Assembly (NCBI RefSeq): GCF_900636965.1
Contig: NZ_LR134331.1
Coordinates: 1,798,001 to 1,862,000 of the forward strand
Source: Lacticaseibacillus rhamnosus
GTDB lineage: Bacteria > Bacillota > Bacilli > Lactobacillales > Lactobacillaceae
Reading direction: 5' to 3'
DNA: 64,000 bases
Part shown: piece by piece, positions 1 to 64,000 of the stretch
Position numbering within the stretch: position 1 is the first letter of the stretch
Layout of the letters: the number at the start of each line of letters is the position of its first letter
Made by a program: the position numbers and the translations under genes
The notes under the pieces: generated by a model
What the model saw: only the letters and a program-made list of their open reading frames with translations
Database searches by the model: none
Told to the model about the DNA's origin: nothing

Positions 1-2
1 TG

Positions 3-203
3 GGATTATTCTTAGCAGAAAAGTTGGCCGAAAAGTTAGGGCATCACTTAACGTTGACGTCCGTGATCAATCAAGGCACAACGGTCACCATTCATTTTCC
101 ATATGTCAGCTATTACAATGATGCTGGTCAAACCGTTGAACATCCCAAAAAGGCACTTCATCAAACAACAGATACATCTGATTCATCCAACCAAAATGAG
201 TAG
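3..203 (+). CDS. Sensor histidine kinase, C-terminal fragment
   Basis: Only the last 66 codons lie in the window, and the gene enters from the left edge in frame 3. The visible part begins GLFLAEKLAEKLGHHL and continues with an INQGTTVTIHFP stretch. This matches the G2-box end of a HATPase_c domain, where Gly-Leu precedes a helix and the 'GxGTxVxIxFP' strand closes the ATP-binding fold. A polar tail of about 30 residues follows, ending SNQNE. The family autophosphorylates a histidine and passes the phosphate to a response regulator. The paired regulator and sensor domain are outside the window, so the signal cannot be named. A strong terminator follows directly. Confidence 0.8.
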   Translation, partial: GLFLAEKLAEKLGHHLTLTSVINQGTTVTIHFPYVSYYNDAGQTVEHPKKALHQTTDTSDSSNQNE

Positions 204-221
204 GACATCTTCTTTAACGAT

Positions 222-283
222 AAAGCGAGTAGCTAAGCACACGACCGTCATTGTTGTCTTGTGGCTAGCTACTCGCTTTTTTA
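222..283 (+). terminator. Intrinsic terminator after the kinase gene
   Basis: A 14-bp perfect stem (AAAGCGAGTAGCTA pairing with TAGCTACTCGCTTT) encloses a loop of about 30 nt and ends in a T-run. It starts about 18 nt after the stop codon of the kinase fragment. The A-rich side of the stem could also serve the leftward nrdG gene. Confidence 0.85.
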
Positions 284-353
284 TCTGTCTATATTTTGTT
301 TGCAGCAAAGAACCCAACCACCAGCGGCGGCGACTTTAATTGGGGTCAAACTA

Positions 354-935
354 TTATCGAATGAGGTTTTTCCAAAGCTTGATCTCACCCGCCGCCTGGG
401 TTGCCGGTACATCAATAATCCGTTGGTTGGAGCTGCCGCGAAATTGCAGTGTTAAGTCTTTTTTTGCCAATAGGAAACGCCCATCCACCAATATATCGAT
501 GAGGCTCAGTAACGTTAACTTGTCTTCGGAATCCTGCATGAGTTCTTCGTAAGTGTAACCGCTCCAACTCCAGATATCCTTATCATGCCCAAACTCTTGG
601 CGAATCCGGCGGCAAAGACGAATGCAGACCTGAGTATTCAAGAAAGGTTCGCCGCCTAGCAAGGTCAAGCCTTGAACATATGACTGACCCAGATCCGCAA
701 TAATCCGATCTTCCAGTTCCTGAGTGTATGGCTGACCATACCGAAAATTCTGGGCAACACGATTGTAACAACCCGGGCAGGCAAAGCGACAGCCCGAGAC
801 ATATAAACTACACCGAACCCCTTCCCCATCAACAAAATTAAACGGCTTGTAATCAGCAATTCGTTGTTGTGAAAGTTCACTGGCAAGCCATTCTTTCGGT
901 TGCGGATTCTGCGGTAAACGAGCTGTGGTCATCAT
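354..935 (-). CDS. nrdG: Anaerobic ribonucleotide reductase activating protein
   Basis: A 193-residue radical-SAM protein of usual NrdG size. The cluster motif reads CRFACPGC, a CxxxCxxC at about residues 49-56, and LTLLGGEPFLN further on is the family's GGEP SAM-binding motif. NrdG reductively cleaves SAM to install the glycyl radical on NrdD, giving dNTPs without oxygen. The start is ATG at 935 (or the adjacent ATG at 932) behind an AAGG-type ribosome site. NrdD is normally next door, but upstream lies only the copper operon terminator, so this gene stands alone here. A NrdR-like box lies about 130 bp upstream. Function is firm; the separation from nrdD is unusual. Confidence 0.9.
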   Translation of the reverse strand: MMTTARLPQNPQPKEWLASELSQQRIADYKPFNFVDGEGVRCSLYVSGCRFACPGCYNRVAQNFRYGQPYTQELEDRIIADLGQSYVQGLTLLGGEPFLNTQVCIRLCRRIRQEFGHDKDIWSWSGYTYEELMQDSEDKLTLLSLIDILVDGRFLLAKKDLTLQFRGSSNQRIIDVPATQAAGEIKLWKNLIR

Positions 936-1062
936 AAGATCTGCCTTTCTTAACAGGTTGCGTTAGTCACGTTAAAGCGCAACCGTGCGTGTTCTTGATT
1001 CAATCAACGCTTCAAAAATGAACGCCAACGAATAAGTCTTTTTCATCGTATCATCTTTTGAC

Positions 1063-1074
1063 CACAAGATGTAG
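1063..1074 (-). promoter_or_regulatory. NrdR-like box upstream of nrdG
   Basis: Read on the minus strand this is CTACATCTTGTG. It resembles the NrdR consensus core CWATATWTWGTG type with two differences. NrdR sites usually come in pairs and no second clear box was found at the expected spacing, so this is tentative. Confidence 0.3.
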
Positions 1075-1092
1075 TATCGATTGTACACAAAA

Positions 1093-1130
1093 TACCGGCC
1101 TATTATCTATATCTTGATAGTAGGCCGGTA
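1093..1130 (-). terminator. Terminator of the copY-copB operon
   Basis: A 10-bp perfect stem (TACCGGCCTA pairing with TAGGCCGGTA) begins 22 nt after the copB stop codon. On the minus strand it is followed by TTTTGTGT, a short imperfect T-run. Confidence 0.7.
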
Positions 1131-1152
1131 TGGATGCTGTTTTTAAATACGA

Positions 1153-3378
1153 TTACGCGCGCTTCAAATGCAGTGTCATGGCATTTAACGCCACCACTAT
1201 GGTTGATAACGACATAATCGCGGCACCAACAGCCGGGCTGAGAATGAAGCCAACTGGTGCTAAAATACCTGCCGCCAGTGGAATGGCCAGGATGTTGTAG
1301 CCGGCACCCCACCAAAGATTCTGAACCATTTTACGATTGGTTGCTTTAGCCAAAGATAAGAAGTTAAGAATATCGGCTGGATCACTATGAACCAACACAA
1401 CATCGGCAGTATCAATGGCCACATCGGTTCCGGCACCAATGGCGACTCCGATATCCGCTTGCGCTAGACTAGGAGCATCATTAACGCCATCGCCGACCAT
1501 CATCACAACGCCACGTTTTTGATAAGCTTCGACTTGCGCCACTTTGTCTTCAGGCTTTAATTCGGCTTGAAAATCAGTGATGCCGAGTTGATCGGCCACT
1601 TTTTTGGCGGTTTCGTGGTTATCACCAGTCAGCATGACCGGTGTAATTCCTTGCTGCTTCAACGCGGCGACAAACGACTTGCTTGACGGCTTCAGCTGAT
1701 CGCCTTCTGCAACCATCCCTAGAACTTGATCATCCTGGATCAGAAAAGCCAGTGAGTTACCGGCCCCTGCTAATTGATCAGCCTGCGCTTCATCATAAGC
1801 CAAGTGATGATCTTTTAGATACCGGGCATTGACGATCGTATAACGTTGGCCATCGATTTCGCCTTCCAGACCGATGCCTTTTAAGACTTGAACGTTTTTC
1901 GCATCCGGCAGGTTTAACGCCTGTTGCTTGGCGGCAGCTTTAATCCCGGTTGCCAGCGGGTGTTCGGAATGATTTTCCAAAGCAGCCATGACAGACAGTA
2001 CCTGCGTTTGATCGTGACCGGTAAAGGCAATTGTTTTGGCAACGGTGAATTTGCCTTCTGTCAACGTTCCGGTTTTGTCCATCAAGATAAACTGCGCCCG
2101 CTTCGCAGTCTCAAGTGCCTGGCGATTACGAATTAGCAGTCCATTCGTTGCGCCAATACTGGTACTGCGTGCAATGACCAGCGGAATTGCTAACCCGAGT
2201 GCATGGGGACAAGCAATGATAAAGACGGTGACCATTCGTTCAAACGCCACTGCCGCCCCGCTTGGCAACCACAGGAAGAAAGCAAGTAACCCAACTGCCA
2301 ATGCGGCGTAGAAAAGCCAGCCGGCCACTTTATCTGCCATACCCTCGGCTTTACTTTTATTGGCTTGCGCACTTTGAACTAACTTCATGACTTGCGACAG
2401 ATAGCCGCTTTCGCCCGTACCGGTGACCTTGATTTCAATGACGCCATCACCATTGACGGAACCGCCAATCACCTGGTCACCTTCAGCCTTGCGAATAGCT
2501 TTAGCTTCCCCAGTCACTAATGATTCGTTGACACTGCTATTGCCACTGACAACTTGGCCATCAGCCGGCATTTGTTCACCTGCTAATACCCGTAATCGCG
2601 CGCCAACCTGGACTTCTGATAATGGCATGTCCATCACGTGATCACCATGAACCACATGTGCCTGATTCGGCAACAACGCCGCCAACTTCTCAACCGCGTT
2701 ACCTGCAGCCATAACGGCATTCATTTCGATCCAATGGCCAAGCAGCATGATCACGATCAGTGTTGCCAATTCCCAAAAGAAGTCCATGACCATCCCATTA
2801 GGCGCAATAAAGTTATTCATCAAAAACGCATAAAGCGAATAACCGTACGCCACCGTGATGCCCATCGCGATCAACGTCATCATCGCCGGTTGTCGCTGTT
2901 GCAATTCTGCCTTTGCGCCGGTCAAAAACGGCCAGCCGCCATAGAAAAACAGAAAAGACGACAAAACAAGAACGACCCAATCAGACCCCGGAAAGACAAT
3001 CGGCAATTCAATGACCCCGAGATGAATATTCATGCCCATAAACTGCGCCAATAACAGCACGGGGATCATGACAATGAGGCTGACCCAAAACTTCTGCTTC
3101 AAATTGCCCATATGCATCATATGCCCACCACCATGATCCATATTGCCATGATCCATGTGCATATCCATACCACTGTGATCCATCGCCATATGGCCCATAT
3201 CGTGGTGACTCATTTGCATAGATGCCATATCCGTTTGCTGATGCATATGTTCGTGATCCATTGACATATCCGTCATTTTCCCGGCATGCATCTGGTCGTG
3301 ATCACTCATTTGCATCTGTCCTTTGTCATTAGCTGATTCTTTCATTTTTTGTGAAGGGTTCATATTATCTTTCTTCAT
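1153..3378 (-). CDS. copB: Copper-exporting P1B-type ATPase, CopB-like
   Basis: A protein of 741 residues when started at the ATG at 3378, chosen because AAGGAGG sits six bases before it; an upstream in-frame start would run far into copY. The first 90 or so residues are a His/Met-rich tail with many MDH and MxM units. It is followed by membrane helices, the TGE actuator motif (VTGEA), the transmembrane CPH triad near residue 390, the phosphorylation motif DKTGTLTEG near residue 432, the SEHPL motif and GDGVNDAP. CPH rather than CPC marks the CopB class, which expels Cu(I)/Ag(I) or possibly Cu(II). It overlaps copY by 14 bp and is controlled by the cop boxes upstream of copY. Substrate is inferred from family and operon. 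Confidence 0.93.
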   Translation of the reverse strand: MKKDNMNPSQKMKESANDKGQMQMSDHDQMHAGKMTDMSMDHEHMHQQTDMASMQMSHHDMGHMAMDHSGMDMHMDHGNMDHGGGHMMHMGNLKQKFWVSLIVMIPVLLLAQFMGMNIHLGVIELPIVFPGSDWVVLVLSSFLFFYGGWPFLTGAKAELQQRQPAMMTLIAMGITVAYGYSLYAFLMNNFIAPNGMVMDFFWELATLIVIMLLGHWIEMNAVMAAGNAVEKLAALLPNQAHVVHGDHVMDMPLSEVQVGARLRVLAGEQMPADGQVVSGNSSVNESLVTGEAKAIRKAEGDQVIGGSVNGDGVIEIKVTGTGESGYLSQVMKLVQSAQANKSKAEGMADKVAGWLFYAALAVGLLAFFLWLPSGAAVAFERMVTVFIIACPHALGLAIPLVIARSTSIGATNGLLIRNRQALETAKRAQFILMDKTGTLTEGKFTVAKTIAFTGHDQTQVLSVMAALENHSEHPLATGIKAAAKQQALNLPDAKNVQVLKGIGLEGEIDGQRYTIVNARYLKDHHLAYDEAQADQLAGAGNSLAFLIQDDQVLGMVAEGDQLKPSSKSFVAALKQQGITPVMLTGDNHETAKKVADQLGITDFQAELKPEDKVAQVEAYQKRGVVMMVGDGVNDAPSLAQADIGVAIGAGTDVAIDTADVVLVHSDPADILNFLSLAKATNRKMVQNLWWGAGYNILAIPLAAGILAPVGFILSPAVGAAIMSLSTIVVALNAMTLHLKRA

Positions 3379-3811
3379 CAATTGCCTCCTTGCAGCCGTC
3401 TGGTAAGCAGTTACAATGAACCGTTGTCGGTGCACCAGGCAATTTAGCCGCCAAAGTTTGCTGCACTGCTTGAATATCTTTCTTGGAAAGCGTCACTTGC
3501 GCTACCAAATGATTCACGGTCGTACCGATCTTCATTTGACAAAGATGACTAAATAACTCCGCAACGGCTGCATCCATTGAGGCTTGCTCACCAACTGTTG
3601 CATGATATAAAAATTCGCGCCCTTGCTTTTCGGTGACCAGCGCACCCTTTTTGACGAGTCTTCCCAAAAAGGTCTTGGTGGTCGCTATCTTCCACGCCAT
3701 TTTATCAGCAAGAATCGCCGCAATGGTGCTGCTTTTTAATGGTCCAAGCGTCCAAATAATTCGCATAACTTCCCATTCCGACTGGGAGATTTCAACTTTC
3801 GGTGTTTCCAT
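3365..3811 (-). CDS. copY: CopY-family copper-responsive repressor
   Basis: A 148-residue protein of the BlaI/MecI/CopY family. The N-terminal winged helix reads SEWEVMRIIWTLGP, and the C terminus carries a short cysteine cluster, CNCLPDGC. Start is ATG at 3811 with ACGGAGG just upstream; a longer reading frame would begin inside the operator. In Enterococcus CopY, Zn2+ bound by a CxCx4CxC hook keeps the repressor on DNA and Cu(I) displaces it. Here the fourth cysteine is absent (CxCx4C then KE). Two cop boxes lie directly upstream, so autoregulation of copY-copB is expected. Confidence 0.92.
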   Translation of the reverse strand: METPKVEISQSEWEVMRIIWTLGPLKSSTIAAILADKMAWKIATTKTFLGRLVKKGALVTEKQGREFLYHATVGEQASMDAAVAELFSHLCQMKIGTTVNHLVAQVTLSKKDIQAVQQTLAAKLPGAPTTVHCNCLPDGCKEAIDEER

Positions 3812-3825
3812 CCTTGGCCTCCGTT

Positions 3826-3880
3826 TACACTTGTAATCTTTCGACACTTATAATTTACAACTGTAAACGATGATTGTCAA
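3826..3880 (-). promoter_or_regulatory. copY-copB promoter with two cop boxes
   Basis: Two palindromes of the CopY operator form TACAnnTGTA are present: TACACTTGTA at 3826-3835 and TACAACTGTA at 3856-3865. On the minus strand a -35 TTGACA (3875-3880) and a -10 TAAATT (3852-3857) are 17 bp apart. The upstream cop box fills the spacer and overlaps the -10, while the other lies just downstream of the start site. This arrangement fits direct repression by CopY. Confidence 0.88.
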
Positions 3881-3945
3881 CTCATAATTAAACTATTTCT
3901 GAAAATAGGCCGCTTAAGTGCCAAATCTGGGCCTAGCTGTTTTCT

Positions 3946-4006
3946 GCAAATAAACAAGCACCGAAGACGGTGGCATTGGTCTTCGGTGCTTGTTTATTTG
4001 CTTTTT
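3946..4006 (-). terminator. Strong terminator after purD
   Basis: Two perfect 23-base arms run from 3946 to 3968 and from 3979 to 4001, with a 10-nt loop. The stem contains GCACCGAAGAC and its complement. The clearest T-run (CTTTTT) is on the plus strand, but the T-rich distal arm should also stop leftward transcription from the pur operon. It separates purD from the copper operon promoter. Confidence 0.85.
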
Positions 4007-4027
4007 ACATAAAACTAGCGGCAGTTA

Positions 4028-5269
4028 TCACTTCAAGGCATGAAAGCCGATGTCGGTCCGATAATCCAGCACCCCTTGAATACTTTCCAAGTCATGCTTG
4101 GCTTTGGCAACTGCCTCAGGTAAGGTAGCGGCCCCGGCAACAACCGAAAAAATTCTCCCGGCGTCACTGATCCAACCATTGTCGGTTCGCTCTACCCCTG
4201 CTGGCAACCAAGTACCGATTGGCCAATTTGTTGGCACAATGACGGGAACGGTTTTCAGGTTTGCCCGCGGGTAATCGGGATTCACCGCGACAAAGCAGGC
4301 ATAGGCTAGGCCATTCAATTTCAGCGTTGGCTGCTGGCCATCCAACAAGTCGCTCACAAGCTGATAAAAGTCATTTTCGATCTGTGGCAATAATACCTGA
4401 GTTTCAGGGTCACCGAAACGCATGTTGTATTCAAGAATCTTGGGTCCTTCTTTAGTGAAGATCAGCCCAATATACATAACCCCGTGTCCATTTAAACCAT
4501 CTTGGTGCATACCTGCCAATGTGGCATCCACCAAGGACTGAGCCGCCTGGACTTGATCGGGCTTAAATTGTGGCAACGGACTAATCGCACCCATTCCACC
4601 TGTGTTAGGTCCACGATCAGCAGCGTGGCGCCGTTTGTGATCCTGAGACAACGGCAAGATCACGCGCTTTTGGTCATTAAAAAGTGCCATGACGGAAGCT
4701 TCTTCGCCAGCGAGATATTCCTCAAGCAAAACCGTGGCATCCGGGTGGCCGGCGTAAAACTGTTCGATCGTATCATCAAGTGTCGCTGCATCATTGGCAA
4801 TGACAACACCTTTACCAGCGGCCAAGCCATCTTTTTTCAGAACAAGCGGTAAACCCATCAAAGTTGCTTCGGCATGTGCTTCAATCGCATTGTGAACCGT
4901 CTTGCTGGCCGCGGTCGGTAAATGATGGCGATGCATAAACGCTTTGGCGAACGTTTTACTTGATTCAAGTTGAGCTAATTTTTGCGTGACGCCAAAGATC
5001 GGCAACCCGATTGCTTGAAAATCATCAACAATCCCTGCTGCCAAGGGCACTTCAGGACCGACAAACGTCAAATCAATCTGATGCGTTTGCGCGAACTTGA
5101 TTAAAGCCGGGACCTCTTTTTCTTTAATACCAATCGGCTCGACACCAAGCAGCTCCATCGCCGGATTGCCCGGCGCCACGTAGACATGATCCACTTGTGG
5201 CGACTGACTAAATTTCAAAGCAAGGGCACTTTCACGCGCACCCCCACCGATAACCAGGACTTTTTTCAT
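4028..5269 (-). CDS. purD: Phosphoribosylamine--glycine ligase (GAR synthetase)
   Basis: A protein of 413 residues, normal PurD length, catalysing ATP-dependent joining of glycine to phosphoribosylamine (purine step 2). It opens with MKKVLVIGGGARESALA, the expected nucleotide-fold start. The ATP-grasp domain carries KKDGLAAGKGV near residue 145, and GDPETQ near residue 290 is a metal/ATP-binding signature. Start ATG follows TAGGAGGTTTTT. It is the last gene of the leftward pur operon. Unlike all other joints in the operon it does not touch its neighbour: a 164-bp gap holds one full copy of the window's palindromic repeat plus a fragment. Confidence 0.97.
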   Translation of the reverse strand: MKKVLVIGGGARESALALKFSQSPQVDHVYVAPGNPAMELLGVEPIGIKEKEVPALIKFAQTHQIDLTFVGPEVPLAAGIVDDFQAIGLPIFGVTQKLAQLESSKTFAKAFMHRHHLPTAASKTVHNAIEAHAEATLMGLPLVLKKDGLAAGKGVVIANDAATLDDTIEQFYAGHPDATVLLEEYLAGEEASVMALFNDQKRVILPLSQDHKRRHAADRGPNTGGMGAISPLPQFKPDQVQAAQSLVDATLAGMHQDGLNGHGVMYIGLIFTKEGPKILEYNMRFGDPETQVLLPQIENDFYQLVSDLLDGQQPTLKLNGLAYACFVAVNPDYPRANLKTVPVIVPTNWPIGTWLPAGVERTDNGWISDAGRIFSVVAGAATLPEAVAKAKHDLESIQGVLDYRTDIGFHALK

Positions 5270-5285
5270 AAAAACCTCCTAAAAA

Positions 5286-5433
5286 GTGAGCGCGAGCCAG
5301 CCCGGTTAGAAACCGGAGTGTAAGCGGCCTCAGACGTGATGGCCCGCTCTTGGCCATTGCGGCTGTGGTCCTTACACTCCGGTTTCTGGGCTGGGGAGCG
5401 CGTTATAGAAAGTGAGCGTGAACCGGCTCCCGC
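5286..5433. repeat. Palindromic repeat locus 1 (one copy plus fragment)
   Basis: The full copy spans 5286-5406. Its outer arm CCAGCCC pairs with GGGCTGG, then a 4-nt bulge GGTT sits on the left strand, then a perfect 17-bp arm (AGAAACCGGAGTGTAAG) and an inner hairpin closed by GGCC/GGCC. A fragment with the left end of another copy (GTGAGCGTGAACCGGC) spans 5411-5433 and runs to the purH stop codon. This is the only copy inside an operon (purH-purD). Confidence 0.9.
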
Positions 5434-6957
5434 TTAATGCCGGAAATGCCGAACCCCTGTTGTCACCATCGCAATGCCATATTCATTGGCCTTCGCAATT
5501 GAATCCTTATCCCGAATGCTGCCACCCGGTTGAATAATCGCCTTAATATCATGTTTAGCCGCGTAATCCACGCAATCATCCATCGGGAAAAAGGCATCGC
5601 TGGCCATGACCGCACCGGCAAAGTTGTCGTTTTGCTGCGCTTGGGTTAACGCCAATTCAACCGAGCCAATCCGATTCATTTGACCGGCGCCAATCCCTAA
5701 CGTCTGATCAGCCTGTGCCACGACAATCGCATTACTCTTAACATGTTTGACCACCGTCTGCGCAAATGCCAATGCCTTGAGTTGAGCTTCAGTCGGCTTG
5801 ACCTCCGTTACCACTGTCATATCGGCTGGTGTCTCAGCTTTGTCGTCACGTGTTTGAATCAACAACCCACCATAAATTGAAGTCGTTTCTGTTCCCAATT
5901 CTTCTGGCGTATCAGCAGTATTAATCGTCAATAAGCGCACATTTTTCTTCTTCGCCAGAATCTCATAGGCATCATCATCAAATGCCGGTGCCATGATGAT
6001 CTCAAGGAAAAGTTTATGCATTTTCTCGGCAGTGGCAAGATCAACCCGCCGATTCAAAGCAATGATGCCGCCAAAAATGGACATCGGATCGGCGGCATAT
6101 GCCTTGTCCCAAGCGGCTTCAAGCGTATCGCCCAAGCCAATGCCGCATGGGTTCATATGTTTAACGGCCACGGCTGCCGGTTGTTTGAATTCCCGCAACA
6201 TTGCCAATGCTGCATCCGCATCCTTGATATTGTTATAAGAAAGCTCTTTACCGTGTAATTGCTTAGCAGCGGCAAGACTAGTTGGATCAGGATTCGGCTC
6301 AACATAAAAGGCAGCTTGTTGATGGCTGTTTTCCCCGTAACGCAAGTCCTGCCGTTTGTGATAAGTTGGCGTGAATTGCTCTGGGAATGGCTCTGGATCT
6401 AAGTAATGGGCGATTTGAGCATCGTAAGCTGCAGTGACGGAGAAGACTTTGGCTGCCAACCGTTGCCGCAAATCAGCATCATTTTGATCGAGTCCGGCTA
6501 AAACATCCGCATAATCTGCTGGATCAACCACGGCCCAGACACTGTCACTATTTTTAGCTGCCGCACGTAACGCAGACGGGCCACCAATATCAATTTGTTC
6601 AATCGCTTCGGCACGCGTCACACCCGCACGCTGAATGGTCGCGGCAAACGGATAAAGATTGACACAAACCACATCAATTGGCTGAATATCATGATCTGCT
6701 AGTGCCTGCATATGGGCAGGATCATCCCGCCGCGCCAAGATGCCGGCATGGATCTTAGGATGCAGTGTCTTAACTCGACCATCGAGCATTTCTGGAAAAC
6801 CGGTTACTGCTTCTACGCCGGTCACCGCAACCCCAGCTTCAGCCAGTGCGCGATGGGTACCACCGGTTGAAATCAGTTCAAAACCGCGTTCAACCAGACC
6901 TTTTGCAAAAGGTACCAAACCAGTTTTATCAGAGACACTTAATAATGCACGCTTCAC
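5434..6957 (-). CDS. purH: Bifunctional AICAR transformylase / IMP cyclohydrolase
   Basis: A protein of 507 residues carrying both last steps of IMP synthesis. The N-terminal IMP cyclohydrolase (MGS-like) domain starts [20 protein letters not shown] and includes STGGT and [14 protein letters not shown]. The C-terminal transformylase holds the AVKHMNPCG segment around residue 265, with the catalytic Lys-His, and ends TTGVRHFRH. The start is GTG at 6957, immediately after the purN stop (TAAGTG), with AAGGAG eight bases before it. Translation is probably coupled to purN. The repeat-containing gap to purD follows. Confidence 0.97.
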
Positions 6958-7527
6958 TTAAATCGCTCCTTCTTCAATGAGTTGCTTGACAGTTGCGGGA
7001 AAAGTTTGATGTTCCTGATGGTGAATGGCTGCTTCTAATTGTGCCAGCGTCATCCCCGGGCTTACGCGGACCGGATCCTGTGCGATGATTTCGCCGGTGT
7101 CGATTCCGGCATCTACGTAATGAACCGTCACGCCGGTCACTTTGACGCCATAATCAAACGCATCTTTAATGCCCTGCCGTCCGGGAAAACTAGGCAGCAG
7201 CGCGGGATGCAAATTGATAATTCGCTTGGGAAAAGCATTTAGCAAGGTTGGCCCGATGATCCGCATATAACCCGCTAAAATCAATGCATCTACAGGCGGC
7301 AACTGGCTTAAAATATAAGTTTCGGCCGCCGCTTTATTCGCATAGTCCTTAAAGTTCACAACTAAAGTCGGAATATGACGAGCAGCCGCTTTTTGAATCA
7401 CCGGTGCTTGCATTTGATCACAGACTAAGACCGCAATTTGATAGTGACTGTCTACAGCCTGCGCGGCGTTTGCCAAGGCTTCAAAATTTGTGCCATTTCC
7501 GGACGCAAAGACAGCTAGACTTTTCAT
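6958..7527 (-). CDS. purN: Phosphoribosylglycinamide formyltransferase
   Basis: With the ATG at 7527 the protein has 189 residues, usual for PurN, and begins MKSLAVFASGNGTNFEAL, which carries the family's SGxGTNF signature. The folate site appears as NLHPALLPSFPG and the catalytic Asp region as HYVDAGIDTGEII. It transfers a formyl group from 10-formyl-THF to GAR (step 3). The start overlaps the purM stop as ATGA, so a longer upstream start is unlikely. Part of the pur operon. Confidence 0.96.
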   Translation of the reverse strand: MKSLAVFASGNGTNFEALANAAQAVDSHYQIAVLVCDQMQAPVIQKAAARHIPTLVVNFKDYANKAAAETYILSQLPPVDALILAGYMRIIGPTLLNAFPKRIINLHPALLPSFPGRQGIKDAFDYGVKVTGVTVHYVDAGIDTGEIIAQDPVRVSPGMTLAQLEAAIHHQEHQTFPATVKQLIEEGAI

Positions 7528-8534
7528 TTGCTTGCCACCTGCCATTGTATTTTGGCGCTTGGATCAGCAACCACGTGACCGATGACTTTGCTGCTTGGTA
7601 ACGCCGCCTGAATCGTGGTGGCTGCATGTTCCGGGACGACCAAAATCATCCCGATGCCCAAATTAAACGTTGTCCGCATCGTGGTTTCACTCAAATGCCC
7701 GGCATGTTGCAGGCGATCAAATAACTCCGGTCGATGCCATGCCTGGGGATTAACCTGCGCACACAATCCTGCCGGTATCACCCGCGGTAGATTCTCGGTA
7801 ATACCGCCGCCGGTAATATGCGCTGCGGCGTGGATCAAACCTTGTTGCATGAGCGGCAGCACCTGCTTAACGTAAATTCTGGTTGGCCGCATCAACGCCT
7901 GCATGACTTCCGATCCGTCTTCAAGCGTCTGACTCCCTAAATCAGTTTCAGCTAACAATTTACGCACCAGCGAGTAACCATTGCTGTGTACGCCTGAACT
8001 TGGCAAGCCAATCAAGACATCACCAGCAGCCACATCCTTAGGCAAACGATTCTGTTCGGAAACCAAACCAACCGCAAACCCGGCCAGATCATAATGATTT
8101 TGTGGGTACATATCCGGCATCTCAGCGGTTTCCCCACCGATCAACGCCATTTCCGCCTGCTGACAGCCATAAGCAATCCCGCGAACAACCGCTTCGGCCC
8201 GGGTTACATCAAGATGATCAACGGCCATGTAATCAAGGAAAAATAATGGCTGGGCACCGGATGCGAGCAAATCATTGGCCACCATTGCGACCAAATCAAT
8301 CCCCACCGTTTCATGCGCATCACATTGCAATGCCAACAACAGTTTGGTACCAACCCCGTCTGTCGCACTAATCAAGGTTGGCTGCGGCACGGATGGCAAC
8401 CGATAAGCGGCAGCAAAACCGCCAACACTGGCCAAAACATTGTCATTGGCTGTTTCTTTGGCTAACGTTGCAATACGTTTTACGGCTGCATCGCCGGCTT
8501 CAATGTCGACGCCGGCATCCTTATAATCTGTCAT
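7524..8534 (-). CDS. purM: Phosphoribosylformylglycinamidine cyclo-ligase (AIR synthetase)
   Basis: A 336-residue PurM. It opens DYKDAGVDIEAGDAAVKRI, contains ATDGVGTKLLLA (ATP-binding loop), GGETAEMPDMY and HITGGGITENLPRV, all hallmark blocks. It cyclises FGAM to AIR (step 5). The start codon overlaps the purF stop in ATGA and its own stop overlaps the purN start in ATGA, so three genes are translationally linked. Confidence 0.97.
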   Translation of the reverse strand: MTDYKDAGVDIEAGDAAVKRIATLAKETANDNVLASVGGFAAAYRLPSVPQPTLISATDGVGTKLLLALQCDAHETVGIDLVAMVANDLLASGAQPLFFLDYMAVDHLDVTRAEAVVRGIAYGCQQAEMALIGGETAEMPDMYPQNHYDLAGFAVGLVSEQNRLPKDVAAGDVLIGLPSSGVHSNGYSLVRKLLAETDLGSQTLEDGSEVMQALMRPTRIYVKQVLPLMQQGLIHAAAHITGGGITENLPRVIPAGLCAQVNPQAWHRPELFDRLQHAGHLSETTMRTTFNLGIGMILVVPEHAATTIQAALPSSKVIGHVVADPSAKIQWQVASK

Positions 8535-9985
8535 GCGCTAACCTCCGCTACATTAACTTTGAGTGATGCGACTTCCTTATTTAACGCCGGTGCATAATCA
8601 TCAAGAGCAGTTGGATATTTGCCTGTAAAGTAGGCGACACATAAACCGCCATTAGGAGCCGTCGTTGGCAATCCGACGCTTTCTTCCAAGCCTTGTGTCG
8701 AAAGAAAGCCTAGCGATTCGACATCCAGTAAATCGCGCATTTCCGGTACGCTATGATTAGCCGCAAATAATTCACTAGTTGTCTGAAAATCAATCCCATA
8801 AAAGCAAGGAAAGCGCAGTGGCGGGCTGGCAATTCGCAAATGCACTTCAGCGGCGCCGGCTTCTTTCAACAATTTAACGATTTGCTTAGAAGTCGTGCCG
8901 CGAACAATCGAGTCATCAACTAACACAATGCGTTTTCCGGCAACAACCGGTTTGATCACGCTGAGTTTCATTTTGACGCTTTTTTCGCGTAACGCCTGCG
9001 TGGGTTGGATAAATGTCCGAGCAACGTACTGACTCTTCACCAAGCCCATTTCATAAGGAATTCCGCTGGCTTTGGCATAACCAATCGCTGCTGACAGGGA
9101 TGAGTTGGGCACCCCAACGACAATATCCGCATCTGCCGGCTGTTCCCTTGCCAACCGCTCACCCATCCGCACCCGCGCCTGGTGAACATTGATGCCGTGG
9201 ATGTCTGAATCCGGACGGGCAAAATAGATATACTCCATCGAGCAAACCGCTAACGATGTGTTGGTGGTGAAGTGATCCAAATGCAAGCCATCGTCATCGA
9301 TCGTAATCAGCTCACCGGGTTGGATGTCACGGACAAAATCAGCCCCTACTGCATCCAACGCCGCGGTTTCGCTACAAACAATATAGCCGCCATCTGGCAT
9401 GACCCCAACCACCATTGGCCGGAAACCATGCGGATCAACCGCTGCGTATAAGCCATGCTCGGTTAACAAGACAAAGGCGAACCCGCCGTGAACTTCATTC
9501 AGTGCCTTTTTAAGTTGAACCAGCCACGGTTGGCCAACCTGACGCCGAATCAAATGCATTAAAACCTCAGTGTCCGAGGTGGATTGGAAAATGGCCCCTT
9601 GACTTTCTAACTCACGCCGCAAACTGATGGCGTTGGTTAAATTGCCGTTATGCGCCAATGCAATGGCTTCATCAGAAAACCGAAAAAGCAATGGCTGTAT
9701 ATTTTCCAAGACGCGGCCGCCTGCTGTCGAGTAGCGCACGTGACCCAAAGCTGCCCGCCCCATCAACGGTGTCAATTGATCGGTATTGGTGAACACTTCA
9801 CTGAGCAAGCCCAGACCATAATGGCGCCGCATACCATCTTTAGTTAAGCCGACAATTCCGGCCCCTTCTTGCCCGCGATGTTGCAGCGTATGCAAGCCCA
9901 GATGGGTAATGCTCGCAGCATTGGGATTGCCCCAAATACCAAAAACACCGCATTCTTCATTTAAGCCTTTTGGTTCAGATAGCAT
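8531..9985 (-). CDS. purF: Amidophosphoribosyltransferase
   Basis: A 484-residue PurF, committing PRPP to purine synthesis (step 1). The sequence starts [16 protein letters not shown]. The 11-residue propeptide before Cys12 is the kind removed to free the N-terminal nucleophile cysteine of the Ntn-type glutaminase. The PRPP-binding loop reads VLVDDSIVRGTT. Four cysteines that could ligate a structural Fe-S cluster as in Bacillus PurF were not mapped. The gene overlaps purL by 25 bp; the start is kept because the propeptide would otherwise be lost. Confidence 0.96.
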   Translation of the reverse strand: MLSEPKGLNEECGVFGIWGNPNAASITHLGLHTLQHRGQEGAGIVGLTKDGMRRHYGLGLLSEVFTNTDQLTPLMGRAALGHVRYSTAGGRVLENIQPLLFRFSDEAIALAHNGNLTNAISLRRELESQGAIFQSTSDTEVLMHLIRRQVGQPWLVQLKKALNEVHGGFAFVLLTEHGLYAAVDPHGFRPMVVGVMPDGGYIVCSETAALDAVGADFVRDIQPGELITIDDDGLHLDHFTTNTSLAVCSMEYIYFARPDSDIHGINVHQARVRMGERLAREQPADADIVVGVPNSSLSAAIGYAKASGIPYEMGLVKSQYVARTFIQPTQALREKSVKMKLSVIKPVVAGKRIVLVDDSIVRGTTSKQIVKLLKEAGAAEVHLRIASPPLRFPCFYGIDFQTTSELFAANHSVPEMRDLLDVESLGFLSTQGLEESVGLPTTAPNGGLCVAYFTGKYPTALDDYAPALNKEVASLKVNVAEVSA

Positions 9986-12183
9986 GGGAGTGCCTCCTCA
10001 AATGCAGTTTGCAATTCTTCAAGCGGAACCGAAAATTGATGACTAACCGTGGTGACGTCAAATTGCGGGGCTGCTTGTACCCGCCCGATTAACTCAGCCG
10101 GTCCATTTAGCGCCTCAAACGCTGCTTGATCTTCAGGAGCAACGGTGACTAAGAACCGCCCTTGAGTCTCGGAAAAGCCCCAACTCGTCGGCAAATCGAC
10201 CTTAACTTGCGCGCCCAGCTGGTTCGTAAAGCCCATTTCAGCCAACGCCACTAACAAGCCACCATCGCTTAAATCGTGGGCTGCTGTCACAAGGTGTTGC
10301 CGAATCGCCGTTAATACAAATTGCTGATTGGCCTTTTCCGCATCGAGATCAAAGTCGAACAACCGCCCGGCAACTTCACCGGTTTGCAATTTCTGTAATT
10401 CGCTGCCATTGAAATCGCCGTGGGTTTCGCCGACAAGATAAAGCAAATCATCTGCATGTTTGAAATTCGCCGTGGTAATGGTGCTGAGATCTTCAATCAG
10501 CCCCACCATCCCAATCATCGGCGTTGGATAGATTGCTTTGCCATTAGTCTCGTTATAAAGCGAAACATTTCCGGAAATCACCGGTGCGTTAAAGGCTTTA
10601 GTCGCAGCAATGATACCTTTAGCTGCTTCGGCAAGTTCATAAAACGCTTCCGGCTTGGTCGGATCCCCAAAATTCAGGCAGTCGGTAATCCCTAAAGGTT
10701 CCGCACCGCTGGCCGCCAGATTGCGCGCCGCTTCGGCAACACTCATGGCCGCACCGACTTTTGGATCCAAATACAGATAACGGCCTTTGCTATCGGTGGT
10801 CATGGCAAGAGCGCGATGGGTCCCGCGAATGCGAATCACCGCGGCATCGCTACCAGGCAAGACAACCGTATTCGTTTGGACTTGTGCATCATAACGCCGA
10901 TACAATGAAGACTTATCCGCAATCGTCGGCGTGCCCATCATGGCTTTCCAAGTCGCCACCGGATCAGTCACAATCGGGTCAAAATCAGGTGCCGGTTCAG
11001 CTAAGCGCGCTGGCATTTTGCCGACTTGCTCATAAATCGGTGCATCATCAGTCAATGAACTGACTGGAACATCGCAAACCAATTTGCCGTGATGATAAAG
11101 TCGATATTGATGGCCTTCAATCACATGTCCCACAACTGCAGCGTCCAAATCATACGCTGCAAACACATCAAGGACTTCCTGTTCAAAACCGGCCCGCACA
11201 CACAACAACATCCGTTCCTGCGATTCTGATAACATGATTTCAAATGGCGTCATATTGGCTTCACGCTGTGGAATTAAGTCAAGATCCATTTCCATGCCGC
11301 TATTCGCCTTGCCAGCCATTTCAACACTGGAAGACACTAAACCAGCCGCGCCCATGTCCTGAATACCGACTAGTGCCTGTTGATGATCCTGCGTAATTTC
11401 CAGGCACGCATCCATCAACAGTTTCTCCATGAATGGGTCGCCTACCTGAACCGCCGAACGATCAGCCGCCTCTTCATCGGAAAAATCACCAGAAGCGAAA
11501 CTAGCGCCGTTAATCCCATCACGCCCGGTTTTGGCACCGACATAAATCAGTGCATTACCGACTCCTGCCGCTTTGCCTTTTTGGATCTGATCCTTATCCA
11601 TAATGCCGACACACATCGCATTGACCAGTGGATTGCGGGAATAAGTGTGATCAAAATTGGTTTCTCCGCCGACCGTGGGAATGCCGATTGCGTTCCCATA
11701 GCCACCGATACCGGCCACGATGCGATCAACTAAATGCTGCGTGTGCGGGAGGTTGAGATCACCAAAGGCCAATGAATCCAGCATGGCAACAGGCTTAGCC
11801 CCAATCGAGAAAATGTCGCGGATAATGCCGCCAACACCCGTCGCTGCGCCTTCATAAGGTTCAACCGCGGACGGATGGTTATGACTTTCGGCTTTGAATA
11901 CCACTGCCTTGCCTTCGCCGATATCAATTACACCGGCACCTTCGCCAGGTCCCATCAAAACGCGGTCATTTTTGGTCCAGAACTGGCGCAAAATCGGCTT
12001 ACTGTATTTATACGCACAGTGTTCACTCCACATGCCGCTTGCTAATCCGATTTCGGTATCATTTGGCTGATGACCAATCAACTCAGCAAACCGGTGATAC
12101 TCATCTTCCGTCAATCCCAAAGCCAAATACGGTTTCTTTTCAGCGATGGCTTCTGGACTCATCTCAACGTGCGTCACGGACAT
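9961..12183 (-). CDS. purL: Phosphoribosylformylglycinamidine synthase, large subunit
   Basis: A 740-residue small-form PurL, as found in Gram-positives that also have purS and purQ. Visible blocks include [14 protein letters not shown] near the N terminus, [34 protein letters not shown] and [17 protein letters not shown]. It uses ATP and ammonia delivered from PurQ to make FGAM (step 4). It overlaps purQ upstream by 20 bp and purF downstream by 25 bp. Start ATG has AAAGGGG just before it. Confidence 0.97.
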
Positions 12184-12850
12184 GGACCCCTTTCGTTTGT
12201 TGCATCAATGACTTGAAAACGCCTAGGCCATCCGTACCGCCAAGTAATGCTTCAACGGCGCGTTCCGGATGCGGCATCATGCCTAAAACATTACCGGCTT
12301 CGTTCGTCACCCCGGCAATATCATGAAGACTGCCATTGGGATTGTCAGCATACCGGAAAACGACCTGACCATTGGCTTCCAAAGCTGCCAGCGTCTTGGG
12401 ATCGGCGTAATAATTTCCTTCACCATGTGCAATCGGCAATGTCAGTTGTTCACCAACCTGATATTGATTGGAAAATGCTGTATCCGCGCGATCGACAAGC
12501 AACGTCACCGGTTCGCAAATGAAATTCAAATCCCGATTCCATTGCAAAGCGCCCGGCAGCAGACCCGCTTCGGTCAGAATCTGAAAGCCATTACAAATGC
12601 CCAACACATAGCCGCCTGCTTCGGCAAAAGCTTTCAACGCCGTCATCACTGGCGAAAACCGGGCAATCGCACCGCTACGTAAATAGTCACCGTAAGAAAA
12701 ACCACCTGGCACCATCACCACATCATAACGACTTAAATCGGTTTGACTCGGCTTGATCAGCTCGCACTCAGCACCGGCAATGGTCTGAACGGCCCACTGT
12801 AAATCCAAGTCACAATTAGATCCGGGAAAAGAAATAACGGCCGCTTTCAT
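12164..12850 (-). CDS. purQ: FGAM synthase, glutaminase subunit
   Basis: A 228-residue class I glutamine amidotransferase. It starts [17 protein letters not shown]. The oxyanion strand [18 protein letters not shown] is followed by the nucleophile elbow GICNGFQ, with Cys near residue 87, and the His-Glu pair sits in [10 protein letters not shown]. It supplies ammonia to PurL in a complex with PurS. Start overlaps the end of purS as ATGA. Confidence 0.97.
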
Positions 12851-13107
12851 GCCTCATCCTCCGTAATGGGTTCTAATTCAAAGCGATAAGTTTCCATGTT
12901 GACATTGGCAAGCAACTGATCGCAAATCGTATCGACTTGCTTTTCTACCGCTTCTTTGGTGCCGGTCAGCTTTAATTCAAAATATTTGCCGTACAACACA
13001 TCGTCTACATTGTGATAATCCATGCGGGTCAAAGCAGTCTTGATAACTTCTGCCTTTGGGTCTAATACAGAGGGTTTGTACGTCACATAAACTTTAGCTT
13101 TAAACAT
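12847..13107 (-). CDS. purS: FGAM synthase, PurS subunit
   Basis: With the ATG at 13107 the protein has 86 residues, the normal PurS size, and starts [17 protein letters not shown]. The [10 protein letters not shown] segment and acidic tail are typical. PurS bridges PurL and PurQ and helps channel ammonia. A longer frame upstream would run into purC. The chosen ATG lies in ATGTTTAA, which overlaps the purC stop by 8 bp. Confidence 0.94.
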
Positions 13108-13828
13108 GAGCCGCTCCTTTTTCTTGTAACCTGGCAAGCACTTCTTCATAAACAGGGGTTAAGGGACCGCGCGCTTGGCGGAAAACATCTTTATCAAGCG
13201 AATCACCGGTCTTTTGATCAACCAGACGGAAGTTATCCGGTGACAATTCATCGGCTAAGACCAAAGTGCCATCCGTTAACGTGCCATATTCAAGTTTAAA
13301 ATCAACCAACGTGATCCCGACTTCATCAAAACGCTTGGTCAGATAAGCATTCACGCGATCAGTCAAAGCCCGAACTTGTTTGAGCTGTTCCGGGGTCGCT
13401 TCGTGTAAAGCAAAAATCTGGGCTTCGTTCATGAACGGATCGCCTAATTCATCCGACTTGTAATAATATTCATGAATTGGCGGATCAAGCTTCATCATCG
13501 GCTTGACATTGAACTTGGTCACAAAATGTCCGGACGCGTAATTGCGCACCACAACTTCTAACGGCAGCATGGTCGCCTTTTTAACAATCATGGTAGTGGC
13601 ATCGGGAGAATCAATATAATGCGTAGGAATTCCGGCTGCCGTCAATTCTTTAAACAACAAGGTCGAGATGGCGCGATTCAATTCACCTTTGTGGGCAATC
13701 TGCGCCTTTTTCTCGCCGTTTAATGCTGTGGCCTGATTCGTATACGTCATCCATAAAACATCCGGATCATCTGTTGCAAAAACCTGCTTGGCCTTGCCGG
13801 TATATAGTAATGTGGTCTTTTTCACCAT
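13100..13828 (-). CDS. purC: SAICAR synthetase
   Basis: A 242-residue PurC joining aspartate to CAIR (step 8, before the lyase step). Blocks seen are LLYTGKAKQVFAT at the N terminus, EVVVRNYASGHFV in the middle and LVLADELSPDNFRL further on. The start ATG overlaps the purK stop (ATGGTGA) and has GGAGGCAGC just upstream, inside the purK coding region. Adenylosuccinate lyase (purB), needed next, is not in the window. Confidence 0.97.
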   Translation of the reverse strand: MVKKTTLLYTGKAKQVFATDDPDVLWMTYTNQATALNGEKKAQIAHKGELNRAISTLLFKELTAAGIPTHYIDSPDATTMIVKKATMLPLEVVVRNYASGHFVTKFNVKPMMKLDPPIHEYYYKSDELGDPFMNEAQIFALHEATPEQLKQVRALTDRVNAYLTKRFDEVGITLVDFKLEYGTLTDGTLVLADELSPDNFRLVDQKTGDSLDKDVFRQARGPLTPVYEEVLARLQEKGAAHV

Positions 13829-14937
13829 GCTGCCTCCATTTGTTTAAGTATGTCCATAACATCGCGCGCATCGGTCACCGTGATGTGGCCCATTTTACGG
13901 CCAGGACGGATCTCGGCTTTTCCATAATCATGCATGTGCCATTCTGGATGTTGCGGCCATTTTGCCTTGGCTTGGGTGAGATCATCGCCAAGCAGGTTTC
14001 GCATCACCGCTGGCTGCTTTAAGGTAATCGGCGGAATCGGTAGTCCGCAGATACTTAAAATGTGAGCGTCAAACTGGGAAAAGTTGCAAGCTTCAATCGA
14101 ATAGTGGCCGGAGTTATGTGGGCGTGGTGCCAATTCATTTGCAACGACATTGTCACCTTCGAGAAAGAGTTCGACCCCAAGAACTCCGCGTAAGTCGAGT
14201 CCAAGTGCGATTTTAGTCGCCAGATCATCAATCTTTTCAGCCAAAACCGGTGAGATATGAGGTGCCGGTGCTAGTGTGAGATGCAAGATGTGGTTCTTGT
14301 GGCGATTTTCAACAATCGGGAATACCCGTACTTGATCGCGGCCATCGCGGGTAATCATCACCGAAGCTTCACGGTCAAACTGTTGGCGTTTTTCCAAAAT
14401 GCAGGGACCGTGGGCTAGCAACTGCTCGGCTGCGGGTACATCAGCCATGGTGTTGATGTCTTGCTGACCATGACCATCATAACCGCCAGTCGTGGTTTTT
14501 AAGATGCTTGGCAAGCCGATTTTCTCAATGGCCGCTGTCAACGCCTCAGGCCGATCGACTGCCACAAAGGGGGTGACCGGTACACCATGCGTCTGCAGGA
14601 ATGTTTTTTCCTTGATGCGATCGCGGGTTGTTGCAAGAATAGCTGTTCCTTGAGGGATTCGGGTTAAATCACGTACTGCTTCCAAAGCTGCTAAATCAAC
14701 ATTTTCAAACTCATAGGTTAAAACGTCCGATTCTTTAGCCAACTTTGTCAGTGCCGCTTGATCGTCGTATGGTGCCGTGATTTGAAAGTCTGCTACCTGA
14801 CCGGCTGGTGAATTCGGCGTCGGTTCCAAAATGCCAACTCGATAGCCCATTGTCTTGGCACTTTGGGTTAACATACGTCCAAGCTGACCGCCACCGATAA
14901 TCCCAATCGTGGCAGGTGAGGTAACCACATCAATCAT
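13822..14937 (-). CDS. purK: N5-carboxyaminoimidazole ribonucleotide synthase
   Basis: A 371-residue ATP-grasp enzyme that carboxylates AIR with ATP and bicarbonate. It reads [20 protein letters not shown] at the start, then [13 protein letters not shown] near residue 145 and [18 protein letters not shown] near residue 265, both PurK signatures. ATG at 14937 is preferred over an in-frame GTG 15 bases earlier because of a GAGG site and the 8-bp ATGATTGA overlap with purE. Confidence 0.96.
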
Positions 14938-15418
14938 TAAGTGTGGCCTCACTTTCTTCAGCCCGTTGCGTTTGTGCCTGACGGAAGGCCGCCAGCCGCT
15001 GACTTAATTCAGGACTTTGCAAAGCGAGGATTGATGCCGCGTACAAAGCAGCGTTCACAGCGCCGGCATCACCTATTGCCATCGTTCCAACTGGCACACC
15101 TCCTGGCATTTGCACAATCGACAACAAGCTGTCAACGCCATTTAATGTTCGTGTTTTGATTGGAACACCAATGACCGGTAGCAGCGTGTTAGCCGCTAAC
15201 ATTCCCGGTAAATGGGCAGCACCACCTGCACCCGCAATAATCACGCCAAAACCTTGATCAGCAGCATGTTTGCCAAATGCCGCCAGCTGGTCCGGCATCC
15301 GATGAGCTGATATCACGTGCTTTTCATAAGGAATATCAAGCGCCTCTAACTGTGTGGCAACTTGTCGCATGGTCGGCCAATCTGAACTTGATCCCATGAC
15401 CACGGCTACTTTTTGCAT
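14930..15418 (-). CDS. purE: N5-CAIR mutase
   Basis: A 162-residue class I PurE. It begins [17 protein letters not shown], followed by [12 protein letters not shown] with the conserved SAHR and by [12 protein letters not shown], all expected for the mutase. First gene of the operon, which reads purE-K-C-S-Q-L-F-M-N-H-D. AGGGGACGAG precedes the ATG. The predicted leader is only about 25 nt, so regulation should act at initiation through the PurBoxes rather than by a purine riboswitch. Confidence 0.97.
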
Positions 15419-15448
15419 CTCGTCCCCTGCTTTCTTTAAGATGTTTTG

Positions 15449-15477
15449 AGAATAGCACGTTAAGCAACAACATTCAA
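15449..15477 (-). promoter_or_regulatory. pur operon promoter
   Basis: On the minus strand a -35 TTGAAT (15472-15477) and a -10 TATTCT (15449-15454) are separated by exactly 17 bp. The predicted start site is about 25 nt from the purE ATG. Confidence 0.75.
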
Positions 15478-15501
15478 CACTAAAATAGAACTATAACGCA
15501 T

Positions 15502-15526
15502 ATTATTCGTTTTAATGTTCGTGTTT
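15502..15526 (-). promoter_or_regulatory. Tandem PurBoxes upstream of purE
   Basis: Two minus-strand matches to the PurBox AWWWCCGAACWWT occur. AAACACGAACATT (15514-15526) agrees at 11 of 13 positions and TAAAACGAATAAT (15502-15514) at 10 of 13. Both keep the CGAA core, 12 bp apart. They lie upstream of the -35, the position at which PurR acts as activator in Lactococcus lactis. Role is inferred from that precedent. Confidence 0.7.
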
Positions 15527-15563
15527 TGCTCAAACCTGGTCGAGAACTCCAGCTTTTTAAAGC

Positions 15564-15602
15564 AAAAAAATAGCCTTAGAGACAATCTCATCTCTAAAGC
15601 TA
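15564..15602 (-). terminator. Terminator after thiT
   Basis: On the minus strand the stem TAGCTTTAGAGA pairs with TCTCTAAGGCTA around an 8-nt loop and is followed directly by seven T. It separates thiT from the pur promoter region. Confidence 0.9.
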
Positions 15603-15656
15603 ACTTATTTTGAGAGCACACTTATCCCCCGACAGCGCCTTAACAAACTAATTGTT

Positions 15657-16262
15657 TTAGGCTGCTTTAGTGGAAAGTGATTTACCATCCTTTGCTATAA
15701 ACAGTTGTGGTGCCACCGTGAGTAAAATACCAACAACCACGATTGCCAAAACGGTGCTGAACAAAGCCGATCCACCGTTGACGATCAGTGAATAAATCCA
15801 CACATTCATGCCTTTTGGTGCGTAACTGCCCCAAAAAACAACTCCAGCGATGAAATGAATGAAGTACTTAGCAAAGGTTCCGACAATAATGCCAGCAAAA
15901 GCATAGCCGCTAGCTTTTACTTTCTCACCGCCGCGGACAGCCTTTTGAAATGATGCAAAAGTCAAGCCCATCAAGCCAACCAGCGTAAAGGCAATTGGAT
16001 ATTCCAAAAAGCCTTGAACCGGATTCAAAACACTGCCACCACTAAGGCCGCGGAGGATCAAATCAAGAATCCCCCATACAAACCCGGCCCACGCTGCAGG
16101 AATTGCCCCGCGCCGCATCGCCAAAACCGCGATCGGAATCAACCCATAGTTCAATTCAATCGCCGAAACACCGGTTGTATGCGGAATATAAGTCAACGCC
16201 ATTGCAAACGCCGCAATAATCGCTGTTTCCAAAATCACAACCAGACGCTTATGTTGTTGCAT
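15657..16262 (-). CDS. thiT: ECF transporter thiamine-binding S-component
   Basis: A 201-residue hydrophobic protein with about six membrane segments, the ThiT/YuaJ type. ELNYGLIPIAVLAMRRG and AGFVWGILDL resemble the thiamine-contacting helices of this family. It binds thiamine and docks onto the shared EcfAAT energising module, which is not in this window. ATG at 16262 is preferred because GGGAGG lies seven bases upstream; a longer frame starts within the leader. A TPP riboswitch upstream fixes the substrate class: thiamine uptake would be shut off when TPP is plentiful. Confidence 0.93.
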   Translation of the reverse strand: MQQHKRLVVILETAIIAAFAMALTYIPHTTGVSAIELNYGLIPIAVLAMRRGAIPAAWAGFVWGILDLILRGLSGGSVLNPVQGFLEYPIAFTLVGLMGLTFASFQKAVRGGEKVKASGYAFAGIIVGTFAKYFIHFIAGVVFWGSYAPKGMNVWIYSLIVNGGSALFSTVLAIVVVGILLTVAPQLFIAKDGKSLSTKAA

Positions 16263-16313
16263 AAAAAAAGCCTCCCAGTGAATCCCCACTCACAAAGAAG
16301 GTCGTTTCCGACA

Positions 16314-16398
16314 TTCACAAATCCCTACGCTCGCACTAACGAACAGGTTCGAAGGGTCCGGGTCTCCCCGCTCTCAGCCAATGGCTCCCCTTTGTGAA
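16314..16398 (-). promoter_or_regulatory. TPP (THI-element) riboswitch
   Basis: On the minus strand P1 is TTCACAAA pairing with TTTGTGAA (16391-16398 with 16314-16321). Inside are the hallmarks GGGGAGCC, GGCTGAGAG, GAGACCC, GAACCTG and a distal GTGCGAGCGTAGGGA. The aptamer ends about 50 nt before the thiT ATG. A second CTTTGTGA downstream could compete for the 5' P1 strand. Seven T directly after the Shine-Dalgarno leave open whether control is translational or by termination. Confidence 0.93.
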
Positions 16399-16470
16399 GG
16401 TTCATCTAATTAATTGATACATTGTCATCGTACCAGACTTTATAAAAAGCGCAAACATTTTGTCCAGAAC

Positions 16471-16829
16471 AGAGCGTGAGCCAGCCCGGTTAGAAACCGG
16501 AGCATAAGTGGCCTTGAGCGTGATGACCGGGTTTTGGTCATTGCGCTCAAGGTCCTTATGTGCAGGTTTCTGGGCTGGCGAACGCGTTTATGAGCGTATA
16601 CTGGAGCGCTTAGAAACCGGAGCATAAGCGGCCTCAGACGTGATGGCCGGGCTTTGGCCATTGCGGCTGAGGTCCTTACACGCAGACTTCTGCGCCGGCG
16701 AACGCGTTTATGAGCGTTTACTGGAGCGCTTAGAAACCGGAGCATAAGCAGCTTTGAGCGTGATGGCCTCCTCTTAACCATTGCAGTGTGATCCATACAT
16801 CCAGCTTTCTGCGCCATGAAGCACGTTAT
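16471..16829. repeat. Palindromic repeat locus 2 (three tandem copies)
   Basis: Three copies occur in exact 120-bp register at 16471, 16591 and 16711. The first is intact: CCAGCCC/GGGCTGG outer arm, GGTT bulge, AGAAACC/GGTTTCT, CCTTGAGCG/CGCTCAAGG and GACC/GGTC. The second has the left half of one arm type and the right half of the other (AGAAACC opposite GACTTCT), so its arm is mispaired. The third has decayed. The locus lies between the MFS gene and the thiT riboswitch. The 16263-16921 gap holds otherwise only the TPP riboswitch. Confidence 0.9.
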
Positions 16830-16921
16830 GGTAAACGCATTTTCCAAATTCACAAAGCAACCGGTCTCACCATCAAAACACACCGCACACCTCACCAAAA
16901 ATTTTCAGCTCAACTTCAAAG

Positions 16922-18343
16922 CTACCGACTCAGACGAATTTTTTCATCCCGATGAAGTGTCTCCAAAGATTTTCCTGCTGTCTCCGGCACACACAAAATG
17001 ACAAACAGCAAAGAAACGAGATTGGTGCCAATGAAACAAACAAAAGTCCAAAACATACCAATGCCTGCCAAGCCGATCGGGAAAAGAACGCCGACCGCAA
17101 AATTAGCGAGCCACAGGAAAAATGTCGCCGTTCCCATTCCCAAACCGCGTAATTGCTCGGGAAAAATTTCGGATAGAAGCAACCACGTCATCGGGCTAAT
17201 AGCGCCTTGGAAGAACGCTAGAAAAATCATCATCATGGTGATGGTTGTAAATGCGCGCCATGAAGAGCCTGCAGGTAAGCGGCTCGCGAAGGTCACGCCA
17301 GTAATTGCAATACTAGTCCCGATTAAGCCGATGATCAGCAATGGACGCCGCGGAACATGCTTTAGCAACTGTAAGGTGACAAGGGTTGCTGCAACTGCAG
17401 TTACCCCATTGGCAATATTGGTGATTAAGGCACTATTACGACCAAATCCGGTCATTTGCAAAATCGAGGTACCGTAATACATCATGACATTGATCCCGGC
17501 AATCTGCTGAATCACGCCCAATCCTATTCCGATTAGCACTAGCCGCCGAATCCACTTAACCTTAAGCGCCGTGACCCGGACTTTCTTGTGTTTCGCGCTG
17601 GCCGCAATGGTTTGCTCCAAATGATCAAGTTCTCGCGGAACCTCTTGCGGTGCACGAAGAACCGACAAGCTCGCCTTTGCAGCTGCCTGTCGCCCTTTCA
17701 TGACTAACCACCGTGGCGACTCCGGGACAAAATAAATGCCGATTCCCAAGACAATAGCAGGAATAACCGCCAACACAAGCATCCAGCGCCAAATCCCAGG
17801 CATATCACCAAAGTTTGTCCCTAACACGGCATTAAGGATGAACGCAAGCAACTGACCGGTGACGACCATCAATTCATTTTGGGTCACCAGCCGCCCGCGA
17901 TGGCTTGTTGGCGCAATTTCGGCTAAGAAACTTGGCACTAACACGGAAACGCCACCAACCGCTAATCCTAGAATCAATCTTGCCCCAATCAGCCAAATAG
18001 CACTTGGCGCCATTGACGAAGCAAGCGTTGCCAGAAAAAATAATCCGGCTAATCCAGCAATTAACCGTTTGCGTCCATAACGATCACTAATACGCCCCAC
18101 TAAAACAGCACCAAATGCTGCCCCAAGTGTCAAACTGCTGGTCACCCAGCCTTGCTGACCCGGAGCCAAGTGAAGTTCACTGGAAATAAATGGCAAGGCA
18201 CCATTGATGACGCCGGTGTCATAGCCAAAAAGAAGGCCACCCATTGTTGAAATCAGGGCAACTAACCTTAAACGAACACGTGCGCTCATCAACGAATGGT
18301 GTCGTTGACGCAAGCCTGTCTTTGTTTGATTCTGCAAATACAT
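16922..18343 (-). CDS. MFS sugar porter
   Basis: A 473-residue, 12-helix transporter of the sugar porter (SP) family. The first helix reads [19 protein letters not shown]; the loop after helix 2 has [11 protein letters not shown] (the RxGRR-type motif); PESPRWL precedes the central loop; and PETAGKSLE closes the C terminus. Such proteins import hexoses, pentoses or myo-inositol with protons (IolT/XylE/AraE types). The substrate cannot be told from sequence, as no sugar-metabolism gene is adjacent. ATG at 18343 follows GAGGGGG. The gene stands alone between two clusters of three palindromic repeats, and no separate terminator was seen. Confidence 0.88.
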
Positions 18344-18455
18344 GCAATTCCCCCTCATCGACTAGGTGAACCGCCATACCTACTAGCAAAGATCCGCATC
18401 GCAGCTCGACCATTTAGTTTACATAATAACCATAGCACTTTTCTGAAAAATCTGC

Positions 18456-18818
18456 AGAGCGTGAGCCAGCCCGGTTAGAAACCGGAGCATAAGTGGCCTT
18501 GAGCGTGATGGCCGGGCTTTGGCCATTGCGCTCAAGGTCCTTATGTGCAGGTTTCTGGGCTGGCGAACGCGTTTCAACAAGAGCGTGAGCCGGCGCGCTT
18601 AGAAGTCGGAGTGTAAGTGGCCTCAGACGTGATGGCCGGGCCTTGGCCATTGCGACTGAGGTCCTTACACGCAGACTTCTGCGCCGGCGAACGCGTTTCA
18701 GAGCGTGAGCCAGCCCGGTTAGAAACCGGAGCATAAGTGGCCTTGAGCGTGAGGACCGAACTTTGATCATTGCGCTCAGGGTCCTTATGTGCAGGTTTCT
18801 GGGCTGGCGAACGCGTTT
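18456..18818. repeat. Palindromic repeat locus 3 (three tandem copies)
   Basis: Copies span 18456-18574, 18580-18698 and 18700-18818, all in the same orientation. Copies one and three have CCAGCCC/GGGCTGG with AGAAACC/GGTTTCT. The middle copy has CCGGCGC/GCGCCGG with AGAAGTC/GACTTCT, so both strands of the arm changed together. The 4-nt left bulge is GGTT or GCTT. In copy three the inner stem has begun to decay. The cluster lies between the MFS start and the ptsI terminator; nothing else was recognised in 18344-18941 beyond a possible weak MFS promoter. Confidence 0.92.
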
Positions 18819-18888
18819 CAGAACGCCACAATCCAGACTTGTGCCCCATCTTCCGTCAAGAGATCACAACCAATTTTTCAATTCCAAA

Positions 18889-18923
18889 CAAAAAAGCGTC
18901 AACCCTAGAAAGGATTGACAGCT
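18889..18923 (-). terminator. ptsHI terminator
   Basis: On the minus strand AGCTGTCAATCC pairs with GGGTTGACGCT (one bulged T) and is followed by six T. It starts about 18 nt after the ptsI stop codon. Confidence 0.85.
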
Positions 18924-18941
18924 TCTTTAAATCAATACATT

Positions 18942-20666
18942 TTATTGTCCGGTAGTCTTCTTAACCAGATCAGCGTTTTCGTCGTTTGAAATATTTTCAT
19001 TCAACGCAACGTCAGCCATCTTGGCCATGTCCTCGGTGGAAAGCCGCTTCATCAAGCTGCGAACCTTAAGAACAGAAGTTGCAGACATGGAATATTCATC
19101 AAGTCCCATACCAAGCAATAATGGAACCATGATTGGATCGCCAGCTGCTTCACCACACATACCAGCCCATTTGCCTTCCTTATGCGCTGAGTCAATAACA
19201 TGCTTAACCAGTCGCAAGATGGATGGGTTATATGGTTGATACAAGTATGAAACATGTTCGTTCCCACGATCAGCAGCCATCGAATATTGAATCAAATCGT
19301 TGGTACCGATTGAGAAGAAGTCAACATACTTGGCGAACTGATCAGCCAAAACAGCTGCAGCAGGAATTTCGATCATGATGCCAAGTTGGATGTTGTCGGA
19401 AACCTTCACGCCATCCTTGACCAGCTTTTCTTTTTCTTCAGTAAAGATCTGCTTAGCCTGTTTGAACTCGGCAATCGTCGCAATCATCGGGAACATAATC
19501 CGTAAGTTACCAAAAGCAGACGCACGCAACAACGCACGCAGCTGAGTCCGGAAAATATCCTGACGATCAAGACTGATCCGGATCGCACGATAACCCAAGA
19601 ATGGGTTCTGTTCTTGCGGTAATGGCAGATATGGCAAGTGCTTATCCCCGCCAATATCCATGGTGCGAACAACAACCGGCTTTGGATTCATCGTTTCAAG
19701 AACCTTCTTGTAGGCCTCAAACTGATCGTCTTCAGTCGGTAGTTCAGCAGAATCCATGTATAAGAACTCAGTCCGATACAAACCAATACCTTCAGCGCCA
19801 TTCGCCAAGACCCCATCAAGATCTTTTGGTGTCCCGATATTAGCAGCAACATCAAAGTGCTTACCATCAGCGGTAACCGATTTGGCTGTCTTCAACTGCG
19901 CCCATTCAGCTTTTTGCTTGGCAAATGCTTCAGCAGCCTGCTTGAATTTGGCAACTTCATCAGCAGTCGGATCAATGACAACTTCGCCAGTCAAACCATC
20001 GACGGAGATCGTTTCCCCGTTGGTCGCTTTCTTAGTGACATCGTCCGTACCGACAACGGCTGGAATTTCCAGCGACCGTGCCATAATCGCACTGTGCGCT
20101 GTCCGTCCGCCGATGTCAGTGACAAAGGCCTTAACATATTTCTTGTTCAATTGGGCAGTATCAGAAGGCGTCAAATCGTGAGCCACGATAATGACTTCTT
20201 CGTCAATTAATGCCGGATTCGGCAGTGTACGTCCTAACAAATGTGCCATGATCCGTTTGGTAACATCGCGAACATCGGCAGCACGTTCCTGCATATATGG
20301 ATTATCCGTCATGCCTTCAAAAGTCTGAATGAAGAATTCAGAAATTTCTTTCAATGCCTGTTCAGCATTGACTTTTTCATCTTTGATCTTGGACTCGATC
20401 TGACCCGTAAAGTCAGGATCAGCCAAAATCATCATATGGGCATCAAAAACTTGTGCCTCTTCTTCGCCAAGCGATTCAGCGGCCTTTGCTCGAATAACCT
20501 TTAACTCATCATTACTTTGATCAAGTGCCTGCTTTAGCCGGTCGATCTCCTTTGAAGGATCATCAACCGTCTTTTTGTCAAATGATAAATCAGGTTGAAC
20601 CAGTAAATAGGCCTTCGCTGTGGCGATCCCATCACTAGCAGCGATTCCCTTCAAATGTTCAGCCAT
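18942..20666 (-). CDS. ptsI: Phosphoenolpyruvate-protein phosphotransferase (enzyme I)
   Basis: A 574-residue enzyme I of the PTS, of standard length. The phosphohistidine site is [13 protein letters not shown] with His near residue 191; the PEP-binding C-terminal domain shows [23 protein letters not shown] and the catalytic-Cys region GMCGEAAGD. It takes phosphate from PEP and passes it to HPr. The start overlaps the ptsH stop by one base (TAATG), so the two are translationally coupled. Cytosolic. Confidence 0.97.
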
Positions 20667-20932
20667 TATTCAGCCAAGCCTTCCTTTTTCATTGTGTCCG
20701 TAATTGCAGCGATTGCATCGGCTTCGTCAGCGCCTTCAGCAGAGATTGTAACATCGGCACCTTGACCAACGCCCAAACTCATAACACCCATGATGGACTT
20801 CAAGTTAACGCTCTTACCTTTATATTCCAAGTTGATATCTGAGTTGAACTTGCTAGCTGCTTGTACCAACAAGGTTGCCGGACGTGCGTGAATCCCGGTT
20901 TCTGCAATAATGTTAAATTCGCGTTTTTCCAT
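20666..20932 (-). CDS. ptsH: Phosphocarrier protein HPr
   Basis: An 88-residue HPr. His15 lies in GIHARPAT (the EI/EII phosphotransfer site) and Ser46 in [11 protein letters not shown] (the HPr kinase site used for CcpA-dependent catabolite control). Both residues are intact, so it should act in transport and in carbon regulation. AAGGAGC lies upstream of the ATG. No convincing promoter was identified in 20933-21076, although TTTACA occurs on the minus strand there. Confidence 0.97.
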
Positions 20933-21076
20933 GACTGATCTGCTCCTTCGTATTAACTAGATTTTTCTAGTGTTTTTCCGAATAGTTTGTGTGCGTACTC
21001 GTACCCAAAACAATTCATGTAAACCTTACCATTTTTTTCAGCCTATCACAAGCGCCACATGAGATTTGGCACTTAC

Positions 21077-21268
21077 TTAGCGGGAATCGACCGACCGGTA
21101 ATGGTACTCGATGACACCATCGCGTTTGGCCATCCCCACAATCTCTTCACGATCGGGATAGTTTGTCCATGCCGACCGAAACGCCATAAACGTTTCCGGC
21201 GTCACCGTGATCTTGTCACGCTGACCAGTCTTTAACTCATCCATTAAAGCGACATAATCCTGAGTCAT
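21077..21268 (-). CDS. Small conserved-looking protein of unknown function
   Basis: A 63-residue, highly charged, soluble protein with no signal or membrane segment. A good ribosome site (GAGGTGAGG, about 7 nt before ATG) and the absence of an overlapping better frame support it as real. It contains a DKITVTPETFMAFRSAWTN stretch and then a basic-acidic tail. I do not recognise the family. It lies upstream of ptsHI on the same strand and divergent from clpE. A hairpin (AAGTGCCA/TGGCGCTT) after the stop lacks a T-run on this strand. Confidence 0.6.
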   Translation of the reverse strand: MTQDYVALMDELKTGQRDKITVTPETFMAFRSAWTNYPDREEIVGMAKRDGVIEYHYRSVDSR

Positions 21269-21359
21269 CTATTTGCCTCACCTCACTTCATAAGGGTAGC
21301 ATAAAAGTAGGCATTGAAAAAGCGCTAAGGCCTGATATCACTGAAATTTTTGCATCTTT

Positions 21360-21386
21360 TTAGCACTCTTGCGGTTAGAGTGCTTG
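21360..21386 (+). promoter_or_regulatory. CIRCE-like HrcA operator before clpE
   Basis: TTAGCACTC, nine bases, GAGTGCTTG. The CIRCE consensus is TTAGCACTC-N9-GAGTGCTAA, so 16 of 18 positions match with the exact 9-bp spacing. It covers the -35 element of the clpE promoter. Confidence 0.85.
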
Positions 21387-21411
21387 CATTCTGGTAATGA
21401 GGGTGTATACT
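21384..21411 (+). promoter_or_regulatory. clpE promoter
   Basis: A -35 TTGCAT (21384-21389) is separated by 16 bp from a -10 TATACT (21406-21411), preceded by TG. The -35 overlaps the right arm of the CIRCE element and the CtsR operator lies just downstream of the start site. Confidence 0.7.
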
Positions 21412-21420
21412 ATTGCCATA

Positions 21421-21448
21421 GGTCAAGAAAGGTCAAACCTTTTTGACC
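21421..21448 (+). promoter_or_regulatory. CtsR operator before clpE
   Basis: The tandem heptads GGTCAAG-AAA-GGTCAAA match the CtsR consensus RGTCAAA-NAN-RGTCAAA with one difference. An inverted third heptad TTTGACC follows at 21442-21448. The site lies between the -10 and the clpE start. Confidence 0.88.
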
Positions 21449-21487
21449 GTTATGTGGCACCTAATTAGACAGGAAGGTTGTGACAAA

Positions 21488-23716
21488 ATGTTATGTGAAA
21501 ACTGTCATAAGAATCCAGCCACTATTCATCTTTCAACCGTTGTTAATGGTACTCGGCAAGAAATCAATCTTTGCCAGAACTGTTATCAATTACTCAAGAA
21601 ACAAGCAGGAGGAAATATGAATCCAACCAACGCATCCGATCCATTTGGGTTTGGAAGCTTAGATGATATTTTCCGTGCGATGAATCAGGGAATGGATCAA
21701 CCGCAACAGCCAAACGCACAGGTTCCGCCTACCCAGGCAGGACGCGGCGGCAACGGCAACAATGGCCGCAATGGCAACGGCGGTAAAGGCTTGTTAGGTC
21801 AGTTTGGTGTTGATCTCACTGAACAGGCACGCAAAGGTCAAATTGATCCAGTCATCGGTCGTGATAAGGAAATTTCACGCGTGATTGAAATTCTGAATCG
21901 CCGGACCAAGAATAATCCAGTTTTAATCGGTGAAGCCGGGGTCGGCAAAACCGCGGTTGTTGAGGGACTGGCCTTAAAGATTGCTAATGGTGACGTTCCA
22001 GCCAAGTTGCAGGATCGCCATGTAATTCGCCTTGATGTCGTTTCACTCGTTCAAGGCACAGGCATTCGCGGTCAATTCGAGCAGCGCATGCAACAACTGA
22101 TTGACGAACTGAAGCAAAATAAGAATATTATCCTATTTATTGATGAAATCCACGAAATTGTGGGTGCCGGTAATGCTGAAGGCGGGATGGACGCCGGCAA
22201 CGTCTTGAAACCCGCATTGGCTCGTGGCGAATTACAACTAGTCGGGGCAACGACCAGCAACGAATACCGTCAGATTGAAAAAGATTCTGCCCTTGCTCGG
22301 CGCCTTCAGCCAGTGATGGTTGAAGAGCCTAGCGTTGATGAAACCATTAAAATTCTGAAGGGTCTGCAACCGCGCTATCAAGACTTCCACCATGTGAAAT
22401 ACACGGAAGGTGCGATTGAAGCTGCGGCAACCCTCAGCAATCGTTACATTCAGGATCGCTTCCTCCCTGATAAAGCCATTGACTTGTTAGACGAAGCCGG
22501 TTCACGCAAGAACCTGACAATTGCAACCGTGGATCCTGAGACCATTAAAGCTAAGATTGCTGATGCCGAAAAGCAAAAGCAAGCCGCACTCAAGCAGGAA
22601 GACTATGAAAAAGCCGCCTTCTATCGTGATCAGGTCACCAAGTTAGAAGACATGGCCAAAAAGCAATCCAACCTGCCAGATAATGAAATCCCAACAGTTA
22701 CCGAAAAAGACATGGAAAAAATTGTTGAAGAAAAGACAAACATTCCAGTCGGTGAACTCAAAGCTCAGGAACAGGCGCAACTGAAGAATCTCGCCAGTGA
22801 CCTTGAGCAACACGTCATTGGTCAAAATGAAGCAGTTGATAAAGTTGCTCGAGCAATTCGGCGCAATCGCATCGGCTTCAATAAGACCGGGCGACCAATT
22901 GGCTCATTCCTCTTTGTCGGACCAACCGGTGTCGGCAAAACGGAACTGGCAAAACAGCTCGCGAAAGAACTATTCGGTTCTGAAGATGCCATGATTCGGT
23001 TTGATATGTCGGAATACATGGAGAAGTTCAGCGTCTCTAAGCTCATCGGGTCACCGCCAGGCTATGTCGGCTATGAAGAAGCCGGCCAGCTAACTGAAAA
23101 AGTTCGGCGCAATCCATACAGTTTGATTCTGCTTGATGAAATCGAAAAAGCCCACCCGGATGTCATGAACATGTTCCTGCAGATTCTGGATGACGGCCGC
23201 CTAACCGATTCACAAGGTCGAACTGTTTCCTTCAAAGATACTATCATCATCATGACTTCTAACGCCGGATCAACTGATGCGGAAGCTAACGTAGGCTTTG
23301 GTGCAACGTTAAGCGGTAAAACCCACAGTGTGCTGGATCAGCTGGGTAACTACTTCAAACCAGAATTCCTGAATCGCTTTGATGACATTGTTGAATTCAA
23401 GCCGCTTTCTAAAGACGACCTATTGAAGATTGTGTCACTGATGATTAATGACACTAACAACAATCTCAAGAGTCAGGGATTAACGATTCATGTCACCGAT
23501 CCCGTCAAGGAAAAGCTTGTCACTCTGGGTTACAATCCATCCATGGGGGCACGGCCATTGCGTCGGGTTATCCAGGAACAGATTGAAGACCGTGTGGCTG
23601 ACTTTTACCTCGACCATCCTAATGCCAAGGAACTTGAAGCAAGGATCAGCAACGGAGAAATCACAGTTGGCGAACCAGCCAAGGCAGAAGCCTCTTCAAA
23701 AACAGCCAAGAAATAA
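21488..23716 (+). CDS. clpE: ATP-dependent Clp protease ATPase subunit ClpE
   Basis: A 742-residue Hsp100 unfoldase started at ATG 21488. The N terminus is a zinc finger (C3xxC6 and C29xxC32), which separates ClpE from ClpC. A Gly/Asn-rich linker follows, then AAA domain 1 (GEAGVGKT near residue 150), a UvrB/C-like middle segment ([13 protein letters not shown]), and AAA domain 2 (GPTGVGKT near residue 478, [11 protein letters not shown]). ClpE feeds proteins to ClpP during heat and protein-folding stress. HrcA and CtsR sites both lie upstream. Upstream in-frame GTG codons fall within the CtsR operator, so the later ATG is preferred. Confidence 0.96.
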
Positions 23717-23792
23717 TCCGATTGTTGAAGATTGAAACGTTCTCAGTGCGACCAATTGGTTATCGTGGTCGTAAATGAGGCTCGCACTAAAT

Positions 23793-23827
23793 CGGTTCAA
23801 GCATAAATTGCTTGAACCGGTTTTTTT
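23793..23827 (+). terminator. clpE terminator
   Basis: CGGTTCAAGCA pairs with TGCTTGAACCG, followed by seven T. It starts about 75 nt after the clpE stop. The remaining stretch to 24020 shows no gene or clear signal. Confidence 0.92.
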
Positions 23828-24022
23828 ATTCCGCAGCTTCCAGGATCAACTATCAAAATAAAAAGTTCACGCTCTTTTCTTGTCAGTGCAGCAGCGATCA
23901 GCGCTTTTGCTTACTGAATATACGCCTAGAAAGCTAAAGTTAGTGGACCTCAACGAGCGTAGTTGTATCCATTCCGTCCAGTCATCACGATGTCAATAAT
24001 ATTATTTTTTCTTAAACTGTTT

Positions 24023-24028
24023 TATAAT
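24023..24028 (+). promoter_or_regulatory. -10 element of the DUF1827 gene
   Basis: A perfect TATAAT lies 35 nt before the start codon. The matching -35 region is only AT-rich (TATTAT about 17 bp upstream), so the promoter is likely but incomplete by eye. Confidence 0.5.
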
Positions 24029-24062
24029 AAAACCAGTAGGGAGAGAAATGGAGGGCATGACC

Positions 24063-24356
24063 ATGCGATTAATTAACGTAACCAACAGCTTCAGAAATTT
24101 GGTAAACCAGCAGCTGAGCGGTACCGATGCCCGACTCGTCAAAGTCTTTTCACTCGGTCAAACCACAGTTGTTTATACAGAGGCCCCTTCGCATATTGAG
24201 CTATTATTCACCAATGAACGCCGCAACATCCAGCGTGAAGAAATTGCCTTCACGTTAGATCGCTTGCTAAAGAAATCAATCGGTGATGTAACGCCAATTA
24301 TGGGACACCACCTAGCAGAGGTCACGGTTCCCAAGCTTGAGCGCCAGGCAGAATAA
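24063..24356 (+). CDS. DUF1827 family protein
   Basis: A 97-residue protein starting MRLINVTNSFRNLVNQQL, the style of DUF1827 proteins known from streptococci and lactobacilli. No enzymatic motif, signal or membrane segment is visible. It has a TTVVYTEAPSHIELLF strand pattern and a basic helix (NERRNIQREEIAF). ATG at 24063 is chosen because GGAGGGC lies eight bases before it; two upstream in-frame ATGs are too close to that site. It follows clpE in the same direction but has its own promoter and the clpE terminator intervenes. Function is unknown. Confidence 0.78.
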   Translation: MRLINVTNSFRNLVNQQLSGTDARLVKVFSLGQTTVVYTEAPSHIELLFTNERRNIQREEIAFTLDRLLKKSIGDVTPIMGHHLAEVTVPKLERQAE

Positions 24357-24469
24357 GCCGCTGTCATTATCAGATAACTTTTTAGGTGAGGTCGGCTGTT
24401 GATCCTCATACCGATAAGATTTTCACTTACTAGTACTCCAAGTCCTGTTGGCCGGTCAGTCCGGAAGCA

Positions 24470-24515
24470 CAGGCATCAAAAAAGCGACCGTAAATGGCCG
24501 CTTTTTTGATGCCTG
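24470..24515. terminator. Bidirectional terminator between DUF1827 gene and prfC
   Basis: A perfect 17-bp stem (CAGGCATCAAAAAAGCG and its complement) has both an A-rich and a T-rich tract within the arms, so it can end transcription from both converging genes. Confidence 0.92.
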
Positions 24516-24522
24516 CTTTTGA

Positions 24523-26097
24523 TTATAGTTTCGCCGTTAACTTGACATCCGGATACTTGTCAGCAAACCAGCGCTCTGCATATTGATTTTCAAATAAGAA
24601 TAGCGGATCGCCGTGAACGTCTTCAACAAGCAGGTTACGGGAACTACTCATCTTTTCGTCCATTTGCTCAGGGTCAATCCAGCGAGCAATGCGGGAGCCA
24701 ATTGGCGTCATGACCACTTCAGAATGATATTCATGCAGCATCCGAAATTGGAAAACTTCAAATTGCAACTGGCCGACAGCCCCCAAAATGTATTCATTGG
24801 TGTGATAAGTCTTATACAATTGGACAGCACCTTCTTGAACCAGTTGTTGCATACCTTTGTGGAACGACTTTTGTTTCATCACATTCTTCGGGGTTACACG
24901 CATAAACAGTTCCGGCGTAAACTGCGGCAACTTCTCAAACTGAATCGGCGTTTTCCCTTGGTAAATGGTGTCGCCAATTTGAAAATTACCGGTATCATAC
25001 AAACCAACAATGTCCCCTGCTACCGCTGTAGAAACCGTTTCGCGGCTGTCGGCCATAAACTCAGTCGAATTATTTAGCCGCATAGTTTTACCTGTGCGAT
25101 GCAAGATAACGTCCATCCCCCGGTCAAATTCACCAGAGACAATCCGCACGAATGCAATGCGATCGCGATGAGCCGGGTTCATGTTCGCCTGAATCTTAAA
25201 AACAAATGCCGAGAATTCCGGATCAGTCGGTTTGATTTCGCCACCTTGAGCAGTTTTCTTTGGCCCTGGCTCAGGCGCGTACTTAACAAAGCTATTTAAA
25301 AAGGTTTCGACACCGAAATTGGTTAACGCGGAACCAAAGAAGACAGGTGTTTGATCGCCAGCCATGATCTTCTTGAGATTAAACTGATTGCCGGCATCGT
25401 TGAGCAACTCAATATCATCCAGCGTCTGCGTATAAATCGAATCTTGGGTCAAAGGCTCGCTGGCATCCAGTTCGCCTCTGTCGTTAAGCGGCAAAAAGCG
25501 ATCGGCACCTTCCTGTCGGTACAATTCAATCCGATTATTGACGCGATCATATAATCCTTTTAACCCTTTACCCATACCGATCGGCCAGTTCATCGCATAC
25601 CCTTCGATTCCGAGCAAGTCTTCTAGCTCGGCAATTAAGTCCAAAGGTTCGCGGCCATCACGATCCAGCTTGTTCATGAAGGTAAAAATTGGAATGCCGC
25701 GCTGTTTGACAACCTTAAACAGTTTTTTCGTTTGTGCTTCAATCCCTTTAGCAGAATCAATCACCATCACTGCCGCGTCAACTGCCATCAGCGTTCGATA
25801 CGTATCTTCAGAGAAATCCTCATGCCCCGGCGTATCCAAAATATTGATGCGCTTACCTTGATAATTAAACTGCATGACGGAACTGGTGACGGAAATCCCA
25901 CGTTTCTTTTCAATTTCCATCCAGTCAGATTTGGCAAAATGACCGGATTTCCGTCCTTTAACGGTACCGGCTTGGCGGATGACACCGCCAAATAACAACA
26001 GCTGTTCCGTAATGGTGGTTTTCCCGGCATCCGGATGTGAGATAATCGCAAACGTTCGCCGTTTTGCTACTTCTTGTGCTCGTTCTTGTGGTTTCAT
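24523..26097 (-). CDS. prfC: Peptide chain release factor 3
   Basis: A 524-residue translational GTPase. G1 reads SHPDAGKTT at about residues 20-28, then [12 protein letters not shown] (switch I), [13 protein letters not shown] (G3) and MNKLDRD (G4). The insert and C-terminal domain include [12 protein letters not shown], typical of RF3 rather than EF-G. It recycles RF1/RF2 from the ribosome after peptide release. The GGAAGG ribosome site precedes ATG at 26097. No separate regulator or operon partner is evident. Confidence 0.96.
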
Positions 26098-26164
26098 AAT
26101 CTGTTTCCTTCCAAAAATAACACTACGACTGCCAACATACTTTTAACTCTCAGTGCTGGCATCG

Positions 26165-27511
26165 CTAACTATCCGCCTCCTTGGAAACAACTTCTAAAGG
26201 CGGCGTCTCACTTAAATGAATATGCACATTGACCAGCCGAGAACCTTCGACTTTACCAGTGGCAAGCCGCACCCCCGGAGCCAGTTCGAGCTTTTCACTA
26301 TGATGGGTCGAAGGAATGGCCCCAAGTTGAGTGAGCACATAACCGGCAATCGTGTCAACATCCGGTGCATCTAAGTTAGTTTTAAACAGCTCATTAAATT
26401 CCGAAATCGGCATCCGTCCCGAAACAATGAAGTCGTGGTCGGTTTGTTTCGTGTATAGCTTTTCAGCCTGGTCGGATTCATCATCAATATCGCCGACAAT
26501 TTCTTCCAACAAGTCTTCAATCGTGACAATGCCAACGACCCCGCCATACTCATCCAAAAGAATGGCCATCTGTTGTTGCTTGGTTTGCATTTCAGTCAAC
26601 AACACGTCAACGGGGATCGTCTCCGGGACAAACACCGGCTCAATCATCACCGATTCGATCTTAACCTGGTCAAAGCCAACACGCCGGGCTTCCTTAAGCA
26701 GATTTTTAATATGAACGATCCCAATAACGTGATCTTTGTCTTCTTCATAAACTGGAATTCGCGAATAAATGTTATTCAAAATTGCATCAATAGCGCTTTG
26801 ATCCGGTTCCTTGGCATCAATCATAAACGCATCCGTACGCGGCACCATGACTTCACGCGCCATCGTATCAGACAACGAGATGATACCTTCAAACATTTGG
26901 TACTCGTCCGGTTCAATTGCGCCGGCATTGCGACCATTTTCAATCATGGCAACCATTTCTTCTCGGGTAACGGACTCGCCTTCATGACTAAACTCCATGG
27001 GGGTCAGCTTCATCAGCAATTTAGTCGAGGCGGATAATAGCCAGACAAACGGGCGCATTAACGTTGCCAGCCAACTAATCGGGGTGACGCTGATCTTGGC
27101 AACCCGTTCCGTCATCTGAAGCGCCACCTGCTTAGGATAAAGTTCCCCGAAAACAAGCGAGAAATACGACAAAATCAACGTCACTAAAATCACTGCCGCT
27201 TCGTGTGCAAACGACCAGGACCCAAAAATCGGAGCGACCTTATCGGCTAATGTCGTCGCCGCTGAAGCCGAGGCAAAGAAACCGGCAAAGGTGATTCCGA
27301 CTTGAATGGTAGCCAGAAAATGACTTGAATCCTTCATGATGACAACTAGCTTGGCGGCTTTGCGATCACCTTTATCAGCCTGTGCCTGCATTCGAGCACG
27401 TGAACTTGAGACAACCGCAATTTCTGCGGCTGCAAATCCTGCATTGATTAATGTTAACAGCACAATGAGGATTAACTGTCCCCATATCTGGCCGTCCGGG
27501 TCACTGCCCAT
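26165..27511 (-). CDS. CNNM/CBS-domain membrane protein (hemolysin C/CorC-like)
   Basis: A 448-residue protein with an N-terminal CNNM (DUF21) membrane domain of about four helices (LLTLINAGFAAAEIAVVSSSRARM), a pair of CBS domains (around VMVPRTDAFMIDA and GVVGIVTIEDLLEEIVGDI) and a C-terminal CorC_HlyC domain. Bacterial relatives such as MpfA and YhdP are linked to Mg2+ efflux. That role is inferred; the old name hemolysin is not supported by the sequence. The start has only a weak ribosome site (AAAGGTTGTGG). Its likely promoter is inside the end of the upstream gene, with a terminator hairpin in the leader. Confidence 0.88.
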   Translation of the reverse strand: MGSDPDGQIWGQLILIVLLTLINAGFAAAEIAVVSSSRARMQAQADKGDRKAAKLVVIMKDSSHFLATIQVGITFAGFFASASAATTLADKVAPIFGSWSFAHEAAVILVTLILSYFSLVFGELYPKQVALQMTERVAKISVTPISWLATLMRPFVWLLSASTKLLMKLTPMEFSHEGESVTREEMVAMIENGRNAGAIEPDEYQMFEGIISLSDTMAREVMVPRTDAFMIDAKEPDQSAIDAILNNIYSRIPVYEEDKDHVIGIVHIKNLLKEARRVGFDQVKIESVMIEPVFVPETIPVDVLLTEMQTKQQQMAILLDEYGGVVGIVTIEDLLEEIVGDIDDESDQAEKLYTKQTDHDFIVSGRMPISEFNELFKTNLDAPDVDTIAGYVLTQLGAIPSTHHSEKLELAPGVRLATGKVEGSRLVNVHIHLSETPPLEVVSKEADS

Positions 27512-27532
27512 TTCGAATCCACAACCTTTCGT

Positions 27533-27556
27533 AAAAAAAACGGGGACTCATCCCCG
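27533..27556 (-). terminator. Terminator in the leader of the CNNM gene
   Basis: On the minus strand ACGGGGA/TCCCCGT forms a short strong hairpin followed by eight T. It ends the upstream AI-2E family gene. It also lies about 15 nt downstream of the promoter predicted for the CNNM gene and 22 nt before its start codon. Confidence 0.88.
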
Positions 27557-27571
27557 TAGTTCGATCACTTT

Positions 27572-27600
27572 AGTATAGCAAGACCTTATTTCTTTTTCAA
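27572..27600 (-). promoter_or_regulatory. Promoter for the CNNM gene
   Basis: TTGAAA (27595-27600), a 17-bp spacer and TATACT (27572-27577) on the minus strand form a near-consensus sigma-A promoter. The -35 overlaps the last codons of the preceding gene. Confidence 0.65.
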
Positions 27601-28764
27601 TTCTGAATCAGGCTTGTCAGCGTGCGTCGGGGCTTCAAGTGACAATTCATGGTCCTCATCAAAATCCTCGTCATTCTTATGCTCCTGGTGAAAACGATAC
27701 AGCTCATATAAATAAGTAATGACCGTCTTAATGACAGCGTAAGTCGGCACGGCAAGAATGGTGCCCAGCAAGCCCCACAGATTCCCCGCTACCATCAGTA
27801 AAATAATGATGGTCAACGGATGAATATCAAGCGAGCGGCCAATGACATTAGGATAAATAAAATTGCCATCCGTCATCTGAATAATGACGACAACCAAGAC
27901 CACGAGCAACATTTTAGTCCATCCTTCAGTAGCAGCAATAATCAAAGCCGGCGCAATCCCGATGTAGGGGCCTAAATAAGGAATAATGGTAACAACACCG
28001 GCAATAAAACCAAGCAGATACGCATACGGCATGCCGATAATCAAGTAGCCGATAAAGGTGAACGTACCAACGAACAAACATTCAATCGCCTGCCCGCCAA
28101 TGTAATGCGATAAGGTCGCGTTAAGTCGGGTAAAGACAGTAGCCACTTCAGCATGATAACGCCGCGGCAGCAAGCGCTGAATACTTGGAACGAAATTTTC
28201 GCCATCTTTGAGAAAATAAAAGAGCATCACCGGAATCGTAATAATACTGATAACGGTACTTGCCAACGAGCCAATCACCCCAGGCAGGCCACTTGAAAAA
28301 CCGCCAAGTACCTGACTCAGCAGTTTACTTGGGGAAATCTGCAAACTCGCAACATATTTACCGATGTTTAACCGCTGATACCAAGTATAATGCGATGCTT
28401 TGCTGATAAATGTGCGGACACCTTTTAAGAAGTCGGGGATATTCGTCACGAATTGGGTTATCTGATAGATCAGGTTCGGTAACACCGCCATGACAATCAA
28501 AACAATCGCACCAATGACAACTAAGAAAATCAGTAAAATCGAAACATTGCGGCTGATATGCAATCGCTGTAATAACTTCACAATCGGGTTAAACAGGTAA
28601 AACAAGAATCCCGCCGAAATGATCGGGATCAGTAACGTTGAAAAGAAAGTCGCGACCGGTGCAAATAAAAAAGAAACCTGCGTTAAGCCGATCACGACAA
28701 AAATTAAGACTAACAATTCGACTGACCAGAACATTAATTTTGAATGGCGTAACTTATCGAACAT
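27586..28764 (-). CDS. AI-2E family transporter (UPF0118/PerM-like)
   Basis: A 392-residue integral membrane protein with an N-terminal helix pair, a large central extracytoplasmic or cytoplasmic region and five or so C-terminal helices. The C-terminal blocks FIAGVVTIIPYLGPYIG and TDGNFIYPNVIGRSLDIHP are the most conserved features of the family. Members are described as AI-2 exporters (TqsA) or as sodium/proton antiporters, so the substrate is unknown. ATG at 28764 follows GGGGAGG. The C terminus is strongly acidic (EHKNDEDFDEDHE). It ends at the terminator 30 bp downstream. Confidence 0.88.
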   Translation of the reverse strand: MFDKLRHSKLMFWSVELLVLIFVVIGLTQVSFLFAPVATFFSTLLIPIISAGFLFYLFNPIVKLLQRLHISRNVSILLIFLVVIGAIVLIVMAVLPNLIYQITQFVTNIPDFLKGVRTFISKASHYTWYQRLNIGKYVASLQISPSKLLSQVLGGFSSGLPGVIGSLASTVISIITIPVMLFYFLKDGENFVPSIQRLLPRRYHAEVATVFTRLNATLSHYIGGQAIECLFVGTFTFIGYLIIGMPYAYLLGFIAGVVTIIPYLGPYIGIAPALIIAATEGWTKMLLVVLVVVIIQMTDGNFIYPNVIGRSLDIHPLTIIILLMVAGNLWGLLGTILAVPTYAVIKTVITYLYELYRFHQEHKNDEDFDEDHELSLEAPTHADKPDSELKKK

Positions 28765-28840
28765 AATCGACCTCCCCAACGTCTTCTCACTAGTGTTATA
28801 ATAGCAAACAATTTATCAAAACGGAAAGAAGGCTGACGTA

Positions 28841-29275
28841 TTGGAAGTAAAATCAACAACAGACTTAGACTCTCAGGTTCATCACGACAGCGTACAGATA
28901 AGAACCCATGTATTTGTGGAAGAACAACACGTTCCGGCAAATCTGGAAGTGGACGCGGATGAAGGCAAAGCCACTTATTTTGTCGTCTACGATGCTGGCT
29001 TACCGGTCGCAACAGCACGGATTTTACCAGAAGGAACCGGTTATCACGTCCAGCGTGTTGCCGTCGAAAAGGCCTACCGCAAACACGGGCTTGGAAAAAT
29101 GGTTTTAAATGCAATTATTGCCTATGCCCGCGAGCAAAACGTTGCGTTCCTGAAGCTCGGAGCACAACTGCAGGCAATCGGTTTTTATAAAACATTGGGC
29201 TTTCAGCTAACCGACCAGCCTGAATTTCTAGACGCCGGAATCCGTCATCGCGAAATGCAATTACAGCTTACGTAA
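28841..29275 (+). CDS. GNAT family N-acetyltransferase
   Basis: A 144-residue single-domain GNAT. The acetyl-CoA loop appears as VQRVAVEKAYRKHGLGKMVL (V-x-x-x-R-x-x-G-x-G type, with KHGLG). The N-terminal R-x-HVFVEEQHVP and LEVDADEGKATYFVVY pattern matches the YjcF/ElaA-like subgroup. The acceptor is unknown. The start codon is TTG at 28841 with AGAAGG eight bases upstream. TATAAT occurs at 28797-28802. Divergent from the AI-2E family gene. Confidence 0.85.
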   Translation: MEVKSTTDLDSQVHHDSVQIRTHVFVEEQHVPANLEVDADEGKATYFVVYDAGLPVATARILPEGTGYHVQRVAVEKAYRKHGLGKMVLNAIIAYAREQNVAFLKLGAQLQAIGFYKTLGFQLTDQPEFLDAGIRHREMQLQLT

Positions 29276-29310
29276 CCTTGTGTATGATTTGATTAAACCA
29301 TCCGAATGTG

Positions 29311-29346
29311 AAAAAAATACGCTTCTAATTTGATTTTCTTAGAAGC
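29311..29346 (-). terminator. Terminator of the 29.4-30.5 kb gene pair
   Basis: GCTTCTAA pairs with TTAGAAGC; on the minus strand the stem is followed by TATTTTTTT. Confidence 0.8.
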
Positions 29347-29354
29347 ACACCCTG

Positions 29355-29384
29355 ACAAGCCGCTTAGTTCGTGCTTGTTTTTTT
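29355..29384 (+). terminator. Terminator of the GNAT gene
   Basis: ACAAGC pairs with GCTTGT across a 12-nt loop and is followed by seven T. It overlaps the stop codon of the convergent gene. Confidence 0.75.
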
Positions 29385-29901
29385 ATTCATATTCATCAAC
29401 CCCGGTTAGCTGATGCGGATTGATGTACAGGCGATAAGCCACCTCGGCAACCTTACCACCGTTCAAGCGATAACTTTCCAGATAGTAAGGATGATCCGTT
29501 TGCCCAAGCCGCTCCGGAAGCGGGTATCCTGCTTGTTCAATAACGTGTAACCCTTGATTAAAGCTGGTCGCTAACGGCAATTCTTTCATGAGCACGCGAT
29601 CGGCAGACTGCTTCACCTGCCCGGCAGTTGCGGCTGGCAGTTTAAAACACTCATAATTTTGGGGCACTTTGACGTCAACCGGTAACAAACTGCCAACCCA
29701 ATAAATAAAGGTATTGTACGGCGAAAAAACAACCAAAGCTGTTCGATTAGGTGTTTTAGTCAACTGATCCAGTGTTTTAAAACCAAACTGGTGTTCAAAA
29801 TCCGCCCACGCCGGTGCAAACGTCCCCAGTTGGTCGCTATCTTCGGTTGTATATGCGTGCCCTGCCAACAATTGTGCTGGCTGTTGTGGAATCTCTTTCA
29901 T
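29383..29901 (-). CDS. Uncharacterised protein, possible GyrI-like fold
   Basis: A 172-residue soluble protein. I do not recognise it with certainty. The layout (a hydrophobic YNTFIYWVGSLLPV strand, a lone KLPAATAGQVKQS segment and a C-terminal SYRLNGGKVAEVAYRLYINP) would suit a small-molecule-binding domain of the GyrI/AraC-effector kind, but no residue motif proves it. ATG at 29901 follows GGAGGGCAAC. It lies 23 bp after the DUF402 gene on the same strand and is probably cotranscribed with it. Confidence 0.7.
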   Translation of the reverse strand: MKEIPQQPAQLLAGHAYTTEDSDQLGTFAPAWADFEHQFGFKTLDQLTKTPNRTALVVFSPYNTFIYWVGSLLPVDVKVPQNYECFKLPAATAGQVKQSADRVLMKELPLATSFNQGLHVIEQAGYPLPERLGQTDHPYYLESYRLNGGKVAEVAYRLYINPHQLTGVDEYE

Positions 29902-29924
29902 GTTGCCCTCCAAAACCTAGTGGA

Positions 29925-30461
29925 CTAAATCCGATGTGCAAGCTGAATATACCGCCGATACCATAAATCCACGTATGCCTGCGAAAATGGTCCTTTACCG
30001 TGATTAATCCAATCGACAAGCACTTTGACGTTTGCCTTTAAGATTCGATCCGTTGTTGCAGGATAATGCCACAATTTCCGATGCGCTTCATACTCATCGA
30101 CATCTAAAAGGCGTTTTTCACCATCAGCAAAAACCTTCACATCCAGATCATAATCAATATACTTCAATGCTTCCTGATCCATCGTAAACGGGGTGGCCAG
30201 ATTACAATAGTAAGAAACGCCGCCTTCACGAATCATGGCAATGACATTGAACCAATAATGTTTATGAAAGAAAATAATCGCCGGTTCTCGCGTTAACCAC
30301 CGGCGGCCATCTGATTCGGTCACCAATGTATGATCGTTACAGCCGATTAAGGCATCTTCACTGGTTTTAAGAACCATCGTATCACGCCAGGTACGATGCA
30401 AACTGCCATCATGTTTATAACTCTGAATGGCGAACGATTCGCCTTCTTTAGGGATTCGCAT
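29925..30461 (-). CDS. DUF402/UPF0374 protein (nucleoside tri-/diphosphate phosphatase type)
   Basis: A 178-residue protein, the usual length of UPF0374 proteins such as Bacillus YgaC. It begins [19 protein letters not shown] and carries [26 protein letters not shown] and [21 protein letters not shown] Staphylococcus aureus relative is reported to hydrolyse nucleoside tri- and diphosphates with acidic metal-binding residues. That activity is inferred here. Two upstream in-frame ATGs exist; 30461 is preferred by family alignment, and a TATAAT at about 30493-30498 would be the -10. Confidence 0.85.
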
Positions 30462-30598
30462 ACTTAACCCGCTTTCTAAAATTCCGTGTTTCATTATAAC
30501 AAACCTCATGAAAATACGACAGCGCGTAAGTAAGTCGGACGGCGGTAAGTGTCAACTTTTCCTCGGTTCTACTCTCATTATGTGATTTCCGATACTCC

Positions 30599-30753
30599 GA
30601 GCTGGCTCCGCGGTGGCTGGGCTGGAACGTGGTGGGCACGACTTCGAACCCGCAAAGACCGCGGTTTCGAAGCTCGGCCTTGGTCTAAAGCGGAGAAGCC
30701 CACTCCGCTTAAGACCAATTTCACCACTGAGCCCGCCACCGCTCCGCCAGCTC
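30599..30753. repeat. 155-nt GC-rich palindromic element with two inner hairpins
   Basis: The ends GAGCTGGC and GCCAGCTC are perfect inverted repeats, and the next 20 bases pair almost fully (GCGGTGGC with GCCACCGC). The two long arms enclose two further hairpins. One is at 30642-30672 (CTTCGAA..CCGC with GCGG..TTCGAAG) and one at 30680-30718 (16-bp arms with one mismatch). The whole is a three-way junction. No coding frame fits. It is distinct from the 120-bp repeat family. The 30462-30938 gap holds nothing else recognisable. Confidence 0.75.
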
Positions 30754-30938
30754 TTGCTTTCTATCCTAATATTGAACAAGGTGACTCAGAATCGTGTAAA
30801 CTGATGCTCCCTTGTCTGAGGCCACATGCGCAAAAAACTTTAGACTAACAGCAAAACATGTCTGAATGGAGGGCGGTGAGTACCGTTTGGATCAGAAGCT
30901 GGCCTCCTCCCCAACAGCAGCCTTTCGCCTCAGCCGTT

Positions 30939-31736
30939 TTACGATTCATCCACCAGCTCACTTAATACATCATCAATCGCGGCCAAATCAAACCCCTTCC
31001 GGAACAACGCCGTCTTAACCTTCTGCTTACGGGTGCGCTCATCATAGCGTTGCTTTAAGCGCCACTGTTTCTCCGCCTCTGTCTTTAGCATGGCCAACTC
31101 GGCTTCCGGGTCTGGCTGCGGATCGAGTTTTGCGATGGCTGCCTGGATGGTCACCTCATCAAATCCCTTTTGCATCAGGTTCACGCGCAGCCGCTGCAAT
31201 TGATCTTTGTACGCGCGGTTTTGATGATGCCTTAAGTTCTTTTGCCCGGCGCGAACGGCAACTGCCGTCCACTCATCTGATTCGATGCCTGCCAGCTGAT
31301 CGGCTAACAGCTCCGTAGCAATGCCTTTTTGGCGAAGCTTGTATTGAACGACCCGCGGACCGGTGTCACCCATTTTGAGATCGGCCTCCAGATAGCGTTT
31401 CACATAGTCGACATCATCCAAAAAACCCAGCTCCGTCAAACGGGTTAAAATTTGTCCGATCACATCTTCTGGCAGTTGTTCTTTCTCCAACCGTTCCCGA
31501 ACTTCTTGACGGGTTCGACTTTGATGCGTGATATAATTCAGCCCAATCTCCAAGCCCATTGCGACGACTTCACTGACTTTAATCTGCGCGATCATATCTT
31601 CCGTGAGCGTCATTTCCTTGGCTAGGTGGTAAGTCACCAGCGTTGTTTCACTGACTGGAAACGCATATTGGCCGTCCAAAAAAATATTGTACCGACCACG
31701 CCGTTTTTGTGCCGTTATCTTGGTGATTTGTGCCAT
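30939..31736 (-). CDS. recX: Regulatory protein RecX
   Basis: A 265-residue RecX, in the long form seen in Firmicutes. Three-helix repeats recur: SRTRQEVRERLEKEQLPED, then GDTGPRVVQYKLRQKGI, then a C-terminal KQKVKTALFRKGFD unit. RecX binds RecA filaments and limits recombinase activity. It starts at ATG 31736 (MAQITKITAQKRRGRYNI) and diverges from the Mga-like gene, whose start lies 72 bp away. recA is not in the window. Confidence 0.92.
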   Translation of the reverse strand: MAQITKITAQKRRGRYNIFLDGQYAFPVSETTLVTYHLAKEMTLTEDMIAQIKVSEVVAMGLEIGLNYITHQSRTRQEVRERLEKEQLPEDVIGQILTRLTELGFLDDVDYVKRYLEADLKMGDTGPRVVQYKLRQKGIATELLADQLAGIESDEWTAVAVRAGQKNLRHHQNRAYKDQLQRLRVNLMQKGFDEVTIQAAIAKLDPQPDPEAELAMLKTEAEKQWRLKQRYDERTRKQKVKTALFRKGFDLAAIDDVLSELVDES

Positions 31737-31776
31737 GTTACTTTGACCGCCTCTCTAATCATACTGTCAGTTATGT

Positions 31777-31782
31777 TATACT
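31777..31782 (+). promoter_or_regulatory. Extended -10 of the Mga-like gene
   Basis: TGTTATACT carries an extended -10 (TGn-TATACT at 31774-31782). A good -35 is absent, which extended -10 promoters tolerate. Confidence 0.5.
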
Positions 31783-31807
31783 TTTCATAAATATATGGAG
31801 GTTAGTT

Positions 31808-33328
31808 ATGTTTGAAGCCAGTTTCTTTGACCGTCATAGTCTTATCAACTACCAGCTATTTCGGGCAATGAAGACCTTGCCACAAACAACCTTATCGATC
31901 AATGCACTAAGCCGCGCCACTGGGTTATCGTATTCTCAGACCTACACGGCATTCCAGACCGTTTTGGTTCAGTTAAATCAAATGATCCCCGCCGAAACAA
32001 TCGACGAGGCTAATTTTGCGCAATTTTTAGGCAATGTCACGATTAATCAATATCGGTTTGCGTTACTTAAAGAAAGTCTGCCGTTTGTCTTCTTTGATGA
32101 TGTGTTTAAAAACCCGCACCCTGATTTTCACACATTTAAAGAGGTACATCAAACCAGCGTCTCCACCTTAAGACGACGCATCACGCCATTTCGTGATTAT
32201 CTAGCTGATAATGGCGTTAACCTTAACAGTACGACTTGGGCGATCGAAGGCGATGAACTTCATATTCGTCTGGCAATGTTTACTTTTTTTATGCTCGCTT
32301 ATCGTGGAGCTGGTTGGCCTTTTTCGGCTGAAGAAGAAAAGCAAGCCAAAACTTTGCTGACCGTCATCAATCAAACTGATCCGGACTTTTTACTAATGCC
32401 CGTTGAACCAATGTCAAAAGAAGCGCTGGTTGTGCTTGCCATTCAACTTATGCGGATTAAACAAGGTCATCCCTTATTACCTAATCGCCGAATGCAATTG
32501 CTATTTTCCGGACATGAGGACCTGCCTGATCTGATTTTTACATCAGAACAATTTCCGAACTTATCTGACTCGCAGCTGAAGGCCGAAAAGCAGTTTTATT
32601 ATTTTATGCGGCTTTATTTTATGACGGTCACCCGCCAGCCACAGAAAATCGACCGCCAATTGCTCACTCATTTTGGAGAAACCGACAATCTCGTCAATCG
32701 GTTTGTGACCGGATTGGTTGACCATTTAAATGATCAGCTTAAAAAAACCGACCGCCAGCCCATCGCTGAAAGCCAAGTGATGATTGCAAATCTGTATCGG
32801 CTCAGCTTTAATGAATATGTCCTTAATGGCCGCTTTAGTCAGCGTCTTGATTTTGCGCAATCGTTGTATGACGAAGCCGATAGCAGCACGTTGGCAACTG
32901 CTATTCAGCGTTATCTAAAGCAAATTCCCAAGTCAATGCCAGAGTCAGTATTTGCAGATTTCCCCGATCAATTTATTAGCGGGCTCTATTTACTGGTCAG
33001 CGATAACTATCCTGAACTCAACCATGATATGCAAATGATTGTCAACGTTTTGATTGAACATGACTCATTTGCCAAGCGCGACTTATTGGACTTTTTGAAC
33101 GATTTGGGTTTTATTCGGGTTGTTCCGCCAGTTGAAGCGGTCAAACCCGACTTGATCATTACCAGTATTACCAAACCAAAAAGGGTGATCCCGCGTTTGG
33201 GCCACCCGTTTGATCCCACGACACCCTTGATCACCTGGATGCCGGAACCGACTGATTTGGATTATTTTCACCTTTATCAGCGACTCAAACAATTACAACG
33301 CCAGCATCGATCAACCGCTCGCTCCTAA
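31808..33328 (+). CDS. Mga-like helix-turn-helix transcriptional regulator
   Basis: A 506-residue protein. The N-terminal helix-turn-helix reads INALSRATGLSYSQTYTAFQ, followed by a second winged-helix-like part and a long helical region with the Mga-type layout. No clear PRD histidines or C-terminal EIIB domain were identified. Relatives such as Mga and AtxA activate surface or virulence genes in response to sugars; the target here is unknown. ATG at 31808 has GGAGG six bases before it, whereas an upstream frame start at 31730 lies inside recX. Next to recX and a small membrane protein, so context gives no target. Confidence 0.78.
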   Translation: MFEASFFDRHSLINYQLFRAMKTLPQTTLSINALSRATGLSYSQTYTAFQTVLVQLNQMIPAETIDEANFAQFLGNVTINQYRFALLKESLPFVFFDDVFKNPHPDFHTFKEVHQTSVSTLRRRITPFRDYLADNGVNLNSTTWAIEGDELHIRLAMFTFFMLAYRGAGWPFSAEEEKQAKTLLTVINQTDPDFLLMPVEPMSKEALVVLAIQLMRIKQGHPLLPNRRMQLLFSGHEDLPDLIFTSEQFPNLSDSQLKAEKQFYYFMRLYFMTVTRQPQKIDRQLLTHFGETDNLVNRFVTGLVDHLNDQLKKTDRQPIAESQVMIANLYRLSFNEYVLNGRFSQRLDFAQSLYDEADSSTLATAIQRYLKQIPKSMPESVFADFPDQFISGLYLLVSDNYPELNHDMQMIVNVLIEHDSFAKRDLLDFLNDLGFIRVVPPVEAVKPDLIITSITKPKRVIPRLGHPFDPTTPLITWMPEPTDLDYFHLYQRLKQLQRQHRSTARS

Positions 33329-33334
33329 ATTACC

Positions 33335-33715
33335 TCAATGCAACGGTTTAGCCGTATACCCCACAAAATAAACCAGCGCTTCATAACCGGCTAGTCCAAG
33401 GATGACAGCGGTAATCAGTAGCGTATTGTTCAAATTACTGGTGCGCGTAAACCATAAAAAGACAACCATCAGAAACATCACCACAAAATAGGCATTTTGC
33501 AAACTGCGGTTAACCTGAATTTCAAACTTGGCGTCCGGGCTTTGATAATCAATCGTGTGCACCGTATTCAAGCGGCCTACTTTATATGTGATTTTATCAC
33601 CACGTTGAACTTTCAAATCCAGTGTTTCACCAACATGCATGATGTGCGCGGTTTCATTTTGCCACACAGTCGCCGTCATTTTTTTGCTCATACTATTCGA
33701 ATAATTAATTTTCAC
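33335..33715 (-). CDS. Small membrane protein of unknown function
   Basis: A 126-residue protein with a polar beta-rich N-terminal half (KVQRGDKITYKVGRLNTVH) and two C-terminal membrane helices (AYFVVMFLMVVFLWF and LLITAVILGLAGYEALVYFVG). Start is GTG at 33715 with GGGAGG seven bases upstream. Convergent with the Mga-like gene, only 6 bp between stop codons, and divergent from the rlmD-type gene. I do not recognise the family. Confidence 0.72.
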   Translation of the reverse strand: MKINYSNSMSKKMTATVWQNETAHIMHVGETLDLKVQRGDKITYKVGRLNTVHTIDYQSPDAKFEIQVNRSLQNAYFVVMFLMVVFLWFTRTSNLNNTLLITAVILGLAGYEALVYFVGYTAKPLH

Positions 33716-33792
33716 AGTCAATCCTCCCGAATCTTCATTATACTAGAATCACTCGGGTATCGTCACCATTTGTCAGCGTAAAGGAGTATTTC

Positions 33793-35160
33793 ATGGCAAC
33801 CAAGGTTAAAATCGGTCAACGTTTTCCTTTAACGATCAAGCGTCTGGATATTAATGGCGCCGGAATCGGATACTATCAACGCAAGATCACCTTCGTTACC
33901 GGTGCACTTCCCGGCGAAGTGGTCGTCGCCGAAGTCACAGCCATTCACGATCGTTATCTTGAAGCAAAGACACACAAAATTCGATCAGCCTCACCGGATC
34001 GGGTCACCCCAACGGAACCGCTTTTTGGGCAAATCGGCGGCGTTGAGTTGAACCACCTTGCCTACCCTGCGCAGTTGCGATTCAAACGCGATGTTGTCGC
34101 CCAAGCTCTGGCCAAATTCAAACCGCTTGGCTGGCAACATTATGATTTAAAACCAACTATCGGAATGACGCACCCAACGCACTATCGCAACAAAGCCCAG
34201 TTCCCGGTTCGCGAAATTGATGGGCATGTTCGCGCCGGTTTATACGCACCTGGATCCCACCGTCTCATCCCTTTAACGCACTTTTTAACCCAGGCACCGC
34301 TGACCATGAAGGTGGTGAAGACTTTATGTCAACTACTCGAAGACCTTCAAATACCCATTTATAACGAGAAAAAGCACGCCGGCATTGTTAAAACGTTAGT
34401 CGTTCGCGAGTCCTTTTCAACTGGGCAAGTTCAAGTCACCTTTATTACCAACAGTGCCAAGTTACCAAAGCAAGCTCAATTGATCACCGCTATTGCCGCC
34501 CAACTGCCCATGGTTGTCAGCATCGCCCAAAACATCAATCCTAGTAGCACCTCGCTGATTTGGGGAAAAGAAAGTCGTTTGCTGGCTGGTCAGCCATATA
34601 TTCAGGAAACCTTGTCCGGGCGTACTTTCCAGCTCTCACCGCAAGCCTTTTTACAACTAAACCCTAAACAGACCGAACAGCTTTATGCCATTGCCAAAGA
34701 CGCCTTGCAACTTGCGCCGGATGACACGCTGATTGATGCTTATTGTGGTATTGGTACGGTGGGGATGAGCCTAGCTAACCGTCACCAGTCGATTTACGGT
34801 ATGGATACGATTCCTGAAGCAATTGCCGATGCTAAAGATAATGCCAAAAATAACGGCTTTAACAACACTCATTATTTTGTCGGTAAAGCAGAAACCTTAT
34901 TCCCTAAGTGGCTCAAGGAAGGCATTCATCCCAATGCTGTCATTGTCGATCCACCACGCTCCGGACTCGAACGGCCATTTATTGATGCGCTATTGCAACT
35001 TAACCCGCAAAAGTTTGCCTACATCTCGTGTAATCCGTCCACGTTGGCGCGGGATTTGGTGCCGCTGGCCAAGCATTACCAAGTCGACTGGATTCAAAGC
35101 ATCGACATGTTTCCGCAAACAGCGCGGTGTGAAGCTGTTGTCAAATTCACCAGACGTTAA
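33793..35160 (+). CDS. rlmD: 23S rRNA (uracil-5-)-methyltransferase, RlmCD/RumA family
   Basis: A 455-residue TrmA/RumA-type enzyme. The N-terminal TRAM domain (residues 1-60) is followed by the linker, then the SAM fold with DAYCGIGTVGMSLA, DPPRSGLE and the catalytic ISCNPSTLARDL with its nucleophilic cysteine. It makes m5U in 23S rRNA. Odd point: the four cysteines that bind the [4Fe-4S] cluster in RumA are replaced. The CxxxxxCGGC region reads EPLFGQIGGVELNHL and the later cysteine aligns with Phe in THFLTQ. AAAGGAG precedes the ATG. Which uracil (747 or 1939) is modified cannot be told. Confidence 0.9.
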   Translation: MATKVKIGQRFPLTIKRLDINGAGIGYYQRKITFVTGALPGEVVVAEVTAIHDRYLEAKTHKIRSASPDRVTPTEPLFGQIGGVELNHLAYPAQLRFKRDVVAQALAKFKPLGWQHYDLKPTIGMTHPTHYRNKAQFPVREIDGHVRAGLYAPGSHRLIPLTHFLTQAPLTMKVVKTLCQLLEDLQIPIYNEKKHAGIVKTLVVRESFSTGQVQVTFITNSAKLPKQAQLITAIAAQLPMVVSIAQNINPSSTSLIWGKESRLLAGQPYIQETLSGRTFQLSPQAFLQLNPKQTEQLYAIAKDALQLAPDDTLIDAYCGIGTVGMSLANRHQSIYGMDTIPEAIADAKDNAKNNGFNNTHYFVGKAETLFPKWLKEGIHPNAVIVDPPRSGLERPFIDALLQLNPQKFAYISCNPSTLARDLVPLAKHYQVDWIQSIDMFPQTARCEAVVKFTRR

Positions 35161-35270
35161 TCTGAGTCACTTGTCACCTGACTCGGGATTATATACCCAG
35201 TTCTGGTTTAACTTGACGTTTGTACGAATCATCGCCATTTTCCAATCATCCTAAGTGAGGTCCTTTTCCA

Positions 35271-35750
35271 ATGAAAATTTATTTTGCCAATGCGCTGTTT
35301 AGCCACGCCGATTTTGACTATAATGCCAAACTAGCGGCCCAGATCCGCACCGCCATTCCCAAAGTCGATTTGTACGTCCCTCAAGAAAATGCGGCCATCA
35401 ACAATAAAGAAGCGTACGCAGACTCCAAGATGATTGCTGAAGCTGACACACAGCGGTTAGAGGCAGCTGATTTAATGATTGCCATTTTGGATGGACCCGT
35501 CATCGACAATGGCGTCGCGACTGAAGTTGGTGTGGCATATGCACGACATATTCCGATCCTGGGGCTCTATACAGACAGTCGGCGTCTGGGCGCTACTAAT
35601 CACAAGAAGCTCGCCGCCTTGCAAGAAGTGGCAGAAAACCAATTTCATTATCTCAACTTATACACGACCGGCTTGATTAAGCTCAACGGTGCCATTTTCA
35701 CCGATGAAGCGGCCTTGATTGCAGCCATCCAAGCCCGCGCATCGGCATAA
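35271..35750 (+). CDS. ntd: Nucleoside 2-deoxyribosyltransferase
   Basis: A 159-residue enzyme of the lactobacillar N-deoxyribosyltransferase family. It opens MKIYFANALFSHADFDYN. The catalytic-Glu region reads DNGVATEVGVAYA and the base-binding aspartates lie near LDGPVIDNG. It moves 2-deoxyribose between bases, a salvage route typical of lactobacilli. Class I (purine) or II (any base) cannot be decided. GTGAGG lies upstream of the ATG. It is followed by a bidirectional terminator facing pox. Confidence 0.93.
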   Translation: MKIYFANALFSHADFDYNAKLAAQIRTAIPKVDLYVPQENAAINNKEAYADSKMIAEADTQRLEAADLMIAILDGPVIDNGVATEVGVAYARHIPILGLYTDSRRLGATNHKKLAALQEVAENQFHYLNLYTTGLIKLNGAIFTDEAALIAAIQARASA

Positions 35751-35752
35751 TC

Positions 35753-35800
35753 AAAAAAGCTTCCGTCCCCTTCACTGACTAGGGGTGCGGAAGCTTTTTG
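35753..35800. terminator. Bidirectional terminator between ntd and pox
   Basis: AAAAAGCTTCCG pairs with CGGAAGCTTTTT, with an inner TCCCCT/AGGGGT extension. A- and T-tracts in the arms serve both converging genes. Confidence 0.9.
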
Positions 35801-35811
35801 AATTAATTCAA

Positions 35812-37566
35812 TTAAACATTTGCAGTTGTCTTTTCAGCATCCTCGAGTAACTGTCGGAAAGGAATCAAGGTTTCGGCATGATACTTCTTAACGAATGCGT
35901 CAACGGCTTCTGGATCCTGCGTTTGCTTATCCAAAACCAGTTGTTCAACCGGAATTGGCCGTAAATCGGAAATCTTCACGTCAATGACAACTGGGCCTTT
36001 ACGATCCTTGGCCTTGGCGAATGCCGCCTTGAGTTCGTCCAAATTATGAACTTCAAACCCTTGTGCGCCCATCGCTTCAGCTGCCTTGCCATAATCAGCA
36101 TCAATAAGATCAACCCCTGAATGCGGCTGACGGGTATCGTCTTGTTCCGCTTCAATAAAGCCTAAACTTTCATTGGTCAAAACAATGTTGATAATCGGCA
36201 TGTGATACTTCACTTGAGTCATAATATCCTGCATGACCATCGCAAACCCGCCGTCACCTGAAATTGACCACACTTGCCGATCCGGGAATTCAGCTTGGGC
36301 GCCAATTGCAGCAGGTACAGCATAGCCCATCGTTGCGTACCAGCCGGAAGTCGTAAAGATTTGATTATCGTTGGCCTTCAAATAACGCATGCCATTAATC
36401 GTTACGTTACCGACGTCCACCTGGAAAACCGCATCTTTGTCGGCCATCTCGTTGATAAGTTTGAAGATCGGCTCAACGCGCAATGGGGTCTGCGGATCGT
36501 CTTCAAATGACGTCATCCACTCAGCCCAGTTTGCCTTGTTAGCAACCGCAGCGCGATACCAAGCAGTTTCCGGTACGGCATCAGCCTTTTCGGTCAATGC
36601 CTTGATGAATTTCTTGGCATCGGCTAAAACCGCCAGATCAACTGTGTGCCGCCGCCCAAACTTGCTAGCATCAATATCGACTTGAATATACTTAGCATTT
36701 GGCGCGATAAAGTAAGGCTGGAATGGGAAGTCAGAGCCAAGGAACAAAACCGTATCGGCGCCGCGGGCTACTTCAACCCCCGGCTTTGATGCAACCCGAC
36801 CGGCAGATCCCATGTTGGCCTTATAATCATCTGGCACAATGCCTTTTGCCAGTGCGGTTGTGATGATCGGGATATGCGTTTTTTCGGAAAATGCAATGAT
36901 TTCATCGCGAGCTCCACGCGCACCATTACCAACGTATAGGATCGGCTTTTTGGCATCCTTTAAAATGCTCCAAGCGGTTGCCACTTGCTCCGGATCCGGT
37001 TCAGGCAATAACGGCTTTTGATAAAGATTAGCCGATGAAACATAATTATCATCGATTTCCTGCCAACCGAGATCCTTAGGAATGGTCACAACAGCAACGC
37101 CTTGATACTTATAAGCTTGGCGGATGGCTTCATCGACAACGTGCGGCAATTGTGCAGCCGTCATGGCAGTCCGATTATAAACCGATACATCGGCGAACAT
37201 CGGGTTTTCATTCATTTCCTGAAAATAGTTGGTATTCATGGCTGCAGTCGGCACCTGGCCTACCAATGCTAATACCGGTACATGATCGTATTGCGCATCA
37301 TATAAACCGTTTAACAGATGAACGGCACCAGGACCTGCTGACCCAAACGTGGCCCCAATGCGTCCCGTTACCTTTGCTTCGCCAGCCGCAGCCAATGCGC
37401 CCACTTCTTCATGGCGAACCTGCACGTAATTAATGGTGTGGCGGCGATTGTAAAGCGCGTTCATGGTGCTATCAAACGATCCGCCCGGCAATCCATAAAT
37501 ATTATGAATTCCCCAGTCTTCTAACACCTTGATCATTGCGTCTGCAGCATTGATTTTTTCTGTCAT
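35812..37566 (-). CDS. pox: Pyruvate oxidase
   Basis: A 584-residue TPP/FAD enzyme close in style to Lactobacillus plantarum POX. It converts pyruvate, phosphate and O2 to acetyl phosphate, CO2 and H2O2. The N-terminal TPP domain shows NIYGLPGGSFDSTMNAL with VRHEEVGALAAAGEAK (catalytic Glu). The central FAD domain follows, and the C-terminal TPP motif begins SGDGGFAMVMQDIMTQ with NESLGF. ATG at 37566 has GGAGG upstream. The promoter overlaps a cre-like site, fitting glucose repression and late, aerobic expression. Confidence 0.93.
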   Translation of the reverse strand: MTEKINAADAMIKVLEDWGIHNIYGLPGGSFDSTMNALYNRRHTINYVQVRHEEVGALAAAGEAKVTGRIGATFGSAGPGAVHLLNGLYDAQYDHVPVLALVGQVPTAAMNTNYFQEMNENPMFADVSVYNRTAMTAAQLPHVVDEAIRQAYKYQGVAVVTIPKDLGWQEIDDNYVSSANLYQKPLLPEPDPEQVATAWSILKDAKKPILYVGNGARGARDEIIAFSEKTHIPIITTALAKGIVPDDYKANMGSAGRVASKPGVEVARGADTVLFLGSDFPFQPYFIAPNAKYIQVDIDASKFGRRHTVDLAVLADAKKFIKALTEKADAVPETAWYRAAVANKANWAEWMTSFEDDPQTPLRVEPIFKLINEMADKDAVFQVDVGNVTINGMRYLKANDNQIFTTSGWYATMGYAVPAAIGAQAEFPDRQVWSISGDGGFAMVMQDIMTQVKYHMPIINIVLTNESLGFIEAEQDDTRQPHSGVDLIDADYGKAAEAMGAQGFEVHNLDELKAAFAKAKDRKGPVVIDVKISDLRPIPVEQLVLDKQTQDPEAVDAFVKKYHAETLIPFRQLLEDAEKTTANV

Positions 37567-37586
37567 GACACTTGCCTCCATTATTA

Positions 37587-37602
37587 CTTACATTTTGTAA
37601 GT
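37587..37602. promoter_or_regulatory. Palindrome in the pox leader
   Basis: ACTTACattttGTAAGT-type palindrome (6-bp arms) between the pox -10 and the ribosome site. It could be an operator or a small hairpin; the binding protein is unknown. Confidence 0.35.
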
Positions 37603-37616
37603 TCTTTACGATTATG

Positions 37617-37654
37617 AGTATAACAATTAATCAATAACAATGCAAACCCTTTCA
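37617..37654 (-). promoter_or_regulatory. pox promoter with cre-like site
   Basis: On the minus strand TTGCAT (37640-37645) and TATACT (37617-37622) are 17 bp apart. TGAAAGGGTTTGCA at 37641-37654 matches the cre consensus TGWAANCGNTNWCA at 12 of 14 positions and overlaps the -35, a position where CcpA would block initiation. Confidence 0.6.
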
Positions 37655-37870
37655 CTCGATTCGAGATCAAGTCACGGCTAAAAGTAAGGAAAGCGTTTTA
37701 GTCATTGTCATTATACCCACGCCAAGGTAATAACAGTCAATCAAACTGACTGATACAGAGCCTGTTCGTTCCAGATAGTTTGTTAGCAGACTGTATTTTG
37801 ACTTAAATATTTCCGTGGCCATTTTTATCCATTTCAAATAACGGCGGATTCTAATTGTTATCACTCGCTT

Positions 37871-38021
37871 TAACGCGTTCCGCGCCGGCTCGCGCTTCTT
37901 CATAACGCGCTCCCCAGCGCAGGGATCTGCGTGTAAGGACCCCGAACGCAATGGCCAAAGCCCGGCCATCACGTTCGAGGCCGCTTACACTCCGATCCCT
38001 AACCGCGCCGGCTCGCGCTCA
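37871..38021. repeat. Palindromic repeat locus 4 (one reversed copy plus remnant)
   Basis: The full copy (37903-38021) is in the opposite orientation to loci 1-3. Its arms are CCGGCGC/(G)GCGC, AGGGATC/GATCCCT and CCTCGAACG/CGTTCGGGG, a third version of the second arm. A remnant at 37871-37898 joins a left end (GCGCGAGCCGGCGC) straight to a right end (AACGCGTT), with the middle deleted. The locus lies between the pox promoter and the mva terminator; 37655-37870 shows nothing else. Confidence 0.9.
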
Positions 38022-38024
38022 CAC

Positions 38025-38068
38025 AAAAAACGAATGAACGATTCCATTTAATCGGAAAAGTCCATTCG
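38025..38068 (-). terminator. Terminator of the mevalonate block
   Basis: On the minus strand CGAATG pairs with CATTCG, with inner GAC/GTT and CC/GG pairs, followed by six T. It lies about 110 nt after the mvaS stop. Confidence 0.75.
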
Positions 38069-38178
38069 CTTTCTATGACTCTTTTACATGGCGCCGACCG
38101 AAAATAATTATCAACTAAAAAATTGGCGCTTATTAATTCTGACCAGACAAAACTACCTTAACTTTTACACCCGGTTCA

Positions 38179-39351
38179 TCACGATTGGTGTTTTTCGTAG
38201 TGCCGCTCCTGGCCAATGACACCGGTCAAAATAAACTGACCACGATAGTATGCCGGATCAGGGCGATAGTCATCGGCATCATACGGGACTTTATCGCTAA
38301 AGACCGCTTCGTATTCCGGTACAGGCAGTTCTTGGCGTTTAGTTAGTTGCTGGGCATGTTCGGCGGCGTGTAGTTGTTCCTTAAATTGTGGTTGCAAAAT
38401 GCCGCTGAAGAACTCTGCGACGGCACCGGAACCATACGAAAACAGTCCGATCCGATCCCCGGCTTGTAGCGTCGTATCATGATCCAGCAACGACAACAAC
38501 CCCAGATAAAGCGAACCAGTGTAAATATTGCCAATTCGCCGACAATAACGCGTGCTGGCTTCAAAACGGTTTTTCAATCGCTGGGCACTCGCGTCATCGG
38601 TGGTTGGCAACACTAGATCCAATGCTTTTTTACCCATTTTGGTATATGGCAGATGGAATGTCATTGCCGCGAAATCATGTGCACTTAAATGATGGTCGGC
38701 CTGATAACGTTCCCAGACTGTCTTGAAGAAGGCGAGATATTGTTCGGTTGAGTATTTTCCTTGAGCAAGCGCCGTATCTTGGTAAACCGGTCGCCAAAAG
38801 TCGTTGATTGATGCCGATCGATAAACCGAATCCGGTTCAATTGTCAGCAGACACGGATCAGCTTTGACAATCATCGCCACTGCGCCGGCCCCTTGCGTCA
38901 CTTCACCGGCCGTTGCTAATCCATAACGCGCAATATCTGCCGCAATAACGAGCACACTTTTATCAGGATGACTCGCAACATAATCACGAGCCATCATAAG
39001 CGCAGCGGTCCCGCCATAACAAGCTTCTTTCAGTTCAACCGCCCGCACCCATTCAGGCAGTGCCAAAAGATCATGAATGAATAAGGCGGCGGATTTACTA
39101 GCATCAACCCCGCTTTCGGTTCCAACCAGAATCATGCCTAAACTGGCACGTGATGCTGGCGTCAATACTTTTGCGGCGGCATTGGCTCCCAATGTCACAA
39201 TGTCTTGACTAGATGGCGGAACCGCCTGCTCGTCTTGGCCGATGCCGATCGTATATTTATTCGGATCATCACCGCGAACCTTGGCAAGTTTTACGAGATC
39301 GACGTAAAAGTCCGGGGTATCCATTTCGATGGCATCAATTCCGATTTTCAT
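38179..39351 (-). CDS. mvaS: Hydroxymethylglutaryl-CoA synthase
   Basis: A 390-residue HMG-CoA synthase. The catalytic Cys is residue 111 in ELKEACYGGTAAL; Glu79 sits in VGTESG and the catalytic His in MTFHLPYTKMGKKAL. It condenses acetyl-CoA with acetoacetyl-CoA. The first residues MKIGIDAIEMDTPDFYVDL are typical of Gram-positive MvaS. It is third in a leftward block thiolase-mvaA-mvaS that supplies mevalonate for isoprenoids. The later kinases and decarboxylase are elsewhere. Confidence 0.96.
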   Translation of the reverse strand: MKIGIDAIEMDTPDFYVDLVKLAKVRGDDPNKYTIGIGQDEQAVPPSSQDIVTLGANAAAKVLTPASRASLGMILVGTESGVDASKSAALFIHDLLALPEWVRAVELKEACYGGTAALMMARDYVASHPDKSVLVIAADIARYGLATAGEVTQGAGAVAMIVKADPCLLTIEPDSVYRSASINDFWRPVYQDTALAQGKYSTEQYLAFFKTVWERYQADHHLSAHDFAAMTFHLPYTKMGKKALDLVLPTTDDASAQRLKNRFEASTRYCRRIGNIYTGSLYLGLLSLLDHDTTLQAGDRIGLFSYGSGAVAEFFSGILQPQFKEQLHAAEHAQQLTKRQELPVPEYEAVFSDKVPYDADDYRPDPAYYRGQFILTGVIGQERHYEKHQS

Positions 39352-39370
39352 AATTTCAATGGCCTGCTTT

Positions 39371-40615
39371 CTATTTTGATCGAATCGTTGCTAAATACAT
39401 TTTGGCATGTGCCAGATCCATTTCACCTGCGCGTAAGGCGGCGACTAGAGCAGGTACTTCCTGATCCTGAGCTCCGGCAGCAATCGCCAGTGCATTGGCC
39501 TGCAGTTTCATATGGCCTGACTGAATGCCGGGGCCGGCTAATGCGCGCAAAGCCGCTAAATTCTGCACTAATCCTAATGCGGCAATTACCTGCTGCATGG
39601 TGGCTAAGTCGCGATAACCTCCAAGACGGCGGGCCGCCTGGGCTAATGGTAATGCACCGATCGCGCCTCCGACAGCACCCAGCGGCAATGGCATTTGCAG
39701 ATAGCCTTCAAGTTTGCCATCGCGCATCAACCAACGTGATAACGGTTGATACTGACCAGTCGCAGCGGCAAACGCCCCAACACTGGCCGCAACCGCGCGC
39801 GTGTCATTTCCCGTCGCCAAGACCGCCCCAATAACACCGTTAAGAATGCCTTTGTTATGCGTCACCGCGCGCTCTGGATCGACAAATGCCAAATCGCTCA
39901 GCTGCACAATTTTATGGGCAATTTCATCCCCTGACAGTGTTTTTGTGGCAAGTGTCGCCGGTGTCAATTTCACAGTTGCTGTGACTAACTCGCTCGGTGC
40001 GTTAGTTAAAATGCTGGCCAAAACCGTTCCATCCACCCAGGTTGTCACTGCATCTGCCACAGCTTCGGCAACCGTATTCGCATAATTGGCGCCCATCGCC
40101 GCTTTAGGATTAAGCGTCAGGCGAAGTTTTAAAAACCGGTTGGCCAAGATTGTCACGGTCAGGTTGCGGAAGCCTCCGCCACGCTGCACCATTGAGGGAT
40201 GGGCGGCATTGGCCACAGCTGCGATCGTTGCTTGATGGGCCAAAAGGATCTGTCTAGCCGTATTCAAATCTGCTAAATCAGTTAAGACCACTTCTGCCAC
40301 CACTTCATGGGTACCCACATGCGCTAAAACGCCGCCGTTTTCCGCTACCATTCGCGCACCATTGCTGGCCGCAGCAACAACAGAGGGTTCCTCATTAACA
40401 ATCGGTACTTGATGTTGCTGGCCATTGACCATTAAATTTCGCGCAATGCCCATCGGTAAGGAAAATTCACCAATTGCATTTTCAATCAACCGAGTCGCAG
40501 TAGCATCAGGAAGCGTGCGTGCCGCAGCCAATAAAGCGGCATCTGTACTGGTTAATGACCCTTCTTGCACAAGTTGGTGCCGCCTAGCTTCGGGCGTTTG
40601 CTCATAAAACTTCAT
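39371..40615 (-). CDS. mvaA: Hydroxymethylglutaryl-CoA reductase, class II
   Basis: A 414-residue class II HMG-CoA reductase. Catalytic blocks are ENAIGEFSLPMGIARN (Glu), THNKGILNGVIGAV (Lys), LATGNDTRA (Asp) and SGHMKLQANALA (His). The coenzyme-domain motif usually written DAMGAN reads KAAMGANYAN here, so the Asp is Ala; whether this affects cofactor choice is unknown. It reduces HMG-CoA to mevalonate. It is 19 bp from mvaS and 12 bp from the thiolase, so the three are one operon. Confidence 0.95.
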   Translation of the reverse strand: MKFYEQTPEARRHQLVQEGSLTSTDAALLAAARTLPDATATRLIENAIGEFSLPMGIARNLMVNGQQHQVPIVNEEPSVVAAASNGARMVAENGGVLAHVGTHEVVAEVVLTDLADLNTARQILLAHQATIAAVANAAHPSMVQRGGGFRNLTVTILANRFLKLRLTLNPKAAMGANYANTVAEAVADAVTTWVDGTVLASILTNAPSELVTATVKLTPATLATKTLSGDEIAHKIVQLSDLAFVDPERAVTHNKGILNGVIGAVLATGNDTRAVAASVGAFAAATGQYQPLSRWLMRDGKLEGYLQMPLPLGAVGGAIGALPLAQAARRLGGYRDLATMQQVIAALGLVQNLAALRALAGPGIQSGHMKLQANALAIAAGAQDQEVPALVAALRAGEMDLAHAKMYLATIRSK

Positions 40616-40627
40616 TTTAATCTGCTC

Positions 40628-41809
40628 CTAATCATGCAAAGTAACTTGCATCGCCATACCGATACCACCACCGACACATAACGCCGCGATACCGGTTTGT
40701 TGCCTGCGTTCGGCCAGATTATACAGTAATGAAACCATAATCCGCGCGCCGGATGCTCCCAAGGGATGGCCTAAAGCAAGCGCTCCGCCATTGATATTCA
40801 CCTGTTCGTCAGTCAGTCCTAAGTCACGCATCACGGCAACACTTTGCGAGGCGAATGCTTCATTTAATTCCACTTGATCAATGGCTGTTAAAGTTTGTCC
40901 GGTTTTTTGCATTAGCTGGTCAATCGCTAATTTAGGCGCATAACCCATGATGTCCGGGTCAATCCCGACTTCTGTATAGTCAGTGATGGTAGCCAAATAG
41001 TGGAGGCCTAACTGCTCGGCTTTTGACTTCGCCATAAGAATCAATGCAGCCGCCCCGTCATTAATCCCGCTAGCATTACCCGCCGTGACGGTACCGCCAA
41101 CTTCAAAAACTGGCGGTAATTTTGCTAACTGGGCTAATGATGTATCCGGTCGAATCGCCGAATCCGTGTCAATCGTGACATCGCCATGTCGGCCGGAAAT
41201 GGTCACCGGTGCAATTTGTGATTTAAACCGGCCTTCTGCAGCAGCAGCGGCCGCACGCAGATGAGAGCGCAGTGCAAACTCGTCTTGCGCTTGACGACTG
41301 ATCTGAAAGCGGCTGGCAACATTTTCCGCCGTAATCCCCATCGGTTGCTGACTAAAAGCATCGTTTAGCCCATCGCGACTAAGACCATCCACCAACGCAG
41401 TATCGCCAAACTTATGCCCGGCCCGCATTGCCTCAGCATAATACGGTACCTGACTCATACTCTCGGTACCGCCGACAAGTACCGCGTTAGCTTCACCTAG
41501 TTGAATCGCCGCCTGACCTAACCGAATTGCCTTTAGCCCAGAGCCGCAAACTTCATTGATCGTCATGGCCGTGGAGTTCGTCGCCATGCCACTATGCAAC
41601 GCAATCTGCCGCGCAACATTCTGGCCCGATCCAGCCTGCAAAACATTCCCGAAAATTGCTTGATCCAGTTGTTGCGGATCAAGCCGTGCTGCTTTAATCG
41701 CCGCCTTAGCTGCAGTAACACCTAAATCCACTGCACTAGCACCTGCTAACTCACCGCCCAACTTTCCAATCGGCGTCCGCTTGGCACTAAGAATCACAAC
41801 TTTTTCCAT
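40628..41809 (-). CDS. thlA: Acetyl-CoA acetyltransferase (thiolase)
   Basis: A 393-residue biosynthetic thiolase. Nucleophile Cys88 lies in TINEVCGSGLKAI; the GHPLGASGARIMV block and ALCVGGGIGMAM with the second Cys are intact. It joins two acetyl-CoA into acetoacetyl-CoA, the first step of the mevalonate route. In enterococci thiolase and reductase are fused as MvaE; here they are separate but adjacent. Two palindromic repeats lie directly upstream of its start. Confidence 0.95.
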   Translation of the reverse strand: MEKVVILSAKRTPIGKLGGELAGASAVDLGVTAAKAAIKAARLDPQQLDQAIFGNVLQAGSGQNVARQIALHSGMATNSTAMTINEVCGSGLKAIRLGQAAIQLGEANAVLVGGTESMSQVPYYAEAMRAGHKFGDTALVDGLSRDGLNDAFSQQPMGITAENVASRFQISRQAQDEFALRSHLRAAAAAAEGRFKSQIAPVTISGRHGDVTIDTDSAIRPDTSLAQLAKLPPVFEVGGTVTAGNASGINDGAAALILMAKSKAEQLGLHYLATITDYTEVGIDPDIMGYAPKLAIDQLMQKTGQTLTAIDQVELNEAFASQSVAVMRDLGLTDEQVNINGGALALGHPLGASGARIMVSLLYNLAERRQQTGIAALCVGGGIGMAMQVTLHD

Positions 41810-41828
41810 AATAACCCCTTTTCAAAAT

Positions 41829-42090
41829 GTGAGCGCGAGCCGGCGCGGTTAGAAGTCGGAGTGTAAGTGGCCTTGGGCGTGATGACCGCTTTTTGGTCAT
41901 TGCGTCCAAGGTCCTTACACGCAGACTTCTGCGCCGGGGAGCGCGTTATGGTGAGCGTGAGCCAGCCCGGTTAGAAACCGGAGCATAAGTGGCCTTGGGC
42001 GTGATGACCGGGCTTTGGTCATTGCGTCCAAGGTCCTTATGTGCAGGTTTCTGGGCTGGCGAACGCGTTATGGTGAGCGCGAGCCGCCCA
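41829..42090. repeat. Palindromic repeat locus 5 (two copies plus end fragment)
   Basis: Copy one (41829-41949) has the CCGGCGC/GCGCCGG and AGAAGTC/GACTTCT arms; copy two (41951-42071) has CCAGCCC/GGGCTGG and AGAAACC/GGTTTCT. Both have CCTTGGGCG/CGTCCAAGG and GATGACC/GGTCATT, so the G-to-A change in the inner stem is compensated. A left-end fragment (GTGAGCGCGAGCC) lies at 42073-42090. The locus occupies the upstream region of thlA, in the gap between divergent genes. Confidence 0.93.
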
Positions 42091-42191
42091 GTCAAGAACC
42101 CAATTCAAACATGCGTTATAATACATCGAAGAAGATCCCATCGCTGACCTGAGCAACCGCTACATAACACCAATGCCCGCTCAGAAAAACC

Positions 42192-42220
42192 GTTATAGTT
42201 TATCACAGTCCGAAAAACAA
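42192..42220 (-). promoter_or_regulatory. Possible promoter of the mevalonate operon
   Basis: On the minus strand TTGTTT (42215-42220), 17 bp, TATAAC (42192-42197). If used, the transcript would start some 380 nt before thlA and include both repeats of locus 5. The rest of 42091-42402 shows no other convincing element. Confidence 0.3.
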
Positions 42221-42402
42221 AACATCTAAATCGTGGCTTGCACCGTTAATCGCCCAGATTCCGGTCCCTTTAGCCGAGATTGCATTTATGTCTAGCTACA
42301 TAAGTTCATGTTAAACTGTTTAAATTGTATGCGATTCTTTTCGGAAGTAACACCCGTCTTCACCAATCCTTAACTTTTAGCCATAGAAAGTAGGTGCCGT
42401 TG

Positions 42403-42702
42403 ATGCGCGTCATTGATTTGCTCGCCTTACTCGCTGACCAAAGTAAAAACGCCCCAGTACTGTTAAATACAACACCAGCACCAAGTCGTTTTGATGATTT
42501 TATTTTGAAAACCCAAAATGATCAGCCACAATTAATCTTTAAGCCCAAACCTGATCGAAAATCGCCATTACGCGTGTGGGAATTACAACTTTTGTTAAAT
42601 CAGCCTGACTTACAATCACGTTTTCTTTATCTTGCAGATGCAGGCGGCACCCGTGCACTTTTTGGCTTTATCCACCGGCCAGTTGGTCTTTTGCTTAACT
42701 AG
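42403..42702 (+). CDS. Small protein of unknown function
   Basis: A 99-residue soluble protein beginning MRVIDLLALLADQSKNAPV, with a proline- and lysine-rich centre (FKPKPDRKSPLRVWELQLLL) and a hydrophobic C terminus. AAGTAGGTG precedes the ATG. I do not recognise a family. Its stop codon and that of the convergent TIM-barrel gene both use the same CTAG palindrome (42699-42702), so there is no room for a terminator between them. Confidence 0.6.
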   Translation: MRVIDLLALLADQSKNAPVLLNTTPAPSRFDDFILKTQNDQPQLIFKPKPDRKSPLRVWELQLLLNQPDLQSRFLYLADAGGTRALFGFIHRPVGLLLN

Positions 42703-43529
42703 GCCGGATGTTTTGCCGCCGCCAACTTTGCTGCAACCTTTTCCAGATAATGGTGACTGGCTATCATTTCTTGGCAATCAAACTGATTTTTCAAACCGAT
42801 TTCGTAAATCCGGCTGGCGTTAGGATTGAGCTGGGGTAAAACGCGGTACCAATCAATTCGACCTTCTCCCAAAGGTAAACTGTCATGCGTCTGCCCCATT
42901 GAGTCAACCAAATGATAATGCCGTACTAATGGTTTTAGGTTGCGCAGACTGGCGATAAGTCGCTCATTATCCCCGCGTAACGTGATAAAAGTATGGCTAG
43001 TATCATAAGCCAATGGTAGCCGCCAGCGCAGTAAACGCGCCTCAAACGCAGGATCGCCATACCTAAAGATTGGCGACATCGAGTTTTCAAATACCACATG
43101 TCCCGGCGCCTCTTGAGCAAACGCAATCATGCGAGCCAATGCCACATCTTGTGCTTTTGCAACGTCACGCCATCCGGCATAATCTCCGGGGGTGTCCACG
43201 CGGTAACCACCGTGAATCAGTGCCGTGGCATTCACTTTTTTAGCCAGTGTCATAAGCTTAACGGAACTGGTCATCAGAAAGTCATACCTGGCTGGATATT
43301 TAGTCGGATTCATCGCTAACTCATTGCGCTGACCACGAAATCGCATCGGGTGGTGAAAAACAACAGTCGGCACCTGACTTTGAACCCAGGCAACCATTTT
43401 CAAAAAATGTTGCCAGCCACTCGCCGTAAAATCTGCTTCCGTCAAGTGAAACTCAAAAACGTCAGGATGATACTGCAATCGATCACGAATCTGGCGCTCA
43501 TCGGTACTGGCTTTTAAACCCAACAACAT
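42699..43529 (-). CDS. Sugar phosphate isomerase/epimerase-like TIM barrel
   Basis: A 276-residue protein of the AP-endonuclease-2/xylose-isomerase-like TIM barrel superfamily. Metal-site candidates are ALIHGGYR, VVFENSMSP (Glu), LAYDTSHTFITLRG (Asp/His) and HYHLVDSMGQTHDSLPLGEG (His). These are the positions where the superfamily binds divalent metal. The substrate is unknown; an AP endonuclease role is less likely because the nine-histidine pattern of Nfo is not present. AAGGAGG lies 10 bases upstream of the ATG. Confidence 0.78.
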   Translation of the reverse strand: MLLGLKASTDERQIRDRLQYHPDVFEFHLTEADFTASGWQHFLKMVAWVQSQVPTVVFHHPMRFRGQRNELAMNPTKYPARYDFLMTSSVKLMTLAKKVNATALIHGGYRVDTPGDYAGWRDVAKAQDVALARMIAFAQEAPGHVVFENSMSPIFRYGDPAFEARLLRWRLPLAYDTSHTFITLRGDNERLIASLRNLKPLVRHYHLVDSMGQTHDSLPLGEGRIDWYRVLPQLNPNASRIYEIGLKNQFDCQEMIASHHYLEKVAAKLAAAKHPA

Positions 43530-43562
43530 GAATTGCCAACCTCCTTAAAAGCAATGACCATT

Positions 43563-44126
43563 CTAGCTCGGTAATCTGCGCATCAAGCGTTTAAGCTTCT
43601 TGCGATCAATTAACATCACCCCCAGGTCGTCAGCTAAGGCAATCGCGGAGTCGGAAAACTCACTGTTGGTGATGACCGCAGCTTGATCAAGTTGATAATA
43701 ATGATGCCCTGCCCAAACTTCCTGAACCGCCTTATTCCCAACAAAGCCAGTGTATCGCTTACATTGAAAGCCGAATGACTGGCCTTTTTTTTGTGCAATA
43801 ATGTCAATGCCTTGATCACCCGAAGCCTGAGTAAGTTGAATACGCTTGAAGCCATTGCGTTTTAATAAATAGGCACAAAATTCCTCAAACTTCTCACCTT
43901 CCATGATGTCCACGCTCTCCATCTTCAAATCTCGAAACCGAAAATGATGATGGTACAGCAACAACGCATTGATCACCACAAATAAACTAATAATAGTAAA
44001 ACTGGCAGGATCGCCATAAGGTCGCAACTGCCGAGGCAAAATAGTGCGGGCCCAAAAACTATAAATAAGGGCCAATACAAACAACCCCCACAACAAATGG
44101 TAGGCCTTTTTAAGTAAAATTCTCAT
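43563..44126 (-). CDS. Membrane-anchored Mrr-type restriction endonuclease domain protein
   Basis: A 187-residue protein with two N-terminal membrane helices (AYHLLWGLFVLALIYSFWA and FTIISLFVVINALLLYHH) and a C-terminal PD-(D/E)xK nuclease of the Mrr_cat type. Catalytic residues appear as GEKFEEFCAYLL, then GDQGIDIIAQ (Asp) and GFQCKRY (QxK). The family includes Mrr and the membrane protein YraN/RmuC-like relatives. A role in restriction of foreign DNA is possible but unproven. No methylase is adjacent. AGAAGGG lies 10 bases before ATG. Confidence 0.82.
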   Translation of the reverse strand: MRILLKKAYHLLWGLFVLALIYSFWARTILPRQLRPYGDPASFTIISLFVVINALLLYHHHFRFRDLKMESVDIMEGEKFEEFCAYLLKRNGFKRIQLTQASGDQGIDIIAQKKGQSFGFQCKRYTGFVGNKAVQEVWAGHHYYQLDQAAVITNSEFSDSAIALADDLGVMLIDRKKLKRLMRRLPS

Positions 44127-44148
44127 GCTTCTAAACCCTTCTAGTTAA

Positions 44149-44450
44149 GTGAGCGTGAGCCAGCCCGGTTAGAAACCGGCGCATAAGTGGCCTTGGGCGT
44201 GATGACCGGGCTTTGGTCATTGCGCCCAAGGTCCTTATGTGCAGGTTTCTGGGCTGGCGAACGCGTTATGAGCGTGAACCGGCGCGCTTAGGGATCGGAG
44301 TGTAAGTGGCCTTGGGCGTGATGGCGCCTGGGCTTGGCCATTGCGGCTGAGGTCCTTACACTCCGATCCCTGCGCCGGTGAACGCGTTATGGTGAGCGTG
44401 ATCCGACTTCTGCGCCGGGGAGCGCGTTATGGTGACCGCAAGCCGCCGCG
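44149..44450. repeat. Palindromic repeat locus 6 (two copies plus remnants)
   Basis: Copy one (44149-44269) has CCAGCCC/GGGCTGG, AGAAACC/GGTTTCT and a fully Watson-Crick CCTTGGGCG/CGCCCAAGG. Copy two (44269-44391) has CCGGCGC/GCGCCGG with a perfect 17-bp second arm beginning AGGGATCGG. A remnant (44393-44431) fuses 10 bases of a left end to the right arm GACTTCTGCGCCGG. A further decayed left end is at 44432-44450. The locus lies between two divergent genes (Mrr-like and epimerase-like). Confidence 0.93.
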
Positions 44451-44520
44451 ACACACGCGATCTTCACACCATCAAATACATGATCCTTATCAAGCCTAGC
44501 AGATTCACGCCATGTTTGCA

Positions 44521-44549
44521 TTGAAACTCAGGTAATTTTTCTGTAGGCT
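44521..44549 (+). promoter_or_regulatory. Possible promoter of the epimerase-like gene
   Basis: TTGAAA (44521-44526), 17 bp, TAGGCT (44544-44549). The -35 is good; the -10 is weak. Confidence 0.4.
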
Positions 44550-44579
44550 TAATTTATTGAGAAGGGAAGCGTTTTCGTC

Positions 44580-45413
44580 ATGAAACTAAGCGCCAAAATT
44601 TTTGCCAAAGTTGGCAGTGAGCGCATTACGCAATACACATTAGTTAACGATCAGCAAATGACGCTGCGATTTTTAACTTTCGGCGCTCGTGTTCAGCAAG
44701 TCCGGTTGCCCACTACGACTGGGTTGGATCCTAACTTATTGCTTGGATTCGTCACTTTAGAAGACTATCTGCATCAACCCGGTCTTTTCGGCGCCATGAC
44801 CGGTCCGCTTGCACCAGATGACCCTAAAACGATCCCCGGAGCTTGGCAGAATTGGAATTGGGCGGTGAAAACCAGTCAAACGGCTGACTTAGCCATTACC
44901 TTTTCTCTAAATTTACCTGAAAACGCTGATGGACAACCGGGCGAGCGCTCCCTTATGGTTACGCACCGACTGAATAATGACAATGTCTGGACCATCGATA
45001 TGGCCGTTAAAACCACTGCCGAAATCCGACTTCATCCACGATTGATATTGCCATGGTTATTGACAGCCGATCCCGCCCAAACAATGTTACACGCTCAGTT
45101 AACCATTGACCACCAGCAAAGTACCATCAAGCAACAGCCAGAAATCTCGCCTGCACATAGATTCTCCTTAGCCACCGGTGACTGGCAACTGCACTATGCC
45201 ACCGATGCGCCGGCCACCCGCATTGACTCGTTTGCTAACATCGGACCCGATAACAACTTTAACGGCATTCTGGGACAACCTCATGTTGCAATCGGATTTT
45301 CTCCCGAAAACAATTTAACCGGCAACGCGTGGACACTTGCTGCCGGCGCAACTTGGCAACACCACGCTGAATATCAGTTGAGCAGGATTAAGGCCAGTAC
45401 GCCAGACCGTTAA
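44580..45413 (+). CDS. Aldose 1-epimerase-like protein, probably not a standard mutarotase
   Basis: A 277-residue protein of the galactose-mutarotase-like fold. The N-terminal pattern (FLTFGARVQQVRLPT, then NLLLGFVTLEDYLHQPGLFGA) and the middle DGQPGERSLMVTHRL follow GalM. The catalytic elements do not: the NHxYFNL segment reads LHPRLILPWLLTADP, and no obvious general-base Glu follows. It may bind a sugar without epimerising it, or act on another substrate. AAGGGAAG precedes the ATG. It stands alone and is followed by a terminator. Confidence 0.75.
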   Translation: MKLSAKIFAKVGSERITQYTLVNDQQMTLRFLTFGARVQQVRLPTTTGLDPNLLLGFVTLEDYLHQPGLFGAMTGPLAPDDPKTIPGAWQNWNWAVKTSQTADLAITFSLNLPENADGQPGERSLMVTHRLNNDNVWTIDMAVKTTAEIRLHPRLILPWLLTADPAQTMLHAQLTIDHQQSTIKQQPEISPAHRFSLATGDWQLHYATDAPATRIDSFANIGPDNNFNGILGQPHVAIGFSPENNLTGNAWTLAAGATWQHHAEYQLSRIKASTPDR

Positions 45414-45442
45414 TCCAATCAGCTAACCAAACTAATCGCTAC

Positions 45443-45490
45443 AAAAAGCCTTGGACGTTGAATGAGCTGCTCACCGTCACAAGGCTTTTT
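45443..45490. terminator. Terminator between the epimerase-like and deacylase genes
   Basis: AAAAAGCCTTG pairs with CAAGGCTTTTT, with an inner ACG/CGT pair. Works for both converging genes. Confidence 0.88.
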
Positions 45491-45509
45491 CTACTGGTAT
45501 TAGTTGACA

Positions 45510-46652
45510 CTAATAATTTTTAAAGACATCTTTGTAAACCTTAATACTGTCGAACACGTCTTGGAGGTCAACATATTCATCGGTTTCGTGCGAAGTGTCA
45601 TTACCTGGCCCGTAAATAGCCAAGTCCAAACCATCGTGGAAAAATAAGGCCGCATCGGTTATGCCGGTTCGATAGGCCACAGCCCCGCGCTGCAAACCGA
45701 TCCGCTGCCGTGCCTGCTGGACTTTTTGAATTAACGCATTATCGGGTGCAGCCGCTGCGGCACTTAAAACCGAATCAATCGAAAGTGATAGGTGAACCCC
45801 TTTTGGTACTGATGTTTTAGCAGCCTGCTTCAAAGCGGCAATAAACGCATCATTATCAGCAATCATGGTTGTTCGGATGTTGCCGCGTAAATAAGCAGAC
45901 TCCGGTAATGAATTAATCTGATTCCCGCCATGGATAATATCGATGTTGTGGGTAGCGTGACCCAGAATCGGATCATCTTTAGCTTGAAGCGGCGCGGTGG
46001 CAGTTAATGCGGCATTGGCAAAAGCAAATAAGCCGTGAATGGCATTAGCCCCAAGATCTGGACGTGAAGAATGCGCCGCCTTGCCCTGAGCCGTTAACGT
46101 ATAGTCAATAATGCCACGTTCAGCCGCATCCACATTGCTGTTTCCCGGTTCTGCGACCAAAAGACCGGTCAACCGATCACCATAACCGGCAGCCGCAAGT
46201 TGGCGGGCACCGTAGTTATCGATTTCTTCGCCCACGGTTGCCATCAACTGAACGCCATGATCAAGCTCTTCATGCGCGATTTGCTTAAACGCAACCACAG
46301 CAGCGGCAAGTCCGGATTTCATATCCGTCGCCCCGCGGCCATACAATTTACCATCTTCAATCTGGGCTGAGAACGGAGGAAACTGCCACTTGTTGGGATC
46401 GCCTGCATCCACGACATCCATGTGCCCGTCAACCCCTAACCAGCGCTGCGCATTAGAATCACCAATCGTCAAAACTAAATTGTCGCGTCCCGGCGCATAA
46501 CTGATACGTTCACGCTTAATCAACCCTGCGCTTAGTTCCGGGGCCAAAAAGGCTTCGATCAAGTCCGCCACTTGGCCTTCTTTTGCTGCCACACTGGGGA
46601 TTCTAACCATCGCCTGCAATAGATCAGTAACTTGTTGTTCCTCGTCTGTCAA
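45510..46652 (-). CDS. M20 family deacylase (ArgE/DapE type)
   Basis: A 380-residue metallohydrolase. Metal ligands and catalytic residues are seen in GVDGHMDVVDAGD (His, Asp), GRGATDMKSG (bridging Asp), TVGEEIDNYGA (catalytic Glu-Glu) and a C-terminal GNDTSHETDEYV His. The family removes acyl groups from amino acids or splits small peptides; ArgE, DapE and peptidase members cannot be separated. The start is TTG at 46652: GGAGG lies six bases upstream, whereas an earlier in-frame ATG lacks one and adds an odd hydrophobic tail. It lies downstream of an ECF S-component, perhaps cotranscribed. Confidence 0.86.
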   Translation of the reverse strand: MTDEEQQVTDLLQAMVRIPSVAAKEGQVADLIEAFLAPELSAGLIKRERISYAPGRDNLVLTIGDSNAQRWLGVDGHMDVVDAGDPNKWQFPPFSAQIEDGKLYGRGATDMKSGLAAAVVAFKQIAHEELDHGVQLMATVGEEIDNYGARQLAAAGYGDRLTGLLVAEPGNSNVDAAERGIIDYTLTAQGKAAHSSRPDLGANAIHGLFAFANAALTATAPLQAKDDPILGHATHNIDIIHGGNQINSLPESAYLRGNIRTTMIADNDAFIAALKQAAKTSVPKGVHLSLSIDSVLSAAAAAPDNALIQKVQQARQRIGLQRGAVAYRTGITDAALFFHDGLDLAIYGPGNDTSHETDEYVDLQDVFDSIKVYKDVFKNY

Positions 46653-46783
46653 ACTACCGCCTCCACTTTTAAAATACATCATCTTAACGATCCAAATCGC
46701 CACCATGACTGAGTTCATCTAGTCACATCAGGTGCTATCAACACCATTATTCCGAACACGCAACCCAGTCTTTTAACGCAGCC

Positions 46784-47389
46784 TTATTTTCTTCTAAAGC
46801 GCAACAATGCCTGACCTAAGATTGGGGTGACAATCCCGCCGAGCACCGCCTCTGCCACCGCATTAATGGCCAAGGCAGTAATCAACAGCCAACCTAAATT
46901 CGTTGCATTGGCCCCTGGAACGATTTGCGCGGCTTTGCTGGCAAACAACAACCAGGTAAAGCCGATCACCAGCAATGTGTTGGTTAAAGCGCCTGCAACC
47001 CCGGCGATGACCATTTTAATAGTTTGAGCCAGCGTACTCTGGTGGCGTTTGAATAATTGATGAAAAACAAAAGCTGCAACCAAACCAACCATGACTCGCG
47101 GCACCAACGCGATAATTGGATTGCGAAAAAGCAGTAAAGTTACCGGGTCAGCCGCTGATGTATAAGCGCGAATCAGACTCGTTAATCCCCATAATAAGCC
47201 AAGGCTGGCACCTCCGCCATAGCCCAATACGATCCCGCCAATGATGACGGTCAAGTGAATAGTCGAAATAGCCGGCCAAGCGGGAAAAATCTGAACATAA
47301 CCAACCATTGGAATATAGGCTTGCAAAATAATCAAAGCTCCCAAAATACCAATGATCGCAATGTTATAAGCTTTTCCGCGACGTGTCAT
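46784..47389 (-). CDS. ECF transporter S-component (pantothenate PanT-like)
   Basis: A 201-residue membrane protein with about six helices. Its STIHLTVIIGGIVLGYGGGA and GLLWGLTSLIRAY segments and the basic loop ALVPRVMVGLV resemble the PanT/DUF3816 group of vitamin S-components. It would bind a vitamin, possibly pantothenate, and use the shared EcfAAT module. No riboswitch is visible upstream. A TATAAT occurs near 47430 on the minus strand. AGGAGG lies seven bases before the ATG. Substrate assignment is weak. Confidence 0.75.
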   Translation of the reverse strand: MTRRGKAYNIAIIGILGALIILQAYIPMVGYVQIFPAWPAISTIHLTVIIGGIVLGYGGGASLGLLWGLTSLIRAYTSAADPVTLLLFRNPIIALVPRVMVGLVAAFVFHQLFKRHQSTLAQTIKMVIAGVAGALTNTLLVIGFTWLLFASKAAQIVPGANATNLGWLLITALAINAVAEAVLGGIVTPILGQALLRFRRK

Positions 47390-47569
47390 GCTGACACCTC
47401 CTAATCGTTTATAGCTAATTTTATCAAATTATAGACGTTTACGTTTGTTTATATTGTGTTTTCTGCTGTTGCTGATTCAATCAAAGCAGACCATTGCCTT
47501 CAGGTATGGCTCATGTTGGGGCAATAGTCCCTGATTTGACAATATTGCTTGCGGTCGCCAGTGTTAGCT

Positions 47570-47829
47570 ACCGCTGAGGCCGCTTGTGTTCTGGCTTACG
47601 CCCTTTTAACGCGCTTACCGGCGCAGAAGTCTGCGTGTAAGGACCTCAGTCGCAATGGCCAAAGCCCGGCCATCACGCCTGAGGCCACTTGTGTTCTAGT
47701 TTACGCCCATAACGCGCTCACCGGCGCAGAAACCTGCGTGTAAGTACCTTAAGCGTAATGGCCCAAGCCCGGCCATTACGCTTAAGGCCACTTACACTCC
47801 GGTTTCTAAGCGCGCCGGTTCGCGCTTAG
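47570..47829. repeat. Palindromic repeat locus 7 (reversed copies)
   Basis: All copies here read on the minus strand. 47710-47829 is a full copy with CCGGCGC/GCGCCGG, AGAAACC/GGTTTCT and CCTTAAGCG/CGCTTAAGG arms. 47607-47712 is a short variant whose left half is replaced by a stretch reading GGGCGTAAACTAGAACACAA, so only the inner stem and right arm remain. 47570-47606 is a fragment of the same short variant. The locus lies between the ECF gene start and the tRNA promoter. Confidence 0.9.
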
Positions 47830-47839
47830 TAAATTTCTA

Positions 47840-47868
47840 TTGACTTTAATCTCACGTTTTCCTATAAT
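47840..47868 (+). promoter_or_regulatory. tRNA-Leu promoter
   Basis: TTGACT (47840-47845), 17 bp, TATAAT (47863-47868): a near-consensus strong promoter ending 23 bp before the tRNA. Confidence 0.88.
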
Positions 47869-47891
47869 ATTTCTTGTGCTTAATTAGTCAT

Positions 47892-47977
47892 GCGGGCATG
47901 GCGGAATTGGTAGACGCGCAAGATTAAGGATCTTGTGAGCATTTTTGCTCATGGAAGTTCGAGTCTTCTTGCCCGCA
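47892..47977 (+). tRNA. tRNA-Leu, anticodon AAG
   Basis: An 86-nt class II tRNA. The acceptor stem GCGGGCA pairs with TGCCCGC and the discriminator base is A, as expected for Leu; CCA is not encoded. The anticodon stem CAAGA/TCTTG closes the loop TTAAGGA, giving anticodon AAG. The variable arm is GAGC..GCTC. The T arm has GTTCGAG. A34 would need conversion to inosine by TadA to read CUU/CUC, a situation reported in lactobacilli. Confidence 0.93.
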
Positions 47978-47984
47978 TCATAGC

Positions 47985-48027
47985 AAGATCCGATCAACAA
48001 GGTATTACTGTTGATCGGATCTTTTTT
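47985..48027 (+). terminator. tRNA-Leu terminator
   Basis: AAGATCCGATCAACA pairs with TGTTGATCGGATCTT and is followed by T-rich sequence. Starts eight bases after the tRNA. Confidence 0.93.
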
Positions 48028-48089
48028 ATTTTATACCTGATCATGGCCCGGCTTGAAAAATATTAAGCCTCTGAAAGGAGTCCCATTCG

Positions 48090-48554
48090 ATGCTTCGTGA
48101 AGCCCAATTTGTCGATCTGCCGGCGATTGTTCATCTTTATCAGCAGCTTACTCAAGAGATGGCTGCATTGGCGCCGGATACTTACCGGCCCTTAACCACC
48201 GACAATCGGCAGTATTTTGCTGATTACTTGCAGAATGATCTGGCTCGCCTATTCGTCACGGAAAGCCAAGGCACACTTACCGGCTTTGCATTGGTCGTTT
48301 TAGCTCGAACCGGGGACAGCCCCGAATTCGTTCCACAACACTTTGCGCAGTTGATTGACTTGTTTGTCACGCCGGATCATCGTCATCACGGCCTAGCCAA
48401 AACCCTCATGACAGCGGTCGAGGCATTCGCTGCCAGTCATCAAGCCTCTTTTATTCAACTGAACGTCCTCAGCGGTAATCAAACCGCACGAGAAGTCTAT
48501 GCCCGCGCCGGGTTTCAGCCAGTCAATTTAATCCTGCAAAAGCCGCTCAATTAG
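48090..48554 (+). CDS. GNAT family N-acetyltransferase
   Basis: A 154-residue GNAT. It starts MLREAQFVDLPAIVHLYQQL. The acetyl-CoA site is LIDLFVTPDHRHHGLAKTLM (R/Q-x-x-G-x-A form, HHGLA), and the C-terminal NVLSGNQTAREVYARAGF is the usual last helix-strand. The acceptor is unknown; the length suits RimI-like or amine acetyltransferases. AAAGGAG lies before the ATG. Its stop overlaps that of the convergent SprT-like gene by 4 bp. Confidence 0.88.
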   Translation: MLREAQFVDLPAIVHLYQQLTQEMAALAPDTYRPLTTDNRQYFADYLQNDLARLFVTESQGTLTGFALVVLARTGDSPEFVPQHFAQLIDLFVTPDHRHHGLAKTLMTAVEAFAASHQASFIQLNVLSGNQTAREVYARAGFQPVNLILQKPLN

Positions 48555-49003
48555 TTATTTCGTGTTGCCTGCAGTCGTAATTTGCCACGGCAGACACCGC
48601 ACGCGTACCGGTTGACATTAATCCGTCGGCGCCGAACAAATTGCCGGCCACACCTTGTACATTGATAAACATAGTGTCGGCCGTTCATCGGCAATGACGG
48701 AGCAAAACGCGAGCCGCCAACTGCTGCCAGTAACTGTTTGAAGTCATGATCGCGATGTTGATAGCCGCGATGCTGGGCGAACAAATGGTAGTGCACCAAT
48801 TCATGCTTGATGATGCCATCCGTGACATCAGATGGATAAAGCGCAAAAATTTTGGGGTTAAAATCCAGATTCATCGTCGCAGGATAAAACCGGCCGCCAG
48901 TAGTTCGCAATCGCGCATTAAACACGGCTTGGTGGTTGAACGGTTGGTGAAATGCGCTCATAGAAATGGCTTCCACACGTGCTTGTAATTCTTGGTTTGT
49001 CAT
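48551..49003 (-). CDS. SprT-like zinc metalloprotease-fold protein
   Basis: A 150-residue protein of the Firmicute SprT/YdcK type. The metal site is IIKHELVHYHLF (HExxH), followed by a C-terminal zinc ribbon with QCTRCG and ACGVCRGK (two CxxC pairs). Related eukaryotic Spartan proteins cut DNA-protein crosslinks; for bacterial SprT the substrate is not established. ATG at 49003 lies downstream of a GAGG site. It is convergent with the GNAT gene and its last 4 bp overlap it. Confidence 0.88.
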   Translation of the reverse strand: MTNQELQARVEAISMSAFHQPFNHQAVFNARLRTTGGRFYPATMNLDFNPKIFALYPSDVTDGIIKHELVHYHLFAQHRGYQHRDHDFKQLLAAVGGSRFAPSLPMNGRHYVYQCTRCGRQFVRRRRINVNRYACGVCRGKLRLQATRNN

Positions 49004-49132
49004 TGTCTCATCGTTACCTCCGAGCCAATAGTGTACATCAGCACGTCACCAATTGCACCATTTGTATCAGGCTACTTTGCGAGACTATCCGATACCTGTT
49101 GAGTATGTTCATCTCACTATTCATCAGACTAC

Positions 49133-49175
49133 AAAAAGGAACGGTTCAGACGTCCACCTGAACCGTTCCTTTTTT
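49133..49175 (-). terminator. Terminator of the tryptophan-type ABC operon
   Basis: A perfect stem (AAGGAACGGTTCAG and complement) has T-tracts on both sides; on the minus strand it follows the ABC ATPase gene by about 75 nt. Confidence 0.88.
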
Positions 49176-49250
49176 CTAACCATGAAACTTGCGCATTGAC
49201 CAAGCAAATGAGCCATCACAAGCAAATTTGCCTACCTTTTTCACACTCGC

Positions 49251-50003
49251 TTAATTGAAAAAGGCTAAGACATCGGCACGCTTCAATGCTGCTTTTCGTT
49301 TTTGATCGAAGTCTGCCACAATCTGGCCGGCATCTAGCACAATGAGCCGGTTGCCATAGCGTAACGCGTCTTCAACTTGATGGGTGATCATCAGACAGGT
49401 TAACTGTTGCTCCGAAACGATCGCGTTCGTTAACGCCATAATTGCCTGACTGGTGTGGGGATCTAAGGCTGCTGTGTGTTCATCAAGCAACAGTAAATCC
49501 GGTTTGCGCATGGTGGCCATTAACAAGCTCAAGGCCTGCCGTTGTCCACCTGAAAGCTGCTCCGTTGGCTTATCAAGCGCCTCAGCCAGACCATTACCGG
49601 TTTTTGCGGCCAAAGCCTTTAGCTGGGCTTTTTGTGCATTCAACCCCCGGGAACGTAACCCTAGGCGCTGACCACGATGGCTGGCTAGTAATAAATTCTC
49701 AGCAACCGTCATTCGCGGGGCGGTTCCCATTTTCGGATCCTGGAAAACTCTGGCAATGTGTCGAGCACGTTGCTCAGGACGGCGCCCGTTGAGTGTTTGG
49801 CCAGCCAAAGTGACCGTGCCGCCGCTAACTGGTAGATCACCGGTAATCGCATTGAATAAGGTCGATTTACCGGCACCATTATGACCCAAAACGGTGACGA
49901 ATTCACCTGTCTTAACCGTCAGCGTCACATCTTGCAACAAGGTCTTGACTTGAGTTGCAACTGGCACATTAACCGTCACGTGATCCAACTTTAATTCAGC
50001 CAT
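49251..50003 (-). CDS. trpZ: ABC transporter ATP-binding protein, tryptophan-type
   Basis: A 250-residue ATPase. Walker A is GHNGAGKST, the signature is EQLSGGQRQALSL, Walker B is LLLLDEHTAALDP and the switch is MITHQ. It pairs with the permease upstream, which it overlaps by 8 bp. The three genes match the SBP-permease-ATPase set (TrpXYZ) described in Gram-positive bacteria. Assignment to tryptophan rests on the Trp codon in the operon's leader peptide and on family resemblance, not on a binding residue. ATG at 50003 has AAAGGGG upstream. Confidence 0.85.
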   Translation of the reverse strand: MAELKLDHVTVNVPVATQVKTLLQDVTLTVKTGEFVTVLGHNGAGKSTLFNAITGDLPVSGGTVTLAGQTLNGRRPEQRARHIARVFQDPKMGTAPRMTVAENLLLASHRGQRLGLRSRGLNAQKAQLKALAAKTGNGLAEALDKPTEQLSGGQRQALSLLMATMRKPDLLLLDEHTAALDPHTSQAIMALTNAIVSEQQLTCLMITHQVEDALRYGNRLIVLDAGQIVADFDQKRKAALKRADVLAFFN

Positions 50004-50895
50004 GGATCTGCACCCCTTTCTGCAACACACGTCGTAATCGTAATTGATGATCAATTTGCGGCACCATGATGGCAATGGCTAACACGACCGCCGAGATCAG
50101 TTTCAAATCATCGGCATTGAAGCCTAGCGCCAAGACAACCAGCAAGACAAAGCGGTAAATAATGCTCCCTAAGATGACTGCCACCAACCGCTGCGACAAA
50201 GTCAACTCACCGAAAACAACTTCGCCGATGATAATAGCAGCTAACCCGATAACAATGATCCCGATGCCCATGTTCACGTCCGCATAGCCATTATTTTGAG
50301 CGAGCAACCCACCTGCAAGCCCAACCAGCCCATTGCCAACCATTAAGCCCAGAACCATTTGATGATCAGGATTAATCCCCAGACTCCGCGCCATATTCGG
50401 ATTATCACCCGCCGCAATGAACCCTTGACCTAACTGGGTGTTCAGAAATAACATCAACAATCCGACGACGATGACGACAACAATTAAACCAACAACCACG
50501 CTATTAAAGTAAGGCGGCAAGTCTTTTAAGAACGATCCTTGGAAAAGATTAGCCTGATGTAGCAAAGATAAATTGGCCCGTCCCATAATCCGTAAATTAA
50601 TCGAGAATAAGCCGGTCATGACCAGGATCCCGGCAAGTAGCACCGGAATTCGGCCTTTGGTAGTTAACAACCCCGTCACCAGCCCGGCAAGCATCCCTGC
50701 TACCGTTGCGAGCAAGGTTGCGATAATCGGGGAAATACCGTGAGTAATCGCACTGACGGCCACTGCTGCGCCAAAGGGAAATGTTCCTTCAACCGTCATA
50801 TCTGGAAAGTCCAACACCCGAAATGTTAAAAAGAGACCTAGTCCGATTAAACCGTATAACAATCCTTGCCCAATTGCAGAAACCCCTAAACTCAT
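49996..50895 (-). CDS. trpY: ABC transporter permease, tryptophan-type
   Basis: A 299-residue permease with eight to nine helices, of the branched-chain/ribose-like permease class (DUF-type pattern FRVLDFPDMTVEGTFPFGAA near residue 30). AAGDNPNMARSLGINPD is the cytoplasmic loop likely to contact the ATPase. The start overlaps the substrate-binding gene by 4 bp (ATGA). Expected to form a homodimer in the membrane. Confidence 0.86.
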   Translation of the reverse strand: MSLGVSAIGQGLLYGLIGLGLFLTFRVLDFPDMTVEGTFPFGAAVAVSAITHGISPIIATLLATVAGMLAGLVTGLLTTKGRIPVLLAGILVMTGLFSINLRIMGRANLSLLHQANLFQGSFLKDLPPYFNSVVVGLIVVVIVVGLLMLFLNTQLGQGFIAAGDNPNMARSLGINPDHQMVLGLMVGNGLVGLAGGLLAQNNGYADVNMGIGIIVIGLAAIIIGEVVFGELTLSQRLVAVILGSIIYRFVLLVVLALGFNADDLKLISAVVLAIAIMVPQIDHQLRLRRVLQKGVQIHG

Positions 50896-51887
50896 TTGAT
50901 CACCGTTCCTTTCGCGTCTGCCTGTTTCACTAACGAACTCGGCAATGTTATCCCCAACTGCTGCGCTTGTTTTTCATTTAAAATAAGTCGGCCGGTTTTT
51001 TCAAAGTGGATCGGCGTCGTGGCCGGTTTGGCTTTGCCTTTTAAAACATCCGCCAGCATATGCCCGGTTTCAACACCTAAATCAAATTGATTAAGTCCGA
51101 TCGTTGCCACCCCGCCTTGTTTAACCATGGTATCCACAGTTGGAAAAATCGGAACCTTTCGTGCGTTAGCCGCTGCCACTAAAGTTTGCATGGCGCTCGC
51201 CACCGTATTATCAGTCGGCACAAACACCGCGTCCACCTGGCTTACCATTTGCGTCGCCACTTGGTTAAGATCGTTGGTCGAGCTAATCGCATACCGTTTA
51301 ACCGTGAACCCTTCTTTGGGGCCTAGTTTAGCCACCATCTTGGCTTGGGTTTGTGCGGAATCATCACTGGAAGTCGCAATGACGCCAAGTGTTTTCGCAT
51401 CAGGCATGATCTGCCGGATAAGTTTCAATTGAGCTGCAATCGGGGCTTGATCGGAAACCCCGGTAATATTGCCGCCTGGTTTTTTAACATTTTTAACCAA
51501 CTTTGCTGCGACTGGATCCGTAATTGCCCCCAAGATGATCGGCGTCTTTTGATTCACATTGGCTAGTGCTTGAGCTGCAGGCGTAGCAATACCGACTGTT
51601 GCAGCGGCATGTTCCTCAGTAAAGCGTTCTGACATTGACTTCAGATTGCTCTGATCATTTTCCGCGTTTTGAAAATCAATCTTGATATTCTTGCCCGCCA
51701 CGTAGCCTTTATCTTTCAATCCGGCGATAATGCCCTTATGAATCGCATCAAGCGCCGGATGGGTTGTCAGCTGCAAAATGCCGACAGTCGGCTTTGTCTG
51801 CGTCTGTTGCGCGGTTGTGCCACTTTGAAAATAAGCAATACCCAAAAAGCCAAAGATGATGATCATAAATCCAAGCATTCGTTTCAT
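50892..51887 (-). CDS. trpX: ABC transporter substrate-binding protein, tryptophan-type
   Basis: A 331-residue periplasmic-binding-fold protein of the ABC_sub_bind (DUF534) family, to which TrpX belongs. It begins with a single hydrophobic helix (MLGFMIIIFGFLGIAYF), then TVGILQLTTHPALDAIHKGI and the hinge segments. There is no lipobox cysteine, so it is not a standard lipoprotein: it may keep the helix as an anchor or be released. GGAGG lies seven bases before the ATG. Upstream is a leader with a Trp-containing peptide and two terminators. Confidence 0.85.
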   Translation of the reverse strand: MKRMLGFMIIIFGFLGIAYFQSGTTAQQTQTKPTVGILQLTTHPALDAIHKGIIAGLKDKGYVAGKNIKIDFQNAENDQSNLKSMSERFTEEHAAATVGIATPAAQALANVNQKTPIILGAITDPVAAKLVKNVKKPGGNITGVSDQAPIAAQLKLIRQIMPDAKTLGVIATSSDDSAQTQAKMVAKLGPKEGFTVKRYAISSTNDLNQVATQMVSQVDAVFVPTDNTVASAMQTLVAAANARKVPIFPTVDTMVKQGGVATIGLNQFDLGVETGHMLADVLKGKAKPATTPIHFEKTGRLILNEKQAQQLGITLPSSLVKQADAKGTVIK

Positions 51888-52005
51888 GCGCTTGCCTCCA
51901 TTTTGAATATTCCAATAGCTTTGGTGATGTCGATCCTTTAATGTGATATCGACATATTCCGCGTGGTTAAAGCTACTTTGCGGTTAACCTTTCCTTTTTT
52001 GTATC

Positions 52006-52040
52006 AATAAAAATACCGCGACAGGTTCAGGCCGTCGCGG
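52006..52040 (-). terminator. Second terminator in the trp leader
   Basis: On the minus strand CCGCGAC pairs with GTCGCGG around an 11-nt loop and is followed by TATTTTTATT. It lies only 5 bases downstream of the T-run of the first terminator. Confidence 0.85.
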
Positions 52041-52044
52041 CAAT

Positions 52045-52083
52045 AAAAAAACCGCATAGCCCCGTGATTGGGTATCTATGCGG
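52045..52083 (-). terminator. Attenuator terminator in the trp leader
   Basis: On the minus strand CCGCATAG pairs with CTATGCGG around a 16-nt loop and is followed by seven T. Its 5' arm also belongs to the antiterminator (see the attenuator entry). Confidence 0.9.
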
Positions 52084-52147
52084 ACAGTAAATCGGAAGCC
52101 AACATAGACACAACCTGCGCGTCTGGCAGGCTGCATCCGCAACCTAC

Positions 52148-52192
52148 CTAAAGTTGGCTTTGCCAGTTCTTTAAGGTAAGCAATGCTGTCAT
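52148..52192 (-). CDS. Trp leader peptide (14 residues)
   Basis: ATG at 52192 with GGAGG eight bases upstream, encoding MTALLTLKNWQSQL and a TAG stop. It holds a single Trp codon at position 10. The strong ribosome site, the position between promoter and attenuator, and the fit of the Trp and stop codons with the competing hairpins all support translation. No protein function is expected. Confidence 0.75.
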   Translation of the reverse strand: MTALLTLKNWQSQL

Positions 52193-52236
52193 GTGGGTTT
52201 CCTCCATTCGTTTATACTTGATGAGATGTTAGATTA

Positions 52237-52265
52237 AAGGTACATGAGTAAACATTTCATGTCAA
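52237..52265 (-). promoter_or_regulatory. Promoter of the trpXYZ-type operon
   Basis: TTGACA (52260-52265), 17 bp, TACCTT (52237-52242) on the minus strand. The -35 is consensus. The start site would be some 40 nt before the leader peptide ATG. Confidence 0.6.
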
Positions 52266-52271
52266 GAAAAA

Positions 52272-52709
52272 TCATTGCAAGATGAGCGAGATTTTTTGAA
52301 TCTGCTTGGTAAATTTCTGAATCGTCTCATCCTGCGCCTTTTCGGAAGCATTAAAGGCGGGCACATCTACTTCTAAGTCAGGTTTTAAGCTGGCAGTCAT
52401 TGCTTCACACGCTGCGGTAAAAGCCGCAAAGTCATGAACCAACGTACGATGCGGCCCAGCCAGTCGCGCCGGAACTGCCACTTGTTGCAACCGAGTTAAT
52501 AACTTTTGGTACTGAGCGGTTCCTTCACGAAAAACGACCTGAGTATCCTCATAGGTCTCCCGATCATATTCAGCTAACTGATCTGCATCAATTGCTTTTC
52601 GCAACGGTTCGAACAATGGTGCCATTTTATCTTGATTAGCCTGAATCTGTTCCACCACATCATTAATGGTCGAACCATAATGCGCCAACTTCATTTGTTG
52701 CTTATTCAT
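52272..52709 (-). CDS. Protein of unknown function, helical
   Basis: A 145-residue, charged, probably all-helical soluble protein (TINDVVEQIQANQDKMAPLF and KAQDETIQKFTKQIQKISLI have heptad-like spacing). No motif or membrane segment is recognised. The start is uncertain. ATG at 52709 has AGAGGA about 12 bases upstream (long); GTG at 52718 has it 4 bases away (short). It lies between the P-type ATPase and the trp leader promoter. Confidence 0.6.
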   Translation of the reverse strand: MNKQQMKLAHYGSTINDVVEQIQANQDKMAPLFEPLRKAIDADQLAEYDRETYEDTQVVFREGTAQYQKLLTRLQQVAVPARLAGPHRTLVHDFAAFTAACEAMTASLKPDLEVDVPAFNASEKAQDETIQKFTKQIQKISLILQ

Positions 52710-52769
52710 GAAAAGCACGAATCCTCTCTTAAGCACGTGGTTGTCAGTGCTGACCTGCCACTTTGTTTT

Positions 52770-55433
52770 TTATTTAGCCAAACGTCGACGCCGAGCGCGT
52801 TCAAACACCTTCACGATCTCGACGATCACAATCATCGTCACGCCCGCGCCAAGAACCGTTATCCACTGATGCCAATCAAGGGTGGTGACATGGAAAAGCC
52901 CGTTAAAGCCCGGAACCAGAATCGTCACTGCCAGCAACAGGAAGGATGCCAGAATCGCCCAGTTGAATGCTTTATTCCGGAATGCACCCACTGTAAACAG
53001 GCTTTGATGGATACTCTTAACGTTAAAAGCATGGAAGAGTTGGATCAAGCCTAAAGTTGCATAAGCCATGGTCAAAGCATCCGCATGCATCGCCGCTTCA
53101 CCGCTATGGACCGGATAAGTGATAGCAATCCAGTAAACGCCCAATGTCAACAAGCCTTCAAGAATCCCTTGCCAAATCACGGCCGGGCCCACGCCGCCAG
53201 AGAAGAAGTTGGACTTCCGCCCGCGCGGTTTTTGCTTCATAATCCCTGGCTCAGTCGGTTCCACCCCAAGTGCAATCGCTGGGAAGGTATCCGTCACCAG
53301 ATTAATCCAAAGAATGTGAACCGGCGCTAAAATATCCCAGCCTAACATTGTCATCATGAACAAGGTCAAAACTTCACCAAGGTTAGCCGATAAGAGATAT
53401 TGAATCGCTTTTTGAATGTTGGAAAAGACTTTTCGGCCTTCTTCAACCGCGACCACAATCGTTGCAAAATTGTCATCGGCCAACACCATGTCCGAAGCAC
53501 CTTTTGAAACTTCTGTCCCGGTGATACCCATGCCAATACCGATATCAGCTGCTTTTAACGCAGGGGCATCGTTAACCCCATCGCCGGTCATGGCAACCAC
53601 TTTGCCTTTTTTCTGCCAAGCATTCACAATTCGAACCTTATGCTCTGGTGCAACCCGTGCGTACACGCTGTATTTGCCGACATTCTTAGCAAATTCTTCA
53701 TCGCTTTGTTGATCAAGTTCGGCACCGGTAATAACGGCAGCATCATCACCTTGATCAATAATGCCAAGGCGGACCGCAATCGCTTCGGCCGTGTCGCGGT
53801 GATCACCGGTAATCATCATTGGCCGAATACCAGCCGATTTAGCTTCCGCAACCGCTGCTTGTGCTTCTGGCCGCTCCGGATCAATCATCCCGACGAGCCC
53901 TGCAAAAGTCAGATGTTGTTCAACAGTTTCTGAGTTAACCGTATCCGGAACCGCATCGATTACCTTATAAGCCATCCCCAGTACTCGCAAAGCCTGGGTG
54001 GCCATGTCTTTATTTGCTTTCAAAATGGCATCGCGTTCACTGTCAGACAGAGGCGCAACGTTATCACCGGTGGCTAAATTCGTCACCCGCTTAAGCAATT
54101 CGTCCGGTGCGCCTTTCGTGGCAACCAAGATTTTACCATCCGGGCGGCGATGAAGCGTCGTCATCAATTTACGTTCGGAATCAAACGGTACTTCAGCAAT
54201 CCGCGGTTCTGCAGCAAGTTCCTTAGTAAGATCAAAGGACTGGGTTTTACCATAAGCAACTAGCGCTGTTTCAGTCGGATCGCCTAATAATTGACCATCA
54301 TCTTGAACCTGCGTATCGTTGGCAAAATTCATGATGGTCATCAAAGGATTGCCACCGTGGATACCTGCGCTGGCAGCGTTCAACTGGCCATCATAATAAA
54401 CTTTTTCAACCGTCATTTTGTTTTGGGTCAGTGTTCCGGTTTTATCACTGGCAATGATGTCGGTACTACCCAAAGTCTCAACTGCTGGCAGTTTACGCAC
54501 TAATGCATGCCGCTTTGCCATTTTTTGAGTGCCCAATGCCAAAATGATCGTGACAATAGCCGGCAACCCTTCCGGAATAGCGGCAACAGCCAGCGAAACC
54601 GCGGTCAGGAACATCTCCGGTAAACTGGCGGCATTACGCCAAATCCCGACTGCAAACACAATGACAGCAATAACAAGAATCATCACCGTCAGCGTCTTCC
54701 CAAGACTCTTGAGATTTTCTTGCAGCGGGGTGGTTGTTTCCTCGGCAGAATTAATCATACCGGCAATCCGGCCGACTTCGGTTTGCATCCCGGTTGCGAC
54801 TACAACGCCAACCCCGCGGCCATAGGTGATGTTACTGTTCATGAAGGCCATGTTGGTCCGGTCACCAATACCAACATCCGCACCCGTCAACGGTTCGCTG
54901 GTCTTATCGACCGGTACGCTTTCACCGGTTAGCGCGCTTTCTTCGATCTTTAAGTTAGCACTTTCCACTAACCGTAAATCAGCAGGTACCACATCCCCTG
55001 CTTCCAACAACACAATATCACCTAAAACCAGCTGGCTGCTAGGGATCGTGAGTACTTGATCACCCCGACGAACATGCGCGTTAGGAGTGGACATTTCTTT
55101 AAGCGCATCAATGGCCTCTTCAGCCTTGCTTTCTTGGAAAACACCGAAAACCGCGTTCAATAAGACGACCGCGAGAATAATACCCGCATCGGCCCATTCA
55201 CTTAATAAGAACCCGGCAATCAAAGCAGCAGCTAACAGGACAATAATCATAAAGTCCTTAAACTGATCCAAAAAGCGCGCCAACATGCTCTTCTTTTCAG
55301 CCTGGGCGAGTTCATTTGGCCCATTTTCATTTAACCGAGTCTGAGCGGTTTCCTTAGATAGTCCAGTCAATTGCGTTTTTTCTTCTTGCAAAACTTCTTG
55401 ACTGCTTAATGCATATGGCGGTTTCTTTGCCAA
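52770..55433 (-). CDS. P2-type cation ATPase, probably Mn2+-responsive (MgtA/YoaB-like)
   Basis: An 887-residue ATPase in the Ca2+-ATPase (P2A) style. TGES is in ALTGESVPVDK, the ion-site helix reads AAIPEGLPAIV (PEGL), phosphorylation is DKTGTLTQNKM, the hinge is MTGDGVNDAPAL, and about ten helices are present. It starts with TTG at 55433, seven bases after AGGAGG; a longer frame starts inside the leader. By sequence it would be called calcium-transporting. The upstream yybP-ykoY riboswitch, which senses Mn2+, suggests instead Mn2+ (or Mn/Ca) efflux, as for Lactococcus YoaB and pneumococcal MgtA. No terminator is evident after the stop. Confidence 0.9.
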   Translation of the reverse strand: MAKKPPYALSSQEVLQEEKTQLTGLSKETAQTRLNENGPNELAQAEKKSMLARFLDQFKDFMIIVLLAAALIAGFLLSEWADAGIILAVVLLNAVFGVFQESKAEEAIDALKEMSTPNAHVRRGDQVLTIPSSQLVLGDIVLLEAGDVVPADLRLVESANLKIEESALTGESVPVDKTSEPLTGADVGIGDRTNMAFMNSNITYGRGVGVVVATGMQTEVGRIAGMINSAEETTTPLQENLKSLGKTLTVMILVIAVIVFAVGIWRNAASLPEMFLTAVSLAVAAIPEGLPAIVTIILALGTQKMAKRHALVRKLPAVETLGSTDIIASDKTGTLTQNKMTVEKVYYDGQLNAASAGIHGGNPLMTIMNFANDTQVQDDGQLLGDPTETALVAYGKTQSFDLTKELAAEPRIAEVPFDSERKLMTTLHRRPDGKILVATKGAPDELLKRVTNLATGDNVAPLSDSERDAILKANKDMATQALRVLGMAYKVIDAVPDTVNSETVEQHLTFAGLVGMIDPERPEAQAAVAEAKSAGIRPMMITGDHRDTAEAIAVRLGIIDQGDDAAVITGAELDQQSDEEFAKNVGKYSVYARVAPEHKVRIVNAWQKKGKVVAMTGDGVNDAPALKAADIGIGMGITGTEVSKGASDMVLADDNFATIVVAVEEGRKVFSNIQKAIQYLLSANLGEVLTLFMMTMLGWDILAPVHILWINLVTDTFPAIALGVEPTEPGIMKQKPRGRKSNFFSGGVGPAVIWQGILEGLLTLGVYWIAITYPVHSGEAAMHADALTMAYATLGLIQLFHAFNVKSIHQSLFTVGAFRNKAFNWAILASFLLLAVTILVPGFNGLFHVTTLDWHQWITVLGAGVTMIVIVEIVKVFERARRRRLAK

Positions 55434-55467
55434 AATAGTGCCTCCTTCTTTCTTTGGGCCGGTAGCC

Positions 55468-55605
55468 AAAAAGAGACTTATGGCCTACCAGCAGTAGATC
55501 CATAAGTCTCACTATTTAAGACAACACCAGACATAGCCTTGTTGGTGACGTTGTCGCAGATATGCTCTGCTAGTTACTCCCCTAGGTTGAGTAAAGTATA
55601 TCAGG
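55468..55605 (-). promoter_or_regulatory. yybP-ykoY (Mn2+) riboswitch with terminator
   Basis: On the minus strand the aptamer contains AGGGGAGTAACTAGCAGAG (about 55569-55587), a GCAGAGC..TCTGC arm, and a second arm GACAACGTCACCA facing TCTGGTGTTGTC, the paired-loop layout of this class. An expression platform follows. GAGACTTATGG pairs with CCATAAGTCTC (55473-55510), followed by five T, a terminator that Mn2+ binding would be expected to prevent. It precedes the ATPase start by about 35 nt. Confidence 0.87.
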
Positions 55606-55635
55606 TCTAGGCAGGCTTACGCAAGTTCCTGAGTA

Positions 55636-55930
55636 GTGAGCGCGAACCGGCGCGGTTAGAAGTCGGAGTGTAAGTGGCCTTAAACGTGATGGCCCGGGTT
55701 TGGCCATTGCGTTTAAGGTCCTTACACGCAGACTTCTGCGCCGGTGAGCGCGTTATGGGCATAAAACAGAACAAAACGGCCTCAAACGTGATGGCCGGGC
55801 TTTGACCATTGCGCTTGAGGTCCTTACACGCAAGTTTCTGCGCCGGTGAGCGCGTTATGGGCATAAAACAGAACAAAGTGGCCTCAAGCATGATTGCCGG
55901 ACTTTAGCCACTGTAGCTAAGATCCTTTCG
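55636..55930. repeat. Palindromic repeat locus 8 (one full, one short, one decayed copy)
   Basis: 55636-55756 is full: CCGGCGC/GCGCCGG, AGAAGTC/GACTTCT, CCTTAAACG/CGTTTAAGG. 55757-55859 is the short variant with left half GGGCATAAAACAGAACAAA and only inner stem plus right arm. 55860-55930 begins the same way but has decayed. It lies between the ATPase riboswitch and the 3' end of the serine hydrolase gene. Confidence 0.92.
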
Positions 55931-55947
55931 ATTTTAATCAAGCTCAC

Positions 55948-57108
55948 TCACCCCAACGTTTGAAATAAATGCACTGCCAGATCATGCAAATTTAGCGCAT
56001 GTGAATTGTAATTACTTAACAGGATGATCGCATTTTGACCATCGTGACTGATTGCAGTCGATGCCATTTGACCAGCGACAACGCCATGAGTTGAATAAAA
56101 ATCTTGATGATTATAGATGCCGGCTGTATAAACGCCATCGTCACGGTTGCGCAACGTCTTCAAAGCGGACAAAGTAATCACTTTGCCGCTGTCTATCCCG
56201 CGCAATAGCCGATAAAGATCACCAGTCGTCGTATACATGTTGCCGGTACCGAGCTCGCGGTTATACCATAACTCCGGTTCGCCGATAAAAGTCTGATAAG
56301 GATTGGTGACGGGACCTGTATACGTTAAAGAACGGTTTGAATCTGTCAGCATCGCCGGTAAAAAGCCGGTGTGCTTAAGCTTTAGGCGTTCAATAATATC
56401 GTTTTTTACTTGTTGTTCATAGGATCGCCCGGCGACTTTCTCGATCACACCGGCTAGTAAAAGATAGTTCACCGGTTGATAGGCATAGTTTTGTTGTGGC
56501 AAATAGGTCATGTTGGCAATGGCCCAACGGATAATATCCATATCACCCATCACGGCAGGTTGATACTTCTTAAGGGCAAAACCGCTGCGCATGTCAATCA
56601 TCATCCGCAATGTTACTTGATCGCCAGTTTGGATGCCTGACAAATACTTGCTAACCGGATCGTCTAATCGTAACTTGCCAGCTTCAACCAGCTGCATCAC
56701 GGCAACTGCGGTAATTGCTTTTTGAATCGAGCCAATTTGAAACAAAGTCGTCGGTCCATTAAGCCGCTGCGATGCTTGATCGGCGTAACCCACACCACCG
56801 TTGAAGATGACCTTACCATGTTGAATCACCAAAGCACTGCCGATAAATTTGTCATTGGTCAAGGCCTCTGAAAAAGATTGGCCTGCTTTGGTTTTAACCG
56901 AACGATCCAATTTTTCGTCAAATAACGCTGCTTGTGTCTTGGCCGTATCTTTGCGCGTTACTTTTTCACGATACTTTGATGGCTTGACCCGTGCCTGACG
57001 TTGTGAAGCTGAATGATCTTGCTGCCAGCCAAGAACAGTCCCACCTAATAGCAATGCAGCCAACCCCAAAACAACGCCCACCCAAATCATTTTTCGACGA
57101 TGCAACAC
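55948..57108 (-). CDS. Serine hydrolase, beta-lactamase/class C PBP-like, membrane-anchored
   Basis: A 386-residue protein with an N-terminal anchor (KMIWVGVVLGLAALLLGG) and an extracytoplasmic beta-lactamase-like domain. The SxxK motif is GSIQKAI, the YxN motif is YQPVNYLL, and the third motif region reads STHGVVAGQ. Likely acts on cell-wall peptides or another D-amino-acid substrate. Start is taken as GTG at 57108 (GGGAGG eight bases upstream); a weaker ATG at 57135 is possible. It is a close paralogue of the gene at 58047-59243. A terminator separates it from nadE. Confidence 0.82.
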   Translation of the reverse strand: MLHRRKMIWVGVVLGLAALLLGGTVLGWQQDHSASQRQARVKPSKYREKVTRKDTAKTQAALFDEKLDRSVKTKAGQSFSEALTNDKFIGSALVIQHGKVIFNGGVGYADQASQRLNGPTTLFQIGSIQKAITAVAVMQLVEAGKLRLDDPVSKYLSGIQTGDQVTLRMMIDMRSGFALKKYQPAVMGDMDIIRWAIANMTYLPQQNYAYQPVNYLLLAGVIEKVAGRSYEQQVKNDIIERLKLKHTGFLPAMLTDSNRSLTYTGPVTNPYQTFIGEPELWYNRELGTGNMYTTTGDLYRLLRGIDSGKVITLSALKTLRNRDDGVYTAGIYNHQDFYSTHGVVAGQMASTAISHDGQNAIILLSNYNSHALNLHDLAVHLFQTLG

Positions 57109-57157
57109 GTTTTCATCCTCCCATTTATTGCTCATCAAAGATACCTTAAAAGCAGAC

Positions 57158-57216
57158 AAAAAAACAGCCACGACCCTCAATAAAAGCAAAAATTTCATTG
57201 AAGTTAGCTGTTTTTT
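57158..57216 (-). terminator. nadE terminator
   Basis: AAAAAACAGC pairs with GCTGTTTTTT, with an inner TTCAAT/ATTGAG stem. It begins just after the nadE stop and ends in T on the minus strand. Confidence 0.8.
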
Positions 57217-57219
57217 GGG

Positions 57220-58047
57220 TTATTTCCAAAATGTATCGAAAACAGTGATTGGCAAATGTCGTTTGTGAGCAGTCTTCTGGTACCAACGCTCGATGGTTTC
57301 AGCAGCTTGGTCGCTAACTTGTTTGCCTTCAAGATAGTCATCAATATCGTGATACTTAACCCCAAGCGCCACTTCATCTGGCAAGGCCGGGCGATTGTCT
57401 TCAAGGTCGGCTGTTGGCGCCTTTTGATACAAATGAGCAGGTGCCCCTAGCGTCTTCAACAATGCCGCGCCTTGCCGTTTGTCTAACCGGTAAAGTGGGG
57501 TCAGATCCGCACCGCCATCACCGAACTTGGTATAAAAACCAGTGACGGCCTCAGCTGCATGATCGGTTCCGATCACGGCCCCTGCCATGTTGCCGGCAAT
57601 CGCATACTGAGCAATCATGCGCATCCGGGCTTTAATATTGCCCTTGTTGAAATCAGAAATAGCCGCACCATTGGCTTCAACAGCACTTACCATCGCATCA
57701 ACACTTGGTTTGATATTAACCCGTTTAACCACATCGGCTTGCATAAACTCGATGGCCGCCATCGCATCCGCTTCATCGGCTTGTTCACCATAAGGCAGGC
57801 GCACTGCTACAAACTGATAAGTATCGTCACCGGTTTCTGCCCGCATCTCCTGCATCGCCTTTTCGGTTAACGTTCCGGCAAGCGTCGAATCCTGCCCACC
57901 GGAAATGCCAAGGACATAAGTTTTTAAAAAGGTATTCTTCTTAAGATAGGCTTTTAAAAAATCGACACTCCGGCGAATCTCTTTTTCCGGATCAATCGTT
58001 GGCTTGACACCTAATGCTTTAATAATTTCTGCTTGTAATGGACGCAT
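57220..58047 (-). CDS. nadE: NH3-dependent NAD+ synthetase
   Basis: A 275-residue NadE of the ammonia-using kind without a glutaminase domain. The PP-loop is [11 protein letters not shown] (about residues 45-55); [22 protein letters not shown] and [15 protein letters not shown] follow. It amidates nicotinate adenine dinucleotide to NAD+. Its start overlaps the stop of the upstream serine hydrolase by one base (TAATG). With pncB upstream it forms an NAD salvage operon; nadD is not in the window. Confidence 0.96.
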
Positions 58048-59243
58048 TATTTCACTCCTTTAATCATATCAAGAAATAGACTTTGTGCGAGATCTCGCGT
58101 TATCTGACCGGCATTAGCCATGAGAACCACTGCATTCTGCCCGCTACTATCCATCACCGTTGCCGCCGAGTGTGCTGCCACAACGCCATGCGTCAATGTG
58201 TAGCTGCCAAAATTATAAACCCCGGCTGTATATTGACCTTGACTTAAATCGCGTAATTGCATGACGGCGGATCGACTAATAATTTTACCTTGGTTAATTC
58301 CGGCCATAATCTGATATAAGTCACCGGCACTAGCATAAATATTACCGGTGCCCAACTCGCGGTTATAACTCAATGCTGGCTCGATATAACGCTTTGAATA
58401 CGGATCAGCCTTGGGACCATTATAGCCAAAAGCCTGATTTTGTTCACGATATAATTCAGGCATGAATCCTGAATGAGTCAAGGCTAGCCGCTTAAAAATT
58501 TCCTGTTGAATCAAATCAGCATATAAGCGGCCGGTAACTTTTTCAATGACACCCGCTAATAACACAAAATTAACCGGTTGATAATCATACCGAGGTGTTT
58601 CGTAATTCAAGTTGGCAATTGACCAGCGAACAATGCCGGCATCGGAAAGTTTTGCCGGTTGCGCACGAGGTAGCGTTAGCCCGCTGCGCATATCCAGCAT
58701 CATTCGCAATGTCACCTTCTTGCCAGTACGAATCCCGGTAAAATAGTGACCGATCGGATCGGATAGTCGCACCTTGCCTTGTTCAACCAGTTTCATCAAA
58801 AGCACTGCCGTCAGTCCTTTTTGGATTGAACCAATTTGATACAGTGTCTCGGGACCGTTTAAGCGCCCCGAGTCTACATCCGCATAACCCAGACCGGTAT
58901 TAAGTATGACCTTACCCTTGCGCATCATCAAAACCGTCCCGCTAAAATGCGCCGCCTGCAATTTTGCCAATAGCGGCTTAGCATCCGGCGAGTCAACTGG
59001 TTGCATCAATTTATTAGTGGTACCGGTATCGGCTTTTGCCTGGTTTTGCAGCCGCTGCTCAATTGCGCGATGGCGATTCAGCTCGGTTTCATATTGACGC
59101 CGCGCACGCTCTTCCTTGGCGGCTATCTGCGGACGAACATACAAATAATCATAACTGCCATAAATCGCAATGCCGGCGATGACCCCGATAACAAGGCCTA
59201 ACAACAGCCACCGGCCCCAACGCCGCTTTTTTGTCTGTCTCAC
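58047..59243 (-). CDS. Serine hydrolase, beta-lactamase/class C PBP-like, membrane-anchored
   Basis: A 398-residue paralogue of the 55948-57108 product. It has a basic start ([11 protein letters not shown]), one membrane helix ([17 protein letters not shown]), a charged linker of about 50 residues, then the hydrolase domain with GSIQKGL (SxxK), YQPVNFVLL (YxN) and LTHGVVAAH. Start is GTG at 59243 with GAGGAAATAGC before it. It lies 13 bp after pncB and overlaps nadE, so it is translated within an NAD salvage operon. The link between the two functions is unexplained. Confidence 0.85.
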
Positions 59244-59256
59244 GCTATTTCCTCGA

Positions 59257-60723
59257 TTATTCTTCGCGATCAGCCACTGCAGACTTCACTTTTTTAATCA
59301 AATCCATCTTGTTATCCCAAACCCGCTGCGATAGATCAACCGGATAATCTTGTGGATTCAAAATTCGCCGATACTCATCCCACAGCGCGTTGGTACTGCG
59401 CGTTGCATAAGCCTGAACGTCGGCTAGCGGCGGGGTTTGATAAACCTGCTTTCCCTGATCATAAATAAGTTGAAGTAACGGCTTGGCCTCAAAATTCTTA
59501 ACCGTCTTATTGATATATGGAAAATTCGGATGAAACATATACAAACTACGCTCTGGATCAATCACTTCGTCTGCCAGTGCCACATAATCACCTTCAGACT
59601 TGCCATCATCACGCCGCGTAATTCGCCAGACTTGTTTTTTGCCAGGCGTCGAGACTTTTTCTGCATTATTAGACAGTTTGATCGTATCGTGCATCTGCCC
59701 AGTGCTGTCTTCAATCGATACCAGCTTAAACACAGCACCCAACGCTGGTTGATCATAAGCCGTAATGAGGCGAGTTCCGACTCCCCAAATGTCGATTTTG
59801 GCGCCTTGCATCTTCAGATTTTGGATGGTGTTTTCATCAAGGTCGTTTGAAGCGTATATTTTGGCAGAAGTATAACCGGCATCATCTAACTGCTGCCGAA
59901 CACGCTTGGAAATAAACGCCATATCACCACTGTCGATGCGCACGCCGAGAAAATTGATTCGATCTTTAAACTCATTAGCGACTTTGATCGCAGCAGGCAC
60001 GCCTGATCGCAACGTATCATAAGTGTCAACTAAAAAGACCACGTCGCGATTACTTTCGGCATAGGCCTTAAAAGCCTCATAGTCATTACCATATGCCTGG
60101 ACCAATGAGTGCGCATGCGTGCCACTGATCGGAATGCCAAATTCCTTACCTGCTAACACGTTACTTGTAGCATTAAACCCGCCAATATACGCCGCCCGTG
60201 TGCCCCACAAAGCTGCCGCCGTCTCCTGTGCCCGCCGCGTCCCGAATTCCATGAGCGGATCAGCACCGGCCACACTACGAATCCGCGCTGCTTTCGTTGC
60301 CACAAGCGTTTGATAATTAATCATATTCAAAACCGCGGTCTCGACCAACTGCGCCTGTGCCAGCGGACCTTCAATCTGCCAAATCGGCTCATTATTAAAA
60401 ACCAAATCGCCTTCCAGCGCCGAACGAACGGTACAGGTAAATTCAAAATGACGTAAATAATCAATAAACGCATCCGAATAATCGGTCTGGGACTGAAGAT
60501 AAGCCAAGTCGGTTTCCGAGAACTTGAGATGATTCAAGTAATCAATCACATGCTCTAACCCGGCAAAAACCGCAAATCCCGAACCAAAAGGCAACTCACG
60601 AAAGAAAACTTCAAAAACAGCATGACGTTCACTGATTCCACGTTCAAAAAAAGTGTTCATCATATTCAATTCATAAAAATCGGTGTGGAGTGTCAATCCT
60701 TCACCCAATTGTGTGGTCATCAT
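59257..60723 (-). CDS. pncB: Nicotinate phosphoribosyltransferase
   Basis: A 488-residue enzyme. It starts TQLGEGLTLHTDFYELNMM. The phosphorylated-histidine region is ISGTHAHSLVQAY, and GVRIDSGDMAFISKRVR is the PRPP/substrate strand. MEFGTRRAQE is also conserved. It makes nicotinate mononucleotide from nicotinate and PRPP with ATP. First gene of an operon pncB-hydrolase-nadE. A -10 TATAAT (about 60800 on the minus strand) lies upstream. Length is normal for the Firmicute form. Confidence 0.95.
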   Translation of the reverse strand: MMTTQLGEGLTLHTDFYELNMMNTFFERGISERHAVFEVFFRELPFGSGFAVFAGLEHVIDYLNHLKFSETDLAYLQSQTDYSDAFIDYLRHFEFTCTVRSALEGDLVFNNEPIWQIEGPLAQAQLVETAVLNMINYQTLVATKAARIRSVAGADPLMEFGTRRAQETAAALWGTRAAYIGGFNATSNVLAGKEFGIPISGTHAHSLVQAYGNDYEAFKAYAESNRDVVFLVDTYDTLRSGVPAAIKVANEFKDRINFLGVRIDSGDMAFISKRVRQQLDDAGYTSAKIYASNDLDENTIQNLKMQGAKIDIWGVGTRLITAYDQPALGAVFKLVSIEDSTGQMHDTIKLSNNAEKVSTPGKKQVWRITRRDDGKSEGDYVALADEVIDPERSLYMFHPNFPYINKTVKNFEAKPLLQLIYDQGKQVYQTPPLADVQAYATRSTNALWDEYRRILNPQDYPVDLSQRVWDNKMDLIKKVKSAVADREE

Positions 60724-60825
60724 CTTTCCCCTTCCAGAGACATACTAATGGGAGCCATCGTTAAGCATTGAGCATTTAATTTAATAATATAGCTATTGAT
60801 TATATACTAAGTGGGCAATAATTGC

Positions 60826-61090
60826 AGAGCGCGAACCGGCGCGGTTAGAAACCGGAGTGTAAGTGGCCTTAAGCGTGATGGCTGGGCTTTGGCCATTGCG
60901 CTTAAGGTCCTTACACGCAGGTTTCTGCGCCGGTGAGCGCGTTATGGGCGTAAGCTAGAACACAAGTGGCCTTGGGCGAGATGGCCGGGCTTTGGTCATT
61001 GCGTCCAAGGTCCGTATACGCGGATCTCTGCGCCTGCGAACGCGTTATTGTAAAAGCGTGAACGGCGCTTACACACGGCTTCTAAGCTGG
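60826..61090. repeat. Palindromic repeat locus 9 (full, short and fragment)
   Basis: 60826-60945 is full: CCGGCGC/GCGCCGG, AGAAACC/GGTTTCT, CCTTAAGCG/CGCTTAAGG. 60946-61048 is the short variant starting GGGCGTAAGCTAGAACACAA, the same left half as at locus 7. 61053-61090 is a decayed fragment. The locus fills the gap between the pncB promoter and the nagR terminator; nothing else was recognised in 60724-61191 apart from these. Confidence 0.92.
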
Positions 61091-61134
61091 CAATAACATT
61101 ACAGCAAGCAGGCTTTTCTTCCACCCTCCAACCC

Positions 61135-61172
61135 AAAAAAGCCAGAAAACAAAATCGCTTCTGCTTTCTGAC
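61135..61172 (-). terminator. nagA-nagR terminator
   Basis: On the minus strand GTCAGAAA pairs with TTTTCTGGC and is followed by six T, 20-odd bases after the nagR stop. Confidence 0.82.
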
Positions 61173-61191
61173 CTCAGATCACCTTATTACT

Positions 61192-61893
61192 TTAACGCTC
61201 TAAATAAAATTCAAACCTTTCGCCAACATACTGAGTACGTACATATTCAAACGGTGTTCCATCCTTGAGAAATGAAACTTGACGCAACCGTAAAATGGCA
61301 TCGCCGCGTTTGATGGCTAAGTATTCAGAAATTCGTTCGCTAGCCAACATCGCACTGACCGTTTGTTGTGCGCCGCCAAGAACATAACCGCCTTTTTTCT
61401 CCAGTGTATGGTAAAAGCTGGCTGTCATTTCTTTTTTGGTAAAACCTTTCACAAGATCGTAAGGCACCGCTGCGGTTTCGAAACTGATCGGTACCTTATC
61501 GGCATACCGAATTCGTTCCATCCGCAACACCTGTTCAGCAGGCGCCAGTTTTAGTTTCTCTACCTCGGAACTTGTCGGCTGGGCGACATGATATGAGACC
61601 GTTTTGCTGGAAGGCACCTTGCCTTGGGCCTGCATCAGATCCGTAAAGCTAGTCACACCGGACATTTTTTCCTGGACCTTCTGATTAGCCACATACGTCC
61701 CTGAGCCAACCCGTCGTTCCAGAATGCCTTCATCCACCAGCGTTTGAATGGCCTGCCGCAATGTCATTCGCGATACCTTAAACGTGACGGCTAAATCGCG
61801 TTCAGACGGAATTCGATCGCCTACCCGCCATTTACCGGCTTCGATATCAGCACGAATGGCGTTATGAATTTGAATATAAACTGGCACATCCAT
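61192..61893 (-). CDS. nagR: GntR/HutC-family regulator, NagR-like
   Basis: A 233-residue regulator. The N-terminal winged helix reads GDRIPSERDLAVTFKVSRMT followed by RQAIQTLVDEGILERRVGSGT. The C-terminal UTRA ligand domain includes RMERIRYADKVPISFETAAVP. Bacillus NagR/YvoA represses nag genes and is released by glucosamine-6-P or GlcNAc-6-P. ATG at 61893 is favoured over 61899 because AGGAGG lies 8 bases away. It is 25 bp after nagA and shares its promoter, so it should control itself. Confidence 0.9.
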   Translation of the reverse strand: MDVPVYIQIHNAIRADIEAGKWRVGDRIPSERDLAVTFKVSRMTLRQAIQTLVDEGILERRVGSGTYVANQKVQEKMSGVTSFTDLMQAQGKVPSSKTVSYHVAQPTSSEVEKLKLAPAEQVLRMERIRYADKVPISFETAAVPYDLVKGFTKKEMTASFYHTLEKKGGYVLGGAQQTVSAMLASERISEYLAIKRGDAILRLRQVSFLKDGTPFEYVRTQYVGERFEFYLER

Positions 61894-61918
61894 CCTCATC
61901 GCCTCCTCTTTTTATGGT

Positions 61919-63064
61919 TTAAGCTTCCGTATCGTGTTTCTCACCATAACTGTAGGTCGCGATCAAATCATGATTGCGATCCAACATATTAATATCTGCA
62001 TCTTTACCAACTTCAAGTGTTCCCTTTGAAGTGAGGTTAAATTCGCGTGCTTGATTGACAGAGGACATTTCAACTGCATCGAATAAGGAAGCGTCCATGA
62101 AACTCATGGCATTTTTAAACGCATCCTTATACATCAAAACGGAACCAGCAAGTGTCCCATCGGCTAAGCGAGCCTGCTTATCTTTAACATAAACGGTTTG
62201 GCCGCCTAATTCGCTCTTACCTTCTGGCATGCCTTTACTACGCATGGAATCCGTTACCAGTTCGATGCGTTCCGGTCCCTTTTGATCAAAGGCGAGCCGT
62301 AACATATCCGGAACAATGTGGAAGCCGTCGCAAATGAGTTCACAATACATGTTATCTTCCAGCATTGCATGGCCAGTAACGCCGGGTTCACGATGCCGTA
62401 AACCACGCTGAGCATTGTACAAATGAGTGACGTGGGTCGCCTTACTTGCTAGCATTTGTTCCCGCGTCGCATTGCTATGCCCAACTGATGGGACAATGTT
62501 ATGCGCCAAAAGGTAGTCTTCGAATTCACGCGAGCCTTCATCTTCAGGTGCGTACGTAATCAGCTTAACCAAGCCGCCAGACAATTCCTGCCACTGTTTG
62601 ACAAGATCAATATTAGGATTCTTAATATATTCTTCTGGTTGTGCCCCTTTGAAGACCTTACTGATGAACGGGCCTTCCAAATGAACGCCTTGAATAATGC
62701 GATTGCGTTCCGCTGCTTGCTTGACCCCACGCATCGCCTTATCAATGTTTTCAGTCGATTGCGTCATGGTGGTGGCAAAAAGGGTGGTGACCCCTTCATG
62801 AGTCATCATTTTAGTTGCCATTTGATCGATCTGATCAGCATCGCCATCCATGGCATCAAACCCATAGCCGCCGTGTGCGTGAACATCAATGAATCCTGGT
62901 ATCAAAGTTTTACCTTGAACGTCAACGACCTGTTCGCCAGCCTGTGCTTGATAATCAAACATATCGCCGACTGCCAAAATCTTGTCATCAAAGCGGATGT
63001 ACCCGTCTTCAATCCGTTCTAATCCTGTATAAATCGTTGCGTGTTTCAATACCGTAACCGTCAC
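61919..63064 (-). CDS. nagA: N-acetylglucosamine-6-phosphate deacetylase
   Basis: A 381-residue amidohydrolase. Metal and substrate residues appear in PGFIDVHAHGGYGFD (HxH), GVHLEGPFI, SVGHSNATREQM, VTHLYNAQRGL and LVTDSM (catalytic Asp). It removes acetate from GlcNAc-6-P, feeding glucosamine-6-P to glycolysis or cell wall synthesis. Start is GTG at 63064 with AGGAG seven bases before it. The NagR-like operator lies in its promoter. nagB is not adjacent. Confidence 0.95.
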   Translation of the reverse strand: MTVTVLKHATIYTGLERIEDGYIRFDDKILAVGDMFDYQAQAGEQVVDVQGKTLIPGFIDVHAHGGYGFDAMDGDADQIDQMATKMMTHEGVTTLFATTMTQSTENIDKAMRGVKQAAERNRIIQGVHLEGPFISKVFKGAQPEEYIKNPNIDLVKQWQELSGGLVKLITYAPEDEGSREFEDYLLAHNIVPSVGHSNATREQMLASKATHVTHLYNAQRGLRHREPGVTGHAMLEDNMYCELICDGFHIVPDMLRLAFDQKGPERIELVTDSMRSKGMPEGKSELGGQTVYVKDKQARLADGTLAGSVLMYKDAFKNAMSFMDASLFDAVEMSSVNQAREFNLTSKGTLEVGKDADINMLDRNHDLIATYSYGEKHDTEA

Positions 63065-63102
63065 AATACCACTCCTAATTATTTAAAGTCCCGAATATCA
63101 CC

Positions 63103-63135
63103 AATTAGTATAACCGGTATAGACCAGACTTGCAA
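63103..63135 (-). promoter_or_regulatory. nagA-nagR promoter with NagR-type operators
   Basis: On the minus strand TTGCAA (63130-63135), 17 bp, TATACT (63107-63112). The spacer carries TGGTCTATACCG, and CGGTTATACTAAT overlaps the -10. Both resemble the HutC/NagR site TGGTnTAnACCA. Two adjoining sites on the core promoter fit repression by the neighbouring regulator. Confidence 0.75.
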
Positions 63136-63161
63136 GCTAGCCAACCGGTCGGCCACCTTTA

Positions 63162-63959
63162 TCAACCGTGACGATCTTTGGCAATCGTTGCATCAACGCC
63201 TTTGACAACCGCAGTCATGAGTCCAGCCTCTTCCATCGCCAACAACCCGGCAACTGTGGTCCCACCCGGACTAGACACTTGATCGATCAAATCAAAGGGC
63301 GATTGATCGCTGGCGAGAACATTTTTGGCACTGCCCATCACCGCCTGAGCAGCGATGGCCGTTGCCTGATCCTTCTCCAGACCATATTTGACCCCCGCGC
63401 GCGCCAGGCTATCAATAAACAAATAGATAAACGCCGGAGATGAACCAGCTAAAGCGACAAACGTTGAAAACTGTTCCTCAGGCAAGGACACGGTCTTTCC
63501 TAAAACATTCAACAAATCCAAAAGGCCATCTAATTGACCAGCCACCGCATCGTTAGCCGCATAAGCAATCATCCCGGCATTAATCGCAACATTAACATTC
63601 GGCATAATCCGCAAAACCGGTTGATCGTGACTGCCTAATGCCTCCTCGAGTGTCGCCACGGAAACACCGGTTAGCATCGAGACAACCGGAACATGCCGTT
63701 TTTTTAACGTTGATCCAATCGCTTGTAAAATCGGTTCGCCTAATTTTGGCGATACTGCCAGAAAAACAATATCTGCAGTCTCCGCAACTGCCTGATTACT
63801 AGCCAATGCTTTTGCACCGATTTTGGCGGCATATGGTTCATAATGAAGCGGCTGGCCGCCATGTAAGACAATATCTGTTGGTGCAACTGCCTTTTTAGCC
63901 AATAAACCACTTATCATTGCCCGCGCCATATTACCGGCACCGATAAATCCAATTGTCAT
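63162..63959 (-). CDS. proC: Pyrroline-5-carboxylate reductase
   Basis: A 265-residue ProC of normal length. The N-terminal Rossmann motif is IGFIGAGNMARAMISGL; MPNVNVAINAG and the C-terminal DQVSSPGGTTVAGLLAMEEAG are family signatures. It reduces P5C to proline with NAD(P)H. AAAGGAG sits before the ATG, within the end of the upstream frame. No proB/proA is seen in the window. Confidence 0.95.
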   Translation of the reverse strand: MTIGFIGAGNMARAMISGLLAKKAVAPTDIVLHGGQPLHYEPYAAKIGAKALASNQAVAETADIVFLAVSPKLGEPILQAIGSTLKKRHVPVVSMLTGVSVATLEEALGSHDQPVLRIMPNVNVAINAGMIAYAANDAVAGQLDGLLDLLNVLGKTVSLPEEQFSTFVALAGSSPAFIYLFIDSLARAGVKYGLEKDQATAIAAQAVMGSAKNVLASDQSPFDLIDQVSSPGGTTVAGLLAMEEAGLMTAVVKGVDATIAKDRHG

Positions 63960-63961
63960 TC

Positions 63962-64000
63962 TTATTCTCCTTTAGCCATCTGCGGTTGTGCTTGATGGGC
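63962..64000 (-). CDS. C-terminal end of a gene upstream of proC (partial)
   Basis: An open frame runs in from the right edge and ends AHQAQPQMAKGE-stop at 63962, two bases before the proC ATG. The proC ribosome site lies inside it. Spacing suggests an operon with proC, but twelve residues do not allow naming, and it could be a chance frame. Confidence 0.35.
   Translation of the reverse strand, partial: AHQAQPQMAKGE

What the first reader, a model, noticed from the sequence alone, without database searches (positions are those of the whole stretch)
5286..61090. A ~120-bp hairpin repeat family at nine intergenic loci
About twenty full, short or decayed copies of one palindromic element occur in 64 kb, in both orientations, always between genes. 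Shared ends are GAGCG(T/C)GA at the left and GAACGCGTT or GAGCGCGTT at the right. Copies lie after genes, in divergent promoter regions (loci 5, 6, 7) and within an operon (locus 1), so a simple terminator role does not cover all sites. It could be a REP/BIME-like or MITE-like element mobilised in trans, or a functional RNA/DNA structure. The density is high for a chromosome without other mobile DNA here.
Basis: seen in the sequence. Interest (0 to 1): 0.8.

Follow-up and report, generated by a model that had tools for sequence, protein, structure and literature searches.

The report
Hairpin repeats scattered through lactobacilli genomes
A 119-base DNA hairpin with a strictly kept shape sits at more than a hundred places in this lactic acid bacterium, between genes wherever we checked, is present at some sites and missing at the same sites in sister species, and what moves it is unknown: two likely enzyme types were searched for and not found here.

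Summary
The window holds 14 full units of one 119-nt hairpin plus about ten short or decayed ones, at nine intergenic loci. The genome (Lacticaseibacillus rhamnosus by elimination) has at least 150 full units in 115 clusters (150 is a scoring cap). Matches occur in 48 of 201 genomes of the family. Shape is kept better than sequence: diverged copies fall to 30% identity, yet 92.6% of pair cells form, with strong covariation. The same strand folds better whether it is sense or antisense to the left-hand gene (34 of 34 copies). Orthologous sites are a mix of occupied, remnant and empty. Left ends sit beside T-tracts, A-tracts or anti-Shine-Dalgarno stretches more often than background.
Best reading: a REP-like, non-autonomous mobile hairpin recognised as single-stranded DNA by an unidentified enzyme. 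It fails REP membership here: 119 nt, no GTAG tag, no Y1 transposase in three of five rich genomes. No named match in Rfam or nine paper searches.

The parts
5288..5406 (+). locus 1, full unit (inside a co-directional gene pair, 19 nt from the start codon of the leftward gene)
   Evidence: (121.5 bits)
5413..5430 (+). locus 1, left-end fragment
   Evidence: read from sequence
16472..16590 (+). locus 2, full unit
   Evidence: 134.8 bits
16592..16710 (+). locus 2, full unit
   Evidence: 106.6 bits
16712..16829 (+). locus 2, decayed unit
   Evidence: 34 bits
18457..18575 (+). locus 3, full unit
   Evidence: 135.5 bits
18581..18699 (+). locus 3, full unit
   Evidence: 134.5 bits
18701..18819 (+). 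locus 3, full unit
   Evidence: 122 bits
37902..38020 (-). locus 4, full unit
   Evidence: 131.5 bits
37871..37897 (-). locus 4, ends-only remnant (centre missing)
   Evidence: read from sequence
41831..41949 (+). locus 5, full unit (site also occupied in L. casei, L. zeae, L. chiayiensis; decayed copy in L. paracasei)
   Evidence: (133.1 bits)
41953..42071 (+). locus 5, full unit
   Evidence: 134.6 bits
42075..42090 (+). locus 5, left-end fragment
   Evidence: read from sequence
44151..44269 (+). locus 6, full unit (divergent gene pair; no element at this site in four sister species)
   Evidence: (134.6 bits)
44270..44390 (+). locus 6, full unit
   Evidence: 116.3 bits
44394..44430 (+). locus 6, ends-only remnant
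   Evidence: read from sequence
47709..47827 (-). locus 7, full unit
   Evidence: 130.2 bits
47606..47708 (-). locus 7, short unit (outer 5' arm missing)
   Evidence: 54.1 bits
55638..55756 (+). locus 8, full unit
   Evidence: 136 bits
55757..55858 (+). locus 8, short unit
   Evidence: 34.3 bits
55859..55930 (+). locus 8, decayed short unit
   Evidence: (D3)
60827..60945 (+). locus 9, full unit
   Evidence: 137.4 bits
60946..61048 (+). locus 9, short unit
   Evidence: 47.3 bits
61054..61090 (+). locus 9, decayed left-end fragment
   Evidence: read from sequence

Best explanation
A non-autonomous mobile hairpin. One strand (here called forward, set by the conserved ends) folds, when single-stranded, into a fixed shape: 4-bp foot, GA/GA loop, 7-8 bp, a 4-nt 5' bulge usually ending in TT, 7 bp, a 3x3 loop, 7 bp, a one-base bulge, about 19 bp, and a 5-7 nt loop. 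A recombinase acting in trans (not identified) most likely recognises this shape on single-stranded DNA. It places the element with its left end beside the T-tract of a terminator, beside an A-tract, or just upstream of a Shine-Dalgarno site. Copies then multiply in tandem, lose their centres by internal deletion, and exchange inner segments with other copies. Shown: shape conservation with covariation; strand asymmetry that does not depend on gene direction; occupied, remnant and empty sites between species and between plasmids; non-random left flanks; internal deletions; several stem variants mixed within one array. Inferred: that the asymmetry reflects single-stranded DNA, that an enzyme in trans does the moving, and that spread has continued since L. 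casei and L. zeae parted.
For: Covariation in the 14 window units: 68 doubly changed cells against 26.5 in shuffles, 15 pairs with double change against 11.8 (the structure came from one of these units). In 24 diverged matches: 356 doubly changed cells against 110.9, covariation score 0.886 against 0.217 shuffled and at most 0.161 slid, 41 of 46 pairs with double change against 36.6 (alignment fitted to this model; 15 of the 22 non-casei-group loci that the searches returned went in, 13 from other Lacticaseibacillus species and 2 from other genera). Forward strand folds better in 34 of 34 own-genome copies, 17 sense and 17 antisense to the left-hand gene, and in 12 of 12 window units (34 of 39 non-window clusters were used). 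In stems 2-4 of 62 of 64 units, G.T pairs 26 against A.C 5. Window loci: 31 comparisons with sister species possible, 11 occupied, 20 without a model match at E 0.01. Of 20 L. casei clusters: L. zeae 11 occupied, 3 remnant, 1 empty, 5 unresolved; L. chiayiensis 7, 1, 5, 7 (spacing; eight sites aligned). The L. casei copy at L171 is missing from L. zeae and by spacing from L. chiayiensis. A plasmid multicopper-oxidase site is filled in L112, L113, L120, L121 and empty in L118 and L119, with about 95% identity outside. Left flanks (n=50): T5 17, A4 16, anti-SD 13, ending GT 36; backgrounds 4.1%, 10.8%, 5.2%, 5.5%. TnpA-REP is published as strand-specific for single-stranded hairpins with bulges (PMC8266576, passages).
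Against: No enzyme: Y1 transposase and reverse transcriptase are absent from this genome, L. casei and L. paracasei; other recombinases were not searched. No excision or insertion was seen directly. No target duplication could be read. Among the L. zeae sites that could be scored, 11 of 15 are occupied, so turnover is slow. The 34 copies are relatives, so their common strand preference may be inherited and is not 34 independent results; in the 20 diverged copies (forward lower in 20) the strand was chosen by the model itself. Orientation relative to replication is not clearly biased (47 of 115 clusters, p=0.06 with a terminus at 1.3 or 1.49 Mb; 50 of 115, p=0.19 at 1.6 Mb; origin assumed at coordinate 1). 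The left-flank background was not matched for distance to genes, so nearness to gene edges could produce part of the T-tract and Shine-Dalgarno excess. Strain-level chromosomes were not available; genes at the window loci are mostly 70-86% identical between species. The regions between four close element pairs encode what I recognise as ordinary genes.
Confidence: 0.5

Rival explanations
1. A cis-acting RNA element: copies are kept because the transcribed hairpin protects, processes or attenuates neighbouring messages.
For: Strong RNA-type covariation and G.U pairs; 13 of 50 left flanks carry an anti-Shine-Dalgarno stretch; copies inside PTS operons on plasmids; locus 5 occupied in all five casei-group species, decayed in one.
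Against: The better-folding strand is antisense to the left-hand gene in 29 of 48 clusters and sense in 19, with the same asymmetry in both. Many copies follow what looks by eye like an intrinsic terminator, where they would hardly be transcribed. 20 of 31 orthologous sites lack a match. No transcript data were available.
Confidence: 0.18
2. No mobilising enzyme at present: old copies spread long ago, and today's pattern comes from deletion, tandem slippage, recombination between copies and horizontal transfer.
For: No candidate enzyme among the two families searched; frequent remnants; 11 of 15 scorable L. casei sites are occupied in L. zeae; one plasmid site holds two subtypes in near-identical flanks (L108 against L110), as recombination between copies would give.
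Against: The L171 site looks like a gain in L. casei; the plasmid multicopper-oxidase site is filled in some and empty in other close relatives.
Confidence: 0.14
3. A classical MITE moved by a double-strand-cutting transposase of a resident IS that shares its ends.
For: Size, intergenic position, copy number, inverted-repeat character.
Against: No target duplication readable at the sites aligned; conserved bulges and strand-specific G.T pairs are not needed by such an enzyme; the outermost bases are not exact inverted repeats. Not excluded: I did not list the IS elements of the genome.
Confidence: 0.12
4. A retro-element: the hairpin RNA is copied by a reverse transcriptase in trans, with terminator-side insertion as group IIC introns do (recalled).
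For: 17 of 50 left flanks hold a T-tract of five or more within 14 nt; RNA-like structure; L. chiayiensis and L. zeae each have one RVT_1 hit, the latter with an internal stop.
Against: No RVT_1 hit in this genome, L. casei or L. paracasei; no intron match in Rfam in the window; left flanks also include A-tracts without a terminator.
Confidence: 0.06

Closest known systems
REP / BIME / REPIN with TnpA-REP (RAYT), E. coli and Pseudomonas
   Same: High-copy intergenic imperfect palindromes, clusters, bulged hairpins recognised on one strand of single-stranded DNA (PMC8266576, passages; PMC3116915, abstract).
   Different: 119-nt multi-stem unit instead of 20-40 bp; no GTAG inside the window units; no Y1 transposase in three of five copy-rich genomes; left ends beside T-tracts, A-tracts or Shine-Dalgarno sites.
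ERIC / IRU elements of enterobacteria (recalled; RU-1 of 127 bp in the start of the abstract of PMC2759123, listing; that RU-1 is ERIC is recalled)
   Same: Similar size, palindromic, intergenic, no known transposase (recalled).
   Different: Other bacteria; neither shape nor sequence was compared here.
BOX, RUP and SPRITE of Streptococcus pneumoniae (named in PMC10969869, passages)
   Same: Small intergenic repeats of a Gram-positive genome that cluster; SPRITE resembles terminators.
   Different: No sequence or structure comparison made; the present element is a single long hairpin with fixed bulges.
Integron attC sites (recalled; IntI named as a folded-ssDNA enzyme in PMC8266576, passages)
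   Same: Works on folded single strand, shape more than sequence, strand chosen by extrahelical bases (recalled).
   Different: No RYYYAAC/GTTRRRY box pair at the ends; no cassette genes seen.

Membership tests
REP / BIME | GTAG (or CGTC) tetranucleotide next to a 20-40 bp palindrome | tested here: not met
   No GTAG inside the 14 full window units; one lies just outside a unit, at 55633-55636. Some units elsewhere read GGGTAG at the bulge, not at the foot. Unit is 119 nt. CGTC not counted. Definition from title and start of abstract of PMC3733652 (listing).
REP / BIME | TnpA-REP (Y1_Tnp, PF01797) gene in the genome | tested here: not met
   0 hits in own genome, controls ring in 5 of 14; 0 in L. 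casei and L. paracasei, 7 in L. chiayiensis, 1 in L. zeae; 13 of 30 genus genomes have one.
REP / BIME | Strand-specific hairpin with conserved bulge or mismatch | tested here: met
   with the caveat that the model chose the strand.
REP / BIME | High copy number, intergenic, clustered | tested here: met
   At least 150 units in 115 clusters; 0 of 48 clusters with a through-going frame.
MITE | Target-site duplication | tested here: inconclusive
   None readable at 8 L. casei sites and one plasmid site; most flanks too diverged.
MITE | Autonomous IS with the same ends | not tested
   Only Y1 and reverse transcriptase were searched; regions between four close element pairs held ordinary genes as I recognise them.
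Group II intron derivative | Intron RNA domains or maturase | tested here: not met
   No Rfam intron match in the window; no RVT_1 in own genome.
Integron attC | R boxes RYYYAAC / GTTRRRY (recalled) | tested here: not met
   Left ends GAGCGYGA lack AAC; by inspection.
Any Rfam 15 family | Covariance-model match at gathering score | tested here: not met
   Of 6 matches up to E=5 only TPP and tRNA pass gathering, neither in an element; MIR5274 at 44280-44378 has 28.7 against 100 bits.

The most novel reading that the evidence does not exclude
A class of mobile hairpins of Lactobacillaceae defined by shape and not by sequence, moved on single-stranded DNA by a recombinase that is neither a Y1 transposase nor a reverse transcriptase, and targeted to the outer edges of genes (terminator T-tracts and the stretch before the Shine-Dalgarno site).
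Probability: 0.28. Interest if true: 0.85.

Novelty: new variant of a known kind. Interest (0 to 1): 0.6.

Why it matters
As I recall, copy-rich palindromic repeats are best known from proteobacteria that carry RAYT genes. Here is a family with at least 150 copies in one genome of widely used food and probiotic species, without that gene in three of the five richest genomes, with a very well-defined shape and a marked taste for gene edges. It offers a clean test of whether another enzyme can spread hairpin DNA, gives markers for strain comparison, and puts a strong hairpin beside the start or end of many genes (plasmid PTS operons, a thiamine riboswitch leader, a tRNA gene) where Rfam sees nothing.

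Tried and rejected
RAYT partner: not found in this genome. Reverse transcriptase partner: not found in this genome. Autonomous long version: open frames between four close element pairs (L021, L047, L011, window 16.8-18.5 kb) read as ordinary genes; this is my own recognition, no family search was run. Replication-strand bias: not significant, not used. Phage origin: no match in 50,697 phage records with one query; one contig with an exact internal pattern among 2.9 million viral contigs, not followed. Target duplication: looked for, none convincing. Literature: nine searches and look-ups inside ten papers (term finds; one section of PMC3792948; abstract and outline of PMC3116915) gave no description of this repeat in lactobacilli. 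Subscription papers are mostly not held, so a printed description may exist.

Weak points of my counts. The 50 left flanks were picked by hand from 86 left-end matches: units preceded by another unit and stray matches were dropped, and at least two kept ones follow a fragment. The background is this window's intergenic positions (14,402, both strands), not matched for distance to genes. Gene context uses a crude open-frame caller; L025 and L035 look misplaced. In one search, 34 of 39 non-window clusters were folded for the sense/antisense comparison (L005, L022, L025, L033, L059 left out). In one search, 62 of 64 units were kept by a filter that asks for at least 6 of 7 pairs in stems 3 and 4, so its pairing counts are not a test of pairing. 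Occupied or empty rests on the spacing of flank matches except at the eight sites aligned. 'No match' at window loci means no model match at E 0.01; small remnants may be missed. The diverged alignment A5 used 15 of 22 loci.
Full report
WHAT IS THERE. A de novo repeat search of the window finds one family of 12-15 copies per reference in both orientations (D1-D4). A covariance model from 14 full units (119 positions, 46 pairs) gives 33 matches in the window: the 14 units themselves at 106-137 bits, four short or decayed ones at 34-54 bits, the weaker opposite-strand reading of all 14, and one stray at 18.4 bits. Folded as RNA, three units give about -80 kcal/mol forward against about -60 to -69 reverse. 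The anatomy is a 4-bp foot GCGY/RCGC, a GA/GA loop, an 8-bp stem, a 4-nt 5' bulge (GGTT or GCTT), a 7-bp stem, a GGA/GCA loop, a 7-bp stem, a one-base bulge, a stem of about 19 bp with G.U pairs, and a loop. Arrays hold full units (spacing 119-124) and short units (about 103, without the outer 5' arm).

HOW WIDE. Two of these match published chromosome lengths of L. casei ATCC 393 and L. paracasei JCM 8130 (PMC3792948, section 7 part 1); two match contig lengths of L. chiayiensis and L. zeae. The window's genome is therefore taken as L. rhamnosus by elimination; no call names it. In the family, 48 of 201 genomes (own included) and 17 of 40 genera have a match at E 1e-6, with 18 candidates scored per genome and strict filters. 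Plasmids: 25 of 72,556 records, from Lactiplantibacillus, Pediococcus and Lacticaseibacillus. Phages: none of 50,697; viral contigs: one exact pattern hit.

SHAPE RATHER THAN SEQUENCE. Within the window 15 of 46 pairs have changes on both sides (11.8 in shuffles) and 68 cells do (26.5 in shuffles); the structure was taken from one of the units. In 24 diverged matches (23 distinct, pairwise identity down to 0.30, median 0.47) 92.6% of cells pair, 41 of 46 pairs change on both sides (36.6 shuffled), and the covariation score is 0.886 against 0.217 shuffled and at most 0.161 slid. That alignment was fitted to the model, which favours the structure; the slid controls keep relatedness. Thirteen of its 15 source loci come from other Lacticaseibacillus species and two from other genera, so shape conservation beyond the genus was read at two loci only. 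The 5' bulge ends in TT in most of these rows. The forward strand folds better in 34 of 34 own-genome copies, 17 with a left-hand gene running towards the element and 17 with one running away, and in 12 of 12 window units. It does so in 20 of 20 diverged copies too, but there the model chose the strand. In stems 2-4 of 62 of 64 full units there are 26 G.T and 5 A.C pairs. Because the same asymmetry holds whichever strand a neighbouring gene would transcribe, I infer that it is imposed when the element is copied or moved as a single strand. The copies are related, so part of this may simply be inherited.

WHERE IT SITS. Of 48 clusters, the left neighbour is a gene start in 29 and a gene end in 19. 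The left flank is not random: of 50 first-in-array flanks, 17 have five or more T within 14 nt (background 4.1%), 16 have four or more A (10.8%), 13 carry an anti-Shine-Dalgarno stretch within 22 nt (5.2%) and 36 end in GT (5.5%) (background not matched for distance to genes). Many of the T-tract cases look by eye like plain intrinsic terminators. No cluster of 48 interrupts an open frame.

TURNOVER. At the nine window loci 31 comparisons with sister species were possible: 11 occupied, 20 without a model match. Locus 6 has no element in any of the four; locus 5 is occupied in all four (decayed in L. paracasei); locus 1 is occupied in L. casei and L. chiayiensis in the opposite orientation. Conversely L. 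casei, L. chiayiensis and L. paracasei carry a copy where the window has none, near 51.9-52.0 kb. Of 20 L. casei clusters, L. zeae has 11 occupied, 3 remnant, 1 empty and 5 unresolved (several at contig ends); L. chiayiensis 7, 1, 5 and 7 (spacing; eight sites aligned). At L171 the element sits straight after a T-tract in L. casei and is absent from L. zeae and, by spacing, from L. chiayiensis. On plasmids the multicopper-oxidase site is filled or empty in relatives about 95% alike; the mannose-PTS site has two units plus an ends-only remnant (L104), one unit (L105) or the remnant alone (L117, L123); the PTS IIB-IIC site holds two clearly different subtypes in near-identical flanks and, in L115, a copy reduced to its right end. 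Ends-only remnants show decay by loss of the hairpin centre. Stem variants occur in many combinations across the 62 units, though not at random: GCATAAG in stem 4 goes only with AGAAACC in stem 3, 8 of 8. This is what some exchange between copies would give.

MECHANISM AND RIVALS. I favour a trans-moved single-strand hairpin (0.50). TnpA-REP works that way (PMC8266576, passages), but that enzyme family is missing from three of the five copy-rich genomes, and reverse transcriptases are missing from the same three. The step 'enzyme in trans' is inference. The cis-RNA rival explains the covariation and the Shine-Dalgarno cases but not the terminator cases, the strand result or the empty sites. 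The MITE rival lacks a readable target duplication and a partner, though the genome's IS elements were not listed. A reading in which no enzyme is active today remains open.

KNOWN OR NEW. Nothing in Rfam 15 matches at gathering score, and nine paper searches plus look-ups in ten papers did not describe it (listed under Tried and rejected). I call it a new variant of a known kind: it works like REP-type palindromic repeats but fails two defining tests of that family.

Noticed in passing
window 30590-30750 (+): A second palindromic element, not of the main family (R1 gives only 18.4 bits there): 10 near-full copies in the genome, 7 of them at 96-100% identity; it looks younger.
   Followed up: partly
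window 16304-16401 (-): A TPP riboswitch (61.5 bits) lies between repeat array 2 and the next gene on that strand.
   Followed up: no
window 55468-55586 (-): Sub-threshold match to Streptococcus sRNA SSRC10 (40 against 56 bits), beside locus 8.
   Followed up: no
L065 (L. suilingensis by contig-set identity) 1501-1619: The best copy in this genome has the flanks of the PTS IIB-IIC site of lactobacillus plasmids, so it probably came in by plasmid.
   Followed up: no
L186 12544-12564 (-): The only viral contig with the internal pattern; whether it is a prophage edge was not checked.
   Followed up: no
L097 1913-2031 (-): L. chiayiensis has a copy between the orthologues of window genes 42699 and 43563; L. 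zeae has a possible remnant there (L099 7509-7549, 26.5 bits); no match in the window, L. casei or L. paracasei.
   Followed up: no
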